64,000 bases of DNA from assembly GCF_025061645.1 (NCBI RefSeq), contig NZ_JANYMP010000007.1, positions 292,383 to 356,382 on the forward strand, in the 5' to 3' direction. Positions 1 to 64,000 of this stretch are shown here, piece by piece (position 1 is the first letter of the stretch; every line of letters starts with the position of its first letter). The notes under the pieces were generated by a model that was not told where the DNA came from, searched no databases, and saw nothing but the letters and a program-made list of their open reading frames with translations. Position numbers and translations under genes: made by a program. This stretch comes from Umezawaea endophytica. GTDB taxonomy: Bacteria; Actinomycetota; Actinomycetes; Mycobacteriales; Pseudonocardiaceae.

Positions 1-231
1 CGGCACGGCCCCGCGAGCCCTCGCCCGCGTGATGTCGACGGCCTTGCGGTGGGCGATCGTGACCAGCCACGCCTCGACGTTGGCGTCTTCCGCCAGGCCC
101 GGATAGGCCTTCAGCGCCGACAGGAACGTCTCGGACCAGGCGTCCTCGGCGTCCACCGGGCCGACGACGGCACGGCACACGCGCAGGACCACCTGTCCGT
201 ACTGGTCCACGATCTGTTCGAACGGCCTCAC
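1..231 (-). CDS. ECF sigma factor, N-terminal part (runs off left edge)
   Basis: The reverse-strand frame codes the first 77 residues of an extracytoplasmic-function sigma factor, which directs RNA polymerase to alternative promoters. Visible are the region-2 signatures: an FEQIVDQYG N-terminal helix, the acidic DAEDAWSETFLSALKA stretch (region 2.2-2.3) and VEAWLVTIAHRKAVD (region 2.4, -10 recognition). Region 4 lies outside the window. I chose the GTG at 231 because AGAGG lies five bases upstream; an in-frame GTG at 237 is possible. The family is clear. Its anti-sigma factor and targets cannot be seen. Confidence 0.85.
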   Translation of the reverse strand, partial: MRPFEQIVDQYGQVVLRVCRAVVGPVDAEDAWSETFLSALKAYPGLAEDANVEAWLVTIAHRKAVDITRARARGAVP

Positions 232-366
232 GCTCACCTCTCGTAGACGTTCGGGCGGCCGGGAACGTGAGGTGCGATCCCGACTTGCTATCGTGCATTG
301 CGGGACACGCTGCCTCGTATTTACCCCTGGCGCGGGAGCCCCACCGACCCGAGGAGTGCCCTGCCC

Positions 367-1644
367 ATGTGCGCCGCGTGCGGAGTCCCCACCCACGTCG
401 CCCAGCCGCAGGCGGGACCGCGCAAGTTCGCCGCCCTGCGCAACCGCGACTGCCGCCCGTACCTGTTCGGCGCAGGCCTGGCGATGATGGCCGACAACAT
501 CGAGCACGTCATCACCTACTGGGTGCTGTGGGAGAAGTTCCACTCCCCCGCGCTCAGCGGGTTCCAGGTGATCAGCCACTGGCTGCCGTTCCTGTTCTTC
601 TCGGTCTACTTCGGCTCGCTCGCCGACCGGTTCGACTGCCGCAGGCTCATCCAGGGCGCGCAGGTGCTGTTCATGGCCGTGTCCGCCGCGTGGGGCGTCC
701 TGTTCCTCACCGGCACGCTCCAGGTGTGGCACGCGTGCGTCCTGCTCGTGCTGCACGGCTGCGCGGGCGCCCTGTGGGGCCCTGGCGAGCAGTTGCTGCT
801 GCACGACTTCGTCGAGCACGACGAACTGCCCAGCGCGATCCGCCTCAACGCCACGTTCCGCAGCCTCGGCGTCCTGTTCGGACCGGTCGTCGGCTCGGCG
901 CTGCTGCTGTTCCTGGGGTCAACGGCGGGCATCTTCGTCAACATCCTGTTCTACCTGCCGCTCACGCTGTTCCTGTTCCGCACGAAGTTCACCGGCCACA
1001 CCCGCAACGAGGGCGTCCCACGCCCGCGACTGGGCATCGTCGACTCGATCCGCGTGTTCCGCGACGTCCGCTCCAACCGGACCCTGGTCAGCATGATCGT
1101 CCTGGCGGGCCTCGGCTCGTTCTTCGTCGGCGCCTCGCTCCAGTCGTCCATGCCGATCTTCGCCCACGACCTGGGCACGGGCGACTCCGGCCTGACCTAC
1201 GGCGTCCTGCTGTTCGCCAACGGCGTCGGCGGCGTGATCGGCGGCATCCTGCTGGAGGCCACCGGCCGGATCAAACCCAACGTCAAGGCCGCCGTCCTCA
1301 GCACCGCGATCTACGGCCTGACCAGCCTGTTCTTCGCCTTCACCGCCAGCTACCCGGTGGCGCTGCTCATGCTGCTCGTCGGCGGCGTGGCGAACATGGC
1401 GTCCATGTCGATCGGCCAAACCGTCGTCCAACTACTCGCCCCACCCGCCGACCGCGGCCGTGTCGTCGGGCTGTACGGGATGTCGTCCGGCGGCTTGCGA
1501 GCGGGCAGCGGCTTCACCGTCGGCCTCCTCGGCGCCGCCGTGGGCGTCCACTGGTCACTCGGCCTCAGCGCCGTCGCCCTGTGCCTGGGCACCGCGGCGG
1601 CGGGCTTCTACGCCCTGCGCGGCGGCGCCCAGGACATGACCTAG
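367..1644 (+). CDS. MFS transporter (MFS_3 / enterobactin-exporter-like)
   Basis: A 425-residue major facilitator superfamily membrane protein with about 12 hydrophobic helices and an MFS_3-type layout. A loop motif near FGSLADRFDCRR matches the conserved cytoplasmic loop 2-3 (GxLaDRxxRR) of proton-driven exporters. The ATG at 367 is preferred over the upstream ATG at 298 because GAGGAG lies ten bases before it, and the first 23 residues of the longer form are not membrane-like. It converges on the MarR gene, with only ten bases between the stop codons. Members usually export drugs or siderophores; the substrate cannot be told from sequence. Confidence 0.85.
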   Translation: MCAACGVPTHVAQPQAGPRKFAALRNRDCRPYLFGAGLAMMADNIEHVITYWVLWEKFHSPALSGFQVISHWLPFLFFSVYFGSLADRFDCRRLIQGAQVLFMAVSAAWGVLFLTGTLQVWHACVLLVLHGCAGALWGPGEQLLLHDFVEHDELPSAIRLNATFRSLGVLFGPVVGSALLLFLGSTAGIFVNILFYLPLTLFLFRTKFTGHTRNEGVPRPRLGIVDSIRVFRDVRSNRTLVSMIVLAGLGSFFVGASLQSSMPIFAHDLGTGDSGLTYGVLLFANGVGGVIGGILLEATGRIKPNVKAAVLSTAIYGLTSLFFAFTASYPVALLMLLVGGVANMASMSIGQTVVQLLAPPADRGRVVGLYGMSSGGLRAGSGFTVGLLGAAVGVHWSLGLSAVALCLGTAAAGFYALRGGAQDMT

Positions 1645-1654
1645 ACCGACCAGG

Positions 1655-2146
1655 TCACTCGCCAGGCCATCCCATTCTGGCGAGCGTCGCCCCATCGGCC
1701 ATCCCGGTCGCCAGCACCCCGCTGATCTCACGCAGCGCCCGCTGCTGCTCCCCGCTGAGACGGTCGAAGACGAGCTCGCGAACCTGCTCGACGTGCCGAC
1801 GCGCGGCACGCCTCACCTCCTTGACGCCCTCGGCGGTGAGGACGGCGAGCTGTCCCCTGGCATCGGTGCCCGATTCCTCCCGGCGGACCCAGCCGTCCCT
1901 GGCCAAGCGGTCGATCGTGTGGCTCAGCCTGCTGCGGTCGAACACGCACGCGGCGGCGAGGTCCGCCATCCGCATCGAGCGGCCAGGCGCCTCGGACAAC
2001 CTCGTCAGGACGTCGTAGTAGGCGAAGGAGAGCCCGGACTCCCGTTTCAGGTCGCGCTCGACCCGATCCATCAAGAGCTTGCTGGCCATGAGGAAGCTGC
2101 GCCAGGTCACCTGCTCCTCGTCGTCCAGCCACCGGGTCTTCGGCAT
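1655..2146 (-). CDS. MarR family transcriptional regulator
   Basis: A 163-residue winged-helix repressor. The MarR core is visible: LSFAYYDVLTRLSEAPGRS, then the recognition helix AACVFDRSRLSHTIDRLARDG and the wing region SGTDARGQLAVLTAEG. The start is ATG at 2146, giving MPKTRWLDDEEQ; longer in-frame versions add low-complexity sequence. A perfect TGAAATTTCA palindrome lies 53 bases upstream and recurs twice before the next gene upstream, the SDR at 2239-3048. This regulator probably represses itself and the SDR (inference). MarR proteins typically release DNA on binding phenolic or aromatic ligands. Confidence 0.9.
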   Translation of the reverse strand: MPKTRWLDDEEQVTWRSFLMASKLLMDRVERDLKRESGLSFAYYDVLTRLSEAPGRSMRMADLAAACVFDRSRLSHTIDRLARDGWVRREESGTDARGQLAVLTAEGVKEVRRAARRHVEQVRELVFDRLSGEQQRALREISGVLATGMADGATLARMGWPGE

Positions 2147-2198
2147 CGTTGTCCTCCGCGACTGGCTCCTCGGCATCCGTGGCGATGCTACCGACCCC

Positions 2199-2212
2199 GC
2201 TGAAATTTCAAC
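2199..2212. promoter_or_regulatory. MarR operator, copy 1 (GCTGAAATTTCAAC)
   Basis: The perfect 10-bp palindrome TGAAATTTCA sits in the 92-bp gap upstream of the MarR start. Two more copies with the same flanks lie upstream of the neighbouring SDR gene, which supports a shared, autoregulatory operator. Confidence 0.65.
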
Positions 2213-2238
2213 CGTCCCGCACGTGCGGGACGCCGACC

Positions 2239-3048
2239 TCACGCGACAGCCCGCTTGCGCCGATCCGACAACGTCGGCAGGTGCCCGGTCACGCCGCCGT
2301 CGACGTAGATCACCTGACCGGTGATGAACTTCGACTCGTCCGACGCGAGGAACACCACGGCGTTGGCGACGTCGGCCTGCTCTCCGACGGCGTCGAGCAT
2401 TTGCGAGTCCACCATCATCCGCAGCGGTGCCACGGCCTCGAGCTGGTGCGCCCCCGCGGCGGGCGGCGGGATGAGCCCTGGGGCCAGGGCGTTGCTGCGG
2501 ATGCCGAGGTGCCCGAACGAGGTGGCCACCGACTTCGTCAGGTAGTTGACGGCCGCCTTGCTCGTGCCGTAGGCGACCAGTGCCAGGTCTCCGCCCGCGG
2601 CCTGGACCGACGAGGTGTTGATGATCGATCCGCCACCGGACTCGGCCATCACGGGGACGGCGTGCTTGCTGCCGAGGAAGACGCTGACCGCGTTCACCTC
2701 CAGGGTCCGCACCAGGAAGTCACGACTGACCCCGACGACGTCGGTGTCCTGGTCGATCCACCCGCCGCTCACCAGCCCGGCGTTGTTCCACAGCACGTCG
2801 AGCCTGCCGTACGTCTCCTTCGCGAGCGCCACGACGCCTGCCACGTCGCTCTCGACGGAGACGTCACCGACGTGCGACGTGACGTCGAAGCCGCTCCCCG
2901 CGAGTTCCTCCGCCCGGTCGTGGACCGTCGGGGACAGGTCCATCATCACGACGCGCGCACCCTCGGCCGCCATCGCCCGCACCCCGGCGAACCCCAGCCC
3001 ACCGGCCGCGCCGGTGGTGATCACCACCTTGCCCGCCAAACGGTCCAT
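2239..3048 (-). CDS. SDR family NAD(P)-dependent oxidoreductase
   Basis: A 269-residue classical short-chain dehydrogenase/reductase. The Rossmann glycine motif TGAAGGLG (residues 12-19), the NNAG structural motif, the catalytic serine region INTSSVQ and the YGTSK active site are all intact, and the C-terminal FITGQVIYVDGG is typical of the family. Acidic residues after the second strand (MMDLS) suggest NAD preference. Start ATG 3048 gives MDRLAGKVVITT; six extra upstream codons are less likely. Two TGAAATTTCA palindromes lie 22 and 60 bases upstream, linking it to the downstream MarR gene. The substrate is unknown. Confidence 0.88.
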   Translation of the reverse strand: MDRLAGKVVITTGAAGGLGFAGVRAMAAEGARVVMMDLSPTVHDRAEELAGSGFDVTSHVGDVSVESDVAGVVALAKETYGRLDVLWNNAGLVSGGWIDQDTDVVGVSRDFLVRTLEVNAVSVFLGSKHAVPVMAESGGGSIINTSSVQAAGGDLALVAYGTSKAAVNYLTKSVATSFGHLGIRSNALAPGLIPPPAAGAHQLEAVAPLRMMVDSQMLDAVGEQADVANAVVFLASDESKFITGQVIYVDGGVTGHLPTLSDRRKRAVA

Positions 3049-3069
3049 CGACGGCCACCTCCACAAGTA

Positions 3070-3083
3070 GTTGAAATTTCAGC
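3070..3083. promoter_or_regulatory. MarR operator, copy 2 (GTTGAAATTTCAGC)
   Basis: Same TGAAATTTCA palindrome as near the MarR gene, in opposite flank orientation, immediately upstream of the SDR start. It would overlap the promoter or 5' leader. Confidence 0.65.
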
Positions 3084-3107
3084 GCCTAGACCACGCTAGC
3101 ACCGCGA

Positions 3108-3121
3108 GCTGAAATTTCAAC
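3108..3121. promoter_or_regulatory. MarR operator, copy 3 (GCTGAAATTTCAAC)
   Basis: Third copy of the palindrome, centred 38 bp from copy 2 and identical over 14 bases to copy 1. Paired sites at the SDR promoter suggest tight repression. Confidence 0.65.
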
Positions 3122-3149
3122 CAGATGACCGGATGACAGCGGCAGTCGG

Positions 3150-3488
3150 TCAGCGCGACTCGTGCGCCCACCGCGTGATGGCGTCCACCGCGCCGATCAG
3201 GCTCCGCCCCCGATCCGTCAGGTGGTAGAGCACCTGCACGGGCATGCTCGGCACCACCTCGCGGCGCACCAGGCCGTGCTGTTCGAGTTCGACCAGCCGA
3301 ACCGACAGCATGCGGTCGGAGATGCCGACGACCACGCGCCGGTACTCCCCGAACCGCCTCGCACCTCTGGCCCCGGCCAGCAGGATCGCCGAGGTCCAGC
3401 GCCGCGACACGAAGGCCATGATCCCGCCGGCGGCCTCGCAGGAGGTCGAGTCGATCAGGTGTGCTTGCACTTCTACAGGGCTAGTCAC
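3150..3488 (-). CDS. HxlR family transcriptional regulator
   Basis: A 112-residue HxlR-type winged-helix protein. The family core is clear: RRWTSAILLAGARGARRFGEYRR, read as helix 1 to 2 with a family-typical RF(G)E element, then ISDRMLSVRLVELEQHGLVRR (recognition helix) and YHLTDRGRSLIGAV (wing and dimer helix). An N-terminal CEA cysteine occupies the position used for redox sensing in some members. It is divergent from the old yellow enzyme gene at 3554, with 65 bases between the starts, so it probably controls that reductase-SDR pair. Confidence 0.87.
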   Translation of the reverse strand: MTSPVEVQAHLIDSTSCEAAGGIMAFVSRRWTSAILLAGARGARRFGEYRRVVVGISDRMLSVRLVELEQHGLVRREVVPSMPVQVLYHLTDRGRSLIGAVDAITRWAHESR

Positions 3489-3553
3489 TTCTCCAGAGTA
3501 AGTAGATTACCGGCCGGTTGGCAAGGGAAACGGATCACTCGAAGCTAGGGATC
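3489..3553. promoter_or_regulatory. Divergent promoter, HxlR / old yellow enzyme
   Basis: This 65-bp gap separates the two start codons. It contains GTAA-N5-TTAC (3498-3510), the kind of short inverted repeat HxlR/MarR dimers use. CACTTCT with similar flanks occurs at 3468 and again at 3486. The operator assignment is inference. Confidence 0.45.
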
Positions 3554-4630
3554 ATGAGTGATACCAACGCTTTCTCACCGCTCCGGGTCGGCACCACGAC
3601 CATCCGCAACCGCCTGGCCATGGCACCGATGACCCGCAGCCGGGCCACCGAGGAGGGCTTGGCCACCGCGTCGATCGCCGAGTACTACCGACAGCGCGCG
3701 GGTGCGGGCCTGATCGTCACCGAGGCCACCCAGATCAGCCAGCGCGGCAAGTCCTACCCGACCACGCCGGGCATCGGCACGTCCGAGCAGGCCGCGAGCT
3801 GGCGGCAGGTCACCGACGCCGTGCACGAGGCGGGCAGCACCATCCACCTGCAACTCTTCCACGGCGGCCGCACCGGGCACTCGACCATGCGAGGCGGTCT
3901 GGCCGCGCACGCGCCGTCGGCGGTGGCCGCACCAGGCCAGACCTTCACCCCCGACGGCCTGCGGGACCACCAGGTGCCCGAAGCCATGACCGGCGCGGAC
4001 ATCCGGGACACGCTCCGGGACTTCGCGGTGGCGTCGGAACTGGCGGTCTCGGCGGGCTTCGACGGCGTCCAGTTGCACGCGGCCAACGGCTACCTGCCGC
4101 AGCAGTTCCTCTGCCAGGACTCGAACCTGCGCACCGACGAGTGGGGCGGCAGCACGGAGAACCGCGTCCGCTTCATCGTCGAGGCCGTCCGGGCGATGGC
4201 GGGCGCGGCGGGCGCGGACCGGACCTCGCTGCGGATCTCGCCCGCCAGCACGGTCCAGGGCATGAACGAGGGCAACACCGAGGAGCTCTACGAGGCCCTG
4301 CTGACCGAGTTGGCCGGGGACGGCTTGGCGTTCCTGGACGTCTCGGAGACCCCCGGCCACCCCGACGTGACCGCGCTGGTGCGCAAGACCTGGCCGGGCG
4401 TGCTGGTGCTCAACCCGCACCGGGTCACCAGCCCGGAGGCCCCGCACGACCGGGTCGCCAACGGCTTCGCCGCGGGCGCGGACGTGGTGGCGCTGGGCAC
4501 GCCGTGGCTGGCCAACCCGGACCTGGCCGAGCGCATCGCGCGGCGCGGCCCGTACAACGAACCGGACGGCTCGACCTTCTACGGCGGCACCGACCTGGGC
4601 TACCTCGACTACCCGCTGCTGGCGGCCTGA
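3554..4630 (+). CDS. Old yellow enzyme family alkene reductase (NADH:flavin oxidoreductase)
   Basis: A 358-residue FMN-dependent TIM-barrel ene-reductase of the NemA/OYE type, which reduces activated C=C bonds of enones, maleimides or nitro compounds using NAD(P)H. Seen: NRLAMAPMTRSRA near the N-terminus, QLFHGGR, the HAANGYLPQQFL segment carrying the proton-donor tyrosine, and SNLRTDEWGGS, all diagnostic of the class. The start is ATG 3554 (MSDTNAFSPL); the longer form adds non-conserved residues. It is divergent from HxlR, and its stop is one base from the next SDR start, so the two genes form an operon. Probable role: stress or xenobiotic detoxification. Confidence 0.92.
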   Translation: MSDTNAFSPLRVGTTTIRNRLAMAPMTRSRATEEGLATASIAEYYRQRAGAGLIVTEATQISQRGKSYPTTPGIGTSEQAASWRQVTDAVHEAGSTIHLQLFHGGRTGHSTMRGGLAAHAPSAVAAPGQTFTPDGLRDHQVPEAMTGADIRDTLRDFAVASELAVSAGFDGVQLHAANGYLPQQFLCQDSNLRTDEWGGSTENRVRFIVEAVRAMAGAAGADRTSLRISPASTVQGMNEGNTEELYEALLTELAGDGLAFLDVSETPGHPDVTALVRKTWPGVLVLNPHRVTSPEAPHDRVANGFAAGADVVALGTPWLANPDLAERIARRGPYNEPDGSTFYGGTDLGYLDYPLLAA

Positions 4631-4631
4631 C

Positions 4632-5360
4632 ATGGGCAAGCTGACGAACCGCACCGCGGTGATCACCGGCGGCACGGCGGGCATCGGCCTGGCCACGGCC
4701 CGCCGCTTCGTCGCCGAGGGCGCGCACGTGCTGCTCACCGGCCGCCGTCCCGACGTGCTGGCCGAGGTCGTGGCCGAACTCGGCCCGGCCGCCACCGGGG
4801 TGCGCGGCGACGCGAACGACCCGGAACACCTGGCCGAACTGCTGGCGGCGGTACGCGCCAGGGGACGAGGCCTGGACGTGCTCTTCACCAACGCCGGCGG
4901 CGGCGTGTTCACCCCGTTCGGCCAGGTCAGCCCGGAAACCGTGGACGAGGTGCTGGCCCAGAACCTGCGCGCGCCCTACCTCACCGTGCAGGCACTGGCC
5001 CCGGTGTTCAACGAGCACGCCTCCGTGGTGCTGATGTCCTCCATCGGCGCCACCGCGGGCCTGCCAGGCCTCGGCATGTACTCCGCGGCGAAGGCGGGCG
5101 CCCGCGCACTGGCCCGCACCCTCGCCGTCGAACTGGGCCCGCGGGGCGTACGGGTGAACGCGGTGAGCCCCGGCTACATCGACACCAGCACCGACCCGGA
5201 CGCCCGCGAGTTCCAGCGAGCGGGCTCGGCGGGCATCCCGCTGGCACGGGTGGGACGGCCAGAGGAGGTCGCCGGGGCGGTGCTGTTCCTGGCCTCCGAC
5301 GACGCCAGCTACGTCACCGGGTCCGACCTGTTCGTCGACGGGGGGCGGAACCAGGTCTAG
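4632..5360 (+). CDS. SDR family oxidoreductase
   Basis: A 242-residue classical SDR. TGGTAGIG forms the dinucleotide-binding loop, TNAGGG stands at the NNAG position, MSSIG carries the catalytic serine and YSAAK the catalytic tyrosine and lysine. The end YVTGSDLFVDGGRNQV is family-typical. The R-R-P-D after strand 2 (TGRRPDVL) suggests NADPH use. It starts one base after the ene-reductase stop and is co-transcribed with it; the pair could act on the same carbonyl/enone substrates under HxlR control (inference). Confidence 0.9.
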   Translation: MGKLTNRTAVITGGTAGIGLATARRFVAEGAHVLLTGRRPDVLAEVVAELGPAATGVRGDANDPEHLAELLAAVRARGRGLDVLFTNAGGGVFTPFGQVSPETVDEVLAQNLRAPYLTVQALAPVFNEHASVVLMSSIGATAGLPGLGMYSAAKAGARALARTLAVELGPRGVRVNAVSPGYIDTSTDPDAREFQRAGSAGIPLARVGRPEEVAGAVLFLASDDASYVTGSDLFVDGGRNQV

Positions 5361-5401
5361 AGGGGGCCCGCCTTGACTTCGCCGCCCATCGCGATGCTCA
5401 A

Positions 5402-5428
5402 CAGATGATATTAGTTGCAGATCATCTG
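5402..5428. promoter_or_regulatory. Inverted repeat, candidate MarR operator
   Basis: CAGATGAT (5402-5409) and ATCATCTG (5421-5428) form a perfect 8-bp inverted repeat with an 11-bp AT-richer spacer, 33 bases upstream of the following MarR gene. Likely an autoregulatory site. Confidence 0.55.
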
Positions 5429-5461
5429 CGCGGACAGCTCGGTTGGTGATAGCGTGAGCGC

Positions 5462-6034
5462 ATGGCGACAGCGGGTGGATCGGCGGCAGGGTCAGCGGGT
5501 GCGCACGCGTCGTTCACCTCCGACCTGGGCTACCTCCTGGGTACCGTGCTGCGCACCTACCTCAAGGCGACGGACGCCGTCGTGGAGGAGATCCCCGGTG
5601 GCGCCCGCGGTTTCCAGGTCGTCAGCGCCGCCGTGTCCGGCGTCACCGAGAGCCAGGCCGGGCTCGCCCAGCGCCTCGGCATCGACCGCACGGTCATGAC
5701 GTACCTGTTGTACGACCTGGAAAACGCCGGACTGGTCACGCGCCAACCGGACCCCGCGGACCGGCGCAACCGCCACGTCGTGCCCACGAAGGACGGACGC
5801 GACCTCCACGACACGCTCAGCGAGAAGCTCCACGCGGTCGAAGAGCACGTGCTCGCCGCCCTCGAACCCCACGAGCGGACCACGCTGCGCGTGCTGCTGC
5901 ACCGGTTGGCGGGTCAGCACCCCGTCGGGCCGGACTCCCTCCACGCCGCCTGCGAGGTCGTCACCGATCTCGCGGGCGGGGTGAGCAAGGCACCACCGCC
6001 GCGCCGCCGCCCGAAGGCCCGCTCCTCCAAGTAG
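5462..6034 (+). CDS. MarR family transcriptional regulator
   Basis: A 190-residue MarR-type repressor. The winged helix reads GVTESQAGLAQRLGIDRTVM (helices 3 and 4, recognition), YDLENAGLVTRQPDPADRRN (the D-x-R-x-R wing motif, here ADRRNRH) and a C-terminal dimer helix. The lysine/arginine-rich tail (PPPRRRPKARSSK) is unusual and may add non-specific DNA contact. It converges on the flavin-dependent oxidoreductase gene, with seven bases between the stops. An inverted repeat just upstream suggests autoregulation. Other targets and the ligand are unknown. Confidence 0.88.
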   Translation: MATAGGSAAGSAGAHASFTSDLGYLLGTVLRTYLKATDAVVEEIPGGARGFQVVSAAVSGVTESQAGLAQRLGIDRTVMTYLLYDLENAGLVTRQPDPADRRNRHVVPTKDGRDLHDTLSEKLHAVEEHVLAALEPHERTTLRVLLHRLAGQHPVGPDSLHAACEVVTDLAGGVSKAPPPRRRPKARSSK

Positions 6035-6041
6035 GAGGCCG

Positions 6042-6941
6042 TCATCCCCGCTCGCGGGCCACGAGTTCGCGGACCGCGGGCACGACTTCGAGCCCGTACC
6101 GCTGGGTGGTCGACGGGTCGTCGGTCGCGACGACGAACCCGCTGACGCCGTGCTCCAGCGCGAGTCCGGCGAGCTGCTCGGTCCACATCTCGACCGGGCC
6201 GTCGAGCAGCCCACGCGGTGTGCCCCCGAACCCGCCACCGATGAGCACGCCGAAACGACGGATCGCCGACGGGCTCCGTCCCGCCGCGACGGCCGCCTCG
6301 TCGATGCGGGCGTTGTGGTCGGGGTACGACGCGGCGCCGTTCGGGAGGTTGGGGATCGCGGGCATCCACCCGTCGCCGTGCGTCCCGGTGAGGGCGAGCA
6401 TCTTCGGTTTGTAGGCACCGACCCAGATCGAGATCGGGTGGGCGGGACGCGGTCCGCGCTTGGCGCCGTCGGTCCGGTAGAACTCGCCGTCGTGGCGCAC
6501 GTCCCCCCGCGCGTCGGTGTCCCAGATCGCCCGGATGATCTCGATGGCCTCCCTCAACGCGGTCACGCCCTGCCCCGGGGTCAGCCGTCGACCCCCGACG
6601 GCCTCGATGGCGTTCCAAAACGCGCCCGCGCCAAGGCCCAGCTCGAAACGCCCACCGCTGAGGACGTCCAACGACGCCGACGCGCGCGCCAGCACCGCGG
6701 GTGGACGCAGCGGGAGGTTGGCGACGTTCGCGGCCACGCGGATGTTCCGCGTGCGGGCGGCCACGAACGCGAGCAGCGTGGACGTGTCGAGGAAGCTCGA
6801 CTGGTAGGGGTGGTCCTGGAAGGTGACCAGGTCGATGCCGGAGCGGTCGGCGAGCACGGCCAGGTCGACCACGTCGGACGCGTTCCGCGCGGTCGGGGTG
6901 ACGAAGGTGCCGAAGATCAGGTCGTGGCCGTAGTCGGTCAT
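6042..6941 (-). CDS. LLM class flavin-dependent oxidoreductase
   Basis: A 299-residue luciferase-like monooxygenase domain protein (FMN or F420 dependent TIM barrel). Seen: FGTFVTPTARNASDVVDLAVLADRSG reading as strand 1 and helix 1, LVTFQDHPYQ, LDVLSGGRFELGLGAG (the phosphate-binding region) and HPISIWVGAYKPKML near the C-terminus. Start ATG 6941 gives MTDYGHDLIFGTF; upstream frame sequence is arginine-rich filler. It overlaps the stop of the upstream FAD-oxidase fusion by four bases (ATGA), so the two are translationally coupled and probably work on one substrate. The cofactor choice cannot be settled by eye. Confidence 0.87.
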   Translation of the reverse strand: MTDYGHDLIFGTFVTPTARNASDVVDLAVLADRSGIDLVTFQDHPYQSSFLDTSTLLAFVAARTRNIRVAANVANLPLRPPAVLARASASLDVLSGGRFELGLGAGAFWNAIEAVGGRRLTPGQGVTALREAIEIIRAIWDTDARGDVRHDGEFYRTDGAKRGPRPAHPISIWVGAYKPKMLALTGTHGDGWMPAIPNLPNGAASYPDHNARIDEAAVAAGRSPSAIRRFGVLIGGGFGGTPRGLLDGPVEMWTEQLAGLALEHGVSGFVVATDDPSTTQRYGLEVVPAVRELVARERG

Positions 6942-8776
6942 CGTGCGGTCTCCTCGAGCCGGGCGTCCGCGGGGCGCGGATCGATGGGGAAGTTGTCGCG
7001 GAACAGGAAACCGGGGTCGTAGCGCCGTTTCAGCTCCCGGAGGCGGTCGAGCACGGGCGGCGGGAAGGCGTCGCCGAGGCGTTCGGGGCTCTGATCGGTC
7101 TCGAAGCTCAGGTACGAGCCGATGCCGAGCCCGCGCACCGGGTCCCACGCGGCGTCGACGCGCCGCGCGTTCGACCCGAGCACGGCCACGGCGAAGCCGG
7201 CATCGCGGTGGGAGAACGCCGTGGCGCCTTCGGGGACGTCGGCGATGGCACCGCCCATCTGGCGAACGGAGAGGATCCCCACGCCACCGCTCGCCACCGC
7301 GTCGGCTGCCAGCCGGGCCACCTCGGGGGTGAACTCCCGGAAGAGCGTGGAGCGCGCCACGGGTTCGCCGACACCCTGGTGGCCGCCCGGCCCCGTGTCG
7401 GTCATGTCCATCACGTCGGCGTAGGCGGACACCGTGACGCTCTGCTGGACGATGGGTCCGATCCGGGCGAACGGGGTGAGCCTGCTGATGATGGTGTCGG
7501 GGTCGGCGTTGTCCACCACCCCGTAGAGCTGCATCACGGACCTGCCGCCCCGTGGCGGTCCGATCATCATGAAGAGGGTCGTGTCGCGCGGGGCCTCGCT
7601 CGCGACCCGGCCGTAGTGCTCCAGCGCCTCGGCGACGTCGTCGACGACGAGCGCGAGGCTCGCCCAGCCGACGTCACCGATCGGCTCCGCCTCGATCTCG
7701 AAGGCGGTGGCGACGCCGAAGTTGGCCCCAGCGCCGCGCAGGGCCCAGAACAGGTCGGGGTTCTCGTCGTCGGATGCCCGGATCGGACTGCCGTCGGCGA
7801 GCACCAGTTCGACGGCCCGCACCCGGTCGATCGTCAGCCCCTGCTTGCGGGAGAGGAACCCGATGCCGCCCGCCGTCGCCAGTCCCCCGACCCCGACACC
7901 ACCCGCGTCGCCGGAACCGATCGCCCAGCCGTACGGGCGCAGCGCCGTCGCGACCCGCTTCCACGACGCGCCCGGCCCGACCCGCACCAGCCTGCGGTCC
8001 GGGTCGATCACCTCGACACCGTCCATCCCCCCGACGTCTACAACGAGACCGCCGTGGTTCGTGGAACGCCCGCTGAACCCGTGCCCACCGCTGCGCACCC
8101 CGAGCGGCAGGTCGGTGTGCCGCCGCGCGAACGTGATCGCCGCCGCCACCTCCTCGACCGTCGTCGCCCGCAGGACGAGCCCCGGCGCACCGCCCCGCAT
8201 GTAGGTCGACGCCACGCTCCGGTAAGCGCTGTCCCCCGGCTCGACGACCCCCGCGGCCAGAACGTCGGGCACCCCTTCGTAGTCGATCCCCGGCATCCGC
8301 CGCGCACGCACGGACGCGGGCCGCCGGGCATGGTCGACGACCCGCAACTCCACCACCCGGTCCACGTCGTGAACCGTGCGAACCGCGACGACCACCGGAA
8401 CACCGGCACCTGCCGCGGCTTTGACGGCGTCGATCGTCGAATCCACCGCCACCGACCACGCGCCGGGCCCACGCAACAGCCTGTCCCCGCTGAGCAAGCC
8501 CAGCCCGTCCAACGACTTGTCCACCACGAACGGGAACGGCTGTTCGGGATCACCCGTATCCGGCGCGGGCGGCACACCCGCGTCGGCAACGCCCACCAGG
8601 ATCCGCGACGTCGCCCCCGCGACCCAGGCGGCGACCGTGAGCGGGTCGAGCCCACCCTGAACCCCACCAACGACCACCAGGTCCAGACCGCGCTGCTCCG
8701 CCCGCACCGCGAGGTCGGTCAACCGAGCACCCGGCAAGCGCGCCGCGTCCAGCAGGACACCCAGCCCGACATCCAT
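6938..8776 (-). CDS. Fusion of a degenerate luciferase-like domain and a BBE-type FAD-linked oxidase
   Basis: A 612-residue protein. Residues about 185-605 are a PCMH/FAD_binding_4 oxidase: VRSGGHGFSG with the histidine (about residue 232) that normally carries covalent FAD, GPGASWKRV, AGGIGFLSRKQGLTID, LFWALRGAGANFGVAT, and a BBE-like C-terminal end RYDPGFLFRDNFPI. The cysteine for a second flavin bond is absent, so single linkage is expected. Residues about 1-160 resemble a shortened luciferase-like barrel (LTDLAVRAEQRGLDLV, PFVVDKSLDGLGLLSGDR). Most oxidases of this family lack that extension. Start ATG 8776 follows GGAGG by five bases. It is coupled to the separate LLM enzyme downstream. 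Confidence 0.85.
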   Translation of the reverse strand: MDVGLGVLLDAARLPGARLTDLAVRAEQRGLDLVVVGGVQGGLDPLTVAAWVAGATSRILVGVADAGVPPAPDTGDPEQPFPFVVDKSLDGLGLLSGDRLLRGPGAWSVAVDSTIDAVKAAAGAGVPVVVAVRTVHDVDRVVELRVVDHARRPASVRARRMPGIDYEGVPDVLAAGVVEPGDSAYRSVASTYMRGGAPGLVLRATTVEEVAAAITFARRHTDLPLGVRSGGHGFSGRSTNHGGLVVDVGGMDGVEVIDPDRRLVRVGPGASWKRVATALRPYGWAIGSGDAGGVGVGGLATAGGIGFLSRKQGLTIDRVRAVELVLADGSPIRASDDENPDLFWALRGAGANFGVATAFEIEAEPIGDVGWASLALVVDDVAEALEHYGRVASEAPRDTTLFMMIGPPRGGRSVMQLYGVVDNADPDTIISRLTPFARIGPIVQQSVTVSAYADVMDMTDTGPGGHQGVGEPVARSTLFREFTPEVARLAADAVASGGVGILSVRQMGGAIADVPEGATAFSHRDAGFAVAVLGSNARRVDAAWDPVRGLGIGSYLSFETDQSPERLGDAFPPPVLDRLRELKRRYDPGFLFRDNFPIDPRPADARLEETAR

Positions 8777-8802
8777 GAGAGCCTCCACAACACTTGGTCC
8801 AG

Positions 8803-8823
8803 CAGACCGTCTGATTCACAGAC
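8803..8823. promoter_or_regulatory. Operator-like palindromes upstream of the FAD-oxidase operon
   Basis: CAGAC-C-GTCTG (8803-8813) is a perfect palindrome. Its right arm forms a second one with CAGAC at 8819-8823 (GTCTG-ATTCA-CAGAC). Three half-sites lie 27-47 bases upstream of the ATG, a likely repressor site; the regulator is not identified. Confidence 0.5.
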
Positions 8824-8879
8824 TATCTCATAGACATCGCAAGTGGCGGTTTCATTCCCCCGAGGAGAAGGTCCTACGC

Positions 8880-9034
8880 GGGGACTTCCAGGTGACCGAA
8901 GCCGTCGGCGGGTACATCATCCGGTTGGCCAAGCACGAAGGCCTGACCGTGATCGCCGACGCCGCGCCCGCGGACCACTAGACAGTGGTCGACCTGGGCG
9001 CCGACATCGTCGTCGAACAACGAGAAGTTCTCCA
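8880..9034 (+). pseudogene. Fragment of a zinc-type alcohol dehydrogenase / quinone oxidoreductase
   Basis: The frame reads VTEAVGGYIIRLAKHEGLTV, then IADAAPADH, a stop, then TVVDLGADIVVEQ. This matches the NADPH-binding Rossmann segment of MDR-family quinone oxidoreductases (typical pattern VTGAxGxVGGYxxQLAK...GLTVIADA...VxxLGADxVV). Only about 50 of some 320 residues remain, and a TAG interrupts them. It is a decayed remnant with no likely function. Confidence 0.6.
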
Positions 9035-9064
9035 ATGCACGACGTGGTCATCGTCGGCGCAGAC

Positions 9065-9175
9065 CCGCTCGTCCTGCCACCAAGCAACGATGTTGCCCGC
9101 GACCTCTCCCCCAACCGTCACGGTCTGCGCGCGCCCGGTGGGGTTACCGAGCACCTTCGTCCGCCAGTGCACCAA
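9065..9175 (-). pseudogene. Fragment of a GNAT acetyltransferase
   Basis: The reverse frame reads VHWRTKVLGNPTGRAQTVTV followed by GGEVAGNIVAWWQDER, matching the strand-2/3 part of GNAT acetyltransferases (DGEVAGNIVSWxQDGR type). Sequence on either side does not continue the fold. The acetyl-CoA-binding motif is absent, so it is non-functional. On the other strand at 9035 a short MHDVVIVGA resembles a flavoprotein start but stops matching at once. Confidence 0.5.
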
Positions 9176-9296
9176 AAACCGTTCCCGTTAACGAGCAGGT
9201 GAACAAGGTGGTGCACCGCGTTCTGGCAATCGCCTGGTCAGCGGTCGTGAGGCAGGGTGCGGCGGAGTAAGAAGGGGCGCGGGGGAGGTGGGGGTC

Positions 9297-12155
9297 GTGG
9301 CGTCAGAGCTGCGCGTGCTCGGGCCGGTCGAGTTGCAGGTCGATGGCCGGTTGGTGGAGGTTGGTCACGCACGGCAGCGATGTGTGTTGGCGGTTCTGCT
9401 CGTGGAGGCGAACCGGGTCGTCACGATGGAGCAGTTGCTGGATCGCGTGTGGGCGGATCGGTTGCCCCACAAGGCACGGCCCGTGGCGAGCAACTACGTG
9501 TCGCGGCTGCGCCGGGTGCTGACGCCGGCCGACGATGTCGCGGTCGTGCGCCGCGGTGGCGGCTACGTGCTGGAAGTAGATCCCGAGGCGGTGGACCTGC
9601 ATCGGTTCCGTCGACTCGTGGAGCAGGCGCGCGGGAGTGAAGACCCGCAGGCGCTGGCTTTGCTGGAAGAGGCGGTCGGGCTGTGGCGGGGAGAACCCTT
9701 CGCCGGCTTGGAAACTCCCTGGTTGGCCGCGGTGCGCACCAACCTCGAGCGGGAACGCGTCGCCGCCCGGCTGGACCGCGTCGACGTGGCGTTGCGCTGC
9801 GGCAGGCACACCGAAGTGCTGCCCGAACTGTTCGCGCTGGCGGATCAGGACGACCTGGACGAACGTGTCGCCGCCCAGTTCATGCTCGCCCTGCACAACG
9901 CGGGCCGCACCGCCGACGCGTTGGTCCACTACCGACGACTGCGCGCCCGGCTGATCGAGCAACTGGGCACCGAACCCGGCACCGCGCTACAGGACCTGCA
10001 CCAGCGCATCCTCGACACCGACCCAGCCCTCACGCCGCCCACCAGCGGCACAGCGGCCAAACCGCAAGACCCGGTCCCCCAGCAGTTACCCGCGCCGCCG
10101 CGGTGGTTCACCGGCCGCGGCACCGAACTGGCCCGCCTGGACCAGGCGCTGGCCACCCAACCGGGCCAGGACCCGCCATCGTCCGACACCGGTTCGGAGG
10201 CACAAGCCGCCGCCACGGTGGTGATCTCGGCGATCGGCGGGGCGGGCGGGATCGGCAAGACCTGGCTCGCCCTGACCTGGTCCCACCGCCACCTCGACCG
10301 GTTCCCCGACGGGCAGCTCTTCGTGGACCTGCGCGGCTTCAGCCCGGACAGCGAACCGATGCCACCGACGACGGCCGTACGCGGATTCCTCCACGCCCTG
10401 GGCGCCGACCCCGGTCGCATCCCGGTCGACCCGCAGGCACAGGCGGCGTTGTACCGAAGCCTGGTCACGCACAAACGAATGCTGATCGTCCTGGACAACG
10501 CCGCCGACGCCGCGCAGGCGGCACCCCTGCTGCCCGGCGGCGACTCCTGCACGGTGCTGGTGACCAGCCGCAAAACGCTCACCGGCCTGATCACCCGCCA
10601 CGGCGCGCACCACCTGACCCTCGACACGCTCGGCGACGACGCGGCCCGTGCCCTGCTGACCCGACGGCTGGGTGCGGCACGGGTGGCGGCCGAACCGGAC
10701 GCGGTGGCCGAACTGGTCGGATTGTGCGGCGGTTTCCCCTTGGCACTGGGCATCATCGCCGGCCGCGCCTACGCCCACCCCGACGTTCCGCTGGCCGAGT
10801 TCGCCGCGGATCTGCGCGGCCTGGGCGTGGACGCGCTGGAGGACGACGACCCCGCCACCAGCCTGCCCACCGTGCTGTCCTGGTCCTTCCGCGCCCTGAC
10901 CACCCAGCAGCAGATCGCGTTCGGGCTACTGGGAATGGTGCCCGGCCCCGACGTGAGCCTGCCCGCCGCCGCTAGCCTCACCGGCCTGTCCCTGCCGCGA
11001 ACCACCAGGGTGCTGCGCGACCTACAGGAGGCGTCCCTGCTCAACCGGGACACGCACGGCCGGTACTCGATGCACGACCTGATCCGCCACTACGCCACCG
11101 ACACCGCTCACCGCCTACCGCAGGACGTGCGGGAGTCGGCGTTGCGACGGGCGGTCGACTTCTACCTGCACACCGCCCACACCGGCGACCACCTCCTGGA
11201 CCCGCGCCGCCACCCCCTCAGCCTCGACTCACCCGCGCTCGGCAGCCACCCCCGTCCACTGCCCGATCCCTCGGCGGCGCTGGCCTGGTTCGACACCGAA
11301 CACCCCTGCCTGCTGGCCGCCCAGCACACCGCCACCACCCACCGCTGGCACCAGGCCGTGTGGCAACTGGCCTGGACCCTGAACACCTTCCACACCCGGC
11401 AGGGCCACTGCCACGACCACCTCACCGTCTGGAAAGCCGCGCAGGCCGCCGCCGATCACCTCCCCGACCCCGCCGCCCGCGCCATGGCCCACCGGCTCCT
11501 CGGCGACGCCTACGCCTTCCTCGGGCAGCACGACGAGGCGATCGAGCACCTGCACCAATCCCTCGCCCTGGCCGAACAGCACCACGACCACACCAACCAA
11601 GCCCTCGCCCACCGCACGCTCGCGAGGGCCTGGGAACGGCAGGGGGACGACCGGCGGGCACTGGAGCACGCGACCCACGCCCTGGACATCTCCCGCACCC
11701 TCGACGATCCCGTGTCGGAAGCCCGCATGCTCAACAACGTGGGCTGGTTCACCGCCCGACTCGGCGACTCAGACCAGGCCCGCGACCACTGCCGGGCCGC
11801 GCTCGCCCTGTTCCACCGCCACGACGACCCCATCGGTGAGGCGGCGGCCTACGACAGCCTGGGCTACATCGAGCACCACGCGGGCCACCACGAGCAGGCC
11901 ATTCCCCACTACCAGCACGCCCTCACCCTGTACCGCGACCACAACGACACCTTCGAAGTCGCCAACAGCCTCGACGGACTGGGCCACCCGCACGCCGCCC
12001 TGGGCCAGCACGACCAAGCCCGCGCGATGTGGCGCGAGGCCCTGGAGCTGTACCGGGACCAAGGACGCACCGACGACGCCGCACGAATACAGCGACAACT
12101 CGACGCCCTCGCCACGCACCCACAATCGCTGCCGACGTCCGGAGTCGATCGCTGA
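9297..12155 (+). CDS. AfsR/SARP-type regulator (BTAD + NB-ARC + TPR)
   Basis: A 952-residue Streptomyces antibiotic regulatory protein of the long AfsR type. Residues 1-95 are an OmpR-like winged helix (LRVLGPVELQVDG, VSRLRRVL, RRGGGYVLEVDPEAVDL). About 96-240 is the bacterial transcriptional activation domain ending LGTEPGTALQDLHQRIL. About 300-600 is an NB-ARC ATPase with Walker A GGAGGIGKTW, MLIVLDNAAD and VLVTSRKTL. About 690-935 carries TPR repeats with A-x-x-x-LG-x-x-x pattern. Start GTG 9297 has GGGAGG eight bases upstream. Such proteins activate antibiotic genes; this one stands 26 kb from the NRPS cluster, so a link is only possible, not shown. Confidence 0.92.
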   Translation: MASELRVLGPVELQVDGRLVEVGHARQRCVLAVLLVEANRVVTMEQLLDRVWADRLPHKARPVASNYVSRLRRVLTPADDVAVVRRGGGYVLEVDPEAVDLHRFRRLVEQARGSEDPQALALLEEAVGLWRGEPFAGLETPWLAAVRTNLERERVAARLDRVDVALRCGRHTEVLPELFALADQDDLDERVAAQFMLALHNAGRTADALVHYRRLRARLIEQLGTEPGTALQDLHQRILDTDPALTPPTSGTAAKPQDPVPQQLPAPPRWFTGRGTELARLDQALATQPGQDPPSSDTGSEAQAAATVVISAIGGAGGIGKTWLALTWSHRHLDRFPDGQLFVDLRGFSPDSEPMPPTTAVRGFLHALGADPGRIPVDPQAQAALYRSLVTHKRMLIVLDNAADAAQAAPLLPGGDSCTVLVTSRKTLTGLITRHGAHHLTLDTLGDDAARALLTRRLGAARVAAEPDAVAELVGLCGGFPLALGIIAGRAYAHPDVPLAEFAADLRGLGVDALEDDDPATSLPTVLSWSFRALTTQQQIAFGLLGMVPGPDVSLPAAASLTGLSLPRTTRVLRDLQEASLLNRDTHGRYSMHDLIRHYATDTAHRLPQDVRESALRRAVDFYLHTAHTGDHLLDPRRHPLSLDSPALGSHPRPLPDPSAALAWFDTEHPCLLAAQHTATTHRWHQAVWQLAWTLNTFHTRQGHCHDHLTVWKAAQAAADHLPDPAARAMAHRLLGDAYAFLGQHDEAIEHLHQSLALAEQHHDHTNQALAHRTLARAWERQGDDRRALEHATHALDISRTLDDPVSEARMLNNVGWFTARLGDSDQARDHCRAALALFHRHDDPIGEAAAYDSLGYIEHHAGHHEQAIPHYQHALTLYRDHNDTFEVANSLDGLGHPHAALGQHDQARAMWREALELYRDQGRTDDAARIQRQLDALATHPQSLPTSGVDR

Positions 12156-12169
12156 GTCCGTCGTGCTGG

Positions 12170-12715
12170 CTACCCGGTCGCCCCGGCCTTGCGCGCCCGG
12201 TACGCCGCCGCCTTCACGCGGTTGCCGCACTCCTCCATGCCGCACCACTGCCGGTTCCCGCCACGCGACCGGTCGAGGAACAGCCGCGTGCACTCCGGCC
12301 CCACGCACTCCTTGATCGGAGCGTTCGCCAGGTCTCCCAACAGGTCCACGGCGGCACGGGCGACATCCGCCGCGACGGCCTCAACGCCCCCGTCCCGCAC
12401 GACCCCGGAGGCGGTCAACGACATCCGGGCGGGCGCGCTGCCGGTTTCCTGGTTCACCACGCGCAGGTCGTCCTCCGCCCACGGCTCGCCGGCCATGCCC
12501 TGACCAACGAGCCGGTACACCGCCTCACGCAGCACGAGCAGCCTGCGCAGCCCGGCCCCGTCGACTCCGGGCACCTCGGTCAGCACACCCGCTTCCACGG
12601 CCCAACGCGCGAGGTCACCGGGCGTGGCCAGCAGTTCCTCGGCAGCCCCGCGTCGCCACTTCCGAGTGCCGACGAAGTCGAGCGCGAGGTCACCGCTGAC
12701 GAAGACGAAGCTCAC
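12170..12715 (-). CDS. CGNR zinc-finger transcriptional regulator (ABATE-domain)
   Basis: A 181-residue protein with an N-terminal stress-related ABATE domain (FVSGDLALDFVGTRKWRRG) and a C-terminal CGNR zinc finger: CVGPECTRLFLDRSRGG then WCGMEECGNRVKAAAYRAR. The four cysteines that hold zinc and the CGNR signature are intact. The GTG at 12715 gives VSFVFVSGDL, the usual beginning; an ATG at 12751 would add 12 unconserved residues and cross an operator-like repeat. It is divergent from the DinB-MalY pair, which it probably regulates through the paired repeats between them. Confidence 0.87.
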   Translation of the reverse strand: MSFVFVSGDLALDFVGTRKWRRGAAEELLATPGDLARWAVEAGVLTEVPGVDGAGLRRLLVLREAVYRLVGQGMAGEPWAEDDLRVVNQETGSAPARMSLTASGVVRDGGVEAVAADVARAAVDLLGDLANAPIKECVGPECTRLFLDRSRGGNRQWCGMEECGNRVKAAAYRARKAGATG

Positions 12716-12782
12716 GTCACCATCTTGACAGGTGACGGAACACGCGTCCACTCTGGCGACGTCACCTACTGAGCAGGTGACG
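12715..12782. promoter_or_regulatory. Twin 23-bp inverted repeats between CGNR regulator and DinB
   Basis: Two palindromes share the same architecture: CGTCACCA-N7-AGGTGACG (12715-12737) and CGTCACCT-N7-AGGTGACG (12760-12782), 45 bp apart centre to centre. They occupy the divergent promoter; the first overlaps the chosen CGNR start codon. Strong candidate operator for the adjacent CGNR regulator (inference). Confidence 0.65.
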
Positions 12783-12804
12783 CCAACGTCGGCGGGAGCC
12801 AGAA

Positions 12805-13272
12805 ATGATCACCGAAGACGACTACCTGTACTTCGCCCACCGCGCGCTCGACGGCATGGTCGACATCGTCGACGGGCTCGGCGACGACCTGGCCAACACC
12901 CGACCACCGTTGCCGGGGGCCAATTCCCCGTACGCACTGCTCACCCACTGCCTCGGGGTCGTGTCCTACTGGGCGGGGTCGCTGGTCGCGGGGCGGGAGG
13001 TTACGCGCGACCGGGAGGCGGAGTTCACCAGCACCGGGCCGGTCGGTCCACTGCTCGCCGAGGCGGCGGCCGTGCGCGCCCAGCTCGTCGACGACGTCCG
13101 AGCGGCGGACGCGGCCAGCCCGCTCCGAACCACTCCCCCACCCGACTACCTCGGGCCGGACCGGCAACTCACGCAGGGCGCCGCACTGCTGCACGTGTAC
13201 GAGGAACTGGCCCAGCACCACGGCCAGATGGAGGTCCTGCGCGACGCGCTGCTGACGGGGAGGCGCGGGTGA
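12805..13272 (+). CDS. DinB/DUF664 family four-helix protein
   Basis: A 155-residue member of the DinB superfamily, related to mycothiol- or bacillithiol-dependent enzymes and maleylpyruvate isomerases. Seen are the metal-ligand histidines: one in SPYALLTHCLGVVSYW and the C-terminal YEELAQHHGQMEVLRD pair. Together they form the family's His-triad metal site on a four-helix bundle. The stop overlaps the start of the PLP enzyme (GTGA), so the two are co-translated. Possible thiol transfer or detoxification role (family inference); the precise substrate is unknown. Confidence 0.8.
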   Translation: MITEDDYLYFAHRALDGMVDIVDGLGDDLANTRPPLPGANSPYALLTHCLGVVSYWAGSLVAGREVTRDREAEFTSTGPVGPLLAEAAAVRAQLVDDVRAADAASPLRTTPPPDYLGPDRQLTQGAALLHVYEELAQHHGQMEVLRDALLTGRRG

Positions 13273-14429
13273 ACCCGTTCGACTCGATCGACATCGACCG
13301 GCTGCGGTCCGGCCACGGCGTCAAGTGGGGATCACTGGCCCCGGACGTGCTCGGCGCCTGGGTGGCCGACATGGACTTCGGCACCGCGCCCGCCGTGCGC
13401 GCGGCGATCACCGAGGTCGTCGAACGCCAGGACTTCGGCTACCCGTTCTGGCCCGGTGAGGACCCCGTGGTGGCGGCGTTCGAGGACCGCATGGCCACCC
13501 GGCACGGCTGGCGCCCCGAACCGAACCGCACCCGCGTGTTCACCGACCTCATCCAGGTGCTCCAGGTCATGATCGAGCACGCCACCAAACCCGGCGACGG
13601 CGTCGCGATCCACGTGCCGACCTACCCACCGTTCCTAGCCAGCATCATCCGCTCCGGACGCCGCGTAGTCCCCCTCCCGGTCGAGTGGACCGACACCGGC
13701 TGGACCTTCCCGACCGACGGGCTCACCGAGCAACTGGCGGGCTGCCGACTACTGGTACTGGTCAACCCGCACAACCCGACCGGCCGCACCTTCACCCACG
13801 CGGAACTGACCCCGCTCGCCGCCGCGGCCGACCGCTTGGACCTCGTCGTGCTCGCCGACGAGATCCACGCCGACCTCGTCCACAAGCCGCACCACCACGT
13901 CCCGTTCGCCACCCTCGCACCACACCGCACGATCACCGCGACCTCGGCGACCAAGGCGTTCAACATCGCGGGCCTGCGGTGCGCCGTCGCCCACATCGGC
14001 CCGGACCGCGTGCACGACGCACTGACCAAGGCGCCACTGGACTACTTCGGCACACCCAGCACCCTGAGCCGCGCGGCGACGGTAGCCGCATGGCGTGAAT
14101 CCGATCCGTGGCTGGCCGAGTTGATGACCACACTGCGGGACAACCGGTCCATTGTGGACAAGTGGGCGAGCGCATTGCCGTGGGACCTGCGCCACCACAC
14201 CCCGGACGCCACCTACCTGAGCTGGTTCGACCTGGCCACAACCCCTTTCGGAGCACCGACACCCCACCGGCTCGAACGGGAGATCGGCGTGAAACTCAGC
14301 GAGGGCGCCGAGTTCGCCGACGGCACCCCGACCGACACCTCGACGTTCGCCCGCCTCAACTTCGCCACCAGCCCGTCGAACCTGCTCGCCATCCTGGCCC
14401 GCCTAGCCGCCGGACTCGCCAATCGGTGA
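13269..14429 (+). CDS. MalY/PatB-type aminotransferase / cystathionine beta-lyase
   Basis: A 386-residue fold-type I PLP enzyme. Seen: the MalY-type start FDSIDIDRLRSGHGVKWG and WVADMDFGTAPAV, FGYPFWPGE, NPHNPTGRTF (substrate and cofactor loop), ADEIHADLV with the PLP-pyridine aspartate, and SATKAFNIAG with the Schiff-base lysine. The WVADMDF motif points to the C-S lyase/aminotransferase subclass that cleaves cystathionine-like thioethers. Start GTG 13269 overlaps the DinB stop. Pairing a C-S lyase with a thiol-transferase-like DinB protein suggests processing of thiol conjugates (inference). Confidence 0.87.
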   Translation: MNPFDSIDIDRLRSGHGVKWGSLAPDVLGAWVADMDFGTAPAVRAAITEVVERQDFGYPFWPGEDPVVAAFEDRMATRHGWRPEPNRTRVFTDLIQVLQVMIEHATKPGDGVAIHVPTYPPFLASIIRSGRRVVPLPVEWTDTGWTFPTDGLTEQLAGCRLLVLVNPHNPTGRTFTHAELTPLAAAADRLDLVVLADEIHADLVHKPHHHVPFATLAPHRTITATSATKAFNIAGLRCAVAHIGPDRVHDALTKAPLDYFGTPSTLSRAATVAAWRESDPWLAELMTTLRDNRSIVDKWASALPWDLRHHTPDATYLSWFDLATTPFGAPTPHRLEREIGVKLSEGAEFADGTPTDTSTFARLNFATSPSNLLAILARLAAGLANR

Positions 14430-14605
14430 AAAGTACGGCGTCGCGGCCGGGATGCGGATCGATCTCGCACTATCGCCAGAGCCCAGGACCGGTCCTGACG
14501 ACGCCGTGAACACTGCGAAGCGCAAAACGACGGTCCGGTCCGGTTTCCGAGTGAAACACCGGAGACCGGTCGAACACCATTGAATGACATTCACCTGGAG
14601 GTATT

Positions 14606-14947
14606 GTGCAACGCTTCTGGAAGCTCGTCAGCGCCGTGCTCGTATGCCTTGCGGCCACGATGGTCACCACGTTCGCAGCCGCGCCCGCGCAGGCCGAGAC
14701 GCGGCCAAACGCGACGACAGCGCACGTCCAGCAGACCGACACGCAAACGGAACCTCTCACAGCCAGCCAGTGCGCGAGCTATCTCCAAGCTACCGGCTAC
14801 ACGGTGAGCGGAGCACGCCTCACCGCCTGCATACTCGGATCGATCCAAACACCAACCGCCATCCCGGCTTGCACCGTAGCGCTGATCGCCACAGGCGTGT
14901 GGTTCCGTGTCGCGGCGTCGGCCTGCGCCCTGGCCGCCATACCCTGA
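14606..14947 (+). CDS. Small secreted four-cysteine peptide, unknown function
   Basis: A 113-residue precursor with a clear Sec signal: MQRFWK, hydrophobic LVSAVLVCLAATMVTTFA, then a signal peptidase site near APAQA-ET. The mature part of about 80 residues has four cysteines (in SQCASYL, TACILGS, PACTVAL and SACALAA) and a hydrophobic, alanine-rich C-terminal half, so two disulfides are possible. Start GTG 14606 follows CTGGAGG closely. It stands alone and is followed by a strong hairpin. I do not recognise the family. A cysteine-bonded toxin, inhibitor or surface peptide are all possible; none is shown. Confidence 0.7.
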   Translation: MQRFWKLVSAVLVCLAATMVTTFAAAPAQAETRPNATTAHVQQTDTQTEPLTASQCASYLQATGYTVSGARLTACILGSIQTPTAIPACTVALIATGVWFRVAASACALAAIP

Positions 14948-15011
14948 GAACAGGATCGTCGTCCCATTCGGTGATGCGGATGATGATCGCCTGCCGAGTC
15001 TGAGAAGAGTT

Positions 15012-15047
15012 GGCGGGTTCCCGGTAGGCGTGTGCCGGGAACCCGCC
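15012..15047. terminator. Hairpin terminator after the secreted peptide gene
   Basis: GGCGGGTTCCCGG (15012-15024) and CCGGGAACCCGCC (15035-15047) form a perfect 13-bp stem with a 10-base loop, 65 bases after the peptide stop. There is no T-tract, as is usual for actinomycete terminators. Confidence 0.7.
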
Positions 15048-15188
15048 GCCGCGAATTCCCCACAATCCGCAACCACAACGCAAAATCGCGGAATCCGCAA
15101 GATTGCGGACGAACTGCTTCTGCCGACCTGTCCCTTTCAACCCTCGCCGCGACGGCCGCCGACGTGCTCTTCGTTTTCGCTGCACTCG

Positions 15189-15545
15189 GCCACACGCGCA
15201 CGAACTTTCCTCGACCTGGGCCGCCCACGTGAGGCACTCGAACCAGCCTTCGACGCGGTCCTGGCAGATCGGAGCTCGGCGAACGCCCTGGCCGCACTCG
15301 GCATGGCGTGCAACGCGAACGGGCTCGCCGCTCGCGCCTACGACTGCGCCGACCAGGTCGCCGACATCGAGCCCGACAATGTCGCGGGGGTGATCCTCCG
15401 CTCGAGGCTGCTTGAGGATTCGGGAACCGCGGGGGACGCCGAGCGGCTGCTCACCTCAGCACTCGAGGCGCACCCCTTCCACCCGGATCTTCGCCTGGAA
15501 CGAGCCAGGCTCCCGAAAGAGATCGCCGACGCCGATCGGTCGCGC
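15189..15545 (+). pseudogene. TPR-repeat protein fragment
   Basis: The forward frame contains LDLGRPREALEPAFDAVLAD, then ANALAALGMACNANGLAARA, VADIEPDNVAGVILRSRLLE and SGTAGDAERLLTSALEAHP. This spacing and composition belong to tetratricopeptide repeats. No convincing start or downstream domain is present, and the frame passes into unrelated sequence near 15545. About 290 bases further on, up to the DJ-1 gene, hold nothing I can assign. Probably the residue of a larger TPR regulator or glycosyltransferase-associated protein. Confidence 0.45.
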
Positions 15546-15832
15546 GCTCTCCACACGCGAGACGATGGAGAACGCCAGGACAGTCATCGCAGGCGCCTCC
15601 CTGCTCAACACCTTCATCGGGCTGGTCCTGGACATCGCGGGCTGAGTCGGTTCCGCAACCGCGCCAAGAGACGTTCGGCGCTCTGGACCACATGGCCGAA
15701 TTGGTGGGTTGTACGACGTTGTCGTGGTGCTCATCCACTGCCACTGTCGATGGCAGCGGATTCGACGCGCCGCTCGCGCGGACGTCATCCGCCCGGCTAC
15801 TCCATCACCGGTGCAACCAAAGGGCTTCTCAC

Positions 15833-16459
15833 ATGCAGGTCGCGATCGTGCTCTACCCCGGATTCACCTCGTTGGATGTCATCGGACCTTATGAGGTCCT
15901 GGGCCGCCTTCCCGACACCGAGGTCGTCTTCGTCGCGGAACATCCGGGCCTCGTCGTCAACGACCTTCGGAGCCTGTCGATCAACGCCGTCGCGAGCTTC
16001 GACGAAGTACCGAATCCTGACGTGGTGGTCGTCGGAGGAGGTCCCGGTCAGATGGAGCAGATGACCAACGAGAACCTGCACGAATGGTTGCGAAAAGTCG
16101 ATCGGACTTCGACGTGGACGGCTTCAGCCTGCACGGGGTCCATGCTCCTCGCCGCCGCGGGACTCCTCGAAGGCCGCCAGGCGACGACCCATTGGGCCGG
16201 GCACGAAATCCTCGCCAAGCTCGGCGTGACACCTTCGAAGGAGCGGGTCGTCATCGACGGCCACTACGCGACCGCGGCGGGGGTTTCGGCGGGCATCGAC
16301 ATGGCACTGACCCTGGCAGGCCTGATCGCGGGCGACGACGTGGCCCAGACCATCCAGCTCATCATCGAATACGCGCCGGAACCGCCCTACCACGCCGGAT
16401 CCCCGGATTCCGCGCCCGCAGAAGTCGTCGAGAGGGCGATGAAGGAGATTTCCGCGTGA
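15833..16459 (+). CDS. DJ-1/PfpI family protein (isonitrile hydratase-like)
   Basis: A 208-residue single-domain DJ-1/PfpI protein. Seen: VAIVLYPGFTSLDVIGPYEV at the N-terminus, VVVGGGPGQ, and the nucleophile elbow TASACTGSMLLAAAG with its cysteine, followed by GRQATTHWAG. The pattern fits the ThiJ/isocyanide hydratase branch, which hydrates isonitriles or acts on glyoxals, rather than AraC-linked GlxA. ATG 15833 is the first residue of the conserved domain, with a weak AAAGGG upstream. It converges with a GlxA-type regulator whose DJ-1 domain is related; substrate unknown. Confidence 0.85.
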   Translation: MQVAIVLYPGFTSLDVIGPYEVLGRLPDTEVVFVAEHPGLVVNDLRSLSINAVASFDEVPNPDVVVVGGGPGQMEQMTNENLHEWLRKVDRTSTWTASACTGSMLLAAAGLLEGRQATTHWAGHEILAKLGVTPSKERVVIDGHYATAAGVSAGIDMALTLAGLIAGDDVAQTIQLIIEYAPEPPYHAGSPDSAPAEVVERAMKEISA

Positions 16460-16533
16460 TCGCGTGACATCAGCGTCGACCGCGGCGAGCCCGTGTGCGC
16501 TCGTTAGTCCGCGATGGCCGGAGACCCACGCTC

Positions 16534-17583
16534 TCATGGCCGTTCGAAGCCGTTCCCCCGATCGACAGGCACGCTCCCCTGCCCCCAGGTGTTCTCGCGT
16601 GGGTCGACCGAGGAGGGCGGTGTGGACGCGTACGTCCGGCGGTAGGCGTTCGGCGTGAGCCCGACGTGGGTGCGCAGATGTCTGCGCAGCAGCACCGGAT
16701 CGCCGAAGCCCGCCGCGCGGGCGATCTCGTCGACGCCGAGTCCGGTGGACTCCAGGAGCAAGCGGGCGTGGTCCACCCGGTGCTGGATCACCCACTGCTG
16801 CGGGGTCTGCCCCACCTCGGCCCGGAACCGTCGGGTCAGCGTGCGAACGCTCATGTGCGCGTGGCTCGCGAGGTCGGCGAGGGACAACGGCTCGGAGAGC
16901 CGCTCGAGCGCCCACTGGCGGGTCGCCGCGGTCGAGGCGTCGCCGTGCTCGGGCAGCGGGCGTTCGACGAACTGGGCCTGCCCGCCGTCGCGCCAGGGCG
17001 CCACCACGCACCGGCGCGCCGTGGCGTTGGCGATCGCCGCTCCGTGATCGCGTCGCACGACGTGCAGGCACAGGTCGATTCCCGCGGCGGCGCCCGCCGA
17101 GGTCAGGATGCGGCCGTTGTCGACGAACAGCACGCTCTTGTTCACGTCGACGAGCGGGAAGCGGCGGGCGAACTCCTCGCACAGCGCCCAGTGCGTCGTG
17201 GCGCTCTGCCCGTCGAGCATCCCGGTCGCGGCGAGCACGAACGCCGAGGTGCACAGGCTGATCACCCTGGTCGTCGGGGCGATGTCCGCCAGTGCGGCCG
17301 CGAGATCGTCGTCGAGTCCGCCCGGACCGGGCAGGTCGCGGTCGCGGTGGTCCTGCGTCGCGATGATGACGGTGTCCGCGGTGGCCAGTGCCGACCGGTC
17401 GTTGTGGACCTGGATGGTGAAGTCCTGGTTGGTGGTGACAGGTCCGCCGTCCAGGGAACAGGTCGACACCTCGTACAACGGCTCACCGGACGAGGAGGAG
17501 GCGTACCCGAACACCTGTCCGGGGATGCCGAGGTCGAACGGTTTGACCCCGTCCAGGGCGAGGACGACAACACGGTGAGACAT
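16534..17583 (-). CDS. GlxA family transcriptional regulator (DJ-1 + AraC HTH)
   Basis: A 349-residue regulator. Residues 1-180 are a DJ-1/PfpI ligand-binding domain (VVVLALDGVKPFDLGIPGQV; elbow SLCTSAFVLAATG, with cysteine; SATTHWA). Residues about 225-320 are an AraC double helix-turn-helix: LADLASHAHMSVRTLTRRFR and VDEIARAAGFGDPVLLRRHL, ending LTPNAYRRTY. A low-complexity tail follows. It is divergent from the NmrA-type gene at 17654, with 70 bases between them, and probably activates that gene in response to a small ligand. Confidence 0.92.
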   Translation of the reverse strand: MSHRVVVLALDGVKPFDLGIPGQVFGYASSSSGEPLYEVSTCSLDGGPVTTNQDFTIQVHNDRSALATADTVIIATQDHRDRDLPGPGGLDDDLAAALADIAPTTRVISLCTSAFVLAATGMLDGQSATTHWALCEEFARRFPLVDVNKSVLFVDNGRILTSAGAAAGIDLCLHVVRRDHGAAIANATARRCVVAPWRDGGQAQFVERPLPEHGDASTAATRQWALERLSEPLSLADLASHAHMSVRTLTRRFRAEVGQTPQQWVIQHRVDHARLLLESTGLGVDEIARAAGFGDPVLLRRHLRTHVGLTPNAYRRTYASTPPSSVDPRENTWGQGSVPVDRGNGFERP

Positions 17584-17600
17584 GGCCAGATCTTCATCCC

Positions 17601-17620
17601 CATTGTCTTTCTGGTCAATG
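17601..17620. promoter_or_regulatory. Inverted repeat in GlxA / NmrA divergent promoter
   Basis: CATTG (17601-17605) and CAATG (17616-17620) flank ten bases, centred in the 70-bp divergent gap. The arms are short, so the assignment as a regulator site is tentative. Confidence 0.3.
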
Positions 17621-17653
17621 TCGCCAGATGTCCATGATCACCAGGATGAGCGC

Positions 17654-18682
17654 ATGGAACCAGATCCGACCATGAGCAGCGTTCTTGTCATCGGAGGCAC
17701 CGGGGCGATGGGCAGCAGGGTCGTGCTCCGCCTGCTGGAAGCCACCTCCGACGACGTCCTCGTCCTCACCCGCGACCCCGACTCCGCGCGGGCCACCCAC
17801 CTGCTCGATCTTGGCGGTGGTCGCGTTCGAGCAGTCCGCGGCGACGTCAACGACATCGCCGACGTGCGGAAAGCCATGGAATCGGTCGCCAAGGTCTTCT
17901 GCAACACCGATTTCTTCTCCAGCGGCTCCGTGACGGGCGAGTTCGACCAGGGTGTCGCGATCCTCGACGCGGCACGCGCGGCGAAGGTCGACCGCTTCGT
18001 CTGGTCCTCTTTGGACTACGCAGCGATGATCACCGGTGGACGGGTGCCGGTGCCGCACTACGACAGCAAGGGTGCGGTCGCGGCGCACATCGGCCTGCGA
18101 CGGTCCGATGAGATGATGCGCAAGGAGGACGACGGGTGGTACTCGCGGCACGTCGCGGTGCTGACGACCGCTCCCTACTTCGAGAACTTCCAGACGCGCC
18201 TCGTTCCGCAGCCCGGCAGGCTGCCCGACGGCCGCGAGGGGGTGCTGTTCCACATCCCTCTCGGTAGTGGCAGGTACCCCCTGATCGGCCTCGACGACAT
18301 CGCCTGGTTCTCCGTCCACGTCCTCGACCAGTGGGAGAGCAGGGAATCACCGGACCTCGCGGTGGCAGCAGACAGCCTGACCGGTGATCAGATCGCCGAC
18401 ACGTTCGAACGGGTCACCGGGATACCAGCGGCCTACATCCCGGTTCCGCTCGACGCGGTGCGCTCGACCATCCCCGACTTCGGACACGACTTCGCCGCCA
18501 TGTTCGAGTTCTTCCAAACGCGCGACGTCGTCGGATCGGACAGGGACGTGCCGCTGCTGCGGCGCACGCACCCAGGGCTCCTGAGCTTCGAGGACTGGTT
18601 GCGGTCCTCGGGCTGGGACGGCACCGAGCAGGACGTCCAGCAGGTCCCCGTCCTCCGAGAAGCGCGGCCCATGACCGAGTGA
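17654..18682 (+). CDS. NmrA-like NAD(P)-binding protein
   Basis: A 342-residue atypical SDR of the NmrA/HSCARG group. Seen: VLVIGGTGAMGSRVVLRLLE (GxxGxxG nucleotide motif), VLTRDP, VRGDVNDIADVRKAM, and FVWSSLDYAAMITGG. The usual YxxxK is replaced by HYDSKGAV, so a tyrosine-lysine pair remains. Members act as NADP(H) sensors or reductases of quinones and carbonyls. Start ATG 17654 has AGGATG nearby; ATG 17672 is an alternative. It is divergent from GlxA, its likely regulator. Confidence 0.85.
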   Translation: MEPDPTMSSVLVIGGTGAMGSRVVLRLLEATSDDVLVLTRDPDSARATHLLDLGGGRVRAVRGDVNDIADVRKAMESVAKVFCNTDFFSSGSVTGEFDQGVAILDAARAAKVDRFVWSSLDYAAMITGGRVPVPHYDSKGAVAAHIGLRRSDEMMRKEDDGWYSRHVAVLTTAPYFENFQTRLVPQPGRLPDGREGVLFHIPLGSGRYPLIGLDDIAWFSVHVLDQWESRESPDLAVAADSLTGDQIADTFERVTGIPAAYIPVPLDAVRSTIPDFGHDFAAMFEFFQTRDVVGSDRDVPLLRRTHPGLLSFEDWLRSSGWDGTEQDVQQVPVLREARPMTE

Positions 18683-18696
18683 TCGGGACGGTGTCC

Positions 18697-19143
18697 TCAC
18701 TGTTCGAGGGCCGAGGCAACGGCGCTCACCGCGACCCAGCGGCGGAGCAGCGACCCTGGTGTGTCCAGAGCGGTGGGCAACCCCCCGAGCCACAGGGTGT
18801 CGCAGATCAGGTACTGGTTCGGATCCTCCTCGAACAGGCGAGTCAGCACGGCGTGCAGGTCGGCCACGGGATCGACGAACCGGGAAATCCAGTCGTTGTT
18901 GGACTTCTCCGGTCCACGGACGAGTTTCACCCATCCGCTGGCCTCGTCGAAGACGAGGGTGTCCGATGCGGTCGAGTCGTAGGCCGACACGAATGTGAGC
19001 CCGGCGTTCTCCACGTCCGCCCGGAACCGACCACTGGTGACGACCGTGATCCGGTGACCGCGCGCGGCGAGGCTGCCTGCGAGACGCAGCAACGGCGACA
19101 GCCCTCCAGGGGCTGCGGGAGCGGCGATGATGATCTTTGCCAT
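18697..19143 (-). pseudogene. Truncated GT1-type glycosyltransferase (N-terminal third)
   Basis: A 148-residue frame beginning MAKIIIAAPAAPGGLSPLLR, then LAGSLAARGHRITVVTSGRF. This is the acceptor-domain start of a UDP-glycosyltransferase of the MGT/flavonoid type, and ICDTLWLGGLPTALDTPG corresponds to the segment near residue 120 of that family. Family members are about 400 residues, but this one stops at 148 with the whole nucleotide-sugar domain missing. It therefore cannot transfer sugar by itself. It is distinct from the intact enzyme at 35546-36727. Most likely a broken gene. Confidence 0.6.
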
Positions 19144-19183
19144 GACAGTCCTTGAAGGCCGAGTCGTCAGTGGGGGTGTCCGC

Positions 19184-19241
19184 TGAAGCCCTTGGTCCGA
19201 CCTTCTTCCGTTGTGCGAAGGGTGATCGACCAAGGGCTTCA
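19184..19241. promoter_or_regulatory. 14-bp inverted repeat upstream of truncated glycosyltransferase
   Basis: TGAAGCCCTTGGTC (19184-19197) and GACCAAGGGCTTCA (19228-19241) match perfectly across 30 bases. It lies between the carotenoid oxygenase stop and the glycosyltransferase start, both on the minus strand. It could be a repressor operator or a long-loop terminator. Confidence 0.5.
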
Positions 19242-19268
19242 TCCGCCGGAAACGGGTCCGGCCGCGAG

Positions 19269-20633
19269 CTAGTCCTGGATCCAGTTGCCGTGGAAGCCCA
19301 GGGGCACCCGGCGAGGGAGGTGGACGGTGGCGACGGGGCCCGCGGAGACGTTGTCGGCCGCGAGGACGACGAGGGCCGCGGCGTCGGCCGACTTGTGGGT
19401 GGTGATGGACAGGAGCCAGCCGTCGTCTTCGCGGGTGGCTCCCGCGGCTGGGACGAACTCGGCTTCGCCGGGGAGCCAGGACGGGTCGAGGAGCCACTGG
19501 TCGCGCGTGTCGTTGGCGGTGTCGTACTTGATGATCGCGGGCTTGTTGTTCTCATCCACCAGCAGTGGGGCGGTGACCGCGTAGACCAGGTCGCTGGTGA
19601 GGCCGGTGCGGTTGTCGTTGATGGTCGGGAACTCGATGTCGAGGTCGTCGACCGCGCCCTCGCTCACCGTTCCCGTCGCGACGTCGAGCGTCCAGCGGTA
19701 GAGGTTGGCGCCCGAGCCGGTCATCGCCAGGGATCGCGAGGGTTCACCGCCGAGGCCGGTCCAGATCCGGTCGAACGTGGAGGGCGTGTAGCGGACGCCC
19801 TCGACCACGATCCGGCCCGGCGTGGTCTCCTTCGCGTTGGCCACGTGGAAGGCGTAGCCCGGTTCGACGTCGATCCACTTCACGTCCGCGTCGCGGCCGT
19901 CGCGAGGCATGATCCCGATCCGGGCGCCGTACTCGTCCGACCAGCGGAACGGCATGCCCGGCCGGGTGCGGAGGTCCGGGTCGAAGACGACAGGCAGGTC
20001 GAGCCAGACGACGTGGTTCCTGGTGATCGCGAAGTCGTGCATCATCGTCGGGCCCGGCACGGTGATCTCGGTGCTCCGCACGAGATCACCGGCTGCCGTG
20101 ACGTGGTGGAACGTGAGGAACGGCGGTCGAAGACCAACGCCGAAGAGGTACAGGTCACCGGTGAGCGGGTCGACCTTCGGGTGCGCGGTCATCGCGGTGC
20201 GCAGTTTCCCGCCGAAGTCCACGGGGCCGACGGTGTCGAGGTCCGCGGTGACCTCCCACGGGAGGCCGTTCTCCACCAGGGAAAGGATCTTCCCGGCGTG
20301 GTGCAGGACGCTGGTGTTCGACGTGGTGCACGTCAGCGCGCTCAGCCGGTCGGTGTGGTCGGGCCGCACGCCGTCCATCAGCGGCGTGTGCACCCACCGG
20401 TTGCGGTACCACTTCGCCCGGCCGTCGACGAGGCGAACGCCGTGCAGCATGCCCTGCCCGAGGAAGTTGTGGCCGGGGTCCGTTCCCGGCAGCGGGTTGG
20501 GGCCGTTGCGGAGGTAGCGTCCGGCCAACTCGTCGGGCAGTCGCCCGGTCACCTCCAGGTCGAGGGCCTCCACCTCGTCCGGGACGGGGGCGAACTCATC
20601 GCTGAAGTAGGCGGGCGCGACATCGGCTGTCAT
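19269..20633 (-). CDS. Carotenoid oxygenase (RPE65/apocarotenoid cleavage family)
   Basis: A 454-residue iron(II) seven-bladed propeller dioxygenase that splits carotenoid or stilbene double bonds. The four iron-ligand histidines can be placed: TAHPKVD, TMMHDFAI, YAFHVANA and, at the extreme C-terminus, LGFHGNWIQD. Further family marks are YLRNGPNPL, GQGMLHGVRL and SNTSVLHHAGKILSLVE. Start ATG 20633 follows AAGGAG on the minus strand. It is divergent from a TetR regulator and near a CrtI-like oxidoreductase, so local carotenoid metabolism is plausible. No phytoene synthase or GGPP synthase is in the window. Confidence 0.93.
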   Translation of the reverse strand: MTADVAPAYFSDEFAPVPDEVEALDLEVTGRLPDELAGRYLRNGPNPLPGTDPGHNFLGQGMLHGVRLVDGRAKWYRNRWVHTPLMDGVRPDHTDRLSALTCTTSNTSVLHHAGKILSLVENGLPWEVTADLDTVGPVDFGGKLRTAMTAHPKVDPLTGDLYLFGVGLRPPFLTFHHVTAAGDLVRSTEITVPGPTMMHDFAITRNHVVWLDLPVVFDPDLRTRPGMPFRWSDEYGARIGIMPRDGRDADVKWIDVEPGYAFHVANAKETTPGRIVVEGVRYTPSTFDRIWTGLGGEPSRSLAMTGSGANLYRWTLDVATGTVSEGAVDDLDIEFPTINDNRTGLTSDLVYAVTAPLLVDENNKPAIIKYDTANDTRDQWLLDPSWLPGEAEFVPAAGATREDDGWLLSITTHKSADAAALVVLAADNVSAGPVATVHLPRRVPLGFHGNWIQD

Positions 20634-20685
20634 TGTCGGAACTCCTTCTCGGATCAAGACGACCACTCGACCGTAGCACCCAACT

Positions 20686-20758
20686 AAACGCCCGTATAGA
20701 ACCTGTTTTCGGGCGGTTGTTCCTGGAGCTTTGCAGTTGGATGAAAACGCCCGTATAG
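20686..20758. promoter_or_regulatory. Direct repeat AAACGCCCGTATAG x2, divergent promoter
   Basis: AAACGCCCGTATAG occurs at 20686-20699 and again at 20745-20758, 59 bp apart, in the gap between the carotenoid oxygenase and TetR genes. A partly inverted version (GTTTTCGGGCGGTT, 20705-20718) lies between. Each direct copy ends in a TATAG that could be part of a -10 box. Probable TetR operators. Confidence 0.6.
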
Positions 20759-20766
20759 TTCGCGCG

Positions 20767-21393
20767 ATGAGCGGTCGGGACAAGCCACAGCGTCGACGCA
20801 ACAAGCCGGGTGAGGGTGGGCTGCTCCGGGAGGACGTCCTGGTCGCGGGGTTCGAGATCCTCCAGCAGGAAGGCGCCATCACGGCCGTGACGCTGCGCGC
20901 GGTCGCCGCGCGGGTAGGCATCACGGCCCCTTCGCTGTACGCGCATTTCCGCGATGTCACACACCTGCACAGCGAACTGCGCAACCGCGCTTTCGAGCAG
21001 TTGATCGAAGCCTGCGACGCGGCGGCGGCGGGTATTGCCGACCCGATCCTCGATCTGTTCGCGCGAGCCGAGAGAATAGTGACCTGGGGCGTCGAGTTCC
21101 CCGGTCGGCACCGGCTCATGTTCACCAGGATCGACAACGCGTCCGACGCCGCGGGCTACCGGTCGTTCGACGCGCTCGTCGCGACGATCAGGAGATGCGT
21201 TCGCGCCAGTGGGTCGGCCAGCACGGACCCGGCGGAAGACGGTGCCTACCTGCTCGCCGCGCTCAACGGCCTGGTGATGACCAGGACCACCATGACCGGG
21301 TTCCCATGGCCCGATTTGGGCCAGGCCGTCCGCGAGATCACGAGCCGGATCGTCCGAATTCCCGATGTTCCGCCACCTTCAGCGGACGGCTGA
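20767..21393 (+). CDS. TetR family transcriptional regulator
   Basis: A 208-residue TetR-type repressor. The DNA-binding domain reads LREDVLVAGFEILQQEG, then VTLRAVAARVGITAPSLYAH with the classical recognition-helix end (SLYAHF). The C-terminal domain contains a TetR_C_33-like region (FPGRHRLMFTRIDNA). Start ATG 20767 is preferred over 20731 because the extra residues lie inside the repeated operator. It is divergent from the carotenoid oxygenase gene, with a twin direct repeat between them, and probably represses both. Confidence 0.9.
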   Translation: MSGRDKPQRRRNKPGEGGLLREDVLVAGFEILQQEGAITAVTLRAVAARVGITAPSLYAHFRDVTHLHSELRNRAFEQLIEACDAAAAGIADPILDLFARAERIVTWGVEFPGRHRLMFTRIDNASDAAGYRSFDALVATIRRCVRASGSASTDPAEDGAYLLAALNGLVMTRTTMTGFPWPDLGQAVREITSRIVRIPDVPPPSADG

Positions 21394-21433
21394 CCCCCAG
21401 GAGGGGCACCACAACACCCTGGTTTCCCAGCGG

Positions 21434-23155
21434 TCAGGCCGAGGTGTCCACTTCGGACAGATCAGGTGCCCGGCGTTCGGGGCGCGGTCGCCGTGGTTTG
21501 GCGGCCGCGAGCGGATCCCAGTCGACGGGAACCGCGGGAACGGAGCCCGCCGGGACCAGGGGCCTGCCCGCGCGGAACTCCGAGAGCAGGTCGCGGCCGA
21601 GGACCGCCCCCGCGGCGGCGACCCCGGAAAGGAGCACACCCTCGGTCGACGGGCCGGAACGGCAACTGGCGCCTGCCAGGAAGAGCCCGTCGACGTGCGT
21701 CCTCGCGTCAGGTCGGAGGAATCCGCTCTGCCGCGTGTTCCACTCGATCCCGTAGGACGACCCCTCGCTGGACTGGGTGTAGCGCTCCTGGGTCATGGGC
21801 GTCGCGGCCTCGCGGTGTGTGATGGCGCCCTCGAGTTCGGGGAGCACGTCCGTCGCCCGCTCGATCATCACGTCGGTCAGGGCCTCCTTGACGAACCGGT
21901 AGGTCGGGTTCCTGGAGTACTCGTGGTCGCGCCGGTCGGCGGGAGCGGTGTCCCAGAGCCGGTAGTCCAGCCTGACCGGGAACATCACCTCGAGCGAACT
22001 CGACCCGGCGGGCGCGTAGCGGGTGTTCGTCGGGTCCTTCAGGTTCGAGCAGTGGACGTAGGCCGGGAGGACCGGTCGGACCCGGTCGATCCACGCCTCG
22101 GCGTTCTCGCCGTCCCGGTACCGCAGCAGTTCCTCGATGTCGGCGAAGCTTGCCCAGGTGGGCATCGAGAAGTGGTCGCGGTTCGGGTACAGGGCGGGGA
22201 GGTCGACCTCCGCTCCGAGGAAGGCGTTGAAGAACGGAGTCGCCATGCGGTAGTTCGCGACGCGGCGGGCGTGTTCCGGTTCCCTGGCCGCCGCGGGGAT
22301 CAGGGACGCGTAGGTCTTCTTGATGTCGGCGGTGCACACGACGGAGTCCGCGGCGTAGGTCGCGCCACCTCGGAGGCGGACCCCGGTCGCGCGCCCGTTC
22401 TCGACCAGGATCTCCTCGGCGAACGCCCCGGTGACCACCTCGCCGCCGAACTGCTCGACGACCCGCGCCAGGTTCGCCGAGAACACCTGCCCACCGCCGT
22501 GCGGGAACCAGGACCCGCCGGAGATGAAGACGTTCCAGAAGGTGGCGAACCCGGCGAACGGGAGCCGGTCGGGAGGGCAGTTCATGCTGCCGCCGGGAGA
22601 CAGCGAGAGCAGCACCCGCAACCGGTCGCTCAGACCGTGCAGGTCCATGACCTCGGTGGTGGACAACGTGGCGAGCCGCGCGTGGTGCCCGAGCCTGCCG
22701 GCGATGGCGGCCACGTCGGCCGCGGGAACCCGGTCCAGGGCGCTGCCGACCTCGCGCACGACCTTCAGGAAGCGTTCGAGGGCACGGCGTTCCCGCGGGA
22801 ACAGCGCGGTGAGGCGGTGGGTGAACTCGTCCCAGTCCGCGGGTGCGTCGAAGACGAGGTCGGGGAACACGTAGCGCTCGTACCCCGTGCGGTCCATGGG
22901 TTCGAAGGTGATGTGCTCGCCGAGCCCGAGACCGCGGAGCACCGTGGGGATGTCACCGTTCGGTCCGCAGTCGGGGAGGTGGTGCACGCCGACCTGCCAC
23001 TCCCACCGGCCCTTGCGGCGGAACACGTGCGTGCTCCCACCGAGCACGGAGTACTGCTCGAGCACCACGACCCGTCGACCGGCCGCCGCGAGCGCGGCGG
23101 CACCGGCCAATCCCGCGAGTCCTCCGCCGATGACGGCGGTGTCGTACTTCCTCAC
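21434..23155 (-). CDS. CrtI-like phytoene desaturase / carotenoid isomerase family oxidoreductase
   Basis: A 573-residue FAD-dependent amine-oxidase-fold protein. The N-terminal dinucleotide motif reads DTAVIGGGLAGLAGAAALAA, followed by VVVLEQYSVLGGSTHVF. Middle motifs (SWFPHGGGQVFSANLARVVE; VRLRGGATYAADSVVCTADI) and the C-terminal flavin motif DGLFLAGASCRSGPSTEGVL match the CrtI/CrtISO/retinol saturase group. Start GTG 23155 has AAAGG upstream. The proline/arginine-rich last 40 residues are not conserved. It lies next to the TetR-carotenoid oxygenase pair but on its own transcript. It could desaturate or isomerise a polyene; the substrate is unknown. Confidence 0.88.
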   Translation of the reverse strand: MRKYDTAVIGGGLAGLAGAAALAAAGRRVVVLEQYSVLGGSTHVFRRKGRWEWQVGVHHLPDCGPNGDIPTVLRGLGLGEHITFEPMDRTGYERYVFPDLVFDAPADWDEFTHRLTALFPRERRALERFLKVVREVGSALDRVPAADVAAIAGRLGHHARLATLSTTEVMDLHGLSDRLRVLLSLSPGGSMNCPPDRLPFAGFATFWNVFISGGSWFPHGGGQVFSANLARVVEQFGGEVVTGAFAEEILVENGRATGVRLRGGATYAADSVVCTADIKKTYASLIPAAAREPEHARRVANYRMATPFFNAFLGAEVDLPALYPNRDHFSMPTWASFADIEELLRYRDGENAEAWIDRVRPVLPAYVHCSNLKDPTNTRYAPAGSSSLEVMFPVRLDYRLWDTAPADRRDHEYSRNPTYRFVKEALTDVMIERATDVLPELEGAITHREAATPMTQERYTQSSEGSSYGIEWNTRQSGFLRPDARTHVDGLFLAGASCRSGPSTEGVLLSGVAAAGAVLGRDLLSEFRAGRPLVPAGSVPAVPVDWDPLAAAKPRRPRPERRAPDLSEVDTSA

Positions 23156-23408
23156 TGTTCGCCTTTCGTGTCGTGCGTCGACCACGTGGGCACGGCAGCG
23201 CTCATCGGCGTTGCATTCGGGGTATTGCCCAGGGGGCGAGCCGGTTTGTCATGAATTCGCCACGATCACGTTCTCGGGGTTCGCGTGTCCCCTGTCCGGC
23301 AGTCTATGGACGCTGGCACCTCACGCCGTTGAACCGCGATGCCATCAGGATGGAACATCCGCGCCATGCACCGCTTCGACCTGGCAACGACCGCAAGGTG
23401 AATGAACC

Positions 23409-24410
23409 GTGATGAACAGCACCGGAGAACAGGGGGACGGGGTTCGCGGGATGTTCTCCCTCGACTCCACCGTCCCCGAGACCGCGTCCCGCGGATTCGC
23501 CGCCTTCCGACGCGAGTGGGAGGCGCAGTTCGGCGGACGTTTCCGCATGCCCGCTTTCAGCCCGGCCACGACCGGCGACTTCCGGGTCAAGAGCCGCGGC
23601 ACCAAGATGAGCGACGTCGCGATCATCGCTCTCCACGGCGTGTCGGCCGTCCAGGCGGCGGGCTACTCCCACTGCGTCGAGGACCTGGTGCGGATGCACG
23701 TGGTGCGGCGAGGGGCGTTGACGCTGGGCGAGATACACGATCGCGGTGAACGCACGGTGTCGGCCGGGCAATTCCTCCTGCGGCCCTTCAAACTCGCGCC
23801 GCGCTACGAGATCGCGCGGCACACCACGGTGAAGTTCCTCTTCCTGCCCTCCGCGATGCTCGCGCCACTGCTCAGGGACCGGATCATCACCGGGCCGACG
23901 GACTCCGCCGAGATGCGCCTGCTGCTGGCCCACACGAACATGGTCCAGGCGACGGTGTCCGACCTCGGCCCTGCCGGTGTGCGGATCGCCCGCGACACCG
24001 TGATCGAACTGGTCAAGGCGGTGGCCCTGCGCAGGTTCGACGACGTGGAACCCCTGCTGGCGCCCGCTCTCGCCCAGGCCGCGAAGGACCTCGCGGACAC
24101 CTGCCTCACCGAGCCCGACCTGTCCATGACGATGCTGGCACGGGAGCTCGCCGTCTCCGTTCGCACCCTGCAACGGGCTTTCGCCGCGACCGGCGAATCG
24201 GTGACCGCCTACATCCGCCGTCGGCGACTGGAGGAGGCCCGGCTCGCCCTCACGGCCCCGTCCGGCTCGCTCGGCATCTCCGAACTTGCCGCACGCTGGC
24301 AGTTCGCCGACAGCAGCCACTTCATCCGGACGTTCAAGAAGCAGTACGGCCTGACCCCCACCGACTACGCCCGCTCGACCGGGCCGGGGGCCCACCGACG
24401 CGACGCGTGA
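23409..24410 (+). CDS. AraC family transcriptional regulator
   Basis: A 333-residue activator with an N-terminal sensory domain (MFSLDSTVPETASRGFAAFR, related to AraC_binding_2) and a C-terminal AraC HTH pair. These read MTMLARELAVSVRTLQRAFA and LGISELAARWQFADSSHFIR, ending TFKKQYGLTPTDYAR, all well conserved. GTG 23409 has AAGG ten bases before it; ATG 23412 is equally possible. It is divergent from the CrtI-like gene (253-bp gap) and 170 bp upstream of a secreted hydrolase, either of which could be its target. Confidence 0.88.
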   Translation: MMNSTGEQGDGVRGMFSLDSTVPETASRGFAAFRREWEAQFGGRFRMPAFSPATTGDFRVKSRGTKMSDVAIIALHGVSAVQAAGYSHCVEDLVRMHVVRRGALTLGEIHDRGERTVSAGQFLLRPFKLAPRYEIARHTTVKFLFLPSAMLAPLLRDRIITGPTDSAEMRLLLAHTNMVQATVSDLGPAGVRIARDTVIELVKAVALRRFDDVEPLLAPALAQAAKDLADTCLTEPDLSMTMLARELAVSVRTLQRAFAATGESVTAYIRRRRLEEARLALTAPSGSLGISELAARWQFADSSHFIRTFKKQYGLTPTDYARSTGPGAHRRDA

Positions 24411-24580
24411 TCTTGAAGCTTGACAATCGCACTTCCCGCACCACAAACTCACACTGTCCAGATCGAGATCACCAACGAGCGGGTTCTGGACCAACGCTCG
24501 TCCTCGACAGGTTCACACCTCGCGTGGCATGGCTCCCACCGCCACGAACGAAACGTTCGGGCAGACCCGAAAGGGATTCG

Positions 24581-25387
24581 ATGTTCAAGATTCTCCGCTG
24601 TGCGGCCATCGGGGTGCTCACCCTCAGCCTCACCGTGTCCCTGCCTGCCGAAGGGGCGTCCTGGCCGCCGGCGCCCAAGCCGACGGTGGTGTTCGTCCAC
24701 GGCGCGTTCGCCGACTCGTCCGGCTGGACCGGCGTCATGCAGCACTTGCGCAAGAACGGTTATCCCGTCCGCGCGGCTACCAATCCCTTGCGGGGACTGG
24801 CAGGCGACTCGGCCTACGTCGCCGACTTCCTGCGCGGCATCACCGGCCCGATCATCCTGGTCGGCCACTCCTACGGCGGCATGGTGATCACCAATGCCGC
24901 GGTAGGCGTCACCACCGTCAAGGCCCTCGTCTACGTGGCCGCCCTCGCACCCGACGCCGGGGAAAGCCTGGGCGGACTGAGCGCTCGCCCGGTCGAGCAC
25001 CCGGTCCCGGCACTCCCGCTCCAACCGGTCACGATCAACCAGCCGGATGGCAGCACCGCCACCGACCTCTACCTAGACCTGGCCGAATTCCGCGCGACCT
25101 TCGCAGCCGACGTCGACCCGACCACCGCGGCGAACATGGCCGCGACACAGCGACCGCTCAACGCCACCGCAACAACCGACCTCAGCGCGACCCCGGCCTG
25201 GAAGACCATCCCGTCCTGGTTCCTGGTCGCCACGGGCGATCAGACCATCGCCCCCGACTTGCAGCGTTTCATGGCCCAGCGCGCCGGCTCGCACACCATC
25301 GAGGTAAAAACCTCGCACGCTGCGATGGTCAGCCAGCCGTCCGCCGTTGCGCGGCTGATCGGACAAGCGGATCGAAGCACCCGCTGA
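24581..25387 (+). CDS. Secreted alpha/beta hydrolase
   Basis: A 268-residue hydrolase with a Sec signal ([20 protein letters not shown], then LPAEGASW). The fold is clear: [18 protein letters not shown] (oxyanion loop), [13 protein letters not shown] with the nucleophilic serine in [15 protein letters not shown] near the acid, and SHAAMVSQP with the catalytic histidine. It resembles the EstC/HNL-like secreted esterase group of actinomycetes. The start is ATG 24581, where the signal begins, with GAAAGGG upstream. Downstream DNA is decayed. The natural substrate is unknown. Confidence 0.9.
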
Positions 25388-25388
25388 A

Positions 25389-25720
25389 CCTGACCCCGAC
25401 GTCACCATGCCGGAGCTCGGAAGCCTCGACACCTGCCGCGTGCTGCGGGCCACCGGCGATGTGACGCCCGAACTGATGCTGACCGCGCGCGACGACGTCA
25501 CCGGTCGGGTGGACGCGGGCACCGACGACTACCTCGCCAAGCCGTCCGCGCTACAGGAACTGCTTGCCAGGGTGCACGCTCTCGTCCGCCGCGGTGGGAA
25601 GCGGACGCGGCGCCCACGGATGACGACTTGCGTTTCGTCGGCCTGGTGTTGAACCCCGGCACCGCGAGGTCCGCCGGGAAGACCGGCAACTCACGCTGAC
25701 GCGGACCGAGTCCTCCAGTT
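25389..25720 (+). pseudogene. Response regulator remnant (OmpR/PhoB type)
   Basis: The frame gives [10 protein letters not shown], where the second D fits the phospho-acceptor, then [20 protein letters not shown] and [20 protein letters not shown]. This is the second half of a receiver domain, with a deletion between GRVD and AGTDDY. After a frame change, REDRQLTLTRTE matches the start of the winged-helix effector domain. The N-terminal strand with the first acidic residues and most of the effector are missing, so the gene is dead. Confidence 0.7.
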
Positions 25721-25922
25721 GGCGTGATGACGCCGCGCGCGCACGTACCTTCCTCGTCACGTTCCTCGTGGCGATGCTGGGGCGTGGAAGCACCACGCTG
25801 AACCCGCGGAGTCGAAGGCTGGGGCTGCTCGCGGTGCTGGCCTTCTGCATCGTCGTCATGTCGGCGGCCCACGGCGTCCTCTTCGAGGGCGGCTTCGAGC
25901 CGTGAGGTCGTGGACCACGAAC

Positions 25923-25954
25923 GCGGCCGGGGTGGTGACCACCACCCCGGCCGC
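25923..25954. terminator. Strong hairpin terminator
   Basis: GCGGCCGGGGTGGT (25923-25936) and ACCACCCCGGCCGC (25941-25954) form a perfect 14-bp stem closed by a GACC tetraloop. It lacks a T-tract but has the shape of an actinomycete terminator; direction is uncertain. Confidence 0.6.
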
Positions 25955-26152
25955 AACCCCGATGCTGGAGGTGGCCAAGCGGTAGGGAGAGCTGGACGAG
26001 CCTTTCACTCTGCCGTCCACGTCCTGCCCGTCCCGTTCCAGCAGTGTCCCGGCGTTCCGGACGCACATGTCGTAGTCGAGGTTCCCGAAGAGGAGGCAGA
26101 CGGTGATCTGCTGGTAGCCCTTGCCTGTCTTGTACTCCATCCGCACCGTGGT

Positions 26153-26188
26153 CCCGTTGAGCGGCATTCGCGCTGCCCAACGGGTTTT
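26153..26188 (+). terminator. Possible terminator hairpin with short T-run
   Basis: CCCGTTG (26153-26159) pairs with CAACGGG (26178-26184), with partial extra pairing inside (AGCG with CGCT), and is followed by TTTT. It would end transcripts entering from the left. Confidence 0.4.
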
Positions 26189-26314
26189 GCGTTGGTGGCC
26201 ACCGGCAGGATTCGAACTCGCAGTTCCGCCTCCTGGGGGGCGAAATGACCGCGCCGATCGAGTGGACCCGGACACTTGGGCGCCGGGAGTGTGCTTGGCT
26301 GCGGTCGCCGTCGC

Positions 26315-27222
26315 TTAGTCGGGGCGTTCCTCTTCGGCGTTGCGGAGCCAGGAGACCGAGGCGACGACCATGCAGACGGTGGTGATGAGCAGGGCCCAGA
26401 AGAAGACGATGAAGTCGCTGAGGGTGCCCACGGGTGGGGTGTTGGGCATGGAGTTGCGGATGCCGGGAACGGCGAACAGCAACGCCGCCAGCGACGCGAG
26501 AGTGGGGAAGCCGACCTTCTTCAGCGAGACGGCGCGGGCGACCATGCCGACGGTGACCACGACGAGCAGGAACAGCACGCACATCAGGCCGATGGCGAAC
26601 ACCATGACCGACACCGACCGGTGGGCCTGGATGTCGAGCAGGATGCCGCCGTCGCGGGAGTCGGGCCGCATGCTGGAGGTGACGTGCCAGTCGTGCAGCG
26701 AAGCCTGTAACACCAGCCCGGCGGGGACGGGGTTGCGCGCGTCGTCGTAGACGCTGATCTCCAGCGGGATGTCGTGGGTGTCGAACGGGTACAGCGACGT
26801 GTCGCCGCTGGCGGTGAGGCTCAGGTCGTGCAGCGGCATCCGCCGCCCGGCGTCGTAGGTCTCCACGGGTTCGGAGCCGATGTCGTCGATCTCGATCTGA
26901 ACCGTCCGGGTCAACGAGCCGTCCGAGGCCCGCAGCGCGCCCTCGGGCCGGTAGGCGAGGCCACCTGGTAAGCACCGCGAATCGGATCCACGTCCAGCAC
27001 GCTCGCCTCGATGACCAGCCGGTCCGGTCCGGCCGAGGTGCCCGGCGTGTAGGAGATCCGGGTCCCGTCGCCGGTGCTGCTGAAGGCCACCAGCATCACC
27101 GCGTAGGCGATGGTCATCACCACCAACGCCGTGATCACCAGCACCACCCGCGATCGGCGCCTTGGCGATTCGGGCTGCGGCACGACGGCGGGAGGCGCGG
27201 GACGACTGGTATCGGTGCTCAT
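26315..27222 (-). pseudogene. DUF4436 family membrane protein, broken by one frameshift
   Basis: The N-terminal frame (ATG 27222) carries one membrane helix (SRVVLVITALVVMTIAYAVM) and runs to LDVDPIRGAYQV near 26970. There the frame must change by one base to continue GLAYRPEGALRASDG, then DTSLYPFDTHDIPLEISVYD and four more membrane helices (SVMVFAIGLMCVLFLLVVVT; FIVFFWALLITTVCMVVASV). Both halves match the DUF4436 layout of an N-terminal anchor, extracytoplasmic domain and C-terminal helices. A single missing base, real or a sequencing error, explains it. Function of the family is unknown. Confidence 0.7.
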
Positions 27223-27473
27223 CCCTGATAGCACTACCGGCCCTCATCGGGCGGTCGCCACACAAGTCCCGCTTAAGCACCGGAAGTTCACGAGATCAGG
27301 CGACCCCCAGTCGTCCCGACGCACCCCGCCCGGCACAGAGCGGACGGCCGGGTCACTACCCAGGCTGATCGGTACACGGCACGCGCGGTCGTGAGCATCC
27401 CCGAAGACGCGTGATTAAAAGCGGGAGACGGTCGAGCATTTCCCGTCTCACACGCACCTTCTACTTTGGACTC

Positions 27474-28388
27474 ATGCAGAAATTCACTCTCGGTGATGTC
27501 GAGATCTCCCGAGTGGTCGAGTGGCACGGGAACTTCGCTCCAGCAGGGGTCCTGTTCCCGTCCATGCCCGACGAACTCTGGCGTGAGCACGAGTCCTGGC
27601 TGGACCCGGAGTTCTGGAACGCCACGACCGGCGACTACTACGCGTACATGCAGACGTGGGTGCTGCGGAGTGCCGGACGGGTCGTGCTGGTCGATACGGG
27701 CCTGGGTAACGACAAACCCCGTGACCACGAACTCCTGGCCCGACGTGATGGCGACTTCCTCGCCCGGTTGGCGGACGCGGGGGTGGAGCCGGAGGACGTC
27801 GACATCGTCGTCAACACCCACCTCCACGCCGATCACGTGGGGTGGAACACCCGACTCGTCGACGGCGAGTGGGTCCCGACGTTCCCGAACGCCCGGTACC
27901 TGATGAGCAGGGCCGACTTCGACTACTGGAATCCCGCCAACGGCCACGTCCAACGGTCGACGTTCGGCTCGGTCGACGACAGTCGGGCCACGTTCGCCGA
28001 CAGCGTCCTGCCGATCCACCAGGCGGGCCAGGCGGTGCTGTGGGAAGGCGACGGCCACCGGATCGACGAGGACCTGTCACTCGAACTGGCTCCCGGCCAC
28101 ACACCGGGCTCCGCCGTGCTGCGACTCGAGTCCGGCACCGACCGGGCGATGTTCGTCGGGGACGTCGTCCACACGCCGCTCCAGATGATCGAGCCGAATC
28201 ACGACACCTGTCTGAGCGAGGACCAGGTCGAAGCCGCGCGGTCACGCGATCGGGTCCTCGAACAGGCGGCAGCGACCAACAGCCTGGTGGTGCCCGCTCA
28301 CTTGGGCGGCGCGGCCGCCGCTGAAGTCGCCTACGCGAACGGCGCGTACTCGATCAAGCGGTGGGGCCCTCTGACGCCCTTCCGCTGA
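27474..28388 (+). CDS. MBL-fold metallo-hydrolase
   Basis: A 304-residue metallo-beta-lactamase fold enzyme. The zinc-binding signature NTHLHADHVGW is intact (H-x-H-x-D-H). Further metal ligands appear in LELAPGHTPGSAVLRL and MFVGDVVHTP (bridging aspartate), and the last histidine in VVPAHLGG. The upper-motif VLVDTGLGND is also present. The layout resembles the AHL-lactonase/AttM-like group of two-zinc hydrolases, though lactone cleavage is only a possibility. Start ATG 27474 begins MQKFTLGDVEIS. An AraC regulator follows 40 bp downstream on the same strand and probably controls or accompanies it. Confidence 0.9.
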   Translation: MQKFTLGDVEISRVVEWHGNFAPAGVLFPSMPDELWREHESWLDPEFWNATTGDYYAYMQTWVLRSAGRVVLVDTGLGNDKPRDHELLARRDGDFLARLADAGVEPEDVDIVVNTHLHADHVGWNTRLVDGEWVPTFPNARYLMSRADFDYWNPANGHVQRSTFGSVDDSRATFADSVLPIHQAGQAVLWEGDGHRIDEDLSLELAPGHTPGSAVLRLESGTDRAMFVGDVVHTPLQMIEPNHDTCLSEDQVEAARSRDRVLEQAAATNSLVVPAHLGGAAAAEVAYANGAYSIKRWGPLTPFR

Positions 28389-28428
28389 CCGCTTCAAGAT
28401 GAACCACATCGTCGGAGAGGAGCTCGGT

Positions 28429-29343
28429 ATGGACGTGCTGAGCGATGTGATCGGCGCGATGCGCGCGGGTCGGCCCTACTCGTCGCTCACATCGGCGGAA
28501 GCGGCGTGGAGGATGGACTTCCCGTCTTTCGGAGGCGCCCGGTTCCACGTGGTCACGGCAGGCCGGTGCCGCATCACCCGTGGGCGGGGGGCCGCTGTCA
28601 CCCTGCGTCCCGGCGACGCCGTCCTGTTCCCGCACGGTGCGGAACACGCGCTGGAGAACGCCGGTGACGGCACGACCCAACTGGTGTGCGGCGCCTACCA
28701 ACTCGACCAGGCACGTCCCCACCCGCTCATCCAGGACCTCCCCGACCTGGTGCACGTGCCCGCCCGATCGGATCGCCACCCCAACCTCCAGACGTCGATC
28801 AGCCTCCTGCGGGACGAACTGGACCACCAGGCACCTGGCAACGACGTGGTGGTGCCCGCGCTGCTCGACGTCGTCCTCGTGCACCTGTTCCGCGCCTGGA
28901 TCACCGAACGCGCCGAGAGCCAGGACACCGGGTGGTGCGTCGCCCTCGGGGACCGGGCGATCTCCCGATCGCTGCGCGCCATGCACCAGCAACCCGCGGG
29001 CAGGTGGACGGTCGAGTCCCTGGGCGCGCAGGCGGGCCTGTCCCGCGCCGCGTTCGCCCGCAGGTTCGCGTCACTGGTCGGACTGCCACCGCTCACCTAC
29101 CTGACGTGGTGGCGGCTCACCACCGCGGCACGCCTGCTCCGGACGACCGACACACCCCTGTCGATCGTCGCCCAGCGCAGCGGGTACGGCTCCGCCTACG
29201 CCTTCGCCAACGCCTTCAAGCGCGAGTACGGGCTCCCCGCGGGCGAGTACCGACGGCAGCGCCGCACCGACCACCGGCACATCGCCGAGTGGGAGCCCCC
29301 GTCGTCCGGTTTCCCGCTCACCCTGGCCCCGGAAGCACGGTAG
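28429..29343 (+). CDS. AraC family regulator (cupin_6 sensor)
   Basis: A 304-residue regulator. The N-terminal cupin_6 ligand domain contains FHVVTAGRCRITRGRGAAV and LRPGDAVLFPHGAEHAL. The C-terminal double HTH reads WTVESLGAQAGLSRAAFARR and LSIVAQRSGYGSAYAFANAF, ending KREYGLPAGEYRR. Start ATG 28429 has AGGAG six bases upstream; ATG 28399 would add ten residues. It lies directly after the metallo-hydrolase gene in the same direction. Members of this subgroup often repress or activate adjacent oxidoreductases. Confidence 0.88.
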   Translation: MDVLSDVIGAMRAGRPYSSLTSAEAAWRMDFPSFGGARFHVVTAGRCRITRGRGAAVTLRPGDAVLFPHGAEHALENAGDGTTQLVCGAYQLDQARPHPLIQDLPDLVHVPARSDRHPNLQTSISLLRDELDHQAPGNDVVVPALLDVVLVHLFRAWITERAESQDTGWCVALGDRAISRSLRAMHQQPAGRWTVESLGAQAGLSRAAFARRFASLVGLPPLTYLTWWRLTTAARLLRTTDTPLSIVAQRSGYGSAYAFANAFKREYGLPAGEYRRQRRTDHRHIAEWEPPSSGFPLTLAPEAR

Positions 29344-29482
29344 CCGCGGACCTGCCGTCCGGAGTGGACGGAGAACCGCGGACCGCGCGACCGTTGGGAT
29401 AGAGTGCCTTCCGCGGTGTCCAAGGCCGCGAGGGCTGGATGGGTATCGGCGACACGCGACAGCCGGGTGACGGAAGGCCGTT

Positions 29483-30133
29483 ATGGGCAACAAAGAGCGA
29501 ATCGTGACCGAGGCGCTCCGCCTGTTCAACGAGAACGGGTTCGACCTCGTCACCACGAATCAGATATCCAAAGAGCTGAAGATCAGCCCCGGCAACCTGT
29601 ACTACCACTTCCGCAACAAAGAGGAGATCGCCTCGGAGCTGTACTCCCACATGACGGACGAAGTGCGCAGGAATGGCTCCTGGAACTCGCCCGTGACGGC
29701 CACCGGGGTGGCGATGGCGTACCTGGGTTCTTTTGACACGATCCAGCGGTTCCGATTCGTCTTCGCCGATTCGACGACGCTGATGCACGCCAGCCCTTCC
29801 CTCGCTTCCCGACACAGGCAATCCCTGTCCTGGGCTACCGACCGCTTGGTCGCGCTGTTCGAGGAATTGCGGGCGCTGGGACATCTCCGGAGCCCCGATC
29901 TTCCAGGGGACACCGTCGCCCGGTGCGCGTCGACCACCGCGGTGGTGTTCGTGGGGTGGTGGCAGTACCTCGGAGCGATCCACGGGGGCCGCGCGGCTAC
30001 CCACGCCCAGTTGGGAGAAGCGGCGCGGCAGGCGTTCTCGATCGTCGAGCCGCACCTGACCGAGGACTTCGCCGCCGAGGTCACCTCCGAGATCGACCGG
30101 ATAGCCGCTGATCGGACGATGTCCACGCGCTAG
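29483..30133 (+). CDS. TetR family transcriptional regulator
   Basis: A 216-residue TetR-type protein. The HTH is textbook: KERIVTEALRLFNENGFDLV, then TTNQISKELKISPGNLYYHF and RNKEEIASEL. The ligand domain is FadR/TetR_C_13-like with VVFVGWWQYLGAI. It ends four bases into the convergent reductase gene. That reductase and the Rieske oxygenase share a palindrome-bearing promoter, the most likely target of this repressor (inference). Confidence 0.92.
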   Translation: MGNKERIVTEALRLFNENGFDLVTTNQISKELKISPGNLYYHFRNKEEIASELYSHMTDEVRRNGSWNSPVTATGVAMAYLGSFDTIQRFRFVFADSTTLMHASPSLASRHRQSLSWATDRLVALFEELRALGHLRSPDLPGDTVARCASTTAVVFVGWWQYLGAIHGGRAATHAQLGEAARQAFSIVEPHLTEDFAAEVTSEIDRIAADRTMSTR

Positions 30134-31071
30134 ACGTCGAGCACGATGACGTCACCGTCGACCGCGCGCACCACGCAGGGGAAGCAGACGTCGGCGGCGC
30201 GGGTCATCCCGACGAGGCTGTCACCGTGGTCGGTCCGACCGGCGAGCAACGGCGTTTCGCACGTCCCGCAGATGCCTGCTCGACACGACCACGGGATGTC
30301 GACTCCTCGCTCTTCGAGAACGTCCAGGACGCTCACGCCTGCCGGAACCTGCGCCCTTCCACCGGATCGACCGAGCTCGACCTCGAAACTCCCCTCCAGG
30401 TCAGCAGTGGCCGCAAAGCGCTCGGAAAGGACTCGTGGGCTGCCGGTGCCTGAGAAAACACCGGAAACCGACTCGATCAGCCCGGCCGGACCGCAGCAGT
30501 AGACGACGGTCGACGGCCCCTCGATCCACTCCCCCACCAAGGCGGCGACGTCCGGTCGTCCGCGCGACGCCGTCTCCCACACGGTCACCCTTTCCCGGAC
30601 GCCCCGGAGGTGATCGAGGAAAGCCATCTCCTGCCGGGACGAGCCGATGTACAGCAGGTGCCAGGAAGCCCCTCGTTCGGCGAGTTCGAGCGCCATGGCG
30701 AGTATCGGGGTTATTCCCACGCCGCCCGCGATCAGGACGTGGTTGTCGCTGTTCGGATCGATCCCGAACGTGGTCGACGGTGAACTGGCCTCGAGCGAGG
30801 TGCCCACCGTGGCGTTGTCGTGCAGCCACCGCGCGGCTCCGTCGCCGCGATTCCTCACGCCCAGCCGCCAGCGATCATCGGCCGGGCGACCGCACAGCGA
30901 CAAGGAGCAGGAACCCGCAGGGGTGTGAATGGTGACGTGACCACCGGGGGTCCAGCCCGGCAGCGCGCGATCCGAATCCGCACCCACGTCGAGAGCCAGC
31001 ACGTGACGTGCCGCGGTCCAGGCCGCGGTCACAACGACGGGAAATCTCGACTCAAGCACAGAAACCTCCAT
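30130..31071 (-). CDS. PDR/VanB family oxygenase reductase (FMN/FAD, NAD, 2Fe-2S)
   Basis: A 313-residue electron-transfer flavoprotein of the phthalate dioxygenase reductase type. Domains in order: a flavin-binding barrel (SLSLCGRPADDRWRLGVRN), an NAD-binding domain with LIAGGVGITPILAMALE and YCCGPAGLIESV, and a C-terminal plant-type ferredoxin with cysteines in SCRAGICGTCETPLLAG plus CFPC near the end. It is divergent from the Rieske oxygenase at 31215, to which it should pass electrons, making a complete two-component monooxygenase/demethylase. One unusual feature: the flavin motif is RPxDD rather than the common RxYS. Confidence 0.93.
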   Translation of the reverse strand: MEVSVLESRFPVVVTAAWTAARHVLALDVGADSDRALPGWTPGGHVTIHTPAGSCSLSLCGRPADDRWRLGVRNRGDGAARWLHDNATVGTSLEASSPSTTFGIDPNSDNHVLIAGGVGITPILAMALELAERGASWHLLYIGSSRQEMAFLDHLRGVRERVTVWETASRGRPDVAALVGEWIEGPSTVVYCCGPAGLIESVSGVFSGTGSPRVLSERFAATADLEGSFEVELGRSGGRAQVPAGVSVLDVLEERGVDIPWSCRAGICGTCETPLLAGRTDHGDSLVGMTRAADVCFPCVVRAVDGDVIVLDV

Positions 31072-31103
31072 GGTGACGAGGGTTGGTTGACCGCCCGCTC
31101 TCC

Positions 31104-31120
31104 TAGAGCTTAGACTCTAA
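31104..31120. promoter_or_regulatory. Palindromic operator in reductase / Rieske oxygenase promoter
   Basis: TTAGACTCTAA (31110-31120) is a perfect 11-bp palindrome, and TAGAG-N6-CTCTA (31104-31119) overlaps it. It lies 33 bases upstream of the reductase start and 95 upstream of the oxygenase start. Likely bound by the neighbouring TetR protein. Confidence 0.5.
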
Positions 31121-31214
31121 CATCTGGTGCGGCAAGCAGGCTCCCACCACTCTCATCTCGCACCAGGTGTGTTTTCTGAGCGTGGAAATCGAATACCATG
31201 GCAGGGGTGCACAA

Positions 31215-32240
31215 GTGACGGCAATTCAGGAAAACCGAGCCCACGACACGACTCCGCAGCGCCGACTCAAAGGACGAGCGATCCCAGCGGAAGGCGAAGG
31301 AGGTGTTTTCAGTGAAACCTGGTTTCCGGTCTGCTTGAGTTCCGACGTCCCGGCACGAGGAGTGCACGGATGCGATTTCCTCGATGGACGGGTGATCGTT
31401 TCCCGCGATCGACACGGAGAAGTTCGCGTGTTCAGCGCGTACTGCCTGCACCTCGGGGCGGACTTGTCGATCGGGCAGGTCACCGAGTCCGGCAACATCC
31501 GGTGCCCGTTCCACGGTTGGGAGTACGACGGCGGCAGCGGGCGGTGCGCACACCTCCCGTCAGGGGATCCGGTCCCGCCCCGAGCGTCGCTGTACCGGTT
31601 CCCGACCGTGGAGCGGTACGGCGTCGTCTTCGCGTTCAACGGCGTGGAACCGCGCTTCTCGATTCCGGACTTCGATCGACCGGAGGATTCACTGGTCCTC
31701 CGGTCGGGGACCTTCCCGGACCGATTCCAGGTCGACCCCTGGGTCATCTGCGCCAACACCCCCGATCTGCTGCACGTCACCGAGCTGCACCACTTCGACA
31801 TGCGCAACGATCCGTACGAGGAGGCCACCTGGCAGGACTACTCGGCGACCTTCCCCATCCACGCGGTGGCCCCGGCGGGTGTGGTCTTCGACATCCGTCC
31901 GGAAATCCACGGGACGAACCTGTTCCACCAGAACGGAACGGTCGACGGCCGCTGGTTCGGGTGGTCCACCTGGATGGGGATCCCCACCCCCGGCCAGACC
32001 ACCGTGTTCTACACGATCTGCGCTCAACCCGAACCCGGTGAGACGTCCGAGCAAACCGGCGAATTCCTCGACTACGTGCTGGACCTGGAGATGTCGATCG
32101 CCTCCGAGGACGTGCCGATCTTCGCCGGCATGCGCTACACCCCCGGAAACCTGACCCGTGGCGATCGGGTGCTCGCCCGCTTCTTCGAGTACCTGCGAAC
32201 CTTTCCGCGGTCGCACCCGTCAGCCGAGTTCCTGAACTGA
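31215..32240 (+). CDS. Rieske non-heme iron oxygenase, alpha subunit
   Basis: A 341-residue oxygenase component. The Rieske cluster ligands are YCLHLGADL (C-x-H) and CPFHGWEYD (C-x2-H). The mononuclear iron site is in NTPDLLHVTELHHFD, with two histidines after the bridging aspartate. The C-terminal part is shorter than in phthalate-type enzymes and close to the VanA/KshA-like group, which hydroxylate or demethylate aromatic or steroidal substrates. Start GTG 31215 has AGGGG upstream. The reductase partner is divergent at 30130-31071. Substrate not determinable. Confidence 0.9.
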   Translation: MTAIQENRAHDTTPQRRLKGRAIPAEGEGGVFSETWFPVCLSSDVPARGVHGCDFLDGRVIVSRDRHGEVRVFSAYCLHLGADLSIGQVTESGNIRCPFHGWEYDGGSGRCAHLPSGDPVPPRASLYRFPTVERYGVVFAFNGVEPRFSIPDFDRPEDSLVLRSGTFPDRFQVDPWVICANTPDLLHVTELHHFDMRNDPYEEATWQDYSATFPIHAVAPAGVVFDIRPEIHGTNLFHQNGTVDGRWFGWSTWMGIPTPGQTTVFYTICAQPEPGETSEQTGEFLDYVLDLEMSIASEDVPIFAGMRYTPGNLTRGDRVLARFFEYLRTFPRSHPSAEFLN

Positions 32241-32345
32241 CCTGATCCATCGGACGGGGTCGGCCAGGACGAACGCCGTCGCTCGGACTCGAGCGGCGGC
32301 GTTCGGAACGTCGATCGGCATGACCCCACCACGGATGCCGACCGC

Positions 32346-32362
32346 TAGACGACCGGTCTAAT
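32346..32362. promoter_or_regulatory. TetR operator, copy 1
   Basis: TAGACGACCGGTCTA forms an inverted repeat (TAGAC with GTCTA) 14 bases before the TetR GTG. The 16-base core AGACGACCGGTCTAAT (32347-32362) recurs exactly at 33021-33036, before the DJ-1 gene, which ties both to one regulator. Confidence 0.7.
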
Positions 32363-32373
32363 GGAGTGCTAGC

Positions 32374-32976
32374 GTGACCGTCGTGCCGACCACCTCGGGG
32401 AACACCGACACCCGCCAGGGCATCATCGACGCCGCCCAGCGGATCATGGCCCACAAGGGGTACGCCGCGGTCGGCATCAACGAGGTGCTCGCCGAGGCAA
32501 AGGTGCCGAAAGGGTCCTTCTACCACTACTTCAGCTCGAAGGACGCCTTCGGCGAGGCCGTGATGAAGAGCTACTTCCACGAGTACCTCGCCGACATGGA
32601 CCGCCTGCTGAAACCGGGCGGCCGGTCGGCGGCCGAGCGGCTGATGGCCTACTGGCGGCAGTGGCACGACACGCAGAGCCTCGACGACTGCAACGGCAGG
32701 TGCCTGGCAGTGAAGCTGGGAGCCGAGGTGGCGGACCTGTCGGAGTCCATGCGGCTCGTGCTCAAGGAGGGCACGACCGCGATCGTCGATCGTGTCGAGC
32801 AGGTGATCGACCAGGGGCTGCGGGACGGGTCGCTGACGATCGCCTGGGAGGCGCGCGCGACGGCGCAGGTCCTCTACGACATGTGGCTCGGCGCCAGCGT
32901 GCTGGCCAAGATCCACCGCAGCAGCGCGCCGATGGACACGACGATGACGGCCACCCGCCGGCTCCTGGGCCAGTAG
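32374..32976 (+). CDS. TetR family transcriptional regulator
   Basis: A 200-residue TetR-type repressor of the AcuR/NemR-like group. HTH: TRQGIIDAAQRIMAHKGYAA, VGINEVLAEAKVPKGSFYHY, with FSSKDAFGEAV following. The ligand domain carries the conserved CNGRCLAVKLGAEVAD, whose cysteines match those used in electrophile sensing by NemR-type proteins. Start GTG 32374 has GGAG seven bases upstream. The same 16-base operator stands before this gene and the next, so it controls itself and the DJ-1 protein, likely in a reactive-aldehyde or electrophile response (family inference). Confidence 0.92.
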   Translation: MTVVPTTSGNTDTRQGIIDAAQRIMAHKGYAAVGINEVLAEAKVPKGSFYHYFSSKDAFGEAVMKSYFHEYLADMDRLLKPGGRSAAERLMAYWRQWHDTQSLDDCNGRCLAVKLGAEVADLSESMRLVLKEGTTAIVDRVEQVIDQGLRDGSLTIAWEARATAQVLYDMWLGASVLAKIHRSSAPMDTTMTATRRLLGQ

Positions 32977-33020
32977 CGCGGCACGAACGCGCGTCCGATC
33001 CCGAACGCTTACCCGGTTGG

Positions 33021-33036
33021 AGACGACCGGTCTAAT
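33021..33036. promoter_or_regulatory. TetR operator, copy 2
   Basis: Exact repeat of AGACGACCGGTCTAAT, 12 bases before the ATG of the DJ-1 protein and overlapping its likely promoter and ribosome binding site region. Confidence 0.7.
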
Positions 33037-33048
33037 AGAGGAGGAACA

Positions 33049-33738
33049 ATGAAGGTTCTCGTCGTTCTCACATCCCACGACCAGCTCGGTGACACCGGGC
33101 GCAAGACGGGTTTCTGGCTCGAGGAACTGGCGGCCCCCTACTACCGCTTCAAGAACGCGGGCTGGGAGGTCGTGCTCGCCTCCCCCGAGGGCGGTCAGCC
33201 CCCGCTCGACCCGGTGAGCAACGAACCGGCCTCCCAGACCGACGACACGCGCCGCTTCGAAGCCGACGCGGAAGCGACCGCGGCCCTGGCGTCCACGGCA
33301 CGCCTCGACTCCGTCAAGGCCGACGACTTCGACGCGGTCTTCTACCCCGGTGGGCACGGACCGCTGTGGGACCTCGCCGAGGACGCGGACTCCGTCCGGC
33401 TGATCGAGAGCACGCTGCGCTCGGGCAAGCCGGTCACGCTCGTGTGCCACGCGCCCGGCGTTCTGCGCCACGCCACCGACGAGGACGGCACGCCCTTGGT
33501 CCGGGGCAAGGACGTCACCGGCTTCACCAACACCGAGGAGGACGGGGTGGGTCTCACCGACGTCGTCCCCTTCCTGGTCGAGGACGAGCTCACGAGGCTG
33601 GGTGGCCGCTACTCCAAGACCGACGACTGGCAGCCCTACGTCGTCCGGGACGGGCTGCTGATCACCGGTCAGAACCCGGCCTCGTCCGCCCCCGCCGCCG
33701 ACGCCCTCATCGCGCTGCTCGACGAGCGCACCGGCTGA
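33049..33738 (+). CDS. DJ-1/PfpI class I glutamine amidotransferase-like protein (Hsp31/glyoxalase III-like)
   Basis: A 229-residue protein of the Hsp31-like branch. Seen: [20 protein letters not shown], where the E/D-rich loop and EEL follow, [32 protein letters not shown], and the nucleophile elbow [11 protein letters not shown] with its cysteine followed by histidine. Members convert methylglyoxal to lactate without glutathione or act as chaperones. GGAGGA just before ATG 33049 is a strong ribosome binding site. It shares an exact operator with the TetR gene, fitting an electrophile-induced detoxification unit. Confidence 0.92.
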
Positions 33739-33761
33739 GGCCTCGCCACTACGGTGGACCC

Positions 33762-34298
33762 ATGCCGACGCCACCCCTCCGCCTGCGCGCGCTCGAACGG
33801 GACGACCTGCCCTTCGTCCACCAGCTCTTCAACGACGACCAGATCATGTCGTACTGGTTCGACGAGCCGTTCGAGGCGCTGGTGGAGCTGCGCGACATCT
33901 ACGACCGCCACATCCACGACGAGCGCGAGCGTCGTTTCATCATCGACGTCGACGGCGAAGCCGCCGGACTGGTCGAGCTGGTCGGCATCGTCGACGTGCA
34001 CCGCAACGCCGAGTTCCAGATCATCATCGCGCCGTCGCACCAGGGCCGGGGCCTGGCCGCCGCGGCCACCCGGAAGGCGCTCGACTACGCCTTCGCCGTG
34101 CTGAACCTGCACAAGGTCTACCTGATCGTGGACGTGGCGAACGAGAAGGCGATCCACGTGTACCGGAAGGTGGGGTTCCAGGACGAGGGGACCCTCCGGG
34201 AGGAGTTCTTCGCGGCGGGGCGGTACCGCGACGCCCTGCGCATGGGAGTGCTCCAGCGCGACCACCTGCGGAGGATGGAGAGCGAGAACACCGCCTGA
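33762..34298 (+). CDS. GNAT N-acetyltransferase (SpeG-like)
   Basis: A 178-residue acetyltransferase. The N-terminus [20 protein letters not shown] and the acetyl-CoA loop [20 protein letters not shown] (Q/RxxGxG/A) are clear, followed by [20 protein letters not shown] and [15 protein letters not shown]. The YWFDEPF and EFQIIIA segments fit spermidine N-acetyltransferase SpeG, which neutralises excess polyamines. The start is ATG 33762 at the conserved N-terminus. It follows the DJ-1 gene by 23 bases and could be read from the same TetR-controlled promoter. Confidence 0.88.
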
Positions 34299-34401
34299 TC
34301 GGTTCGGAGTCGCACCGATCAGGCGGCGGAACCCACCCGATCGTGAGGACGTTGGGACCTAGGGTCGTGAGCAGCGCACGACCATCCCGCCAAGGAGTCC
34401 G

Positions 34402-35520
34402 ATGACGTTCCTCCCCGGAGTCGCCCGAGCCCGGTCGACCCGGCGCGGTCGCCTGGCGGCAGCCGTGACCGTCGCGGCGCTCGTGCTCACCGGGCAACCG
34501 GCCCACGGTGCCGTGCCGGACACGGCGGACGAGTGCGACCTGTCGGCACGCGCGTACACCGGTGTGCGGGCGGCCGATCCGAGTGTGATCCGCGTCGGTG
34601 ACACCTACGTCTCGACGCAGGCGGGGGACGGCGGCATCCAGGTCCGGCAATCGTCCAGTGTGGATGGTCTGGCCGCGGCCCCCGCGCGCCGGGTCTGGCT
34701 GGACGCGCACGGCCGCGGCTCGGTGTGGGCGCCGGAGATCGTCCGCGACGGCGGCCGGTACCACATCTACTTCTCGGCGGGCAACGACTCCGCGCACCGC
34801 ATGTACGTGATCAGCTCGGACCTGCCGGACTCCGGCTACACGCCCGAGAGCGAGCTCGCCCTGCCGGGTGGGCGCTGGGCCATCGACGGTGTTCCGGTGA
34901 CGTTCGAAGGACAGCGCTACTTCGTCTGGTCGGGCTGGGGGTGCACCGCCGTCGAGCAGAACATCTACATCACCCGCATGTCCGACCCGCTCACACCGAT
35001 CGGCGCCAGGTACGTCGTCTCACGCCCGCGCGAGCCGTGGGAGCGGGTCGTCGGCTACCCGTTCATCAACGAGGCGCCCGAGGTCGTCAAGGACCCCGGC
35101 GGGCGCTTGCACGTCGTCTACTCGGCCAACGGGAGTTGGAGCGAGCAGTACTGCCTGGCGGACCTGCGGCTGCGCGCCGAAGGCGACCCCACCCACCCCT
35201 GGGACTGGTACAAGTCCACCGGCTGCGTGTTCGGTTCCGACCCGACCACCATGATGGCCGGGCGGGATCCGACCGCGGCCGTCAACGGTCCCGGCCACCA
35301 CACCTTCGTGCTGCCCGACGGCGACATCGCCGCCAGCCCACCGGCGGGCTCCACGTCCGCGATGATGTTCCACGCGGTGCCCGAGGACTTGCCCTACACC
35401 TGGGACAACCGCCACTGGTACACCGGCACGTACGCTTGGCGCGACCACACGACCTACCGGCGGGCCAACGGCCTCGGTCCGACCGCGGACACCGGGTGGA
35501 GCCTGGCGTTCTCCGAGTAG
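34402..35520 (+). CDS. Secreted glycoside hydrolase, family 43-like five-bladed propeller
   Basis: A 372-residue secreted protein. Signal: RRGRLAAAVTVAALVLTGQP ending AHGA. The propeller carries the GH43 acids: AADPSVIRVGDTYV (base aspartate), then WAPEIVRDGGRYHIYFSAG and later INEAPEVVKDPGGRLHVVYS (acid glutamate), with DGVPVTFEG between. GH43 enzymes remove arabinose or xylose from plant polysaccharides. ATG 34402 has AAGGAG eight bases upstream. It stands alone between the SpeG-like gene and the convergent glycosyltransferase of the NRPS cluster and marks the left border of that cluster. Confidence 0.88.
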   Translation: MTFLPGVARARSTRRGRLAAAVTVAALVLTGQPAHGAVPDTADECDLSARAYTGVRAADPSVIRVGDTYVSTQAGDGGIQVRQSSSVDGLAAAPARRVWLDAHGRGSVWAPEIVRDGGRYHIYFSAGNDSAHRMYVISSDLPDSGYTPESELALPGGRWAIDGVPVTFEGQRYFVWSGWGCTAVEQNIYITRMSDPLTPIGARYVVSRPREPWERVVGYPFINEAPEVVKDPGGRLHVVYSANGSWSEQYCLADLRLRAEGDPTHPWDWYKSTGCVFGSDPTTMMAGRDPTAAVNGPGHHTFVLPDGDIAASPPAGSTSAMMFHAVPEDLPYTWDNRHWYTGTYAWRDHTTYRRANGLGPTADTGWSLAFSE

Positions 35521-35545
35521 CGGATCGACGCCCCGGATTTCCGGG

Positions 35546-36727
35546 CTACCCGCCCATCCTCGCCTCGATCAGGTCCGCCGCCCGCGCCGTGCCGCCCGAT
35601 TCCCGCACCCGGTCGCGCATCCAGCGGACCTTGGCCGCCGTCCGTTCGTCCGCGGCCAGGTCCAGTACCGCGTGGCGCAGGGCGTCCGGGGTGATGGTCG
35701 ACAGCTCGACGACGCGGCCGAGGCCGAGTTCGACGACCTGCCTGGCGTCCATGTCCTGTTCGGCGACCTCCGGGGCGAGCAGGAGCGGGGTGCCCTGCTG
35801 GACGGCGGACATGACGCCGCCGAGACCGCCGTTGGAGAGGAACACGGTGGCGTGTTCGAGCACGGCGACCTGGGGGATCCAGGGGTGGACCTCGAAGTTG
35901 GGGGGCAGCTCGCCGAGGTCGGCGTCCGCCCAGCCGCCGAGGGTGACGACGACGTGCCAGTCGAGGTCGGCGAAGGCGGTGGCGAAGAGGCGGAAGAAGT
36001 CGGGACGGGCGTTGTGGACGGTGCCCAGCGAGATGAAGAGGACGGGGCGGTCGGGGGTCGGGGGGTTCCAGTCGCCCTGGAAGATCGTGCCGTCGTTGCA
36101 CGGGCCGACGAAGGCGTAGTGGTCGCTGAAGGACTCGCCCTGGGGCTGGAAATCACGGGGGACGAAGACGAGGGCGAGGTCGTCCGGTTGGTGGAGCAGG
36201 GTTTCGTCGATGCCGTGCTGGACGAACAGGTCTTGCAGACCGGATTCGACGGCGGCCGCCTCGGCGCCTCGCGGACCGGCGAGGAGTTCGGCGCGGCGGG
36301 GCGCGGTCCAGTCGACGGTGTCGTTGAACGCGAGGTTCGGGTGGGTCAGGATGATCGGGACCGTCCACTTGCGACCGAGCACCGCGGCCGCGCCGTACAT
36401 CATGGGGTCGAAGACGATCAGGTCCGGGGCGTGCTCGACGAGGGCTTCGACGCCGTCGACGCAGCGCAGGCCCTCCTCGTAGAAGCGCATGCAGGCCAGC
36501 ACGATCTCGGCGGTGTCGGCGTGGTCGCTCACAGCCGCCGGGATGGCGGCGAGCGACGGGCCGTAGACGAGGGGGTCGACGCCGGAGAGCTGGGCGTACT
36601 CGACGAACGGCTCGGTGGTGGCGTAGCTGACCCGGTGGCCGCGCTTGGCGAGCGCCTCGGCGATGGTGAGCGTCGGGAACACGTGGCCGAAGGCCGGAGC
36701 GCTGAGGAACAGGACGTGCTTGGGCAT
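35546..36727 (-). CDS. MGT-type glycosyltransferase of the NRPS cluster
   Basis: A 393-residue GT1 family enzyme related to macrolide glycosyltransferases. The N-terminal acceptor domain begins HVLFLSAPAFGHVFPTLTIA; the nucleotide-sugar domain has VLFISLGTVHNARPDFF, PWIPQVAVLEHATVFLSNGG and APEVAEQDMDARQVVELGLG. The usual histidine of the HxGxGG phosphate-binding motif is asparagine here (SNGGLGG), an odd change that may lower or alter donor use. Start ATG 36727. It is eight bases downstream of the aminotransferase and reads with it from the P450 promoter. It probably attaches a sugar to the peptide product. Confidence 0.88.
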   Translation of the reverse strand: MPKHVLFLSAPAFGHVFPTLTIAEALAKRGHRVSYATTEPFVEYAQLSGVDPLVYGPSLAAIPAAVSDHADTAEIVLACMRFYEEGLRCVDGVEALVEHAPDLIVFDPMMYGAAAVLGRKWTVPIILTHPNLAFNDTVDWTAPRRAELLAGPRGAEAAAVESGLQDLFVQHGIDETLLHQPDDLALVFVPRDFQPQGESFSDHYAFVGPCNDGTIFQGDWNPPTPDRPVLFISLGTVHNARPDFFRLFATAFADLDWHVVVTLGGWADADLGELPPNFEVHPWIPQVAVLEHATVFLSNGGLGGVMSAVQQGTPLLLAPEVAEQDMDARQVVELGLGRVVELSTITPDALRHAVLDLAADERTAAKVRWMRDRVRESGGTARAADLIEARMGG

Positions 36728-36735
36728 GGTTCTCC

Positions 36736-37986
36736 TCACGTGAGAGCGGCGTGCACCTTCCGCACGGCCGTGGCGATGTCGTCGACGTCGGCGTCGGTGT
36801 AGTTCTCGTTCCAGAACAGGACCAGCAGCGTGGTGGCGAGCAGCCGTTCGGCAACCGGGCAGAGGCCGGGGCCGTAGCTCCAGTCCTTCCTGGACGGTGG
36901 GCTGGACAGCGGGAACGTGGAGTTGCCGTAGATCCGGCCGTTCGCGAGCACCGGCGAGGCGTAGGCGGGGTGGTCGAACAGCCTGCCCTCGGCGAGAATT
37001 CCCTCGGCCCGCAGCGCGGACGCCCAGCGCAGGTTAGTGCCGCCCGCCAGCGCCGGGTCGAGCACCAGCGGGAACGACCAGAAGCTGTGGCCGGTCTCCT
37101 CGGGCAGACCGACGCCGGGCAGACCGCGCAACGACTCCGCCAACCGGCGCGCGGTGCGCCTGCGGCGCTCGACCACGTCGCCGAGCCGCCCGAGCTGCGC
37201 CTTGGCGACCGCGCCCTGCAACTCGGTCATCCGGTAGTTCATCCCGAACGACAGGTGCGTGCGGGCCGCCGTGTCGCGCGGCCGTCCCTTGTCGCCGAAC
37301 AGCCGCAACCGACGCGCCAGGACGGGGTCGTCGGTGATGGCCAGCCCGCCCTCCCCGCAGGTGATGTGCTTGTACTGCTGGAGGCTGAAGCAGCCGACGT
37401 CGCCGACCGTGCCCGCGAGCCGTCCGGGCGCGGGTTCGGTGAGCAGCGCCTGCGCGCAGTCCTCGATCAGCATGATCCCGTGCCCGCGGGCGATCTCCGC
37501 CAACTCGACCACGGGCGCGGGCGCGCCGAGCAGGTGCACGGCCACGATCGCGCGGGTCCGCGGGGACAGGCAGCGCTCCACGCTCCGCGGGCACAGGTTG
37601 CCGGTCAGCGGGTCGACGTCGGCGAACACCGGCACCGCGTTCTGCGCCAGGATCGCGATGATCGTGCCGAAGTCGGTGACCGGCGTGGTGATCACCTCGT
37701 CGCCCGGATCCGGGTCGAGCGCGCCGATCGCCATGTGCAGCGCGGCCGTGCCCGAGCTGCAGGCCACCGCCTGGCCGACGCCGTGCAGCCGGGCCACGTC
37801 CGACTCCAGCCCGGCGACGTGCGAGCCGCCGAGCGCGTTGAGCCTGCCGCTGGTCAGCACCTCCCGCACCGCGGCGCTCTCCTCCTCGCCGAACGTGCGC
37901 CCCGCCGCCCCGGTCGCCACCGGGAACGGCCGGGTGCGCACCGGGGTCCCGCCGTGCAGGGCCAGCCCGTCGAGGGTGCTGGTCAC
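36736..37986 (-). CDS. DegT/DnrJ/EryC1-type aminotransferase
   Basis: A 416-residue PLP enzyme of the sugar/cyclitol aminotransferase family. Seen: VACSSGTAALHMAIGALDPD (cofactor phosphate loop), VIEDCAQ-like LIEDCAQALL with the PLP aspartate, CFSLQQYKHITCGEGG with the Schiff-base lysine, and GMNYRMTELQGAVAKAQL, which is diagnostic. Such enzymes aminate keto-sugars for antibiotic sugars or scyllo-inosose. Start GTG 37986 overlaps the P450 stop (GTGA), and the glycosyltransferase follows eight bases later. An amino-sugar or aminocyclitol in the product is suggested; no dehydratase or nucleotidyltransferase for making such a sugar is in the window. Confidence 0.92.
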   Translation of the reverse strand: MTSTLDGLALHGGTPVRTRPFPVATGAAGRTFGEEESAAVREVLTSGRLNALGGSHVAGLESDVARLHGVGQAVACSSGTAALHMAIGALDPDPGDEVITTPVTDFGTIIAILAQNAVPVFADVDPLTGNLCPRSVERCLSPRTRAIVAVHLLGAPAPVVELAEIARGHGIMLIEDCAQALLTEPAPGRLAGTVGDVGCFSLQQYKHITCGEGGLAITDDPVLARRLRLFGDKGRPRDTAARTHLSFGMNYRMTELQGAVAKAQLGRLGDVVERRRRTARRLAESLRGLPGVGLPEETGHSFWSFPLVLDPALAGGTNLRWASALRAEGILAEGRLFDHPAYASPVLANGRIYGNSTFPLSSPPSRKDWSYGPGLCPVAERLLATTLLVLFWNENYTDADVDDIATAVRKVHAALT

Positions 37987-39164
37987 CCGACGTCCCAGGT
38001 GACCGGGAGGCTGTGGGTGCCGTAGACGACCATCGTCTCCCGCAGCGGGACCTCCGCCGCCGGTACGGCGAGCCGCAGCGTCGGGAACCGGCGCAGCAGC
38101 GCGGTGAGCCCGATCCGCAGCTCCGCACGGGCCAGTTGCAGACCGGTGCACAGGTGCGCGCCGCCGCCGAACGACACGTGCCCGGCCGCCGAACGGGACA
38201 GGTCCAGCACGTCGGGGTCCGGGAACCGCACGGGGTCGCGGTTGGCCGCGGCCAGCGACATCGTGACGGACTCCCCCGCCTTCACCAGCGTGCCCGCGAC
38301 CTCGACGTCCTCGACCGCCGTGCGCACCGGTCCGATGTGGCTGACCGTGAGGTAGCGCAGCAGCTCCTCGACGGCGCTGTCGACCAGCGCCGGGTCGGCG
38401 CGCAGCGCGGCGAGCTGCTCGGGGTGCTCCAGCAGCGCGAACACGCCGAGGGTCAGCGTGTTCGACGTCGTCTCGTGGCCCGCCATCAGCAGGATCATCG
38501 CGACGGTGACCAGCTCGCCGTCGTCCAGCTCACCGCTCGCGACGAGCCTGCCGAGCACGTCGTCGGTGGGCTGGTCGTGCTTGGCCCTGATGGCGGTGCT
38601 CAGGAAGTCGATCATCGACACCCAGGAGGCGACGGTGTCCTCCTCCGACGCGCTCAGGTCGAACAGCGTGTCGGAGTCGTGCTGGAACCGGTCGTGCTCG
38701 GCGTAGGGCAGGCCGAGCACCTCGCACATCAGCAGCGACGGCAGCGGCAGCGCGTAGGAGCGCAGCAGGTCGACCACCGGGCCCTGGCGCTCCATGTCGT
38801 CGAGCAGCGACTCGGCGATCTGCTCGATCCGCGGCGCCAGCTCGTTCGCCCGCCGCAGGGTGAACTCCGACGTGAGCAGCTTGCGGTACTTGGTGTGCTC
38901 CGGCGGGTCGAGCCGGGTGAACATGCCGGGCAGCACCTCGGGGATCTCCACCCGGTCCATGGCGAGCGTCGGCCGCACCAGGTCCGCGCGGTGGCTGAAC
39001 CGGGGGTCGGTGAGCACCGTGCGGACGGCGGCGTAGCCGGTGGCGATCCAGCCGAGGTGCCCGTCGGGGAAGGAGAACCGGCTGATCGGCGCGGCTTCCC
39101 GCGCCCGGCCCAGTTCCTCCGGCGGGTCGAACGGACAACTGCGCGCGGTCGGGATCGACCGCAT
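37983..39164 (-). CDS. Cytochrome P450
   Basis: A 393-residue soluble bacterial P450. The heme-binding loop reads VSFGGGAHLCTGLQLARAEL with the axial cysteine near residue 339; the I-helix has LLMAGHETTSNTL, the K-helix EELLRY, and the early RLDPPEHTKYRKLL is conserved. Start ATG 39164 has GGGAG four bases upstream; a GTG six codons earlier is possible. First gene of the P450-aminotransferase-glycosyltransferase operon, with a 45-bp cluster-shared element 167-211 bases upstream. It probably hydroxylates the peptide or a building block. Confidence 0.93.
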   Translation of the reverse strand: MRSIPTARSCPFDPPEELGRAREAAPISRFSFPDGHLGWIATGYAAVRTVLTDPRFSHRADLVRPTLAMDRVEIPEVLPGMFTRLDPPEHTKYRKLLTSEFTLRRANELAPRIEQIAESLLDDMERQGPVVDLLRSYALPLPSLLMCEVLGLPYAEHDRFQHDSDTLFDLSASEEDTVASWVSMIDFLSTAIRAKHDQPTDDVLGRLVASGELDDGELVTVAMILLMAGHETTSNTLTLGVFALLEHPEQLAALRADPALVDSAVEELLRYLTVSHIGPVRTAVEDVEVAGTLVKAGESVTMSLAAANRDPVRFPDPDVLDLSRSAAGHVSFGGGAHLCTGLQLARAELRIGLTALLRRFPTLRLAVPAAEVPLRETMVVYGTHSLPVTWDVG

Positions 39165-39330
39165 TGTGCTCCCGGTTTCCACAGCAGATCACTCCAAGGC
39201 ATTCGCCGAAGTCGCAAGGGGAAATGCGGGACATTCCCACCGCATCGACGGAGATGCTGGCACACCTTCGAGCGAACCCGCAACGACCTCCTCGTACCCA
39301 TTCCCGTCGAATTCGCAGTCTTTTTGTTCC

Positions 39331-39375
39331 GACTTTGTCGTTCAACGCCAAGAGCTCGACGTCGTACAACGTTCC
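39331..39375 (-). promoter_or_regulatory. Cluster-shared 45-bp element, copy upstream of P450 operon
   Basis: Read on the minus strand, it holds CGTTGTACGAC and, 24 bases on, CGTTGAACGAC. The whole 45 bases align without gaps to 42989-43033 with 31 identities. It lies in the 214-bp gap between the WD40 gene and the P450 gene. Confidence 0.65.
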
Positions 39376-39378
39376 GTG

Positions 39379-42300
39379 TTAGGGAGTCGGACCGGAACAC
39401 GCCGCGGGCGGCGCTCCCCCGTCGTGGAAGTCCCGCGCCAGCGCCCGGCACAGCTCGCCGAGCGCGGCCTGGACGTCGGTGGTCCACGGCGTCACGGTCA
39501 GGTCCCGGCTCGCGCTGGCCAGCGTGCCGTCCGGGCTCCACGCCAGGTCGGTCACCGGCCCGGTGTGCCCGGACAGCACCGCCCACCGGGTGAGCGTGGC
39601 GGCGTCGAGCAGGGTCACCGTGTCGTCGTGGTCGAAGGTCGCGATGAGCCGTCCGTCGGGGCTGTAGGAGAGGAGGCTGAACCGGCCGCCGGGGTCGGTC
39701 AGCTCCCCGGTCCGCCGGTGGGTCGCGGCGTCCCAGAGCACGACCCGCCCGGCGCCGTCGTGGTAGGTGGTGGCGGCCAGGACCGTCCCGTCGGGGCTGA
39801 ACACGACGGTCGACGCGTGCCCGTCCTCGGCCACGACGACCTCGTCGCCGGTCTCGGTGTCCCAGACCAGGACCCGACCGCGCTCGGTCGCGACGGCCAG
39901 TGACCGGCCGTTCGGGCTGTAGCTGACGTCCAGCGCCCCGTCGCCGTCCACGGCCCGGTCGCGGTGGCTCCCGGTCGCGATGTCGACGAACCGCACGGTC
40001 CTGGCGTCCACGATCAGGGCCAGCGTCCGCGAGTCCGGGCTGAACACCGCCTTCTCCACCACGTGCCCGTCGAGCACCACCCCGACCTCGGCCAGCGTGG
40101 CGGCGTCGCGCAGCACCACCCTGCCCCCGTAGCCCGCGACCACCCACCGCCCGTCCGGGCTCACCCACGGTCCGCGCGTCTCCAGCGACGATGTCCCGCC
40201 GCCCGGCGCGGACGCCAGCGGGGCGCGGGTCTCGCGGTCCCAGACCAGCAGCGACCCGTCCGCGCTGCCGCTCACGACGTTGCCGCCGACCGGGTCGAAC
40301 GCGACCCCGCTGACCGTGTCGACGTGCCCGGTGAACGGGACGCGGGTGCGGTCCCAGAGCAGGAAGCCGGACTTGCTGCTGCCCGCGATGAACCGGCCGT
40401 CCGGGCTGGACACCGCGCCGCCGACGCCGTGGTTCTTGTTCCGCAGGAGCTGGCCGACGCGGGCCCGGCGGGCCAGGTCCCAGACGGCCACGGTGCCGCC
40501 GATGTCGACCGAGAACAGCCGTCCGCCGGTCGGGTCGAACTCGGCCTGGGCGACGCTGTCCACGTGGTCGAGGTCGGCCACCCGCTGCCGGGTGCCCACG
40601 TCCCACAACCGCACCGACCGGCCCGCGCCTGCCGTGGCGATCGTGCGGCCGTCCGGGCTGAACGCCACCGAGGTCAGCAGCCCCTCCGGTGAGGGCAGGG
40701 TGCCGACGGCGCTGCCCGTGCGCAGGTCCCACAGCACGACCCCGCCGCCGTCGGTGAACGCCAGCGTCGTGCCGTCCGGGCTGAACGCGAGCGAGCCGGA
40801 TCCCGCGCCGGTGCCCGGAGTGGTCACCGGGCGGGCGTCGCGGGTGTCGAGCAGCCGGGTCGCACCCGCGTCCGCCACCGCCACCGCCCGGCCGTCGGGG
40901 CTGAACCGCAGCTCGCGGACCGGGTCGGTGGAGGACGCGCCGCGCGCCACCAGCGAGCGGTCGGCCAGCCTCCAGATCAGCACCTCGCCGTCCTCGGTGC
41001 CCGCGGCGACCAGGGTGCCGTCCACGCTGACCGCGACCACCAGCACCTGGCCGAACGAGCCGGTCAGCTCGTCGCGGCGGGTGCGCTCGGCGACGTCCCA
41101 GAGGTCGACGTGCCCCGGTCCGCCGGGAGCGGCGAGCAGGTGGCCGTCGGGCGTGAACGCCGGTTTCGTGCGCACGTCCGACGGCGAGGGCAGCAGCGCC
41201 TGGTAGTCACGCCGCGACGCGAGGCTGAGCACCTCGCTGCGCGCCTCGACCGTGGGGTAGCTCTGGTAGGCGTCCAGGCTCGCGCGCATCGCGCGGGCGA
41301 CGTCCTTGCCCGCCAGCGTCTCCGCCTCGGCCGCGAGTTGCCGCGAGGTGCTGACCAGGCCTTCGCTGATGGCGTCCTGGCGTTGCCGGACGGCCACGAC
41401 CGTGACGGCGACGGCCACCACGAGCAGCGCGGACAGCGCCGTGGTGAGCCAGCGCAACTGCCGGTTGCGGCGCTGGCGCAGCGCCTGGTCGAGCGCCTCG
41501 GCGTGCCTGCTGGAGTCGAGGAACGACCGCTCGTGCGCGGTCATGTCGTCCTCGTGCCGCTTGGCCCAGTCGCCGGTGACCGCGAGCCGGACGCCCCGGT
41601 AGAGCGCGCCGGGGTCGCGCCGCACGGCCTCCCAGGCTGCGGTGGCCTCGGTGAGGCCCCGGTGGACGCGGATGTCGGCGCGGTCCTCGGCCAGCCAGTC
41701 GCGCAGCCGCGGCCACGAGCGGATCAGGGCCTCGTGCGCGATCTCGACGGAGTCCTTGTCCAGCACCACGAGCCGGGCACCGGCCAGCGCGTCCAGCACG
41801 GCGGCGGTGTCCGGGTCGTCGTCCAGCTCGCCGCACGGCACCCGGCGGCGGGTGTCCTCGTTGCCCTCGCCGAGGGTGATCAGGCGCAGCAGGATCTGCC
41901 GGGCACGCCGCTGCCTGCCGGGATCGAGCGCCGTGTAGACGTGCTCGGCGGTCTGGGCGATGGCGCCGTGGATGCCGCCGGACGCCTCGTAGCCGGCCAC
42001 GGTCAGGGCGTTGCCGCGCCGCCGCCGCCAGGTCTCCAGCAGGGCGTGCGACACCAGCGGCAGCATCCCGGCCTGACCGGTCGCGTCGGCGACGAGCTTG
42101 GCCAGCAGCGGCCCCTCGACGGTGCACCCGGCCTGGACGGCGGGTTTGATGATCGCCCGCGGCAGCTCGTCGCTGCTCATCGGACCGACCGCGACCTGCG
42201 CTTCGGCCAACGCGCGAGCCAGGCCCGCGTGGGCGGCGCAGCGGTGGTAGAAGTCGGCCCGGATGCCCACCACGACCCGGCGCGACCCGATGTCGGACTC

Positions 42301-42954
42301 CGCCTCGGCCAGCAGCGCGTCGATGAACCGGGTGCGCTCGGACTCGTCGCGGCAGAGGGTGAACACCTCCTCGAACTGGTCGACCACCACCACGAGTTCG
42401 TCGCCGGGCGGGTGTTCGTCGAGCAGCCGCGCCAGCTCGCGCAGGGGCCGGGCGCCGGGCGTGAACAGGACGGCCCGCAGCCCCGGCAGCAGCCCGGCCC
42501 GCAGCAGCGACGACTTGCCCGCGCCGGACACGCCGAGCACGCCCACGAACCGGTGGTCGGCCAGCCGGGCGCGCACCTCCTCGACGAGCCGTTCGCGGCC
42601 GAAGAAGCGGGCGCTGTCCTCGGGCTGGAACGCCGCCAGCCCCACGTACGGCGAGGCCGCGTCGCCGTCGCCCGGCTCCTCCTCGGCGCTCAGCCGGGCG
42701 GCGAGGGCGTGCCAGCGGGCCTCCCACTCGACGGGGTCGCCGCCGCACGCGCGGACGTAGGCGAGCGTCACCGCGAGCACGGGCAGCTTCCGGCCCCCGG
42801 CGGCGTCGGACAGGGTCGCGGCCGAGTAGTGCGCGACCACGGCCAATTCCCGATAAGGCGGGCTCCCGGCTTTCTCCCGGACCTCGCGCAAATCGGCGGC
42901 GAATCTCAACAACGGGCTGTCGCCCACATCCAATGGGCGTTCACGACGTGGCAT
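39379..42954 (-). CDS. HTH-nSTAND1 ATPase-WD40 repeat protein
   Basis: A 1191-residue protein. Residues 1-95 form an HTH-like domain (FAADLREVREKAGSPPYREL; HYSAATLSDAAGGRKLP). About 101-450 is the nSTAND1 NTPase: SPYVGLAAFQPEDSARFFGR, Walker A GVSGAGKSS (141-149) and Walker B VVVVDQFEE. A membrane helix (TTALSALLVVAVAVTVVAVR) lies near 496-520. From about 595 to the end are roughly 14 WD40 blades (FSPDGxxLAxxxxDGxVxLWD pattern). Start ATG 42954 has GGGGA eight bases upstream. It is divergent from the NRPS, with the shared 45-bp element between them. A membrane-anchored sensor or regulator of the cluster is plausible, not proven. Confidence 0.9.
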   Translation of the reverse strand: MPRRERPLDVGDSPLLRFAADLREVREKAGSPPYRELAVVAHYSAATLSDAAGGRKLPVLAVTLAYVRACGGDPVEWEARWHALAARLSAEEEPGDGDAASPYVGLAAFQPEDSARFFGRERLVEEVRARLADHRFVGVLGVSGAGKSSLLRAGLLPGLRAVLFTPGARPLRELARLLDEHPPGDELVVVVDQFEEVFTLCRDESERTRFIDALLAEAESDIGSRRVVVGIRADFYHRCAAHAGLARALAEAQVAVGPMSSDELPRAIIKPAVQAGCTVEGPLLAKLVADATGQAGMLPLVSHALLETWRRRRGNALTVAGYEASGGIHGAIAQTAEHVYTALDPGRQRRARQILLRLITLGEGNEDTRRRVPCGELDDDPDTAAVLDALAGARLVVLDKDSVEIAHEALIRSWPRLRDWLAEDRADIRVHRGLTEATAAWEAVRRDPGALYRGVRLAVTGDWAKRHEDDMTAHERSFLDSSRHAEALDQALRQRRNRQLRWLTTALSALLVVAVAVTVVAVRQRQDAISEGLVSTSRQLAAEAETLAGKDVARAMRASLDAYQSYPTVEARSEVLSLASRRDYQALLPSPSDVRTKPAFTPDGHLLAAPGGPGHVDLWDVAERTRRDELTGSFGQVLVVAVSVDGTLVAAGTEDGEVLIWRLADRSLVARGASSTDPVRELRFSPDGRAVAVADAGATRLLDTRDARPVTTPGTGAGSGSLAFSPDGTTLAFTDGGGVVLWDLRTGSAVGTLPSPEGLLTSVAFSPDGRTIATAGAGRSVRLWDVGTRQRVADLDHVDSVAQAEFDPTGGRLFSVDIGGTVAVWDLARRARVGQLLRNKNHGVGGAVSSPDGRFIAGSSKSGFLLWDRTRVPFTGHVDTVSGVAFDPVGGNVVSGSADGSLLVWDRETRAPLASAPGGGTSSLETRGPWVSPDGRWVVAGYGGRVVLRDAATLAEVGVVLDGHVVEKAVFSPDSRTLALIVDARTVRFVDIATGSHRDRAVDGDGALDVSYSPNGRSLAVATERGRVLVWDTETGDEVVVAEDGHASTVVFSPDGTVLAATTYHDGAGRVVLWDAATHRRTGELTDPGGRFSLLSYSPDGRLIATFDHDDTVTLLDAATLTRWAVLSGHTGPVTDLAWSPDGTLASASRDLTVTPWTTDVQAALGELCRALARDFHDGGAPPAACSGPTP

Positions 42955-42988
42955 GTGCACCATCCCCAGATTTCGCGCCCATTGTCCA

Positions 42989-43033
42989 GACGTTGTCGTA
43001 CAGCGTCCAGGCACCGACATCGAACAACGAATC
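42989..43033 (-). promoter_or_regulatory. Cluster-shared 45-bp element, copy in WD40 / NRPS promoter
   Basis: On the minus strand it reads CGTTGTTCGAT and, 24 bases on, CGCTGTACGAC, with the same spacing as the copy at 39331-39375. It lies 35 bases upstream of the WD40 start and 51 upstream of the NRPS start, so one protein could control both directions. Confidence 0.65.
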
Positions 43034-43083
43034 GGCACTAGACAAAGCGGCAGGACACAGGGCAACGAAACAGGGGACGCACC

Positions 43084-46000
43084 GTGACCCGTTCCGCACG
43101 TTTTCCGCTGACAGCGGCCCAGCGCGACATCTGGGCGGCGGCCTCGCGCCTCCCGCACCTCGCGCAGCACAACTCGGTGGCCCTCGACCGGCTCACCGGG
43201 GACGTCGACGTCGCCGTGCTGCGGACGTGCCTGGCGCGGGCGCTGGACCGCAACGACGCCCTCCGGCTGCGCTTCGACGAGCACGACGGGGTGCCGTACC
43301 AGTGGCCGGACCCCGAGCCCGCGCCCGCGGAGGTCGTGGAACTGGCCGACCGGGAGACCTGCGACGCGTGGATCGACGCCGTGTTCCACCGGCCGTTCCC
43401 CCTGCGCGGGGGGCCGGTGGTGCGGGCGGCGCTGCTCGTCGAGGGCACGGCCGCGGTGCACGTGTGCATCGCCGCGCACCACGTCGTGGCCGACGGCTGG
43501 GCCCTGCACCAAGCGCTCACGCAGGTGGTCGACGACTACGCGCACGTCGTGCGCACCGGGGAGCCGCTCGACCTCCCCGTGCGCTCCTACCTGCCGTTCG
43601 TCGACCGCGAGTGCCGGTACCGGGAGTCGGCGGACTTCGAGGCCGACCGCGACTTCTACCGGGGTTTCCTCGCGGGCGTCGACCCGGTCCTGTTCCCCCG
43701 CAAGGCGATGAGCGGCGCGCGCGCCACCGCGCGGCACCGGTTCGTCCTGCCGGGTGAGCTGATCGACCGGATCCGCGCGGGCGGGCACTCGCCGTTCACC
43801 GCGGTCACGGCGGCTTTCGCGGCTTACCTGGCACGGGTGCACGGGGCCGACGAGGTCGTGCTCGGCGTGCCGTCGCTGAACCGGCGGACCTTCGCCGACA
43901 AGCAGACCGTGGGCCAGTTCGCGAGCACGATGCCGCTGCGCCTGCCCGTGCCGGGCGACCGGACGCTGCGGGATTTGGCTACGGAGGTCCGAACCAGGAC
44001 GTACGGCCTCAAGAGGCGCGACCGGCTGTCGATGGGCGACCTGCTGCGGGCTCTGCCCGCCGGGTCGCCCCGCGGGCTGTTCGACGTGACCGTCTCGTAC
44101 ATGCGCTACCCCGGACGCGCCGCCATCCCCGGCGTGGCCCGCGACATGGCGGGCGTCGGGCACTCGCACGACCAGGACGCGCTGGCGGTCGTGCTGACCG
44201 AGTTCGACGACACCGCCGACGTGGTGGTGGACCTGGACTACGCGTGCGACGTGTTCGACGCGGACTTCCCGATCGAGGCGATGGCGCGGCACGTGTACGC
44301 GCTGCTGGACAACGGGCTCACCGACCCCGAGCCCCGGTTGGCCGCGCTGCCGATGCTCACCGCGGCCGAGCACGCGCGGCTCGTCTCCGCGGACGCGCCG
44401 ACCGTGCCGGTCAGCGACCGCACCCTGCACGAGCTGATCGCCGAGCAGGTCGCGCGGGAACCGGGTCGGGTCGCGGTCGTCGGCGACTCCCCCATGACCT
44501 ACGCGGAGCTGGACGTGCGGGCCGACCGGGTCGCGGCCGGGTTGCGCGCCAACGGGGTCGGGCCGGACGACCGGGTGGCCGTGCTGCTGCGCCGGGGGCG
44601 GCCGCTGCTCGTGGCGCTGCTGGGCATCCTCAAGGCGGGCGCGGCCTACGTGCCGCTGGACCGCGGGTACCCGGAGGACCGGCTGCGGTTCATGCTGGCC
44701 GACAGCGGGGCGAAGGTCCTGCTGGTGGACGGCCCCACCTCGCTCGAAGGGCCGCTGGTGCGGCAGGTGGACGACCTCACCGGCCACTCGGACGCCGTCG
44801 CGACCGACCCCGACGGGCTGGCCTACGTCATCTACACCTCCGGGTCGACCGGGCGGCCGAAGGGCGTTGCCGTCGAGCACCGGTCGGTGGTGAACCGGCT
44901 GGAGTGGATGCAGCGGCGGTACCCGATCGACGAGCGGGACGTGCTGCTCCAGAAGACGCCGGTGTCGTTCGACGTGTCGGTGTGGGAGCTGTTCTGGTGG
45001 GCCCTCACCGGGGCCAGGCTGGCACTGCCCGCCGCGGGCGCGGAGAAGGACCCGGCCGAGGTGCTGCGGGCGATCGGGCGGCACGGGGTCACCGTGGCGC
45101 ACTTCGTGCCGTCGATGCTCGGGCCGTTCCTGGACGAGGTCGAGGCCCGGCCGGAGCTGGCGGCCTCGCTGCGGCGGGTGTTCTCCAGCGGCGAGGCGCT
45201 GTCGCCCGCGCTGGTCGAACGGTTCTACCGGGTGCTCGACGGCGCGCAGCTCGTCAACCTGTACGGCCCGACCGAGGCGACGGTCGACGTGTCGTTCCAC
45301 GACTGCGTCCCCGGTCCGCGCGTCCCGATCGGCAGGGCGATCGACAACATGCGGCTGTACGTGCTGGACCGGCACGGCTCCCCGCAGCCCGCGGGCGCGC
45401 CGGGTGAGCTGTGCGTGTCCGGTGTCGGGGTGGCGAGGGGCTACCTGGACCGGCCGGAGCTGACCGCGGCGAGGTTCGTGCCCGACCCGTTCGCGCCGGG
45501 ACGGCGGATGTACCGGACCGGCGACGTCGCCCGGTGGCTGGCGGACGGGAGCCTGGAGTACCTCGGCCGCGAGGACGGCCAGGTGAAGGTCCGCGGCAAC
45601 CGGGTCGAACTCGGCGAGGTGCGCGACCGGCTCGCGTCCTGCCCCGGCGTGCGCGACGCGGTCGTCGTGGACCGGCCCGCGGCCCACGGCGTGCGGCTGG
45701 TCGGGTACTACGTGGCCGACCGGGAGGTCGACGGCGTCCGTGAGCACCTCGCGAAGGCGCTGCCGGACTTCATGGTCCCGGCGCACCTGGTGCGGATCGA
45801 CCGGATCCCGTTGACGCCGAACGGGAAGGCCGATCGGGCGGCGCTGCCCGATCCGACCCGCCAGTACGTGGACGCCCCGCCGACCACGGCGGTGGAGGCG
45901 GCGCTCGCGGCGGTGTGGGCGGAGGTGCTCGGCGTGCCGACGGTGGGCGTGCACACCGACTACGCCGCGCTCGGCGGCGACTCGATCCTGTCCCTGCGGA

Positions 46001-49000
46001 TCCGCGCCGAGGCCGCCGCGCGGGGTCTGCACTTCAGCCTGTCCGACCTGGTCGGACATCCGACCGTGGCCGCGCTGGCCACGAAGGTCACCGCGGGCGA
46101 GGACGTCGTCGCGCTCGCGCCGTTCGACCTCGTCCCCGCCGTGGACCGGGCCGGGCTGGCCGAGGCCGTGGACGCCCATCCCGTCACGGCGTTGCAGCTC
46201 GGCCTGCTCTACCACAGCCGCGCGCACGAGAAGTCCGCCGTGTACCACGACGTCTTCCGGTACACGCTGGGAATCCGCTGGCACGAGGCGGAGTTCCGCC
46301 GGGCGTTCGCCGCGCTGGTCGGCAGGCACCCGGTGCTGCGGTCGTCGTTCGACCTGACCGGGACGCCGTTGCAGGTCGTCCGCGCCGAGGTCGACGGCGG
46401 GCTGGACGTCGTGGACCTGCGGGCGGTCGACCCCGCCGAGGCCGAGGTGGAGGTGCGCAAGCACATCGAGGACCGGCGGTACCACGACTACGAGTTCGAC
46501 CGGCCGCCGCTGTACCTGTTCCGCGCGCACGTGCTCACCGACGGCCGGGTGGACCTGGTGCTGAGCTTCCACCACGCTGTCCTGGACGGCTGGAGCGTGG
46601 CGAGCCTGGTGCGCGAACTGCTCCAGGACCACCTGCACGCCACCGGGGCGGGCATCGGGCCGGTGACCGACGTCCCGCCGTCGACGGCCGCGCGGCACGT
46701 CCTCGACGAACGCCGGGCGCTCGGCTCGGAGGAGTCGCGGCGGCACTGGCGGCGGCTGCTGGAGGGCACCACGCCCGCGCTGCCGACCGGGTTCGGCCCG
46801 CACGCGGCGCCCGGTGGCCGCGACCTCGTCGTGCGCTCGACCGCGCTGCCCACCGGTCTCGACGCCCGGCTGCGCGGGTTCGCCCGCGAGCACGCCGTCC
46901 CGGTGAAGTCGGTGCTGTTCGCCGCGCACTGCCTGGTGCTGCGGATGTTCTGCGGGCAGGACGCCCTGGTGACCGGGTTGGTCACCCACACCCGGCCGGA
47001 GGAGGCGGGCTCGGACCGCGCCGCGGGCCTGTTCCTCAACACGCTCCCGGTGCGCGTCGACGGCACGCCCGGCACGTGGCTGGACGTCGTGCGCGAGGTG
47101 CGCGGGCAGGAGGTCTCGGGGCACCCGCACCGGCACTTCCCGATCAGCGAGATCCGGCGCGACCACGGCGGGCCGGTGCTGGAGACCGCGTTCAACCACG
47201 TGCACCTGCACGTCGTCGAGCCGGTGCTGGCGCTGCCGGAGGTGGAGCTGCTCGGGTTCGAGGTGTGGGAGGAGACGAACTTCGCGCTGGTGGTCACCGC
47301 GTTCGTCGACCCCATTAACGCCCGCGTCCGGGTGCGGGTCGACTGCGAGGCGCCGCGGTTCACCCCCGACCAGGCCGAACTGCTGCTCCGCGCGTACACC
47401 GACCTGCTCACCAGGGTCGTCGACCGGCCGGACGAGCCGGTCGACTTCGGCTTTCTGTCCACCGAGGAGCCGCCGGACGTCGTGCGCGAGTTCGAACGGC
47501 GGGTGGCGCTGGCACCCGACACGACCGCGCTGTCCTTCGGCGACGACACCTGGACCTACCGCGAGCTGGACCGGGCGGCGAACCGGGTGGCGCGCCACCT
47601 GGCGGCGCTGGGCGCCCCGCGCGGGGCGCGGATCGGCGTGGCGATGGACCGGTCGTTCGAGATGATCGCCGTGCTGCTGGGGATCGCGAAGTCCGGCGGC
47701 GCGTGCGTGCCGCTCGACACCGGCTACCCCGCGGCCCGGATCGCCGCGGTGCTGGAGGACGTCCGGCCGTTCCGGGTGATCGTCCACGAAGGACACACCG
47801 GCCTGGTCGCCGACACCGCGGTCGTGCTCGACCCCGAGGAGTTGCTGACGGGTGACGGGGAGCCGGTGGCACTGGGGGTGTCACCGGAGGACGCCGCCTA
47901 CGTGCTCTTCACCTCGGGGTCGACCGGCACGCCGAACGGGGTGGTGATGCCGCACCGGGCGCTGGCGAACCTGGTGGCGGGCCAGAACCGCTCCGCGACC
48001 GGGGTCGTCGGCGGCCGGACGCTCCAGTACGCGCCGATCGGGTTCGACGTGTCGTTCCAGGAGATCTTCTCCACGCTCTGCGGCGGCGGCACGCTGGTGC
48101 TGGTGTCCGATGTGGATCGACGCGACCCGGTGTCGTTGCTGCGGCTGGTGGACGGCGCGGGGGTCGAGCGGATCTTCCTGCCGTACGTGGCGCTCCAGCA
48201 GCTCGCCGAGGCCGCGGACGCGCTCGGGCGGGCACCGCGCGCGCTGCGGGCGGTGATCTCCTCCGGCGAGCAGTTGCGGGTAACCGACGAGATCCGGCGG
48301 TTCTGCGCGTCCGTGCCGGGTCTGCTGCTGGAGAACCAGTACGGGCCGACCGAGACGCACGTCGCGACCACGTACACCATGTCCGGCGACCCCGCGGACT
48401 TCCCGGCGCTGCCCCCGATCGGCAGGCCGTTCGACGGGCTGCGGGTGCGACTGCTGGACGAGCTGTCGAGGCCGGTCCCGGTCGGCGTGCGCGGGGAGAT
48501 CCACATCGGCGGCGCGGGCCTGGCCACCGGCTACCACGACCGGCCGGAGCTGACGGCCGACCGGTTCGCGCACGTCGACGGCGAACGCCTGTACCGCACC
48601 GGCGACCTCGGGGTGCGGCTGCCCGACGGCGACCTGGTCTGCCTCGGGCGCCGGGACGCCCAGCTCAAGATCCGCGGCTACCGGGTCGAGCCCGCCGAGG
48701 TGGAGCTGGCGATCTGCGCGCTCGGGTTCCACGAGGTGGCCGTGGTGGCGCGGCAGGAGAACGGCGAGGCGCGGCTGGTGGCGTTCCTCGTCGGCGAACC
48801 GGGCGACGCCGAGGAGCTCCGGGCCGCGGTGCGCGCGGTGCTGCCGGAACACCTGGTGCCGACGCGCTTCCAGTGGCTGCCGAGCCTGCCGTGGACGCCG
48901 AGCGGGAAGCGCGACGACGCGGCGCTGCGGCGGATCGCGCCGACGGCGGCGGTCGCCACCGTGTCCGCGCCACCGCGCGACGAGCACGAACGGGCGCTGG

Positions 49001-50034
49001 TCGAGGTGCTGGCCGAGCTGATCGGGGTGCCGGGGCTGGGCGTGCACGACGACTTCTTCGCGCTGGGCGGCACGTCGCTGACGGCGATGCGGCTGGTCGT
49101 GGTGCTGGAGAAGCGCTACGGCGTGCACATCCCGCTGTCGGCTTTCGTCGCTGCCCCGACGGTCGCGGAGTTGGCCAGGCGCTTGCGGTCCGACCACGCC
49201 ACCGCGCGCTTCGACCCGCTGGTGCCGATCCGCGAGCACGGGACCCGGCCGCCGGTGTTCCTCGTGCACCCGATCGGCGGGAACGTCCTGTGCTACCTGC
49301 CGCTGGCCCGGCACCTGCCCGGTGACCGACCGCTCTACGCGTTGCAGGCGGCCGGGAGCGAGCCCGGCACCGAGCCGCTGCGCGTCGTCCGGGACCTCGC
49401 CCGCTCCTACCTCGACGCGGTGCGCCGCGTGCGCCCCACCGGGCCGTACCTGATCGCGGGCTGGTCGTTCGGCGGGTTCGTGGCCGTGGAGATGGCCCGG
49501 CTGATCCGCGAGGAGGGCGACGAGGTCGAACGGCTGGTGCTGATCGACACCATCGCCCTGGCCGCGGGACCGCGCGACGAGGTGTCCGACGACGTGCTGC
49601 TGACCTGGTTCCTGTGGGAGCTGCTGCGCGGCGACGAGGTCCCCCGGCTGCCCGGCGGCGACCGGTTCGAGCACGCCGCCCGGCTGGCGATCGACGCCGG
49701 GGTGCTGCCGCCGGGCAGCCCCGCGGCCGTGGTGCGGCGGCTGTTCGGGGTGTTCGCGGCGAACTGGCGCGCGGTGCTGGACTACCGGCCGGACGTGCTG
49801 ACCGAGGACGTCGCGCTGATCCGCGCCACCGCTCCCCTGCCCGGCCTGCTCGAACCGGCGCACGACGCCGCCCGCAGCCTGCACCGCGACCCGGCAAACG
49901 GGTGGGGCGGACTGGTCGGCGGCCGCCTGGACGTCGTAGACGTGCCCGGTGACCACCTGGAGATGATGGAGGAACCCCACGTGCGCGCAGTCGCGAACGC
50001 GCTGTCCGAACTCCTCGATGGCGAGGACCGGTGA
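43084..50034 (+). CDS. Two-module nonribosomal peptide synthetase (C-A-T-C-A-T-TE)
   Basis: A 2316-residue synthetase. C1 (8-430) has HHVVADG near 132. A1 (450-930) has YTSGSTGRPKG and SFDVSVWELFW; lined up by eye with EntF its code reads D-V-W-H-F-S-L-V-D, the serine code. T1 has LGGDSILSLR (serine near 967). C2 has HHAVLDG near 1162. A2 (1475-1960) has FTSGSTGTPNG (lysine to asparagine) and code D-V-Q-F-I-S-Q-V-A, nearest to proline-type codes but uncertain. T2 has LGGTSLTAMR. The thioesterase has GWSFGG near 2126. Starting with C1 implies an acyl or peptidyl donor from elsewhere. AGGGG lies before GTG 43084. No MbtH or PPTase gene is in the window. Confidence 0.96.
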   Translation: MTRSARFPLTAAQRDIWAAASRLPHLAQHNSVALDRLTGDVDVAVLRTCLARALDRNDALRLRFDEHDGVPYQWPDPEPAPAEVVELADRETCDAWIDAVFHRPFPLRGGPVVRAALLVEGTAAVHVCIAAHHVVADGWALHQALTQVVDDYAHVVRTGEPLDLPVRSYLPFVDRECRYRESADFEADRDFYRGFLAGVDPVLFPRKAMSGARATARHRFVLPGELIDRIRAGGHSPFTAVTAAFAAYLARVHGADEVVLGVPSLNRRTFADKQTVGQFASTMPLRLPVPGDRTLRDLATEVRTRTYGLKRRDRLSMGDLLRALPAGSPRGLFDVTVSYMRYPGRAAIPGVARDMAGVGHSHDQDALAVVLTEFDDTADVVVDLDYACDVFDADFPIEAMARHVYALLDNGLTDPEPRLAALPMLTAAEHARLVSADAPTVPVSDRTLHELIAEQVAREPGRVAVVGDSPMTYAELDVRADRVAAGLRANGVGPDDRVAVLLRRGRPLLVALLGILKAGAAYVPLDRGYPEDRLRFMLADSGAKVLLVDGPTSLEGPLVRQVDDLTGHSDAVATDPDGLAYVIYTSGSTGRPKGVAVEHRSVVNRLEWMQRRYPIDERDVLLQKTPVSFDVSVWELFWWALTGARLALPAAGAEKDPAEVLRAIGRHGVTVAHFVPSMLGPFLDEVEARPELAASLRRVFSSGEALSPALVERFYRVLDGAQLVNLYGPTEATVDVSFHDCVPGPRVPIGRAIDNMRLYVLDRHGSPQPAGAPGELCVSGVGVARGYLDRPELTAARFVPDPFAPGRRMYRTGDVARWLADGSLEYLGREDGQVKVRGNRVELGEVRDRLASCPGVRDAVVVDRPAAHGVRLVGYYVADREVDGVREHLAKALPDFMVPAHLVRIDRIPLTPNGKADRAALPDPTRQYVDAPPTTAVEAALAAVWAEVLGVPTVGVHTDYAALGGDSILSLRIRAEAAARGLHFSLSDLVGHPTVAALATKVTAGEDVVALAPFDLVPAVDRAGLAEAVDAHPVTALQLGLLYHSRAHEKSAVYHDVFRYTLGIRWHEAEFRRAFAALVGRHPVLRSSFDLTGTPLQVVRAEVDGGLDVVDLRAVDPAEAEVEVRKHIEDRRYHDYEFDRPPLYLFRAHVLTDGRVDLVLSFHHAVLDGWSVASLVRELLQDHLHATGAGIGPVTDVPPSTAARHVLDERRALGSEESRRHWRRLLEGTTPALPTGFGPHAAPGGRDLVVRSTALPTGLDARLRGFAREHAVPVKSVLFAAHCLVLRMFCGQDALVTGLVTHTRPEEAGSDRAAGLFLNTLPVRVDGTPGTWLDVVREVRGQEVSGHPHRHFPISEIRRDHGGPVLETAFNHVHLHVVEPVLALPEVELLGFEVWEETNFALVVTAFVDPINARVRVRVDCEAPRFTPDQAELLLRAYTDLLTRVVDRPDEPVDFGFLSTEEPPDVVREFERRVALAPDTTALSFGDDTWTYRELDRAANRVARHLAALGAPRGARIGVAMDRSFEMIAVLLGIAKSGGACVPLDTGYPAARIAAVLEDVRPFRVIVHEGHTGLVADTAVVLDPEELLTGDGEPVALGVSPEDAAYVLFTSGSTGTPNGVVMPHRALANLVAGQNRSATGVVGGRTLQYAPIGFDVSFQEIFSTLCGGGTLVLVSDVDRRDPVSLLRLVDGAGVERIFLPYVALQQLAEAADALGRAPRALRAVISSGEQLRVTDEIRRFCASVPGLLLENQYGPTETHVATTYTMSGDPADFPALPPIGRPFDGLRVRLLDELSRPVPVGVRGEIHIGGAGLATGYHDRPELTADRFAHVDGERLYRTGDLGVRLPDGDLVCLGRRDAQLKIRGYRVEPAEVELAICALGFHEVAVVARQENGEARLVAFLVGEPGDAEELRAAVRAVLPEHLVPTRFQWLPSLPWTPSGKRDDAALRRIAPTAAVATVSAPPRDEHERALVEVLAELIGVPGLGVHDDFFALGGTSLTAMRLVVVLEKRYGVHIPLSAFVAAPTVAELARRLRSDHATARFDPLVPIREHGTRPPVFLVHPIGGNVLCYLPLARHLPGDRPLYALQAAGSEPGTEPLRVVRDLARSYLDAVRRVRPTGPYLIAGWSFGGFVAVEMARLIREEGDEVERLVLIDTIALAAGPRDEVSDDVLLTWFLWELLRGDEVPRLPGGDRFEHAARLAIDAGVLPPGSPAAVVRRLFGVFAANWRAVLDYRPDVLTEDVALIRATAPLPGLLEPAHDAARSLHRDPANGWGGLVGGRLDVVDVPGDHLEMMEEPHVRAVANALSELLDGEDR

Positions 50035-51182
50035 CCAAGGCGATCGTCGTCGGCGCGGGCATCGGCGGACTGGTCACCGCCGTCGCCCTGCGCCGCGTCG
50101 GCGTCGAGGTCGAGGTGTACGAGCGGGCGAGCGAACCGCGGGTTTCGGGCACCGGGCTGTCGATCATGAGCAACGCCGTCGCGGCGCTGCGCGGGCACGG
50201 CATCGAGCTGGCGCTGGAGGACCGCGGCCGGGCCATCGAGACGTTCCACCTCAACACCTTCGACGGCCGTCCGATCAGGGCGGTGCCGGTGAAGTCGATC
50301 GGTGAGCGGCTCGGCGCGCCGAGCGTGTGCGTGCACCGGGCCGATCTCCAGGCCGCGCTGCTGGAGGCCGCAGGCGACTGCCCGATCGAGGTCGGGGCCG
50401 AGGCGACCGGCTACACCGCCGACGGCGACGGGGTGCGGGTGGACTTCGCCGACGGCCGGACGGCCCGCGGCGACGTGCTGATCGGGGCGGACGGGTTCCA
50501 CTCGGCGGTGCGCGGGCAACTCGTCGGGCCGGAGACCCCGCGGGACGCCGGGTACCTGTGCTGGCTGGCCACCGTCCCGTTCCGGCACCGAGCGCTGCCC
50601 GCCGGGCACGTGGGGCACTACTGGGGGCGCGGCAGCCGGTTCGGGCTCGTCGACATCGGGCACGGCCGCGTCTACTGGTGGGGCACCAGCGACGTCCCCG
50701 TGTGGGACGGCGGCAAGGAGCAGGTCCTGCGCGCCTACGACGGGTGGGCGGAGGAGGTGCGGGCCGCCATCGCGGCCACGCCCGCCGACGCGATCGTCGG
50801 GCTGGCCGCGCGCGACCGGCCGTTCCTGCGCAGGTGGGGCGACGGGCCGGTGACCCTGCTCGGCGACGCCGCGCACCCGATGCTGACCAGCCTCGGCCAG
50901 GGCGCCGGCATGGCCGTCGAGGACGGCGTCGTACTCGCGCGCTGCCTCGCCGGGACCGCGGACCCGCGGCGGGCGCTGCGCCGCTACGAGGACGAGCGGC
51001 GGGCGCGCACCCGGCAGGTGGTCAGGGCCTCCCGCGCGCTGAGCCGGTTCGAGCAGGCCGGGCCGCCGGGGGCGCGGCTCGTGCGCGACACGTCGTTCCG
51101 GTGGATGCCGGAACCGCTGCTGCGCAGGCTGAACGAGTCCGCCCTGACCTTTCCCGCCACGACAGGAACGAGGAACACGTGA
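50031..51182 (+). CDS. FAD-dependent monooxygenase (group A)
   Basis: A 383-residue single-component flavoprotein hydroxylase. Seen: IVVGAGIGGLVTAVALRRVG (FAD ADP-binding fold), the mid-protein DVLIGADGFHSAVRGQLVG (DG motif for NAD(P)H and FAD) and TLLGDAAHPMLTSLGQGAGM (GD motif). The type resembles 6-hydroxynicotinate and zeaxanthin-epoxidase-like hydroxylases, which oxidise aromatic rings or alkenes. Its GTG start overlaps the NRPS stop (GTGA), and its stop overlaps the next start, so it is made together with the NRPS and should tailor the product or a precursor. Confidence 0.93.
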   Translation: MTKAIVVGAGIGGLVTAVALRRVGVEVEVYERASEPRVSGTGLSIMSNAVAALRGHGIELALEDRGRAIETFHLNTFDGRPIRAVPVKSIGERLGAPSVCVHRADLQAALLEAAGDCPIEVGAEATGYTADGDGVRVDFADGRTARGDVLIGADGFHSAVRGQLVGPETPRDAGYLCWLATVPFRHRALPAGHVGHYWGRGSRFGLVDIGHGRVYWWGTSDVPVWDGGKEQVLRAYDGWAEEVRAAIAATPADAIVGLAARDRPFLRRWGDGPVTLLGDAAHPMLTSLGQGAGMAVEDGVVLARCLAGTADPRRALRRYEDERRARTRQVVRASRALSRFEQAGPPGARLVRDTSFRWMPEPLLRRLNESALTFPATTGTRNT

Positions 51183-52489
51183 CCGAGGTCAACCGGCCGC
51201 TGAGCCCGGTCGAGCGGTGGTACTGGCTCGCCGACCGGTTCTCGCCCCTCAACGTCGTCGCCCGCGTCCGGGTGCGGGGAAGTCTCGACCCGCGGGCGGT
51301 CCGAATAGGACTCGACGCGCTGCAAAGCAGGCATCCGTTGCTGCGCACCACGATCGTCGCCGACGCGGCCGACGCGAACCCGGAGTTCGTCGCCACTACG
51401 GGGATCCCGATCCCGCTGCGGGTCGTCGACCGCGACACGAGCTGGGAGCACGAGGTCGACGAGCACGAGCTGGTCGACCGCGTGGACGCGGTCGCCGGTC
51501 CGCTGTGCCGCGCGGTCGTGCTGCGCCACGGCGACGACGTGCAGGACGTGCTGCTCACCGTGTCGCACACCATCTCCGACGCGGTCACCGCGCTGTCGCT
51601 GCTGCGGGAACTGCTGGAGTTCGCCGCACGGCCGGGGTCCGCGGTCCCGCTGGACCCGCTGCCCGCGCCGGAGGACCTGTTCCCCGCCCGGCACCGGGCG
51701 CTGGGCGGTGCGCTGGGCATCGCCCAGCGCGTGCTGCCTGACCAGCGGAAGCTGAGGCGCGCCGCGCTGCGCCGCCTGGTGCCCAGCGCGGCGGTGCCCG
51801 ACGAGCGGCGGCGGTCGCGGTTCGTCCACCGGGCGCTGGACTTCGCCCAGCTCGACGCGCTGTCGCGGTCGTGCAAGCGGGAGGGCGCGACGGTGCAAGG
51901 CGCGCTGGCCGCGGCGATGATCACCGCGGTCGCGCGGGACGCGGAGGTGGCCGAGCGGTGCGAGTTCGCGATCGGCTCCCCCGTCGACTTCCGCGACGAG
52001 CTGGCGCGGCCGGTGTCGGACCGCGACGTCGGCGCGTACATCGCGACCGTGCCCTCCTTCGTCGACTTCCGACCGGGAGCCCCGTTCTGGCCCATGGCCA
52101 AGACCGTCAGCGAGGACGTGGCCCGGCGCAAGCGGCGCGGGGACCACTTCGCGGTCATCAACCTGCTGCGCTGGGTCTGCCCGCACGACCTCGCCGGGAG
52201 CGCCTCGTTCCGCGGGCTGGTCGAGGCGCAGGGACCGGGAAACCTGTGCCTGTCCAACATCGGCCTCCACCACTTCCCCGACGTGATCGGGCCGTGGCGG
52301 CTGTCGGAAGCGCAGTTCGTGGCGGGCCCCTCCCTCAGCGGGTACCTCGTGGGGACCGTCAACACCAGCCACGACCAGCTCTCGTGGAACTTCTCCTACG
52401 TCGACGACGCCGTGCCGACCGACCGCGCGGAGCGGATCGCCACCGACAGCGTCGACGTCCTGCTCGCGGCCATCGGGAAGGCGTCATGA
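51179..52489 (+). CDS. Condensation-fold acyltransferase (PapA/alcohol acyltransferase-like)
   Basis: A 436-residue stand-alone member of the CoA-dependent acyltransferase/condensation superfamily. N-terminal LSPVERWYWLADRFSPLNVV and ALQSRHPLLRTTIVAD fit PapA-type enzymes. The active-site motif reads VSHTISDAVTALSLL: the second histidine of HHxxxDG is kept, the first is serine and the glycine is alanine. It also has SPVDFRDELARPVSD and LCLSNIGLHHFPDVIG (SNxG motif). It likely esterifies or amidates the peptide with an acyl-CoA or releases it from the carrier. It overlaps both neighbours by four bases. Confidence 0.85.
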   Translation: MTEVNRPLSPVERWYWLADRFSPLNVVARVRVRGSLDPRAVRIGLDALQSRHPLLRTTIVADAADANPEFVATTGIPIPLRVVDRDTSWEHEVDEHELVDRVDAVAGPLCRAVVLRHGDDVQDVLLTVSHTISDAVTALSLLRELLEFAARPGSAVPLDPLPAPEDLFPARHRALGGALGIAQRVLPDQRKLRRAALRRLVPSAAVPDERRRSRFVHRALDFAQLDALSRSCKREGATVQGALAAAMITAVARDAEVAERCEFAIGSPVDFRDELARPVSDRDVGAYIATVPSFVDFRPGAPFWPMAKTVSEDVARRKRRGDHFAVINLLRWVCPHDLAGSASFRGLVEAQGPGNLCLSNIGLHHFPDVIGPWRLSEAQFVAGPSLSGYLVGTVNTSHDQLSWNFSYVDDAVPTDRAERIATDSVDVLLAAIGKAS

Positions 52490-53349
52490 GGATCTCACCG
52501 GACGACCGGACGGTCGTCGTCACCGGAGCGTCGTCCGGGCTCGGCAAGGCGTGCGCCCTGCACCTGGACCGGCTCGGCTACCGGGTGTTCGCCGGCGTGC
52601 GCCGGGACACCGACGGCGACGCGCTGGTCGCCGCCTCGACCTCCGGCGGGCTCAGGCCGCTCGTGCTGGACGTGACCGACCCGGCGGCCGTGCAGGCGGC
52701 GGTGAAGACCGTCGGCGGCGGGCTGTGGGGGCTGGTCAACAACGCGGGCGTGTGCGTGCCCGGACCGCTGGAATGCCTGTCGCCGCAACGGCTGCGCGAC
52801 CAGTTGGAGACCAACGTGGTGGGCGCGGCGACCGTGACGAGCGCGTTCCTGCCGCTGCTGCGCGAAGCTCGCGGGCGGATCGTCAACGTCAGCTCCGGCC
52901 TCGGCCGGATCGCCTCGCCCTTCCTCGGCGCGTACGCGGCGTCGCAGTTCGCGAAGGAAGGGCTCAGCGACGCCCTGCGGCGTGAACTGCGGCCGTTCGG
53001 CGTGGCGGTGGCGGTCGTGCAGCCCGGCGCGATCATGACGCCCATCTGGACCAAGCTCGCCGCCCAGGGCGACGACCTGCTGGACACCGCCGACGCGGGC
53101 GTCGCCGACCTCTACCGCGCACCGTTCCGGCACTTCCTGGCCGCCAACGACGAGCGCGCCCGGCGGAGCGGGACCGTGCCCGACGACTTCGCCAGGACCG
53201 TGGCGCGCGCGTTGGCGGCACGGCGGCCGAAGTCCCGCTACCAGGTCGGCCCGGACGCCCGCGCGGGCGCCGTGCTGTACCGGCTGCTGCCCGATTCACT
53301 GCTCGACCTCGTGTTCGCCAAAGCCGCGTCCCCCGGAGGCCACCGATGA
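52486..53349 (+). CDS. SDR oxidoreductase with altered catalytic lysine
   Basis: A 287-residue SDR of the retinol dehydrogenase/17-beta-HSD-like type. TGASSGLGKACALHLDRLGY is the NAD(P) site, VNNAGV and NVSSGLG are intact. The active site is YAASQFAKEGLSD: the lysine of YxxxK is glutamine (codon CAG at 52937-52939). The arginines in GVRRDTDGD suggest NADPH. Coupled by ATGA overlaps to the acyltransferase and P450. Loss of the lysine may leave a weak, altered or purely binding function. It could reduce a ketone in the peptide if another residue compensates. Confidence 0.87.
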   Translation: MRISPDDRTVVVTGASSGLGKACALHLDRLGYRVFAGVRRDTDGDALVAASTSGGLRPLVLDVTDPAAVQAAVKTVGGGLWGLVNNAGVCVPGPLECLSPQRLRDQLETNVVGAATVTSAFLPLLREARGRIVNVSSGLGRIASPFLGAYAASQFAKEGLSDALRRELRPFGVAVAVVQPGAIMTPIWTKLAAQGDDLLDTADAGVADLYRAPFRHFLAANDERARRSGTVPDDFARTVARALAARRPKSRYQVGPDARAGAVLYRLLPDSLLDLVFAKAASPGGHR

Positions 53350-54632
53350 CCACGTCGTTCGCGCAGTCCCTGCGCCTGCGCACCATGCTGCTGGGGTTCA
53401 AGGCCGTGACCAGGCCGCTGGCGTGGCGCGGTGACCCGATGGCGCGGATCCTCACCGCGGGCCGCGACACCGACCCCTACCCGTTCTACGAGGACGCCAG
53501 GGCGCTCGGGGACCTCAGCCGCAGCGGGCTGGGTTTGTACGTGTCGGCGTCGCACCGGGTCAGCGACTCCGTGCTGCGCGACCCGCGGTTCGGCGTGGAC
53601 ACGCGGGCGTCGCTGATGGACATGAAGAAGATGCTGCTCGACAGCAAGGGCAGGCGGCCGATCCACCCGGTCGACGACTCGTTCATCGCCCTGGACCCGC
53701 CCCGGCACACCCGGCTGCGCCGCACCGTGGCGCCGTGGTTCACCCCGCGCGCGCTGCGCGACCTGACGCCGCTGGTGGAGAAGGTCGTCGGGGAGTTCCT
53801 CGACGAGGTCGAGGGCCGCGACCAGTGGGAGCTGATGGACGACTTCGCCGCCCGCATCCCCATCCGGATCATCTGCGAGATGTTCGGCATCCCCGAGATC
53901 GACTACGCCCGGTTCATCCGCTGGGGCACCGTGCTCGGCGCGACCCTGGACGGCATCCGCTCGGCCGCCGAACTGGCCCGCGTCCGCGCCGCGCTGGTCG
54001 ACCTGGAGGCGTTCTTCGTCGACCTGCTCGACGGTCGGCGGCGCAACCTGGGCGACGACCTGGTCAGCAGCGTGATCAGGGCGCAGTCCGGGTCCGACGA
54101 GTTCCTCCGCGAGGACCTGCTGGCCACCTGCGAACTGCTGATGATGGCCGGGTACGAGACGACGCTGAACCTGATCGGCAACGCCGGGCTGGCCCTGCTC
54201 ACCCACCGCGAGGCGCGCGAGCGGGTGATCGCGTCGCCCTCGTCGGCGGACAACGCCGTCGAGGAGGTGCTGCGGTGGGACTCCTCGGTCCAGTACACCG
54301 TGCGCGCCGCGGTCGAACCCGTGACGCTGGAGGGCGTCGACCTGCCCACCGGCTCCCTCGTCGTGCTGCTACTCGCGGGCGCCAACCGCGACCCCGACGT
54401 CTTCCCCCACCCGGACGTCCTCGACCTCGACCGCCCCAACAGCCGTGACCACCTGTCGTTCTCCTCCGGGATCCACTACTGCGTCGGCGCGGGACTCGCG
54501 CGCCTGGAAGCCGCCGTGGGGATGCGGATGCTGTTCGAGAGGTACCCAGACCTGCGAATCAGCGGGCCCGTGGTGCGGCGCCGGTCGCGCAACATCCGGG
54601 GGGCGCTGAGCATCCCGGTGTCACCGCGGTGA
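53346..54632 (+). CDS. Cytochrome P450
   Basis: A 428-residue bacterial P450, last gene of the NRPS operon. The heme loop SFSSGIHYCVGAGLARLEAA has the axial cysteine near residue 379; the I-helix is LMMAGYETTLNLIG, with tyrosine in place of the more common histidine or glutamate. The K-helix is EEVLRWDSS, and ALDPPRHTRLRRTV is conserved. An N-terminal extension of about 35 residues (RTMLLGFKAVTRPLAWRG) resembles P450s acting on larger or carrier-bound substrates. The ATGA overlap with the SDR places it in the same transcript. It probably adds a hydroxyl or cross-link to the peptide. Confidence 0.93.
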   Translation: MTTSFAQSLRLRTMLLGFKAVTRPLAWRGDPMARILTAGRDTDPYPFYEDARALGDLSRSGLGLYVSASHRVSDSVLRDPRFGVDTRASLMDMKKMLLDSKGRRPIHPVDDSFIALDPPRHTRLRRTVAPWFTPRALRDLTPLVEKVVGEFLDEVEGRDQWELMDDFAARIPIRIICEMFGIPEIDYARFIRWGTVLGATLDGIRSAAELARVRAALVDLEAFFVDLLDGRRRNLGDDLVSSVIRAQSGSDEFLREDLLATCELLMMAGYETTLNLIGNAGLALLTHREARERVIASPSSADNAVEEVLRWDSSVQYTVRAAVEPVTLEGVDLPTGSLVVLLLAGANRDPDVFPHPDVLDLDRPNSRDHLSFSSGIHYCVGAGLARLEAAVGMRMLFERYPDLRISGPVVRRRSRNIRGALSIPVSPR

Positions 54633-54671
54633 CAGCGTCTGCGGCGACGACAACCGGGGTGCGCCCGCCGG

Positions 54672-55672
54672 TCATGCTGTCGCGTGCGGCCGTACCGCGG
54701 GTTCGAGCAGCGCCAGTGTCCGCTGCCCCGCGTCGAGTGCGACGCGGATGCCGACCGGCATCGGCAGGTTCGGGCCCGCGTGGCCGAACTCGACGTTGCC
54801 CAGGACCGGGATGTCGCGGTCGCCGAGGACGTCGAGGACGATCTCGGCGAGGCTCGGGGACGCGTCGGGCGTCTCGAGTCCGTCGATCGCGTGGGGAACG
54901 CCCACGACCATCCCGGAGATCCGATCGAGGATGCCGCAGTGCCGCAACACGTGCAGGTAGCTCCACACGTAGGACGCCAGGCCGCCCATCTCCTCCCAGA
55001 ACAGCACCGCGCCGTCGAACCTTTCGAGCGGGAGCGCGTAGGGCGTTGCCTGTGCCAGCACGATGCGGTTGATCACCCCGCCGATCAACGGGCCTTCGGC
55101 ACAGCCCGCGCGCCAGCACTCCCACGACGGACTGGTGGGCAGTGCACCGATCGGCTCAGTACCGGTCAGCAACCTCGCGTAGAGCGTCTCAAGTTCCGCC
55201 TGACGCGCCGCGGGGACGGCCTGCCAGTGCCCGCCAAGCCCAGAAGTGGCCAGATCGGCGTGAAACCCCACCAGGCCCGTGCGCGCGTGAAGCACCACGA
55301 GATGTCGCTGTAGCCGAGAATCGGCTTGGGGTCGGCGACGACGGCGTCAACGTCGATCAGGTCGAGGTAGCCGAGCACCGTCTGGCCGCCGTCGTGCGCG
55401 ATGATCGCGCGCACCTCGGGGTCGCGCAGCAGGGAGTTGAACTCCTGGGCGATCTCCGCAGGCGTGGCAGCGCTCCACCAGCGGTGCCGCCCCGCCTCGA
55501 TCAGCGGTGCTCGACGCACGCGAAATCCCATCCGCTCCAGCACGAGCACCGCTCGTTGGAGGTCGGGTTCGTAGGCGGCGTGCAGCGGCCCGGACAGCGA
55601 CGCGATGACAACCAGAACCCCGGGTCTGAGGGCACGGGGGCGAACCAGCTTTCGCCCTGCGGAACCGGTCAC
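54672..55672 (-). pseudogene. LD-carboxypeptidase (S66/MccF family), one frameshift
   Basis: The N-terminal frame (start 55672) runs through VLVVIASLSGPLHAAYEPDL, IIAHDGGQTVLGYLDLIDVD and PILGYSDIS, the last holding the nucleophilic serine (GxSD). At about 55292 one base is missing; the next frame resumes VVLHARTGLVGFHADLATSG and runs to ASYVWSYLHVLRHCGI and FGHAGPNLPMPVG with the catalytic histidine. Together the halves make a complete family-length protein. S66 enzymes trim peptidoglycan peptides or, as MccF, destroy peptidyl antibiotics, so an ancestral immunity role beside the NRPS is conceivable. As sequenced it is broken. Confidence 0.75.
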
Positions 55673-55747
55673 CGGCGCAGTGTTCCCGGCATCCGCGACG
55701 ACGCGCGACGCATTTACGACCGCATTGAGCCGGCCCCCGCTGCGGAG

Positions 55748-58099
55748 TCAGTAACCGGGGTGTGGCCCTTGGCGCGGCCCCGGCTGCGGGGGGTCCTGCC
55801 CAGGCTGTGCGTGTTCGCGTTGCTTCTGCTGGTCGAGACGACGCCGGACCCGCTCGAGAGCTTCCTCGGGTGTGGGCCTGGTGGATGGGCGCGTGCGTTC
55901 CGCAGAGGTCGTGTGGGTGGGGGCGGATTCTGGTGGTGGCTTTTCCTGAAGGTGCTCGGAGGGTGCAGTGGCTTTGCGGGTGAGCAGTTCGCGGGCTCGG
56001 CGCGCGGCGTCGTAGGCGGGGTTCGAGGAGTTCGTCGGCGGTGTCCCCAGCGGGTCGGGGCCGGTGATGGCGTGCTGTTCGCGGTAGGCGGCGATGGTGG
56101 TGATGGCGGCGAGGTAGCGGATGTGGTCAGCGGCGTTGGTGGGTGTGGGGCCGAGTTGTCGGACCCAGTCTGGTCGTTCGCGTGCGGCGTCGCGGCCGAG
56201 TTCGATGACTCGGTCGCGGATGCGGTGGGCGTCGGTGCTCGCCGCGGTGGCGACGGCTAGGGCGCGACCATGCAACGAGTGCGGGTCCGGCGCGGTCGGC
56301 AACCAGGGTGGCCAGATCGCGTCGGTCCTGGTCGCCGACGCCGGCGACCGCGGGGGCCTGTCTGATGCCGCCGAGGGGCGTGCGGGGAGTTGCTCGGATG
56401 CTGCGGGTGCGGTCGGCGGATGTGGCAGGGCGGGGACTGGGTCTGCAGGTGTGAGCGGTCGCAGGAGGGCGAGGGCTCGTTCGTAGGAGGGCACCAGGAC
56501 GTCGAGCGTGACGCCGTCGTCGAGCAGGCTGGGTGCGGGGGCCGGTGTTTGACCGAGTGGGGTCGTGCCGGTCGGGGTGAGGCCGGGTGGCTGGTGGCGG
56601 TGGAGCGGATCTTCCAGGCGGTGAACGCGCTGGGGTCGTTCTTGGTGCCGACGGTGGCCGGGTCGATGGTGCGCAGCAGGGCGCGTCGTGCCCGGTGGCG
56701 GCGGCGCCGGCGAGGTTGCGGGTCACAGCGGTGAACGCGGGTCCGGTGATGACGAGTTCGGCGGTGGGGTGTCCACCCCATTCCTCACGCAGCAGGTCGG
56801 CGACCTGGTCGAGCAGTGCCTTCTCGTCGGCGAGCCGTTCTTCGCGCCGTTGGGCTTTGGTTTTGGGGGTCCGGGCACCGCTTGTAGTGGCCTCGTCGCC
56901 GTTGAGGTCGGTGTTGGCGGAGCGCTTGACCAATGAGGCGACGAGCTTGCTCGGGTCGTGGACTTTGGGCGCAGTGACTTCGTCGGGGTCGATGGTGGCG
57001 AGGGTGGCGTGAGGGTCTCCCCCGGCGGTGACGATCAGGTCAAGCCAGCGGGCGACCGTGCCGAACGCGGGCCCGGCGGTGACCTTTCCGACGGCCGGGT
57101 GTTCGCCCCACGCGTCGGTGAGCAGCACGGTGGCTGTGGCGCGGCGAGCAGTGTCGACGGCGTCACGTTTGGCACGGCGGGCGCGTTTGCGGTCGCGGTT
57201 GTCGCGGGCTTGTTGCTGTTCGACGGTCCGGCCGCCGACACCACGTTCGCCGACGGTGTGGCCGGGGTCGTCGAGCAGGCCGAGGTCGACCAGCACGGGT
57301 CGGTCGTTGGCGTTGACCTCGGTGGCTTTCGCGCGGTCGACGAGCTTGGTGATGACGCGTCGGGTCCGGTCGAACGTCCGCTTGGGGATACCGAGCAGGT
57401 ACTCGTCCTGGGCGCCTTCGACGTCGGTGCGGGCGAGGAACATCCACATGGCCGATTTGTGGCGGGTGGCGGCGACCAAGGAACCGGGGTTGTCGGATCC
57501 GGCGGCGTAGAACAGGACCGTTCCGCCGCGGATCTGGTCGTCCTCCCCGACCCAGGTCGCCTTGTCCGAGCCGACGGTCAGACCTTGGCTCTTGTGGATG
57601 GTGATGGCGTAGCCGAGGGTGAGTCCGCCCTTGGCGACGTAGTCGGCGGTGAAGGTCGCCTTCTCCACCAGCCGCTTCCCATGAGTGGTGCCGCGTTCCC
57701 AGCGGACGTCGACGCGGCCGTCGCGTGGATGCGGGAGATGTAGCCGCGGTAGCCGTTGTAGGCGTCAGGCATGCCTTCTTCGCGTTGGTTGATACGGATC
57801 ATGACGTAGTCGCCGGTGCGCAGGTGAAGGGATCGGGATCCGGGCAAGTCGTAGGTGCGGCCGCGTCCGAGTTCGTTGCGTGCGGCGCGGATGGCTTGGG
57901 CTCCGGCGTTGAGGCGGTCGACTTGTTGGTTGGTGGAGGCGACCATGAGCAGGCCGCGCATCTCGGTGATGGGATCGGGTGCGCCGTGGCGCTGGTCCAT
58001 CCACGTGGCGAGCATCGCCGCGGTGGCGTCCTGGCCGTTTTCGGTGACCACGAGCCGGTCACGGTCGGCCCAGGAGGTGAGGGCATGGGTGTAGTCGCC
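55748..58099 (-). pseudogene. MobF (TrwC/TraA-type) relaxase-helicase remnant
   Basis: Reading right to left: SWADRDRLVVTENGQDATAA and GLLMVASTNQQVDRLNAGAQ, then LHLRTGDYVMIRINQREEG. Near 57700 one base is lost, and the frame continues VDVRWERGTTHGKRLVEKAT, LTLGYAITIHKSQGLTVGSD (UvrD-like helicase C-terminal motif) and SLVAATRHKSAMWMFLARTD. Further frame changes occur near 56680 and 56480, and the last part (WVRQLGPTPTNAADHIRYLA) is the C-terminal tail seen in actinomycete conjugal relaxases. The N-terminal relaxase tyrosine domain and Walker A are absent. A dead conjugative-element gene. Confidence 0.75.
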
Positions 58100-58411
58100 T
58101 GCTCGCCTGCGTGCGTCGCTCGGGCCTACCGGGCTCGGCGTCGTGCCCGGCTCGCTGACTTCCGGCAGCGTGGCCTGATCAAGGCGATGGCCATCACCGG
58201 CCCGCCACCGCCATACCGGAACCGTGAGGCGTACGAGCGGTGGTGCTCCTACGACGAGGCAACCCGGGACCTCGCCAGTTCGATCATGGGCCGGGCGGTC
58301 TGCCCGGTGTGCGGCGCGGTGGTCTGGGCCGGCGTCCGGCGGCGCGCCGATGCTCGTTACCGCTCTCCGGCCTGCCGCACCACGGCCTGGCGACGTCGCA
58401 CGCGACAATGA
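58085..58411 (+). CDS. Small zinc-ribbon-like protein
   Basis: A frame of up to 108 residues with two cysteine pairs: ACSPACVARAYRARRRARLA near the start and CPVCGAVVWAGVRRRADARY then SPACRTTAWRRR at the end. The CSPAC-xx-RAYRARR type is seen in small arginine-rich proteins coded next to actinomycete mobile elements. The start is uncertain (ATG 58085 shown; it overlaps the relaxase remnant on the other strand), so the N-terminus may be lost. A 19-bp hairpin begins inside the stop codon. Function unknown; nucleic acid binding is plausible from its basic, zinc-ribbon character. Confidence 0.5.
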   Translation: MGVVACSPACVARAYRARRRARLADFRQRGLIKAMAITGPPPPYRNREAYERWCSYDEATRDLASSIMGRAVCPVCGAVVWAGVRRRADARYRSPACRTTAWRRRTRQ

Positions 58412-58468
58412 CGCGAAGCCGTCACACCGGGCTGCCATGAGCGGCCTGCTGTGACGGCTTCGCGTCAT
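58408..58468. terminator. Perfect 19-bp hairpin terminator
   Basis: ATGACGCGAAGCCGTCACA (58408-58426) and TGTGACGGCTTCGCGTCAT (58450-58468) are exact reverse complements around a 23-base loop. The left arm includes the stop codon of the zinc-ribbon gene. Likely a terminator; a recombination site is an alternative. Confidence 0.65.
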
Positions 58469-58679
58469 GATCCCCGCTCCGCCTCACACTCGCCGCAGCC
58501 GTGGACCGGGGCCGGTGAAGACCGGTGATCGGCGCGGCCGACGTCGCGGAGGGCAAGGCAGCCACCGAGCTCTCCGTACGGAATCAAACTGACCTTCGAT
58601 TAACCGGACTGGGGGTCTACGGCTCCTGTGCAGCGCAGGTCGGAGAGCCACCCAGACGGGGCCAGGGTGACCGGGGCCG

Positions 58680-58719
58680 CAGGGAAGCGAGTGCTCGCGA
58701 CGGCGTCCTCGCTTCCCTG
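58680..58719. terminator. 12-bp hairpin
   Basis: CAGGGAAGCGAG (58680-58691) and CTCGCTTCCCTG (58708-58719) pair perfectly around 16 bases. Terminator-like, without a T-run. Confidence 0.5.
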
Positions 58720-58868
58720 TGACTGTTGAGTTAGTCGATCATCTTGTCCAGCGTGTCGCTGTGAGGGCTCAGGACATCCTTGACCGTTTGTTCTCAGGAG
58801 ATGCTTGACGTCCGGATGCTGTTCGTGATCTTGGCTTGCGCGCACGTGGTGGCTGTCAGAACGGGCGG

Positions 58869-58964
58869 GATGTGGATCAGCCGGCGGTGGTTGAGTACCG
58901 CTACCGGGCGGTGTGTGAGGTGCTGGGTGGTTCGCCGATCACCGAGGTCGCGCTTCGGGCGTGA
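58869..58964 (+). pseudogene. Transposase N-terminal fragment (IS481-like HTH)
   Basis: The frame reads DVDQPAVVEYRYRAVCEVLG then GSPITEVALRA and a stop. It resembles the helix-turn-helix opening of IS481-type transposases (VxExRYxAVxxVxxGxSVTEVAxRYGV). Only about 30 residues survive; no DDE domain or terminal repeats were found nearby. Confidence 0.4.
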
Positions 58965-59167
58965 CCGTCGCCGACCTGCTCACGCTGGTCACGGGTACTG
59001 CCCTGGCCACCGAACGCCACACCCGTGTCGTGTGGCGTCGCGGAACTCGCCTGGAATCTGCGACGGCACCGAGATGAGGCAAGTGGCAGCGTCGTTCACC
59101 CAATCGTCGGCGTGGCGTATGAGAGTCTGACGAAACCATCTACTCGTGGCATCCTGGAAGGACGGTC

Positions 59168-60538
59168 ATGCACGAAGAGCACTCTCTCTTTTCGCGAGCA
59201 GCGGAGTTGGCTGCCGAGTACGTGGCTGGCCTGGGTGATCGACCTGTCGCGCAGCCCGTGGATCTAGCGGTCCTTCGGAAGGCTTTCGGAGAAGAACTTC
59301 CGCGTGGCTCCAGCTCTCCTGACATCGTCATCGAGGAACTAGCTCGCGTCGCCGAGACAGGACTCGTGGCAACGGCAGGGCCGCGGTACTTCGGGTTGGT
59401 CATCGGTGGCGCTTTGAGGTCTGCGGTCGCGGCGGACATCCTTGCGGCGGGGTGGGATCAGAACAGCTTCAACCCTGCTCTCTCGCCGGCCGCGGCCAGC
59501 GCGGAGGACGTCGCCGGCAGGTGGCTCAGGGATCTCCTGGGCATTCCGGCCACCGCGTCGACCGGGTTCGTCACCGGTGGCCAGGCGGCCAACACGGTCG
59601 GACTCGCGGTGGCGCGTCACCACGTCCTCGCTCAAGCCGGGTGGGACGTCGAACTGGACGGTATGGCTGGGGCGCCCTCTCTCCGAGTTGTCGCAAGTGC
59701 CGAGCGGCACGCGACCATCGACCGTTCGCTGAGGTTGCTCGGGATCGGAACCAGGGCGATAGAGGTGGTGGCCGCGGGTCCGCAGGGCGCGATCGACGTC
59801 GAGGATCTGGCCAGGGTTCTGGCCGCGGGCGAGGGACCTACGATCGTCTGCCTGCAGGCGGGAAACGTGAACACCGGTGCCTGCGACGACCTGCGCGCCG
59901 CCTGCACGCTCGCGAAGGGGCACGGAGCCTGGGTGCACGTCGACGGTGCTTTCGGACTCTGGGCCGGCGCCAACCCTGCGACAGCAGCACTGGTCGACGG
60001 CCTGGAACTGGCCGACTCCTGGGCGTGCGACGGCCACAAGTGGCTGAACGTCCCCTACGACTCCGGCTTCGCGTTCTGCGCTGACCCGGCACTGCACGCC
60101 AAGGCCATCGCCTATCGCGCTCCCTACCTCGCCGGCTCTGCCGAGTTGTCCCGAATGGGCGACCTCACGCTCGAGGCATCGCGTCGCGCACGCGTGTTCG
60201 CGGTGTGGGCGGCTTTGCGGGAGCTGGGGCGCGATGGTGTGGCTGACCTCGTCGACCGCAGCTGTCGCCTTGCGCGCCTGTTCGCCGCTATCCTCGCCGA
60301 AGGTGGTGCCGAGATCGCCAACGACGTTGTCCTGAACCAGGTGCTGGTCGGGTTCGGCGACGATGATCGGACGGACGCGATCATCGACGCCATTCAGCGC
60401 GACGGCACCTGCTGGCTTGGCGGCACCACTTGGCGCGGTCGCCGCTACATGCGCATCTCGGTCTCCAACTGGTCGACCACCGAGTCGGACGTCGAGCGCT
60501 CGGCCGCGGCGATCCTTCGCGTGGCGGCAGCGAACTGA
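59168..60538 (+). CDS. PLP-dependent group II decarboxylase family protein
   Basis: A 456-residue aspartate-aminotransferase-fold enzyme of the pyridoxal decarboxylase group (aromatic amino acid / glutamate / aspartate decarboxylase relatives). Seen: FGLVIGGALRSAVAADILAA, TGFVTGGQAANTVGLAVARH (cofactor phosphate loop), AWVHVDGAFGLWAGANP (PLP aspartate) and ADSWACDGHKWLNVPYDSGF with the Schiff-base lysine. The C-terminal GTTWRGRRYMRISVSNWSTT is family-typical. ATG 59168 has GAAGGACGG upstream. Intact among decayed neighbours, so likely recently arrived or still selected. It could make an amine from an amino acid; the substrate is unknown. Confidence 0.9.
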   Translation: MHEEHSLFSRAAELAAEYVAGLGDRPVAQPVDLAVLRKAFGEELPRGSSSPDIVIEELARVAETGLVATAGPRYFGLVIGGALRSAVAADILAAGWDQNSFNPALSPAAASAEDVAGRWLRDLLGIPATASTGFVTGGQAANTVGLAVARHHVLAQAGWDVELDGMAGAPSLRVVASAERHATIDRSLRLLGIGTRAIEVVAAGPQGAIDVEDLARVLAAGEGPTIVCLQAGNVNTGACDDLRAACTLAKGHGAWVHVDGAFGLWAGANPATAALVDGLELADSWACDGHKWLNVPYDSGFAFCADPALHAKAIAYRAPYLAGSAELSRMGDLTLEASRRARVFAVWAALRELGRDGVADLVDRSCRLARLFAAILAEGGAEIANDVVLNQVLVGFGDDDRTDAIIDAIQRDGTCWLGGTTWRGRRYMRISVSNWSTTESDVERSAAAILRVAAAN

Positions 60539-60607
60539 ACGGCTTCAACCGCGTGCGAGCGGTGTCGCGGTGAGGAACCCGGTAGGGTTCGTCACCGCCG
60601 GTCACTC

Positions 60608-60709
60608 TCAGAGCCCGGCGTGACGGATGCCGCCGCGCCACACGTCCTTGATGGATAGGGAGTCGCTGATGTTCTTCGTCGGGTCTCCTTGTGCCAGAAG
60701 GAGACCCGC
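60608..60709 (-). pseudogene. C-terminal fragment of an amidohydrolase
   Basis: The reverse frame ends AGLLLAQGDPTKNISDSLSI then KDVWRGGIRHAGL and a stop. It matches the last strand pair of imidazolonepropionase-like amidohydrolases (ADLLLVxGDPTxDIxxxxxIxxVWxxGxR). The metal-binding barrel is gone. A short remnant. Confidence 0.5.
60680..60708. terminator. 11-bp hairpin after the PLP gene
   Basis: CGGGTCTCCTT (60680-60690) and AAGGAGACCCG (60698-60708) pair perfectly around GTGCCAG, 140 bases past the PLP decarboxylase stop. Probable terminator, overlapping the amidohydrolase remnant. Confidence 0.5.
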
Positions 60710-60844
60710 GCGTGCCCAGCGGCGATGCGACTCCGGTCGGAGAGCCCGAACCGGCGAGCGGGCACGGACGTGGCTGCGGCCCACCTCCCCCGCTTTCAAC
60801 CAAGCCAGAAGGCCAGGACGCCTTGACCAGTAAGGAGCCTTGCC

Positions 60845-61012
60845 ATGTCCGCCGAGCCATTCGAGGTCAGCATCACCGAAGCCGAGATCGCGGATCTGCG
60901 TGCACGGTTGCGACGGGCGCGGTGGCCCGAGCGCGAGCCGGTGGACGACTGGTCACAGGGTTTGCCGCTGGTGTATGCGCAGGAGCTTTGCCGCAGCTGG
61001 GCCTGTCGTTAA
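60845..61012 (+). pseudogene. Epoxide hydrolase N-terminal fragment
   Basis: A 55-residue frame: MSAEPFEVSITEAEIADLRA, RLRRARWPEREPVDDWSQGL, PLVYAQELCRSWACR, stop. This is the EHN domain of juvenile-hormone-type epoxide hydrolases, normally followed by an alpha/beta-hydrolase of some 300 residues, which is absent. The start is well preserved, with AAGGAG seven bases before the ATG, so a short peptide may still be made. Truncated gene. Confidence 0.7.
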
Positions 61013-61300
61013 GGAGCGTGTCACGGCCTCCATTGGCGCCGAAGCGGCACCGCTTCCGGTTCTGTCGGCATGGCAAGAGCTACCTGGGTATGCGAGAAGC
61101 CTGCCAAGTGATCGTGTAAGTGCTGTTCAGGCGTCGGGCGCGTTGGCGCGTCGTGGTCGCGGTGGGAGGACCATTCAACGAGGCCGTCGTGGCCGACCAG
61201 CACGACCAGGTCGGTACGGTCGAGGTGATCTTGGGTGATCGCGAGGCCACCCGAGAGCGCTGCCGGGCTGATCATTTGGTCACTGAGCTGCAATGCAAGG

Positions 61301-61958
61301 TCACGTCGGCCGAGGAGCGGTGGCTGCGGTCGCGCCAACCGAGCGGACCTCCGGTCTCTGCGACTCGCAGTGCTCCACTGGGCGGCGTGTTGATGCTGCC
61401 CGTATCGCGCTTGCGCTTGTGGGCCGGCCAGCGGCCGCACCCGAGGTGGGCGTGCCGGAGATGGTCGTGCCCGAGGTCGCGCCGCTGCCGAAAAGGACCC
61501 TGATCAACCAGCCCGTCCCCAGGCCCACCGCGATCAGTGTCGCGGCCGGAGCCGCACTCTGCGGGAGTGTGAGACGAATGGCTGCTTTCCTGCGGCCAGT
61601 CGTGCTGGGAGGCGTTCTCCGCGCCGGGGACCGTGTCGTCGGCGTCGGCCGGGGTGGCGAGGCCCAGTTGCGGACAGGCCAGCTCCCGTAGTTGAGTCCA
61701 CCGTTGGATCTCCTCCTCTGCCAGTCCCTTCGCCTCAAGCAGGGTCCGCAGGGTCCTCTCGCTGATCAGCCGCTGCTCGTGCAGCCACCCGCGCAGCGTC
61801 GAGTCGCTGATGTCGATTTCCGCGGCCAGCTTCCGCCAGCCCACCTAGCCCGTGACCCGATCGATCAGCGCCGGTTGGAACCTGGGTACCCCGCCAGTCA
61901 CGGCGTCCAGTGCCGTCGGCGACTCGGCCGGTTCCGACGTGTCGTTGCTCTCCGTCAT
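61301..61958 (-). pseudogene. HTH membrane protein, broken by a stop and a frameshift
   Basis: From ATG 61958 the frame reads MTESNDTSEPAESPTALDAV and reaches ALIDRVTG, then a TAG at about 61848. It resumes in the same frame with GWRKLAAEIDISDSTLRGWL, a helix-turn-helix, and IQRWTQLREL. Near 61590 the frame shifts to IRLTLPQSAAPAATLIAVGL and GTGWLIRVLFGSG, one membrane helix, followed by a serine/threonine-rich tail. The parts suggest a cytoplasmic DNA-binding domain tethered to the membrane. I do not know the family. Two lesions make it a pseudogene. Confidence 0.5.
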
Positions 61959-62488
61959 GACCGACAATCTGAGTCACCGCCGCCTGGGCAGCACACCGGC
62001 TGAAAGTGGAACAGATCGTTGACCGCGTGCCCTACCCTGCCGTAACTGCAGGCCGTGATCAGGTGCAGCTCGTCGACTCGACCGCGTGCACCAGATCGAC
62101 GCCGACGTGTGGTGTGCTGCTGTACGACGATTGATCATCACCGCGAATCACGGGACGAGCGCGACACCGGTGCGCACGAGCATGCGCGTGAGATCGGCGT
62201 TGGCGTCGTCGTGTTGCGATCCGGGAATCCCGGCGAACGATCGACACTGCGAGGCCTCGCACCATCGTGAGGCAGGTTCCCGAGCGACATTGCGTGTTGC
62301 CGTGCCACTCGATCGTGTCGGGCGAACCCGCGCTTCTGGCATGTCGCGCCATGCGTGCCAGTCCAAATGCCAATCCTTCACGTGTGACTGCGCTGTCCAC
62401 ACCAAGACGTCGGTGTAGGCGCTGACGCCCACACAGCGGATGCTCTACGCGGGGAGGACACCCGACTACGACCGGGGATAATGCGAGC
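61959..62488. other. Stretch with no recognisable gene
   Basis: About 530 bases without a frame I can support on either strand. Open frames here are short, lack ribosome binding sites and match nothing I know. It presumably holds the promoter of the rightmost gene. Confidence 0.5.
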
Positions 62489-64000
62489 ATGGCGACTTCT
62501 GGCCTCGAACGTGCACGACAAGCCCTGCTCGATGGTGATCTCAGCGCACTACTGGGCGTACGGGAGAGCATCTGGCTTGACGTCAAGCGGGGCGTCTACC
62601 CGCTGGACCAGCCCAAGGGGCCGGAAGAACTTGCGAAGGACGTGGCCGCCTTCGCGAACACTCCAGACGGAGGACTGATCCTGGTGGGGTTCTCCACCCG
62701 GAAGGAACACGGCGAAGAGATCGTCGACGCCCTCAAGTTGGTGCCCCGGAAACTGATCAACCTCGACAAGTACCGCCAGATCATCGCGACACGGGTGATT
62801 CCCGCTTTGCGCCAGGTCTCGGTCGACTGGATCGAGCGCGAGACGGGGATGGGTGTGCTGGTCATCGACATCCCCGCCCAACCTGAAGCCAGCCAACCGT
62901 TCGCCGTGCCGGCGCCAACCGGAACCGTCGAGGTCAGCAAGACCGCTGTCGGGTTCCCAATCCGGACTGGGGACGCCACAGTCTGGCTACATCCGCACGA
63001 CATCCAGCGCTATGCCAGGATGGGTTGGGCAAGTTCCGGCGCCCAAGCGCCGCAGCGCAACGGAGAGCCGAAATACATCATCGGCGGTGGCGAGCCCGGC
63101 TGGATCGGCGCTTTCCAGCACGCACAAGAAGTCCTCGCCGAGGAGGATGTGACGCTGGGCAATCCTGTCTCCGATGTCTCCTCGGTCGGCCCGGGGGTTG
63201 CGCAGCACTTCGAGGCGCCAGGTCAGTCGTTGGGCTGGGTCCTGGGTGGCCAGTCGAATCAGAGACCGGTCTTGGTTGCCGAGGAGATCTGGCAGGCGTT
63301 GCTTGAACAGGGCAGCGGTTCGCCGGACGGGGAGCCACTGGGTGCACTGGGCTTTCCCGCTGAGGACCCAACCAAGACCCGTCCGGTCGATCGGAATGCC
63401 ACGGTTGTGGCCTTGGCGGGAGGTCGTTGGGGCCGCGGTCGACTGCTCCGCGACACCGATCAGCAAGGTCAGCACTGGCGATGGGAACCGGACCCGGTTG
63501 CCAACACAATAATGTCCGCGTGGACCCGAAATTGGACGCCCAGGACAGTGCCGTTGCTGCGGGCGCGAGTGCTGGCGATTTTGCCCTGGGCAGATATCAG
63601 CGACATGAAGATCACCCCAGACCGTTTGGACATGGTCTGCCAGCAGTTGCCGTTGAGCCACTTGGCGAGTTTCACCACGACCTTGTCGCTACGGCGCGGC
63701 CGGGAACTGCCCGCGGCTGTCTGGGAGGCGGGCCCTCACGACACCACGAAAGACGGATTCAGCTACTCCAGTGAGATCAGTGCGCCGGACGGCCGGCGTG
63801 CGCTGGCCGCGGAGGTGATGATGGCCTTGCCATCCGCGACATCTTCCGCGGTCGTCACCTGCGCTGAAGTGCGGATCGAGAACTTCGACGTCTGGAGCAG
63901 CGCTCTGGGAGTTGATCCGACGTCAGACCTTCGGTGGTCGGTGGACGATTTGTTCGAGTTCTTCCTGGCTGCTTGGGAGACGGCGACTGAACTTCTGCCC
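62489..64000 (+). CDS. AlbA_2/Schlafen-like DNA-binding domain protein (runs off right edge)
   Basis: From ATG 62489 the frame stays open for 504 codons to the window end. Residues about 20-200 form an AlbA_2 domain: VRESIWLDVKRGVYPLDQPK (E-x-x-x-x-D-x-K pattern), ELAKDVAAFANTPDGGLILV (the AFANxxGG signature) and VLVIDIPAQPEASQPF. The remainder is not recognised; it includes WRWEPDPVANTIMSAWTRNW and, near the edge, LFEFFLAAWETATELLP. AlbA_2 proteins bind nucleic acid and occur as regulators and in phage-defence-type contexts. GGGGA lies 14 bases upstream. The C-terminus is outside the window, so function stays open. Confidence 0.75.
   Translation, partial: MATSGLERARQALLDGDLSALLGVRESIWLDVKRGVYPLDQPKGPEELAKDVAAFANTPDGGLILVGFSTRKEHGEEIVDALKLVPRKLINLDKYRQIIATRVIPALRQVSVDWIERETGMGVLVIDIPAQPEASQPFAVPAPTGTVEVSKTAVGFPIRTGDATVWLHPHDIQRYARMGWASSGAQAPQRNGEPKYIIGGGEPGWIGAFQHAQEVLAEEDVTLGNPVSDVSSVGPGVAQHFEAPGQSLGWVLGGQSNQRPVLVAEEIWQALLEQGSGSPDGEPLGALGFPAEDPTKTRPVDRNATVVALAGGRWGRGRLLRDTDQQGQHWRWEPDPVANTIMSAWTRNWTPRTVPLLRARVLAILPWADISDMKITPDRLDMVCQQLPLSHLASFTTTLSLRRGRELPAAVWEAGPHDTTKDGFSYSSEISAPDGRRALAAEVMMALPSATSSAVVTCAEVRIENFDVWSSALGVDPTSDLRWSVDDLFEFFLAAWETATELLP

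Follow-up and report, generated by a model that had tools for sequence, protein, structure and literature searches.

A probable decorated member of the bimodular NRPS and LgnC-type monooxygenase family in Umezawaea endophytica

The window, a stretch of 64,000 nucleotides from Umezawaea endophytica (contig NZ_JANYMP010000007.1, positions 292,383 to 356,382), carries a group of nine genes, all present with zero internal stops:

35546 to 36739, minus strand: MGT-family glycosyltransferase (TIGR01426 above cut-off)
36736 to 37986, minus strand: DegT/DnrJ/EryC1/StrS aminotransferase (SLQQYKHITCGEGG), GTG start at 37986 (domain and motif)
37983 to 39182, minus strand: cytochrome P450, haem motif FGGGAHLCTG, AGHETT (domain and motif)
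39379 to 42963, minus strand: nSTAND1 NTPase with WD40 repeats, divergent from the NRPS gene and 120 bp apart from it (domain scan)
43084 to 50034, plus strand: bimodular NRPS of 2316 aa, C-A-T-C-A-T-TE (Pfam scan)
50031 to 51182, plus strand: LgnC-type Baeyer-Villiger flavin monooxygenase (FMO), GAGIGG, GDAAH (Pfam scan, residues, clade)
51179 to 52489, plus strand: PapA/condensation-type acyltransferase, HTISDA (domain and motif)
52486 to 53349, plus strand: SDR-fold protein with Y150-x3-Q154 replacing YxxxK (domain scan, alignment)
53346 to 54632, plus strand: cytochrome P450, haem motif FSSGIHYCVG, AGYETT (domain and motif)

Every adjacent pair of the five plus-strand genes overlaps by 4 bp, which suggests translational coupling. 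We compared the window by blastn with stretches from three relatives (G022, G060 and G109), counting matches of at least 150 bases. The DNA common to all four runs from about 35553 to 54632, at 92% identity in G022, 86-92% in G060 and 72-81% in G109, and beyond these limits there was a single 245-base match of 66.5% identity. The sequence-only reading, which had placed a compact cluster at 35546-54632, is thus borne out, since the shared DNA ends there. The complete nine-gene layout is present in four genomes of two genera and therefore appears to represent one cluster. If the NRPS operon and the P450-DegT-glycosyltransferase operon were instead two unrelated adjoining clusters, one would expect the minus-strand operon to be missing elsewhere, as it is, over the stretches compared, in the remaining 52 of the 56 family loci; however, the layout is kept in G109, a different genus, despite its lower DNA identity and with the same two end points, and we regard this explanation as very improbable. 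Neither an acyl-activating gene nor sugar-nucleotide genes were found within the nine-gene unit. The open reading frames at 56127-57668 and 57578-58468, considered as mobile-element remnants, gave no Pfam matches.

Both C domains of the NRPS contain HHxxxDG and the thioesterase carries GWSFGG; its domain order is the one reported for PxaA/BraB-type and LgaD synthetases. The A1 code, DVWHFSLVD, is of the serine type, as in 55/55 family rows, and the best single-A PDB chains for A1 are Txo1/Txo2 and EntF, whose A domains we take to use serine. The serine of the earlier proposal is hence supported, as the first residue. The A2 code, DVQFISQVA, is proline-like, and a D[VMI]Q-type code occurs at this position in 54 of the 55 family rows. 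The best single-A PDB chain for A2 is TycB, followed by Txo2 (263 bits) and then GrsB; TycB and GrsB presumably use proline, and the A2 code departs from typical proline codes at several positions. From its sequence, A2 is predicted to take proline or an analogue.

The FMO has H196, Y215 and W217, equivalent to H200, Y219 and W221 of LgnC, and W216 is also present. These H-Y-W-W residues were found in 57/57 NRPS-linked rows versus 0/55 other homologues, and a FastTree phylogeny set the 56 distinct linked FMOs apart from the other 55 sequences (support 1.0). Rows and distinct sequences differ in number as L156 and L071 are one record; the outlier L174 (42-43%, without an NRPS) was grouped with the non-linked homologues, and three of 57 non-linked loci were omitted owing to short matches. 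The exact published motif YWWxTKN, which has served as a PCR probe (PMC7820566), is replaced by YWWGTSD in the window's FMO. TKN is present in 37 of the 57 NRPS-linked rows and deviates in 20, so YWWxTKN is a frequent, non-defining feature; a search with the corresponding DNA pattern matched one of 394 class genomes, at L095, a true member, and misses the window's FMO. Motif, residues, neighbours and clade point to membership of the LgnC-type Baeyer-Villiger family. The FMO could in principle be a plain hydroxylase or N-oxygenase, with an acyl-Ser-Pro dipeptide or diketopiperazine as product: its Pfam assignment is FAD_binding_3, a broad hydroxylase superfamily, its best NCBIfam match, HpxO, lies far below the cut-off, and its motif is atypical. 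Nevertheless, the H-Y-W-W residues and the clade membership argue against such a product, to which we give very little weight.

In Streptomyces the NRPS adjoins the FMO in 36 of 37 places, the exception being L174, and NRPS-FMO-acyltransferase-SDR cassettes recur across actinobacteria; gammaproteobacterial family members have been published. The 56 family loci exclude L021 (an S. rimosus remnant) and the short loci L108-L137, and the comparison set was without G017. No relatives at E<=1e-60 were found in 369 genomes of the class of G1062, a result that is uninformative by itself. The sequence-only reading had called the gene combination unfamiliar and unlike any known pathway. For the core this was mistaken, as a Ser/Pro-type NRPS with an LgnC-type FMO is a known pathway type, by its sequence features apparently that of legonmycins, bohemamines, brabantamides and azetidomonamides. 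Taken together, we consider it highly probable that the cluster is a decorated member of the family of bimodular NRPSs with LgnC-type Baeyer-Villiger monooxygenases that make bacterial pyrrolizidines and bicyclic carbamates. What we observed directly is the domain order, the codes, the active-site residues, the clade and the conserved synteny; the chemistry is extrapolated from characterised relatives.

Among these relatives, the closest known systems include the azetidomonamide/azabicyclene (aze) cluster of Pseudomonas aeruginosa and the clusters for metaze and clipibicyclene. The aze cluster has, in the available part of its description, an NRPS (azeB), FMO (azeC), hypothetical protein (azeD), SDR (azeE) and P450 (PA3331) that parallel NRPS-FMO-PapA-SDR-P450, a likeness in published gene order only. 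Likewise, the window's cluster has the order NRPS-FMO-x-SDR-P450 of the azetidomonamide/clipibicyclene subtype, as far as the accessible text gives it and in order only. The same source lists clpP2 (azeA), KSIII (azeH) and an acyl carrier protein gene for aze, whereas clpP, KSIII and acyl carrier protein genes are missing from the window's nine; conversely, the aze gene lists, in the portion available, do not include the glycosyltransferase, DegT or nSTAND-WD40 genes. A Pfam scan of the nine proteins found no methyltransferase-like domain that would indicate an AzeJ-type azetidine-2-carboxylate synthase. The bohemamine/legoncarbamate cluster lga of Streptomyces sp. CT37 resembles the window's cluster in LgaD (C-A-T-C-A-T-TE, using serine and proline or 5-methylproline) and the LgnC-type LgaE, but its tailoring consists of methylation and branched-chain acyl supply, and glycosylation is not described for it. 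The brabantamide cluster BraA-BraB-BraC shares a bimodular Ser-Pro NRPS, a Baeyer-Villiger enzyme and a glycosyltransferase; it differs in that the fatty acyl chain carries rhamnose and the carbamate is rearranged, and its published description, in the part available, is without PapA, SDR, DegT or P450 genes. Pyrrolizixenamide (PxaA-PxaB) and legonmycin (LgnA-D) share the NRPS logic and a homologous Baeyer-Villiger enzyme but, unlike the window's cluster, are without the tailoring set, and in legonmycin biosynthesis module 1 is split, threonine is used and a type II thioesterase takes part. Literature searches yielded no published relative with the full nine-gene layout; as far as searched, the P450-DegT-glycosyltransferase operon with the nSTAND-WD40 gene defines a new subtype of four genomes.

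The nSTAND1-WD40 gene is probably regulatory. DegT, for which the closest PDB relative is 8gyh, and both P450s remain under every NCBIfam cut-off. A role of the P450 at 53346-54632 as glycosyltransferase activator was rejected because its TIGR04515 score, 249 bits, is below the cut-off of 343 and the haem-cysteine motif is intact. The match of the glycosyltransferase to the MGT family makes a glycosylated product plausible. This enzyme might instead protect the host by inactivating the product, in the manner of macrolide-type glycosyltransferases, with the compound released unglycosylated: besides the MGT assignment, the OleI and Mgt self-immunity or inactivation models matched beneath their cut-offs, the closest PDB chains include CalG4 and the oleandomycin glycosyltransferase, and the locus is without a clpP copy to protect the host. 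Such a role appears unlikely, given that the gene overlaps those for DegT and the P450 in one operon, as a tailoring set would, and that the brabantamide glycosyltransferase works late, on the product, after the Baeyer-Villiger step, according to the available part of its report (PMC11177316).

By analogy with characterised relatives, the most likely product is a bicyclic carbamate or pyrrolizidine that is acylated, oxidised and probably glycosylated. Of the acylated, oxidised serine peptide proposed earlier, acylation and oxidation fit, and the serine peptide is not supported: with a proline-like second module and an FMO of the Baeyer-Villiger type, a bicyclic Ser-Pro alkaloid is the core to be expected. 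In the proposed route, C1 would acylate serine, C2 would dehydrate it and couple it to proline or an analogue, and the thioesterase would free a 5+6 acylamino-indolizidinone. Oxygen insertion by the FMO would give a 5+7 oxazepine carbamate that may persist or collapse to a 5+5 pyrrolizidine. We place the acyltransferase, the lysine-less SDR and the plus-strand P450 around the FMO step, and the minus-strand operon could oxidise, aminate and glycosylate the product, or supply and attach its amino sugar. The window would thereby add sugar-attaching, aminating and oxidising genes to a widespread bacterial pathway in which serine and proline are joined and oxidised to small two-ring alkaloids.

In five relatives, the PapA-type acyltransferase and the FMO form a fusion. 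The SDR, described as odd in the sequence-only reading, rightly so since glutamine occupies the catalytic lysine position, has the fold and cofactor motifs of its superfamily and lacks the classical YxxxK. It occurs in 41 of the 56 loci examined (34-36% matches in L169 and L170 not counted). Among 44 rows, 43 have YxxxQ and one has YxxxM; in SDR-like stretches below 47% identity, 14 of 15 have YxxxK. We found no role for this SDR in the pathway literature, and its YxxxQ form appears new as far as searched. Speculatively, and with rather low probability, it could be a dedicated, perhaps non-redox FMO partner that, with the acyltransferase, traps or steers the unstable 5+7 carbamate; the four-genome subtype would then aminate and glycosylate the trapped core to a class of sugar-bearing bicyclic carbamates. 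If so, the carbamate-versus-pyrrolizidine outcome would be set by a testable protein. This lysine-less SDR is conserved as part of a pathway already under study and is directly testable.

The family includes antibacterials and covalent ClpP inhibitors, and carbamate-ring instability limits discovery (PMC13386464); a subtype with a glycosyltransferase, an aminotransferase and two P450s may yield stabler or masked forms. Covalent ClpP inhibition is published for members whose cluster contains clpP (PMC13386464), and 11 of the 56 family loci have clpP at a distance of about 10 kb or less, which hints at ClpP inhibition for the family; in the FMO tree these loci are spread over four groups. As a refinement rather than a true rival of the Ser-Pro alkaloid reading, the product could be a ClpP-inhibiting bicyclic carbamate like clipibicyclene and metaze B, with the sugar masking or exporting it. 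We hold this to be possible but doubtful, as 45 of the 56 loci have no clpP nearby and none was found near the G060 locus, the first G022 copy or the window's cluster, which is on contig C7 while the genome's four clpP matches are on C2 and C3. The clpP genes close to the G109 locus form one of that genome's two ordinary pairs, surrounded by unrelated-looking genes.

The nine genes that the sequence-only reading had placed at 35546-54632 are present there and make up one unit.

Genes of the unit in the window (35546-54632):
plus strand: nonribosomal peptide synthetase (NRPS), flavin monooxygenase (FMO), PapA-type condensation-like acyltransferase, SDR (52486-53349; YxxxQ in place of the catalytic YxxxK) and P450; adjacent pairs overlap by 4 bp each
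minus strand: P450, DegT and glycosyltransferase (GT), with 4 bp shared between the P450 and DegT genes and 4 bp between DegT and the GT
minus strand: nSTAND1-WD40 gene, facing the NRPS across a gap of 120 bp

The gene set had been called unfamiliar, which does not hold for the core, an already known pathway of bimodular NRPS and LgnC-type Baeyer-Villiger FMO clusters. It stands for the nine-gene subtype, of which no description was found in the portions of the family literature searched (PMC7820566, PMC11457151, PMC13386464, PMC9040856, PMC10413270, PMC11177316, PMC8748450, PMC9854587, PMC11794875, PMC12566167 and PMC9753991). Of the 56 distinct family loci, four have GT, DegT and nSTAND relatives, and the remaining 52 show none in the stretches retrieved; the four FMOs of this subtype form a clade in the FastTree phylogeny (support 0.918). 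When the whole window was compared by blastn with stretches of the three relatives, counting matches of at least 150 bases, the common DNA spanned about 35553-54632, at identities of 92% (G022), 86-92% (G060) and 72-81% (G109, of another genus), and beyond it there was a single match of 245 bases (66.5%). Compared by eye, the flanks of G022 and G060 have genes in common with each other that are absent from the window, so the 19.1 kb unit lies at a different genomic site in the window.

LgnC-type enzymes carry the motifs GxGxxG, YWWxTKN and GDAAH (PMC7820566), and H200, Y219 and W221 are reported as important (PMC11457151). The window FMO has GAGIGG, GDAAH, H196, Y215, W216 and W217, and its YWWGTSD differs from YWWxTKN. 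We aligned 57 NRPS-linked rows (56 distinct, including the window) with 54 of the 57 remaining homologues and L174, a Streptomyces locus. The H-Y-W-W residues were found in all 57 linked rows versus 0 of the 55 others, and TKN in 37 of the linked rows. In the FastTree phylogeny the 56 linked FMOs are separated, at a support of 1.0, from the 55 others, and identity to the window FMO was 50.4-88.7% inside the linked group and 27.9-41.7% outside. Among the 54 non-linked loci, 44 with at least 15 kb of inspectable DNA, weak A-domain-like matches (24-31%) were found only near two (L032, L033). In Streptomyces, an FMO at E<=1e-70 was detected in 36 of 392 genomes at 37 places, 36 of which adjoin an NRPS; the remaining place, L174, holds the most distant FMO, which has no H-Y-W-W. 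Near a contig start in S. rimosus (L021, 5456-6776), an NRPS N-terminal piece is immediately followed, with a frame change, by the C-terminal part of an FMO, a remnant.

The window occupies 292383-356382 of contig C7 in an 11.0 Mb genome that has 73 condensation-domain matches. The NRPS of the unit has the Pfam domain order C-A-T-C-A-T-TE, and at nine positions that set A-domain specificity it reads DVWHFSLVD (A1) and DVQFISQVA (A2). In an alignment of 55 rows (54 distinct, without L143 and L167, whose match was split), the A1 code was DVWHFSLVD in 52 and DVWHFSLID in 3, and A2 began with D[VMI]Q in all but L172 (54/55). Independently of these codes, the best single-A PDB chains were Txo1/Txo2 (380/379 bits) and EntF (331) for A1, and TycB (9bfd_B, 280 bits), Txo2 (263) and GrsB (8p5o_A, 255) for A2. 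The matched EntF and Txo domains are presumably serine users, those of TycB and GrsB proline users. Judged from these sequences, serine and proline or an analogue are the likely substrates.

By homology to PxaA/PxaB and BraB/BraC (PMC11177316), LgaD/LgaE (PMC7820566) and LgnD-C2, which dehydrates the T1-bound residue (PMC11457151), an acyl-Ser would probably be formed and dehydrated before Pro is added. Cyclising release would then probably yield an indolizidinone, which a Baeyer-Villiger expansion would presumably convert to a 5+7 carbamate, with a possible later contraction. PapA, SDR and P450 probably act adjacent to the Baeyer-Villiger step. PapA relatives were present at 33 of the 56 loci, SDR relatives (at least 45% identity) at 41 and both at 30, and the acyltransferase HxxxD is conserved. 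At five distinct loci (L071, L142, L144, L152, L158) FMO and PapA share a single open frame, annotated as one CDS in the L071 record (16857-19415), which suggests that they act jointly. The GT belongs to the MGT family (TIGR01426, 346 bits against a cut-off of 260); DegT scores below every NCBIfam cut-off, and the PDB structures related to it form a mixed set. Elsewhere the genome encodes two RmlB-type dehydratases that exceed their cut-off, thus a dTDP-4-keto sugar is probably available.

The SDR retains TGxSxGLG, NNAG, Ser and Tyr, and the lysine of YxxxK is replaced by glutamine, which PDB alignments place opposite the lysine of DHRS9 and 17beta-HSD1. YxxxQ occurred in 43 of the 44 rows aligned, which cover 41 loci, a duplicate record and two lone copies; the remaining row (L173) has YxxxM, and none has YxxxK. 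Among 15 background SDR-like stretches (<47% identity) from all loci examined, 14 have YxxxK and one has TxxxR. Within Pseudonocardiaceae the SDR was found at E<=1e-60 in 19 of 297 genomes at 20 places, and 17 of the 19 inspected (all but G017) have NRPS, FMO and PapA nearby. The other two, in G066 and G130 (L081, L082; 60-61% identity), are lone YxxxQ copies with no NRPS in the stretches retrieved. Among the matches listed in a search that mostly excluded subscription papers, none joined YXXXK with the family's product names.

ClpP as the target of the window's product is a lead, not a result. The bicyclocarbamate metaze B, from a family cluster with clpP, modifies and inhibits ClpP (PMC13386464); a related cluster includes azeA/clpP2, azeB (NRPS), azeC (FMO), azeD (hypothetical) and azeE (SDR) (PMC9040856), and PA3331 is a P450 (PMC10413270). 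With clpP places located in 21 and 36 genomes, 11 of the 56 loci (L077, L083, L084, L086, L087, L011, L162, L169, L170, L171 and G109) had clpP at a distance of about 10 kb or less, and the remaining 45, the window included, had none nearby. These 11 are confined to four FMO-tree groups and hence do not represent 11 independent events; in G109, which has two clpP pairs, the nearby pair is one of these and not an additional copy. Besides its window-like copy, G022 has a second, clpP-adjacent family cluster (L077, 5501-17104), and at L084 KSIII-like and acyl-CoA dehydrogenase-like ORFs were seen by eye between P450 and clpP.

To the right of the unit lie an LD-carboxypeptidase matched by its C-terminal domain alone (54672-55298) and overlapping ORFs without a Pfam match (56127-58468), one of which reads IHKSQG, by eye similar to relaxase helicases; these may be mobile-element remnants. 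At 30130-32240, outside the unit, a Rieske oxygenase-like gene diverges from a flavin/ferredoxin-type reductase gene, and two TetR genes adjoin.
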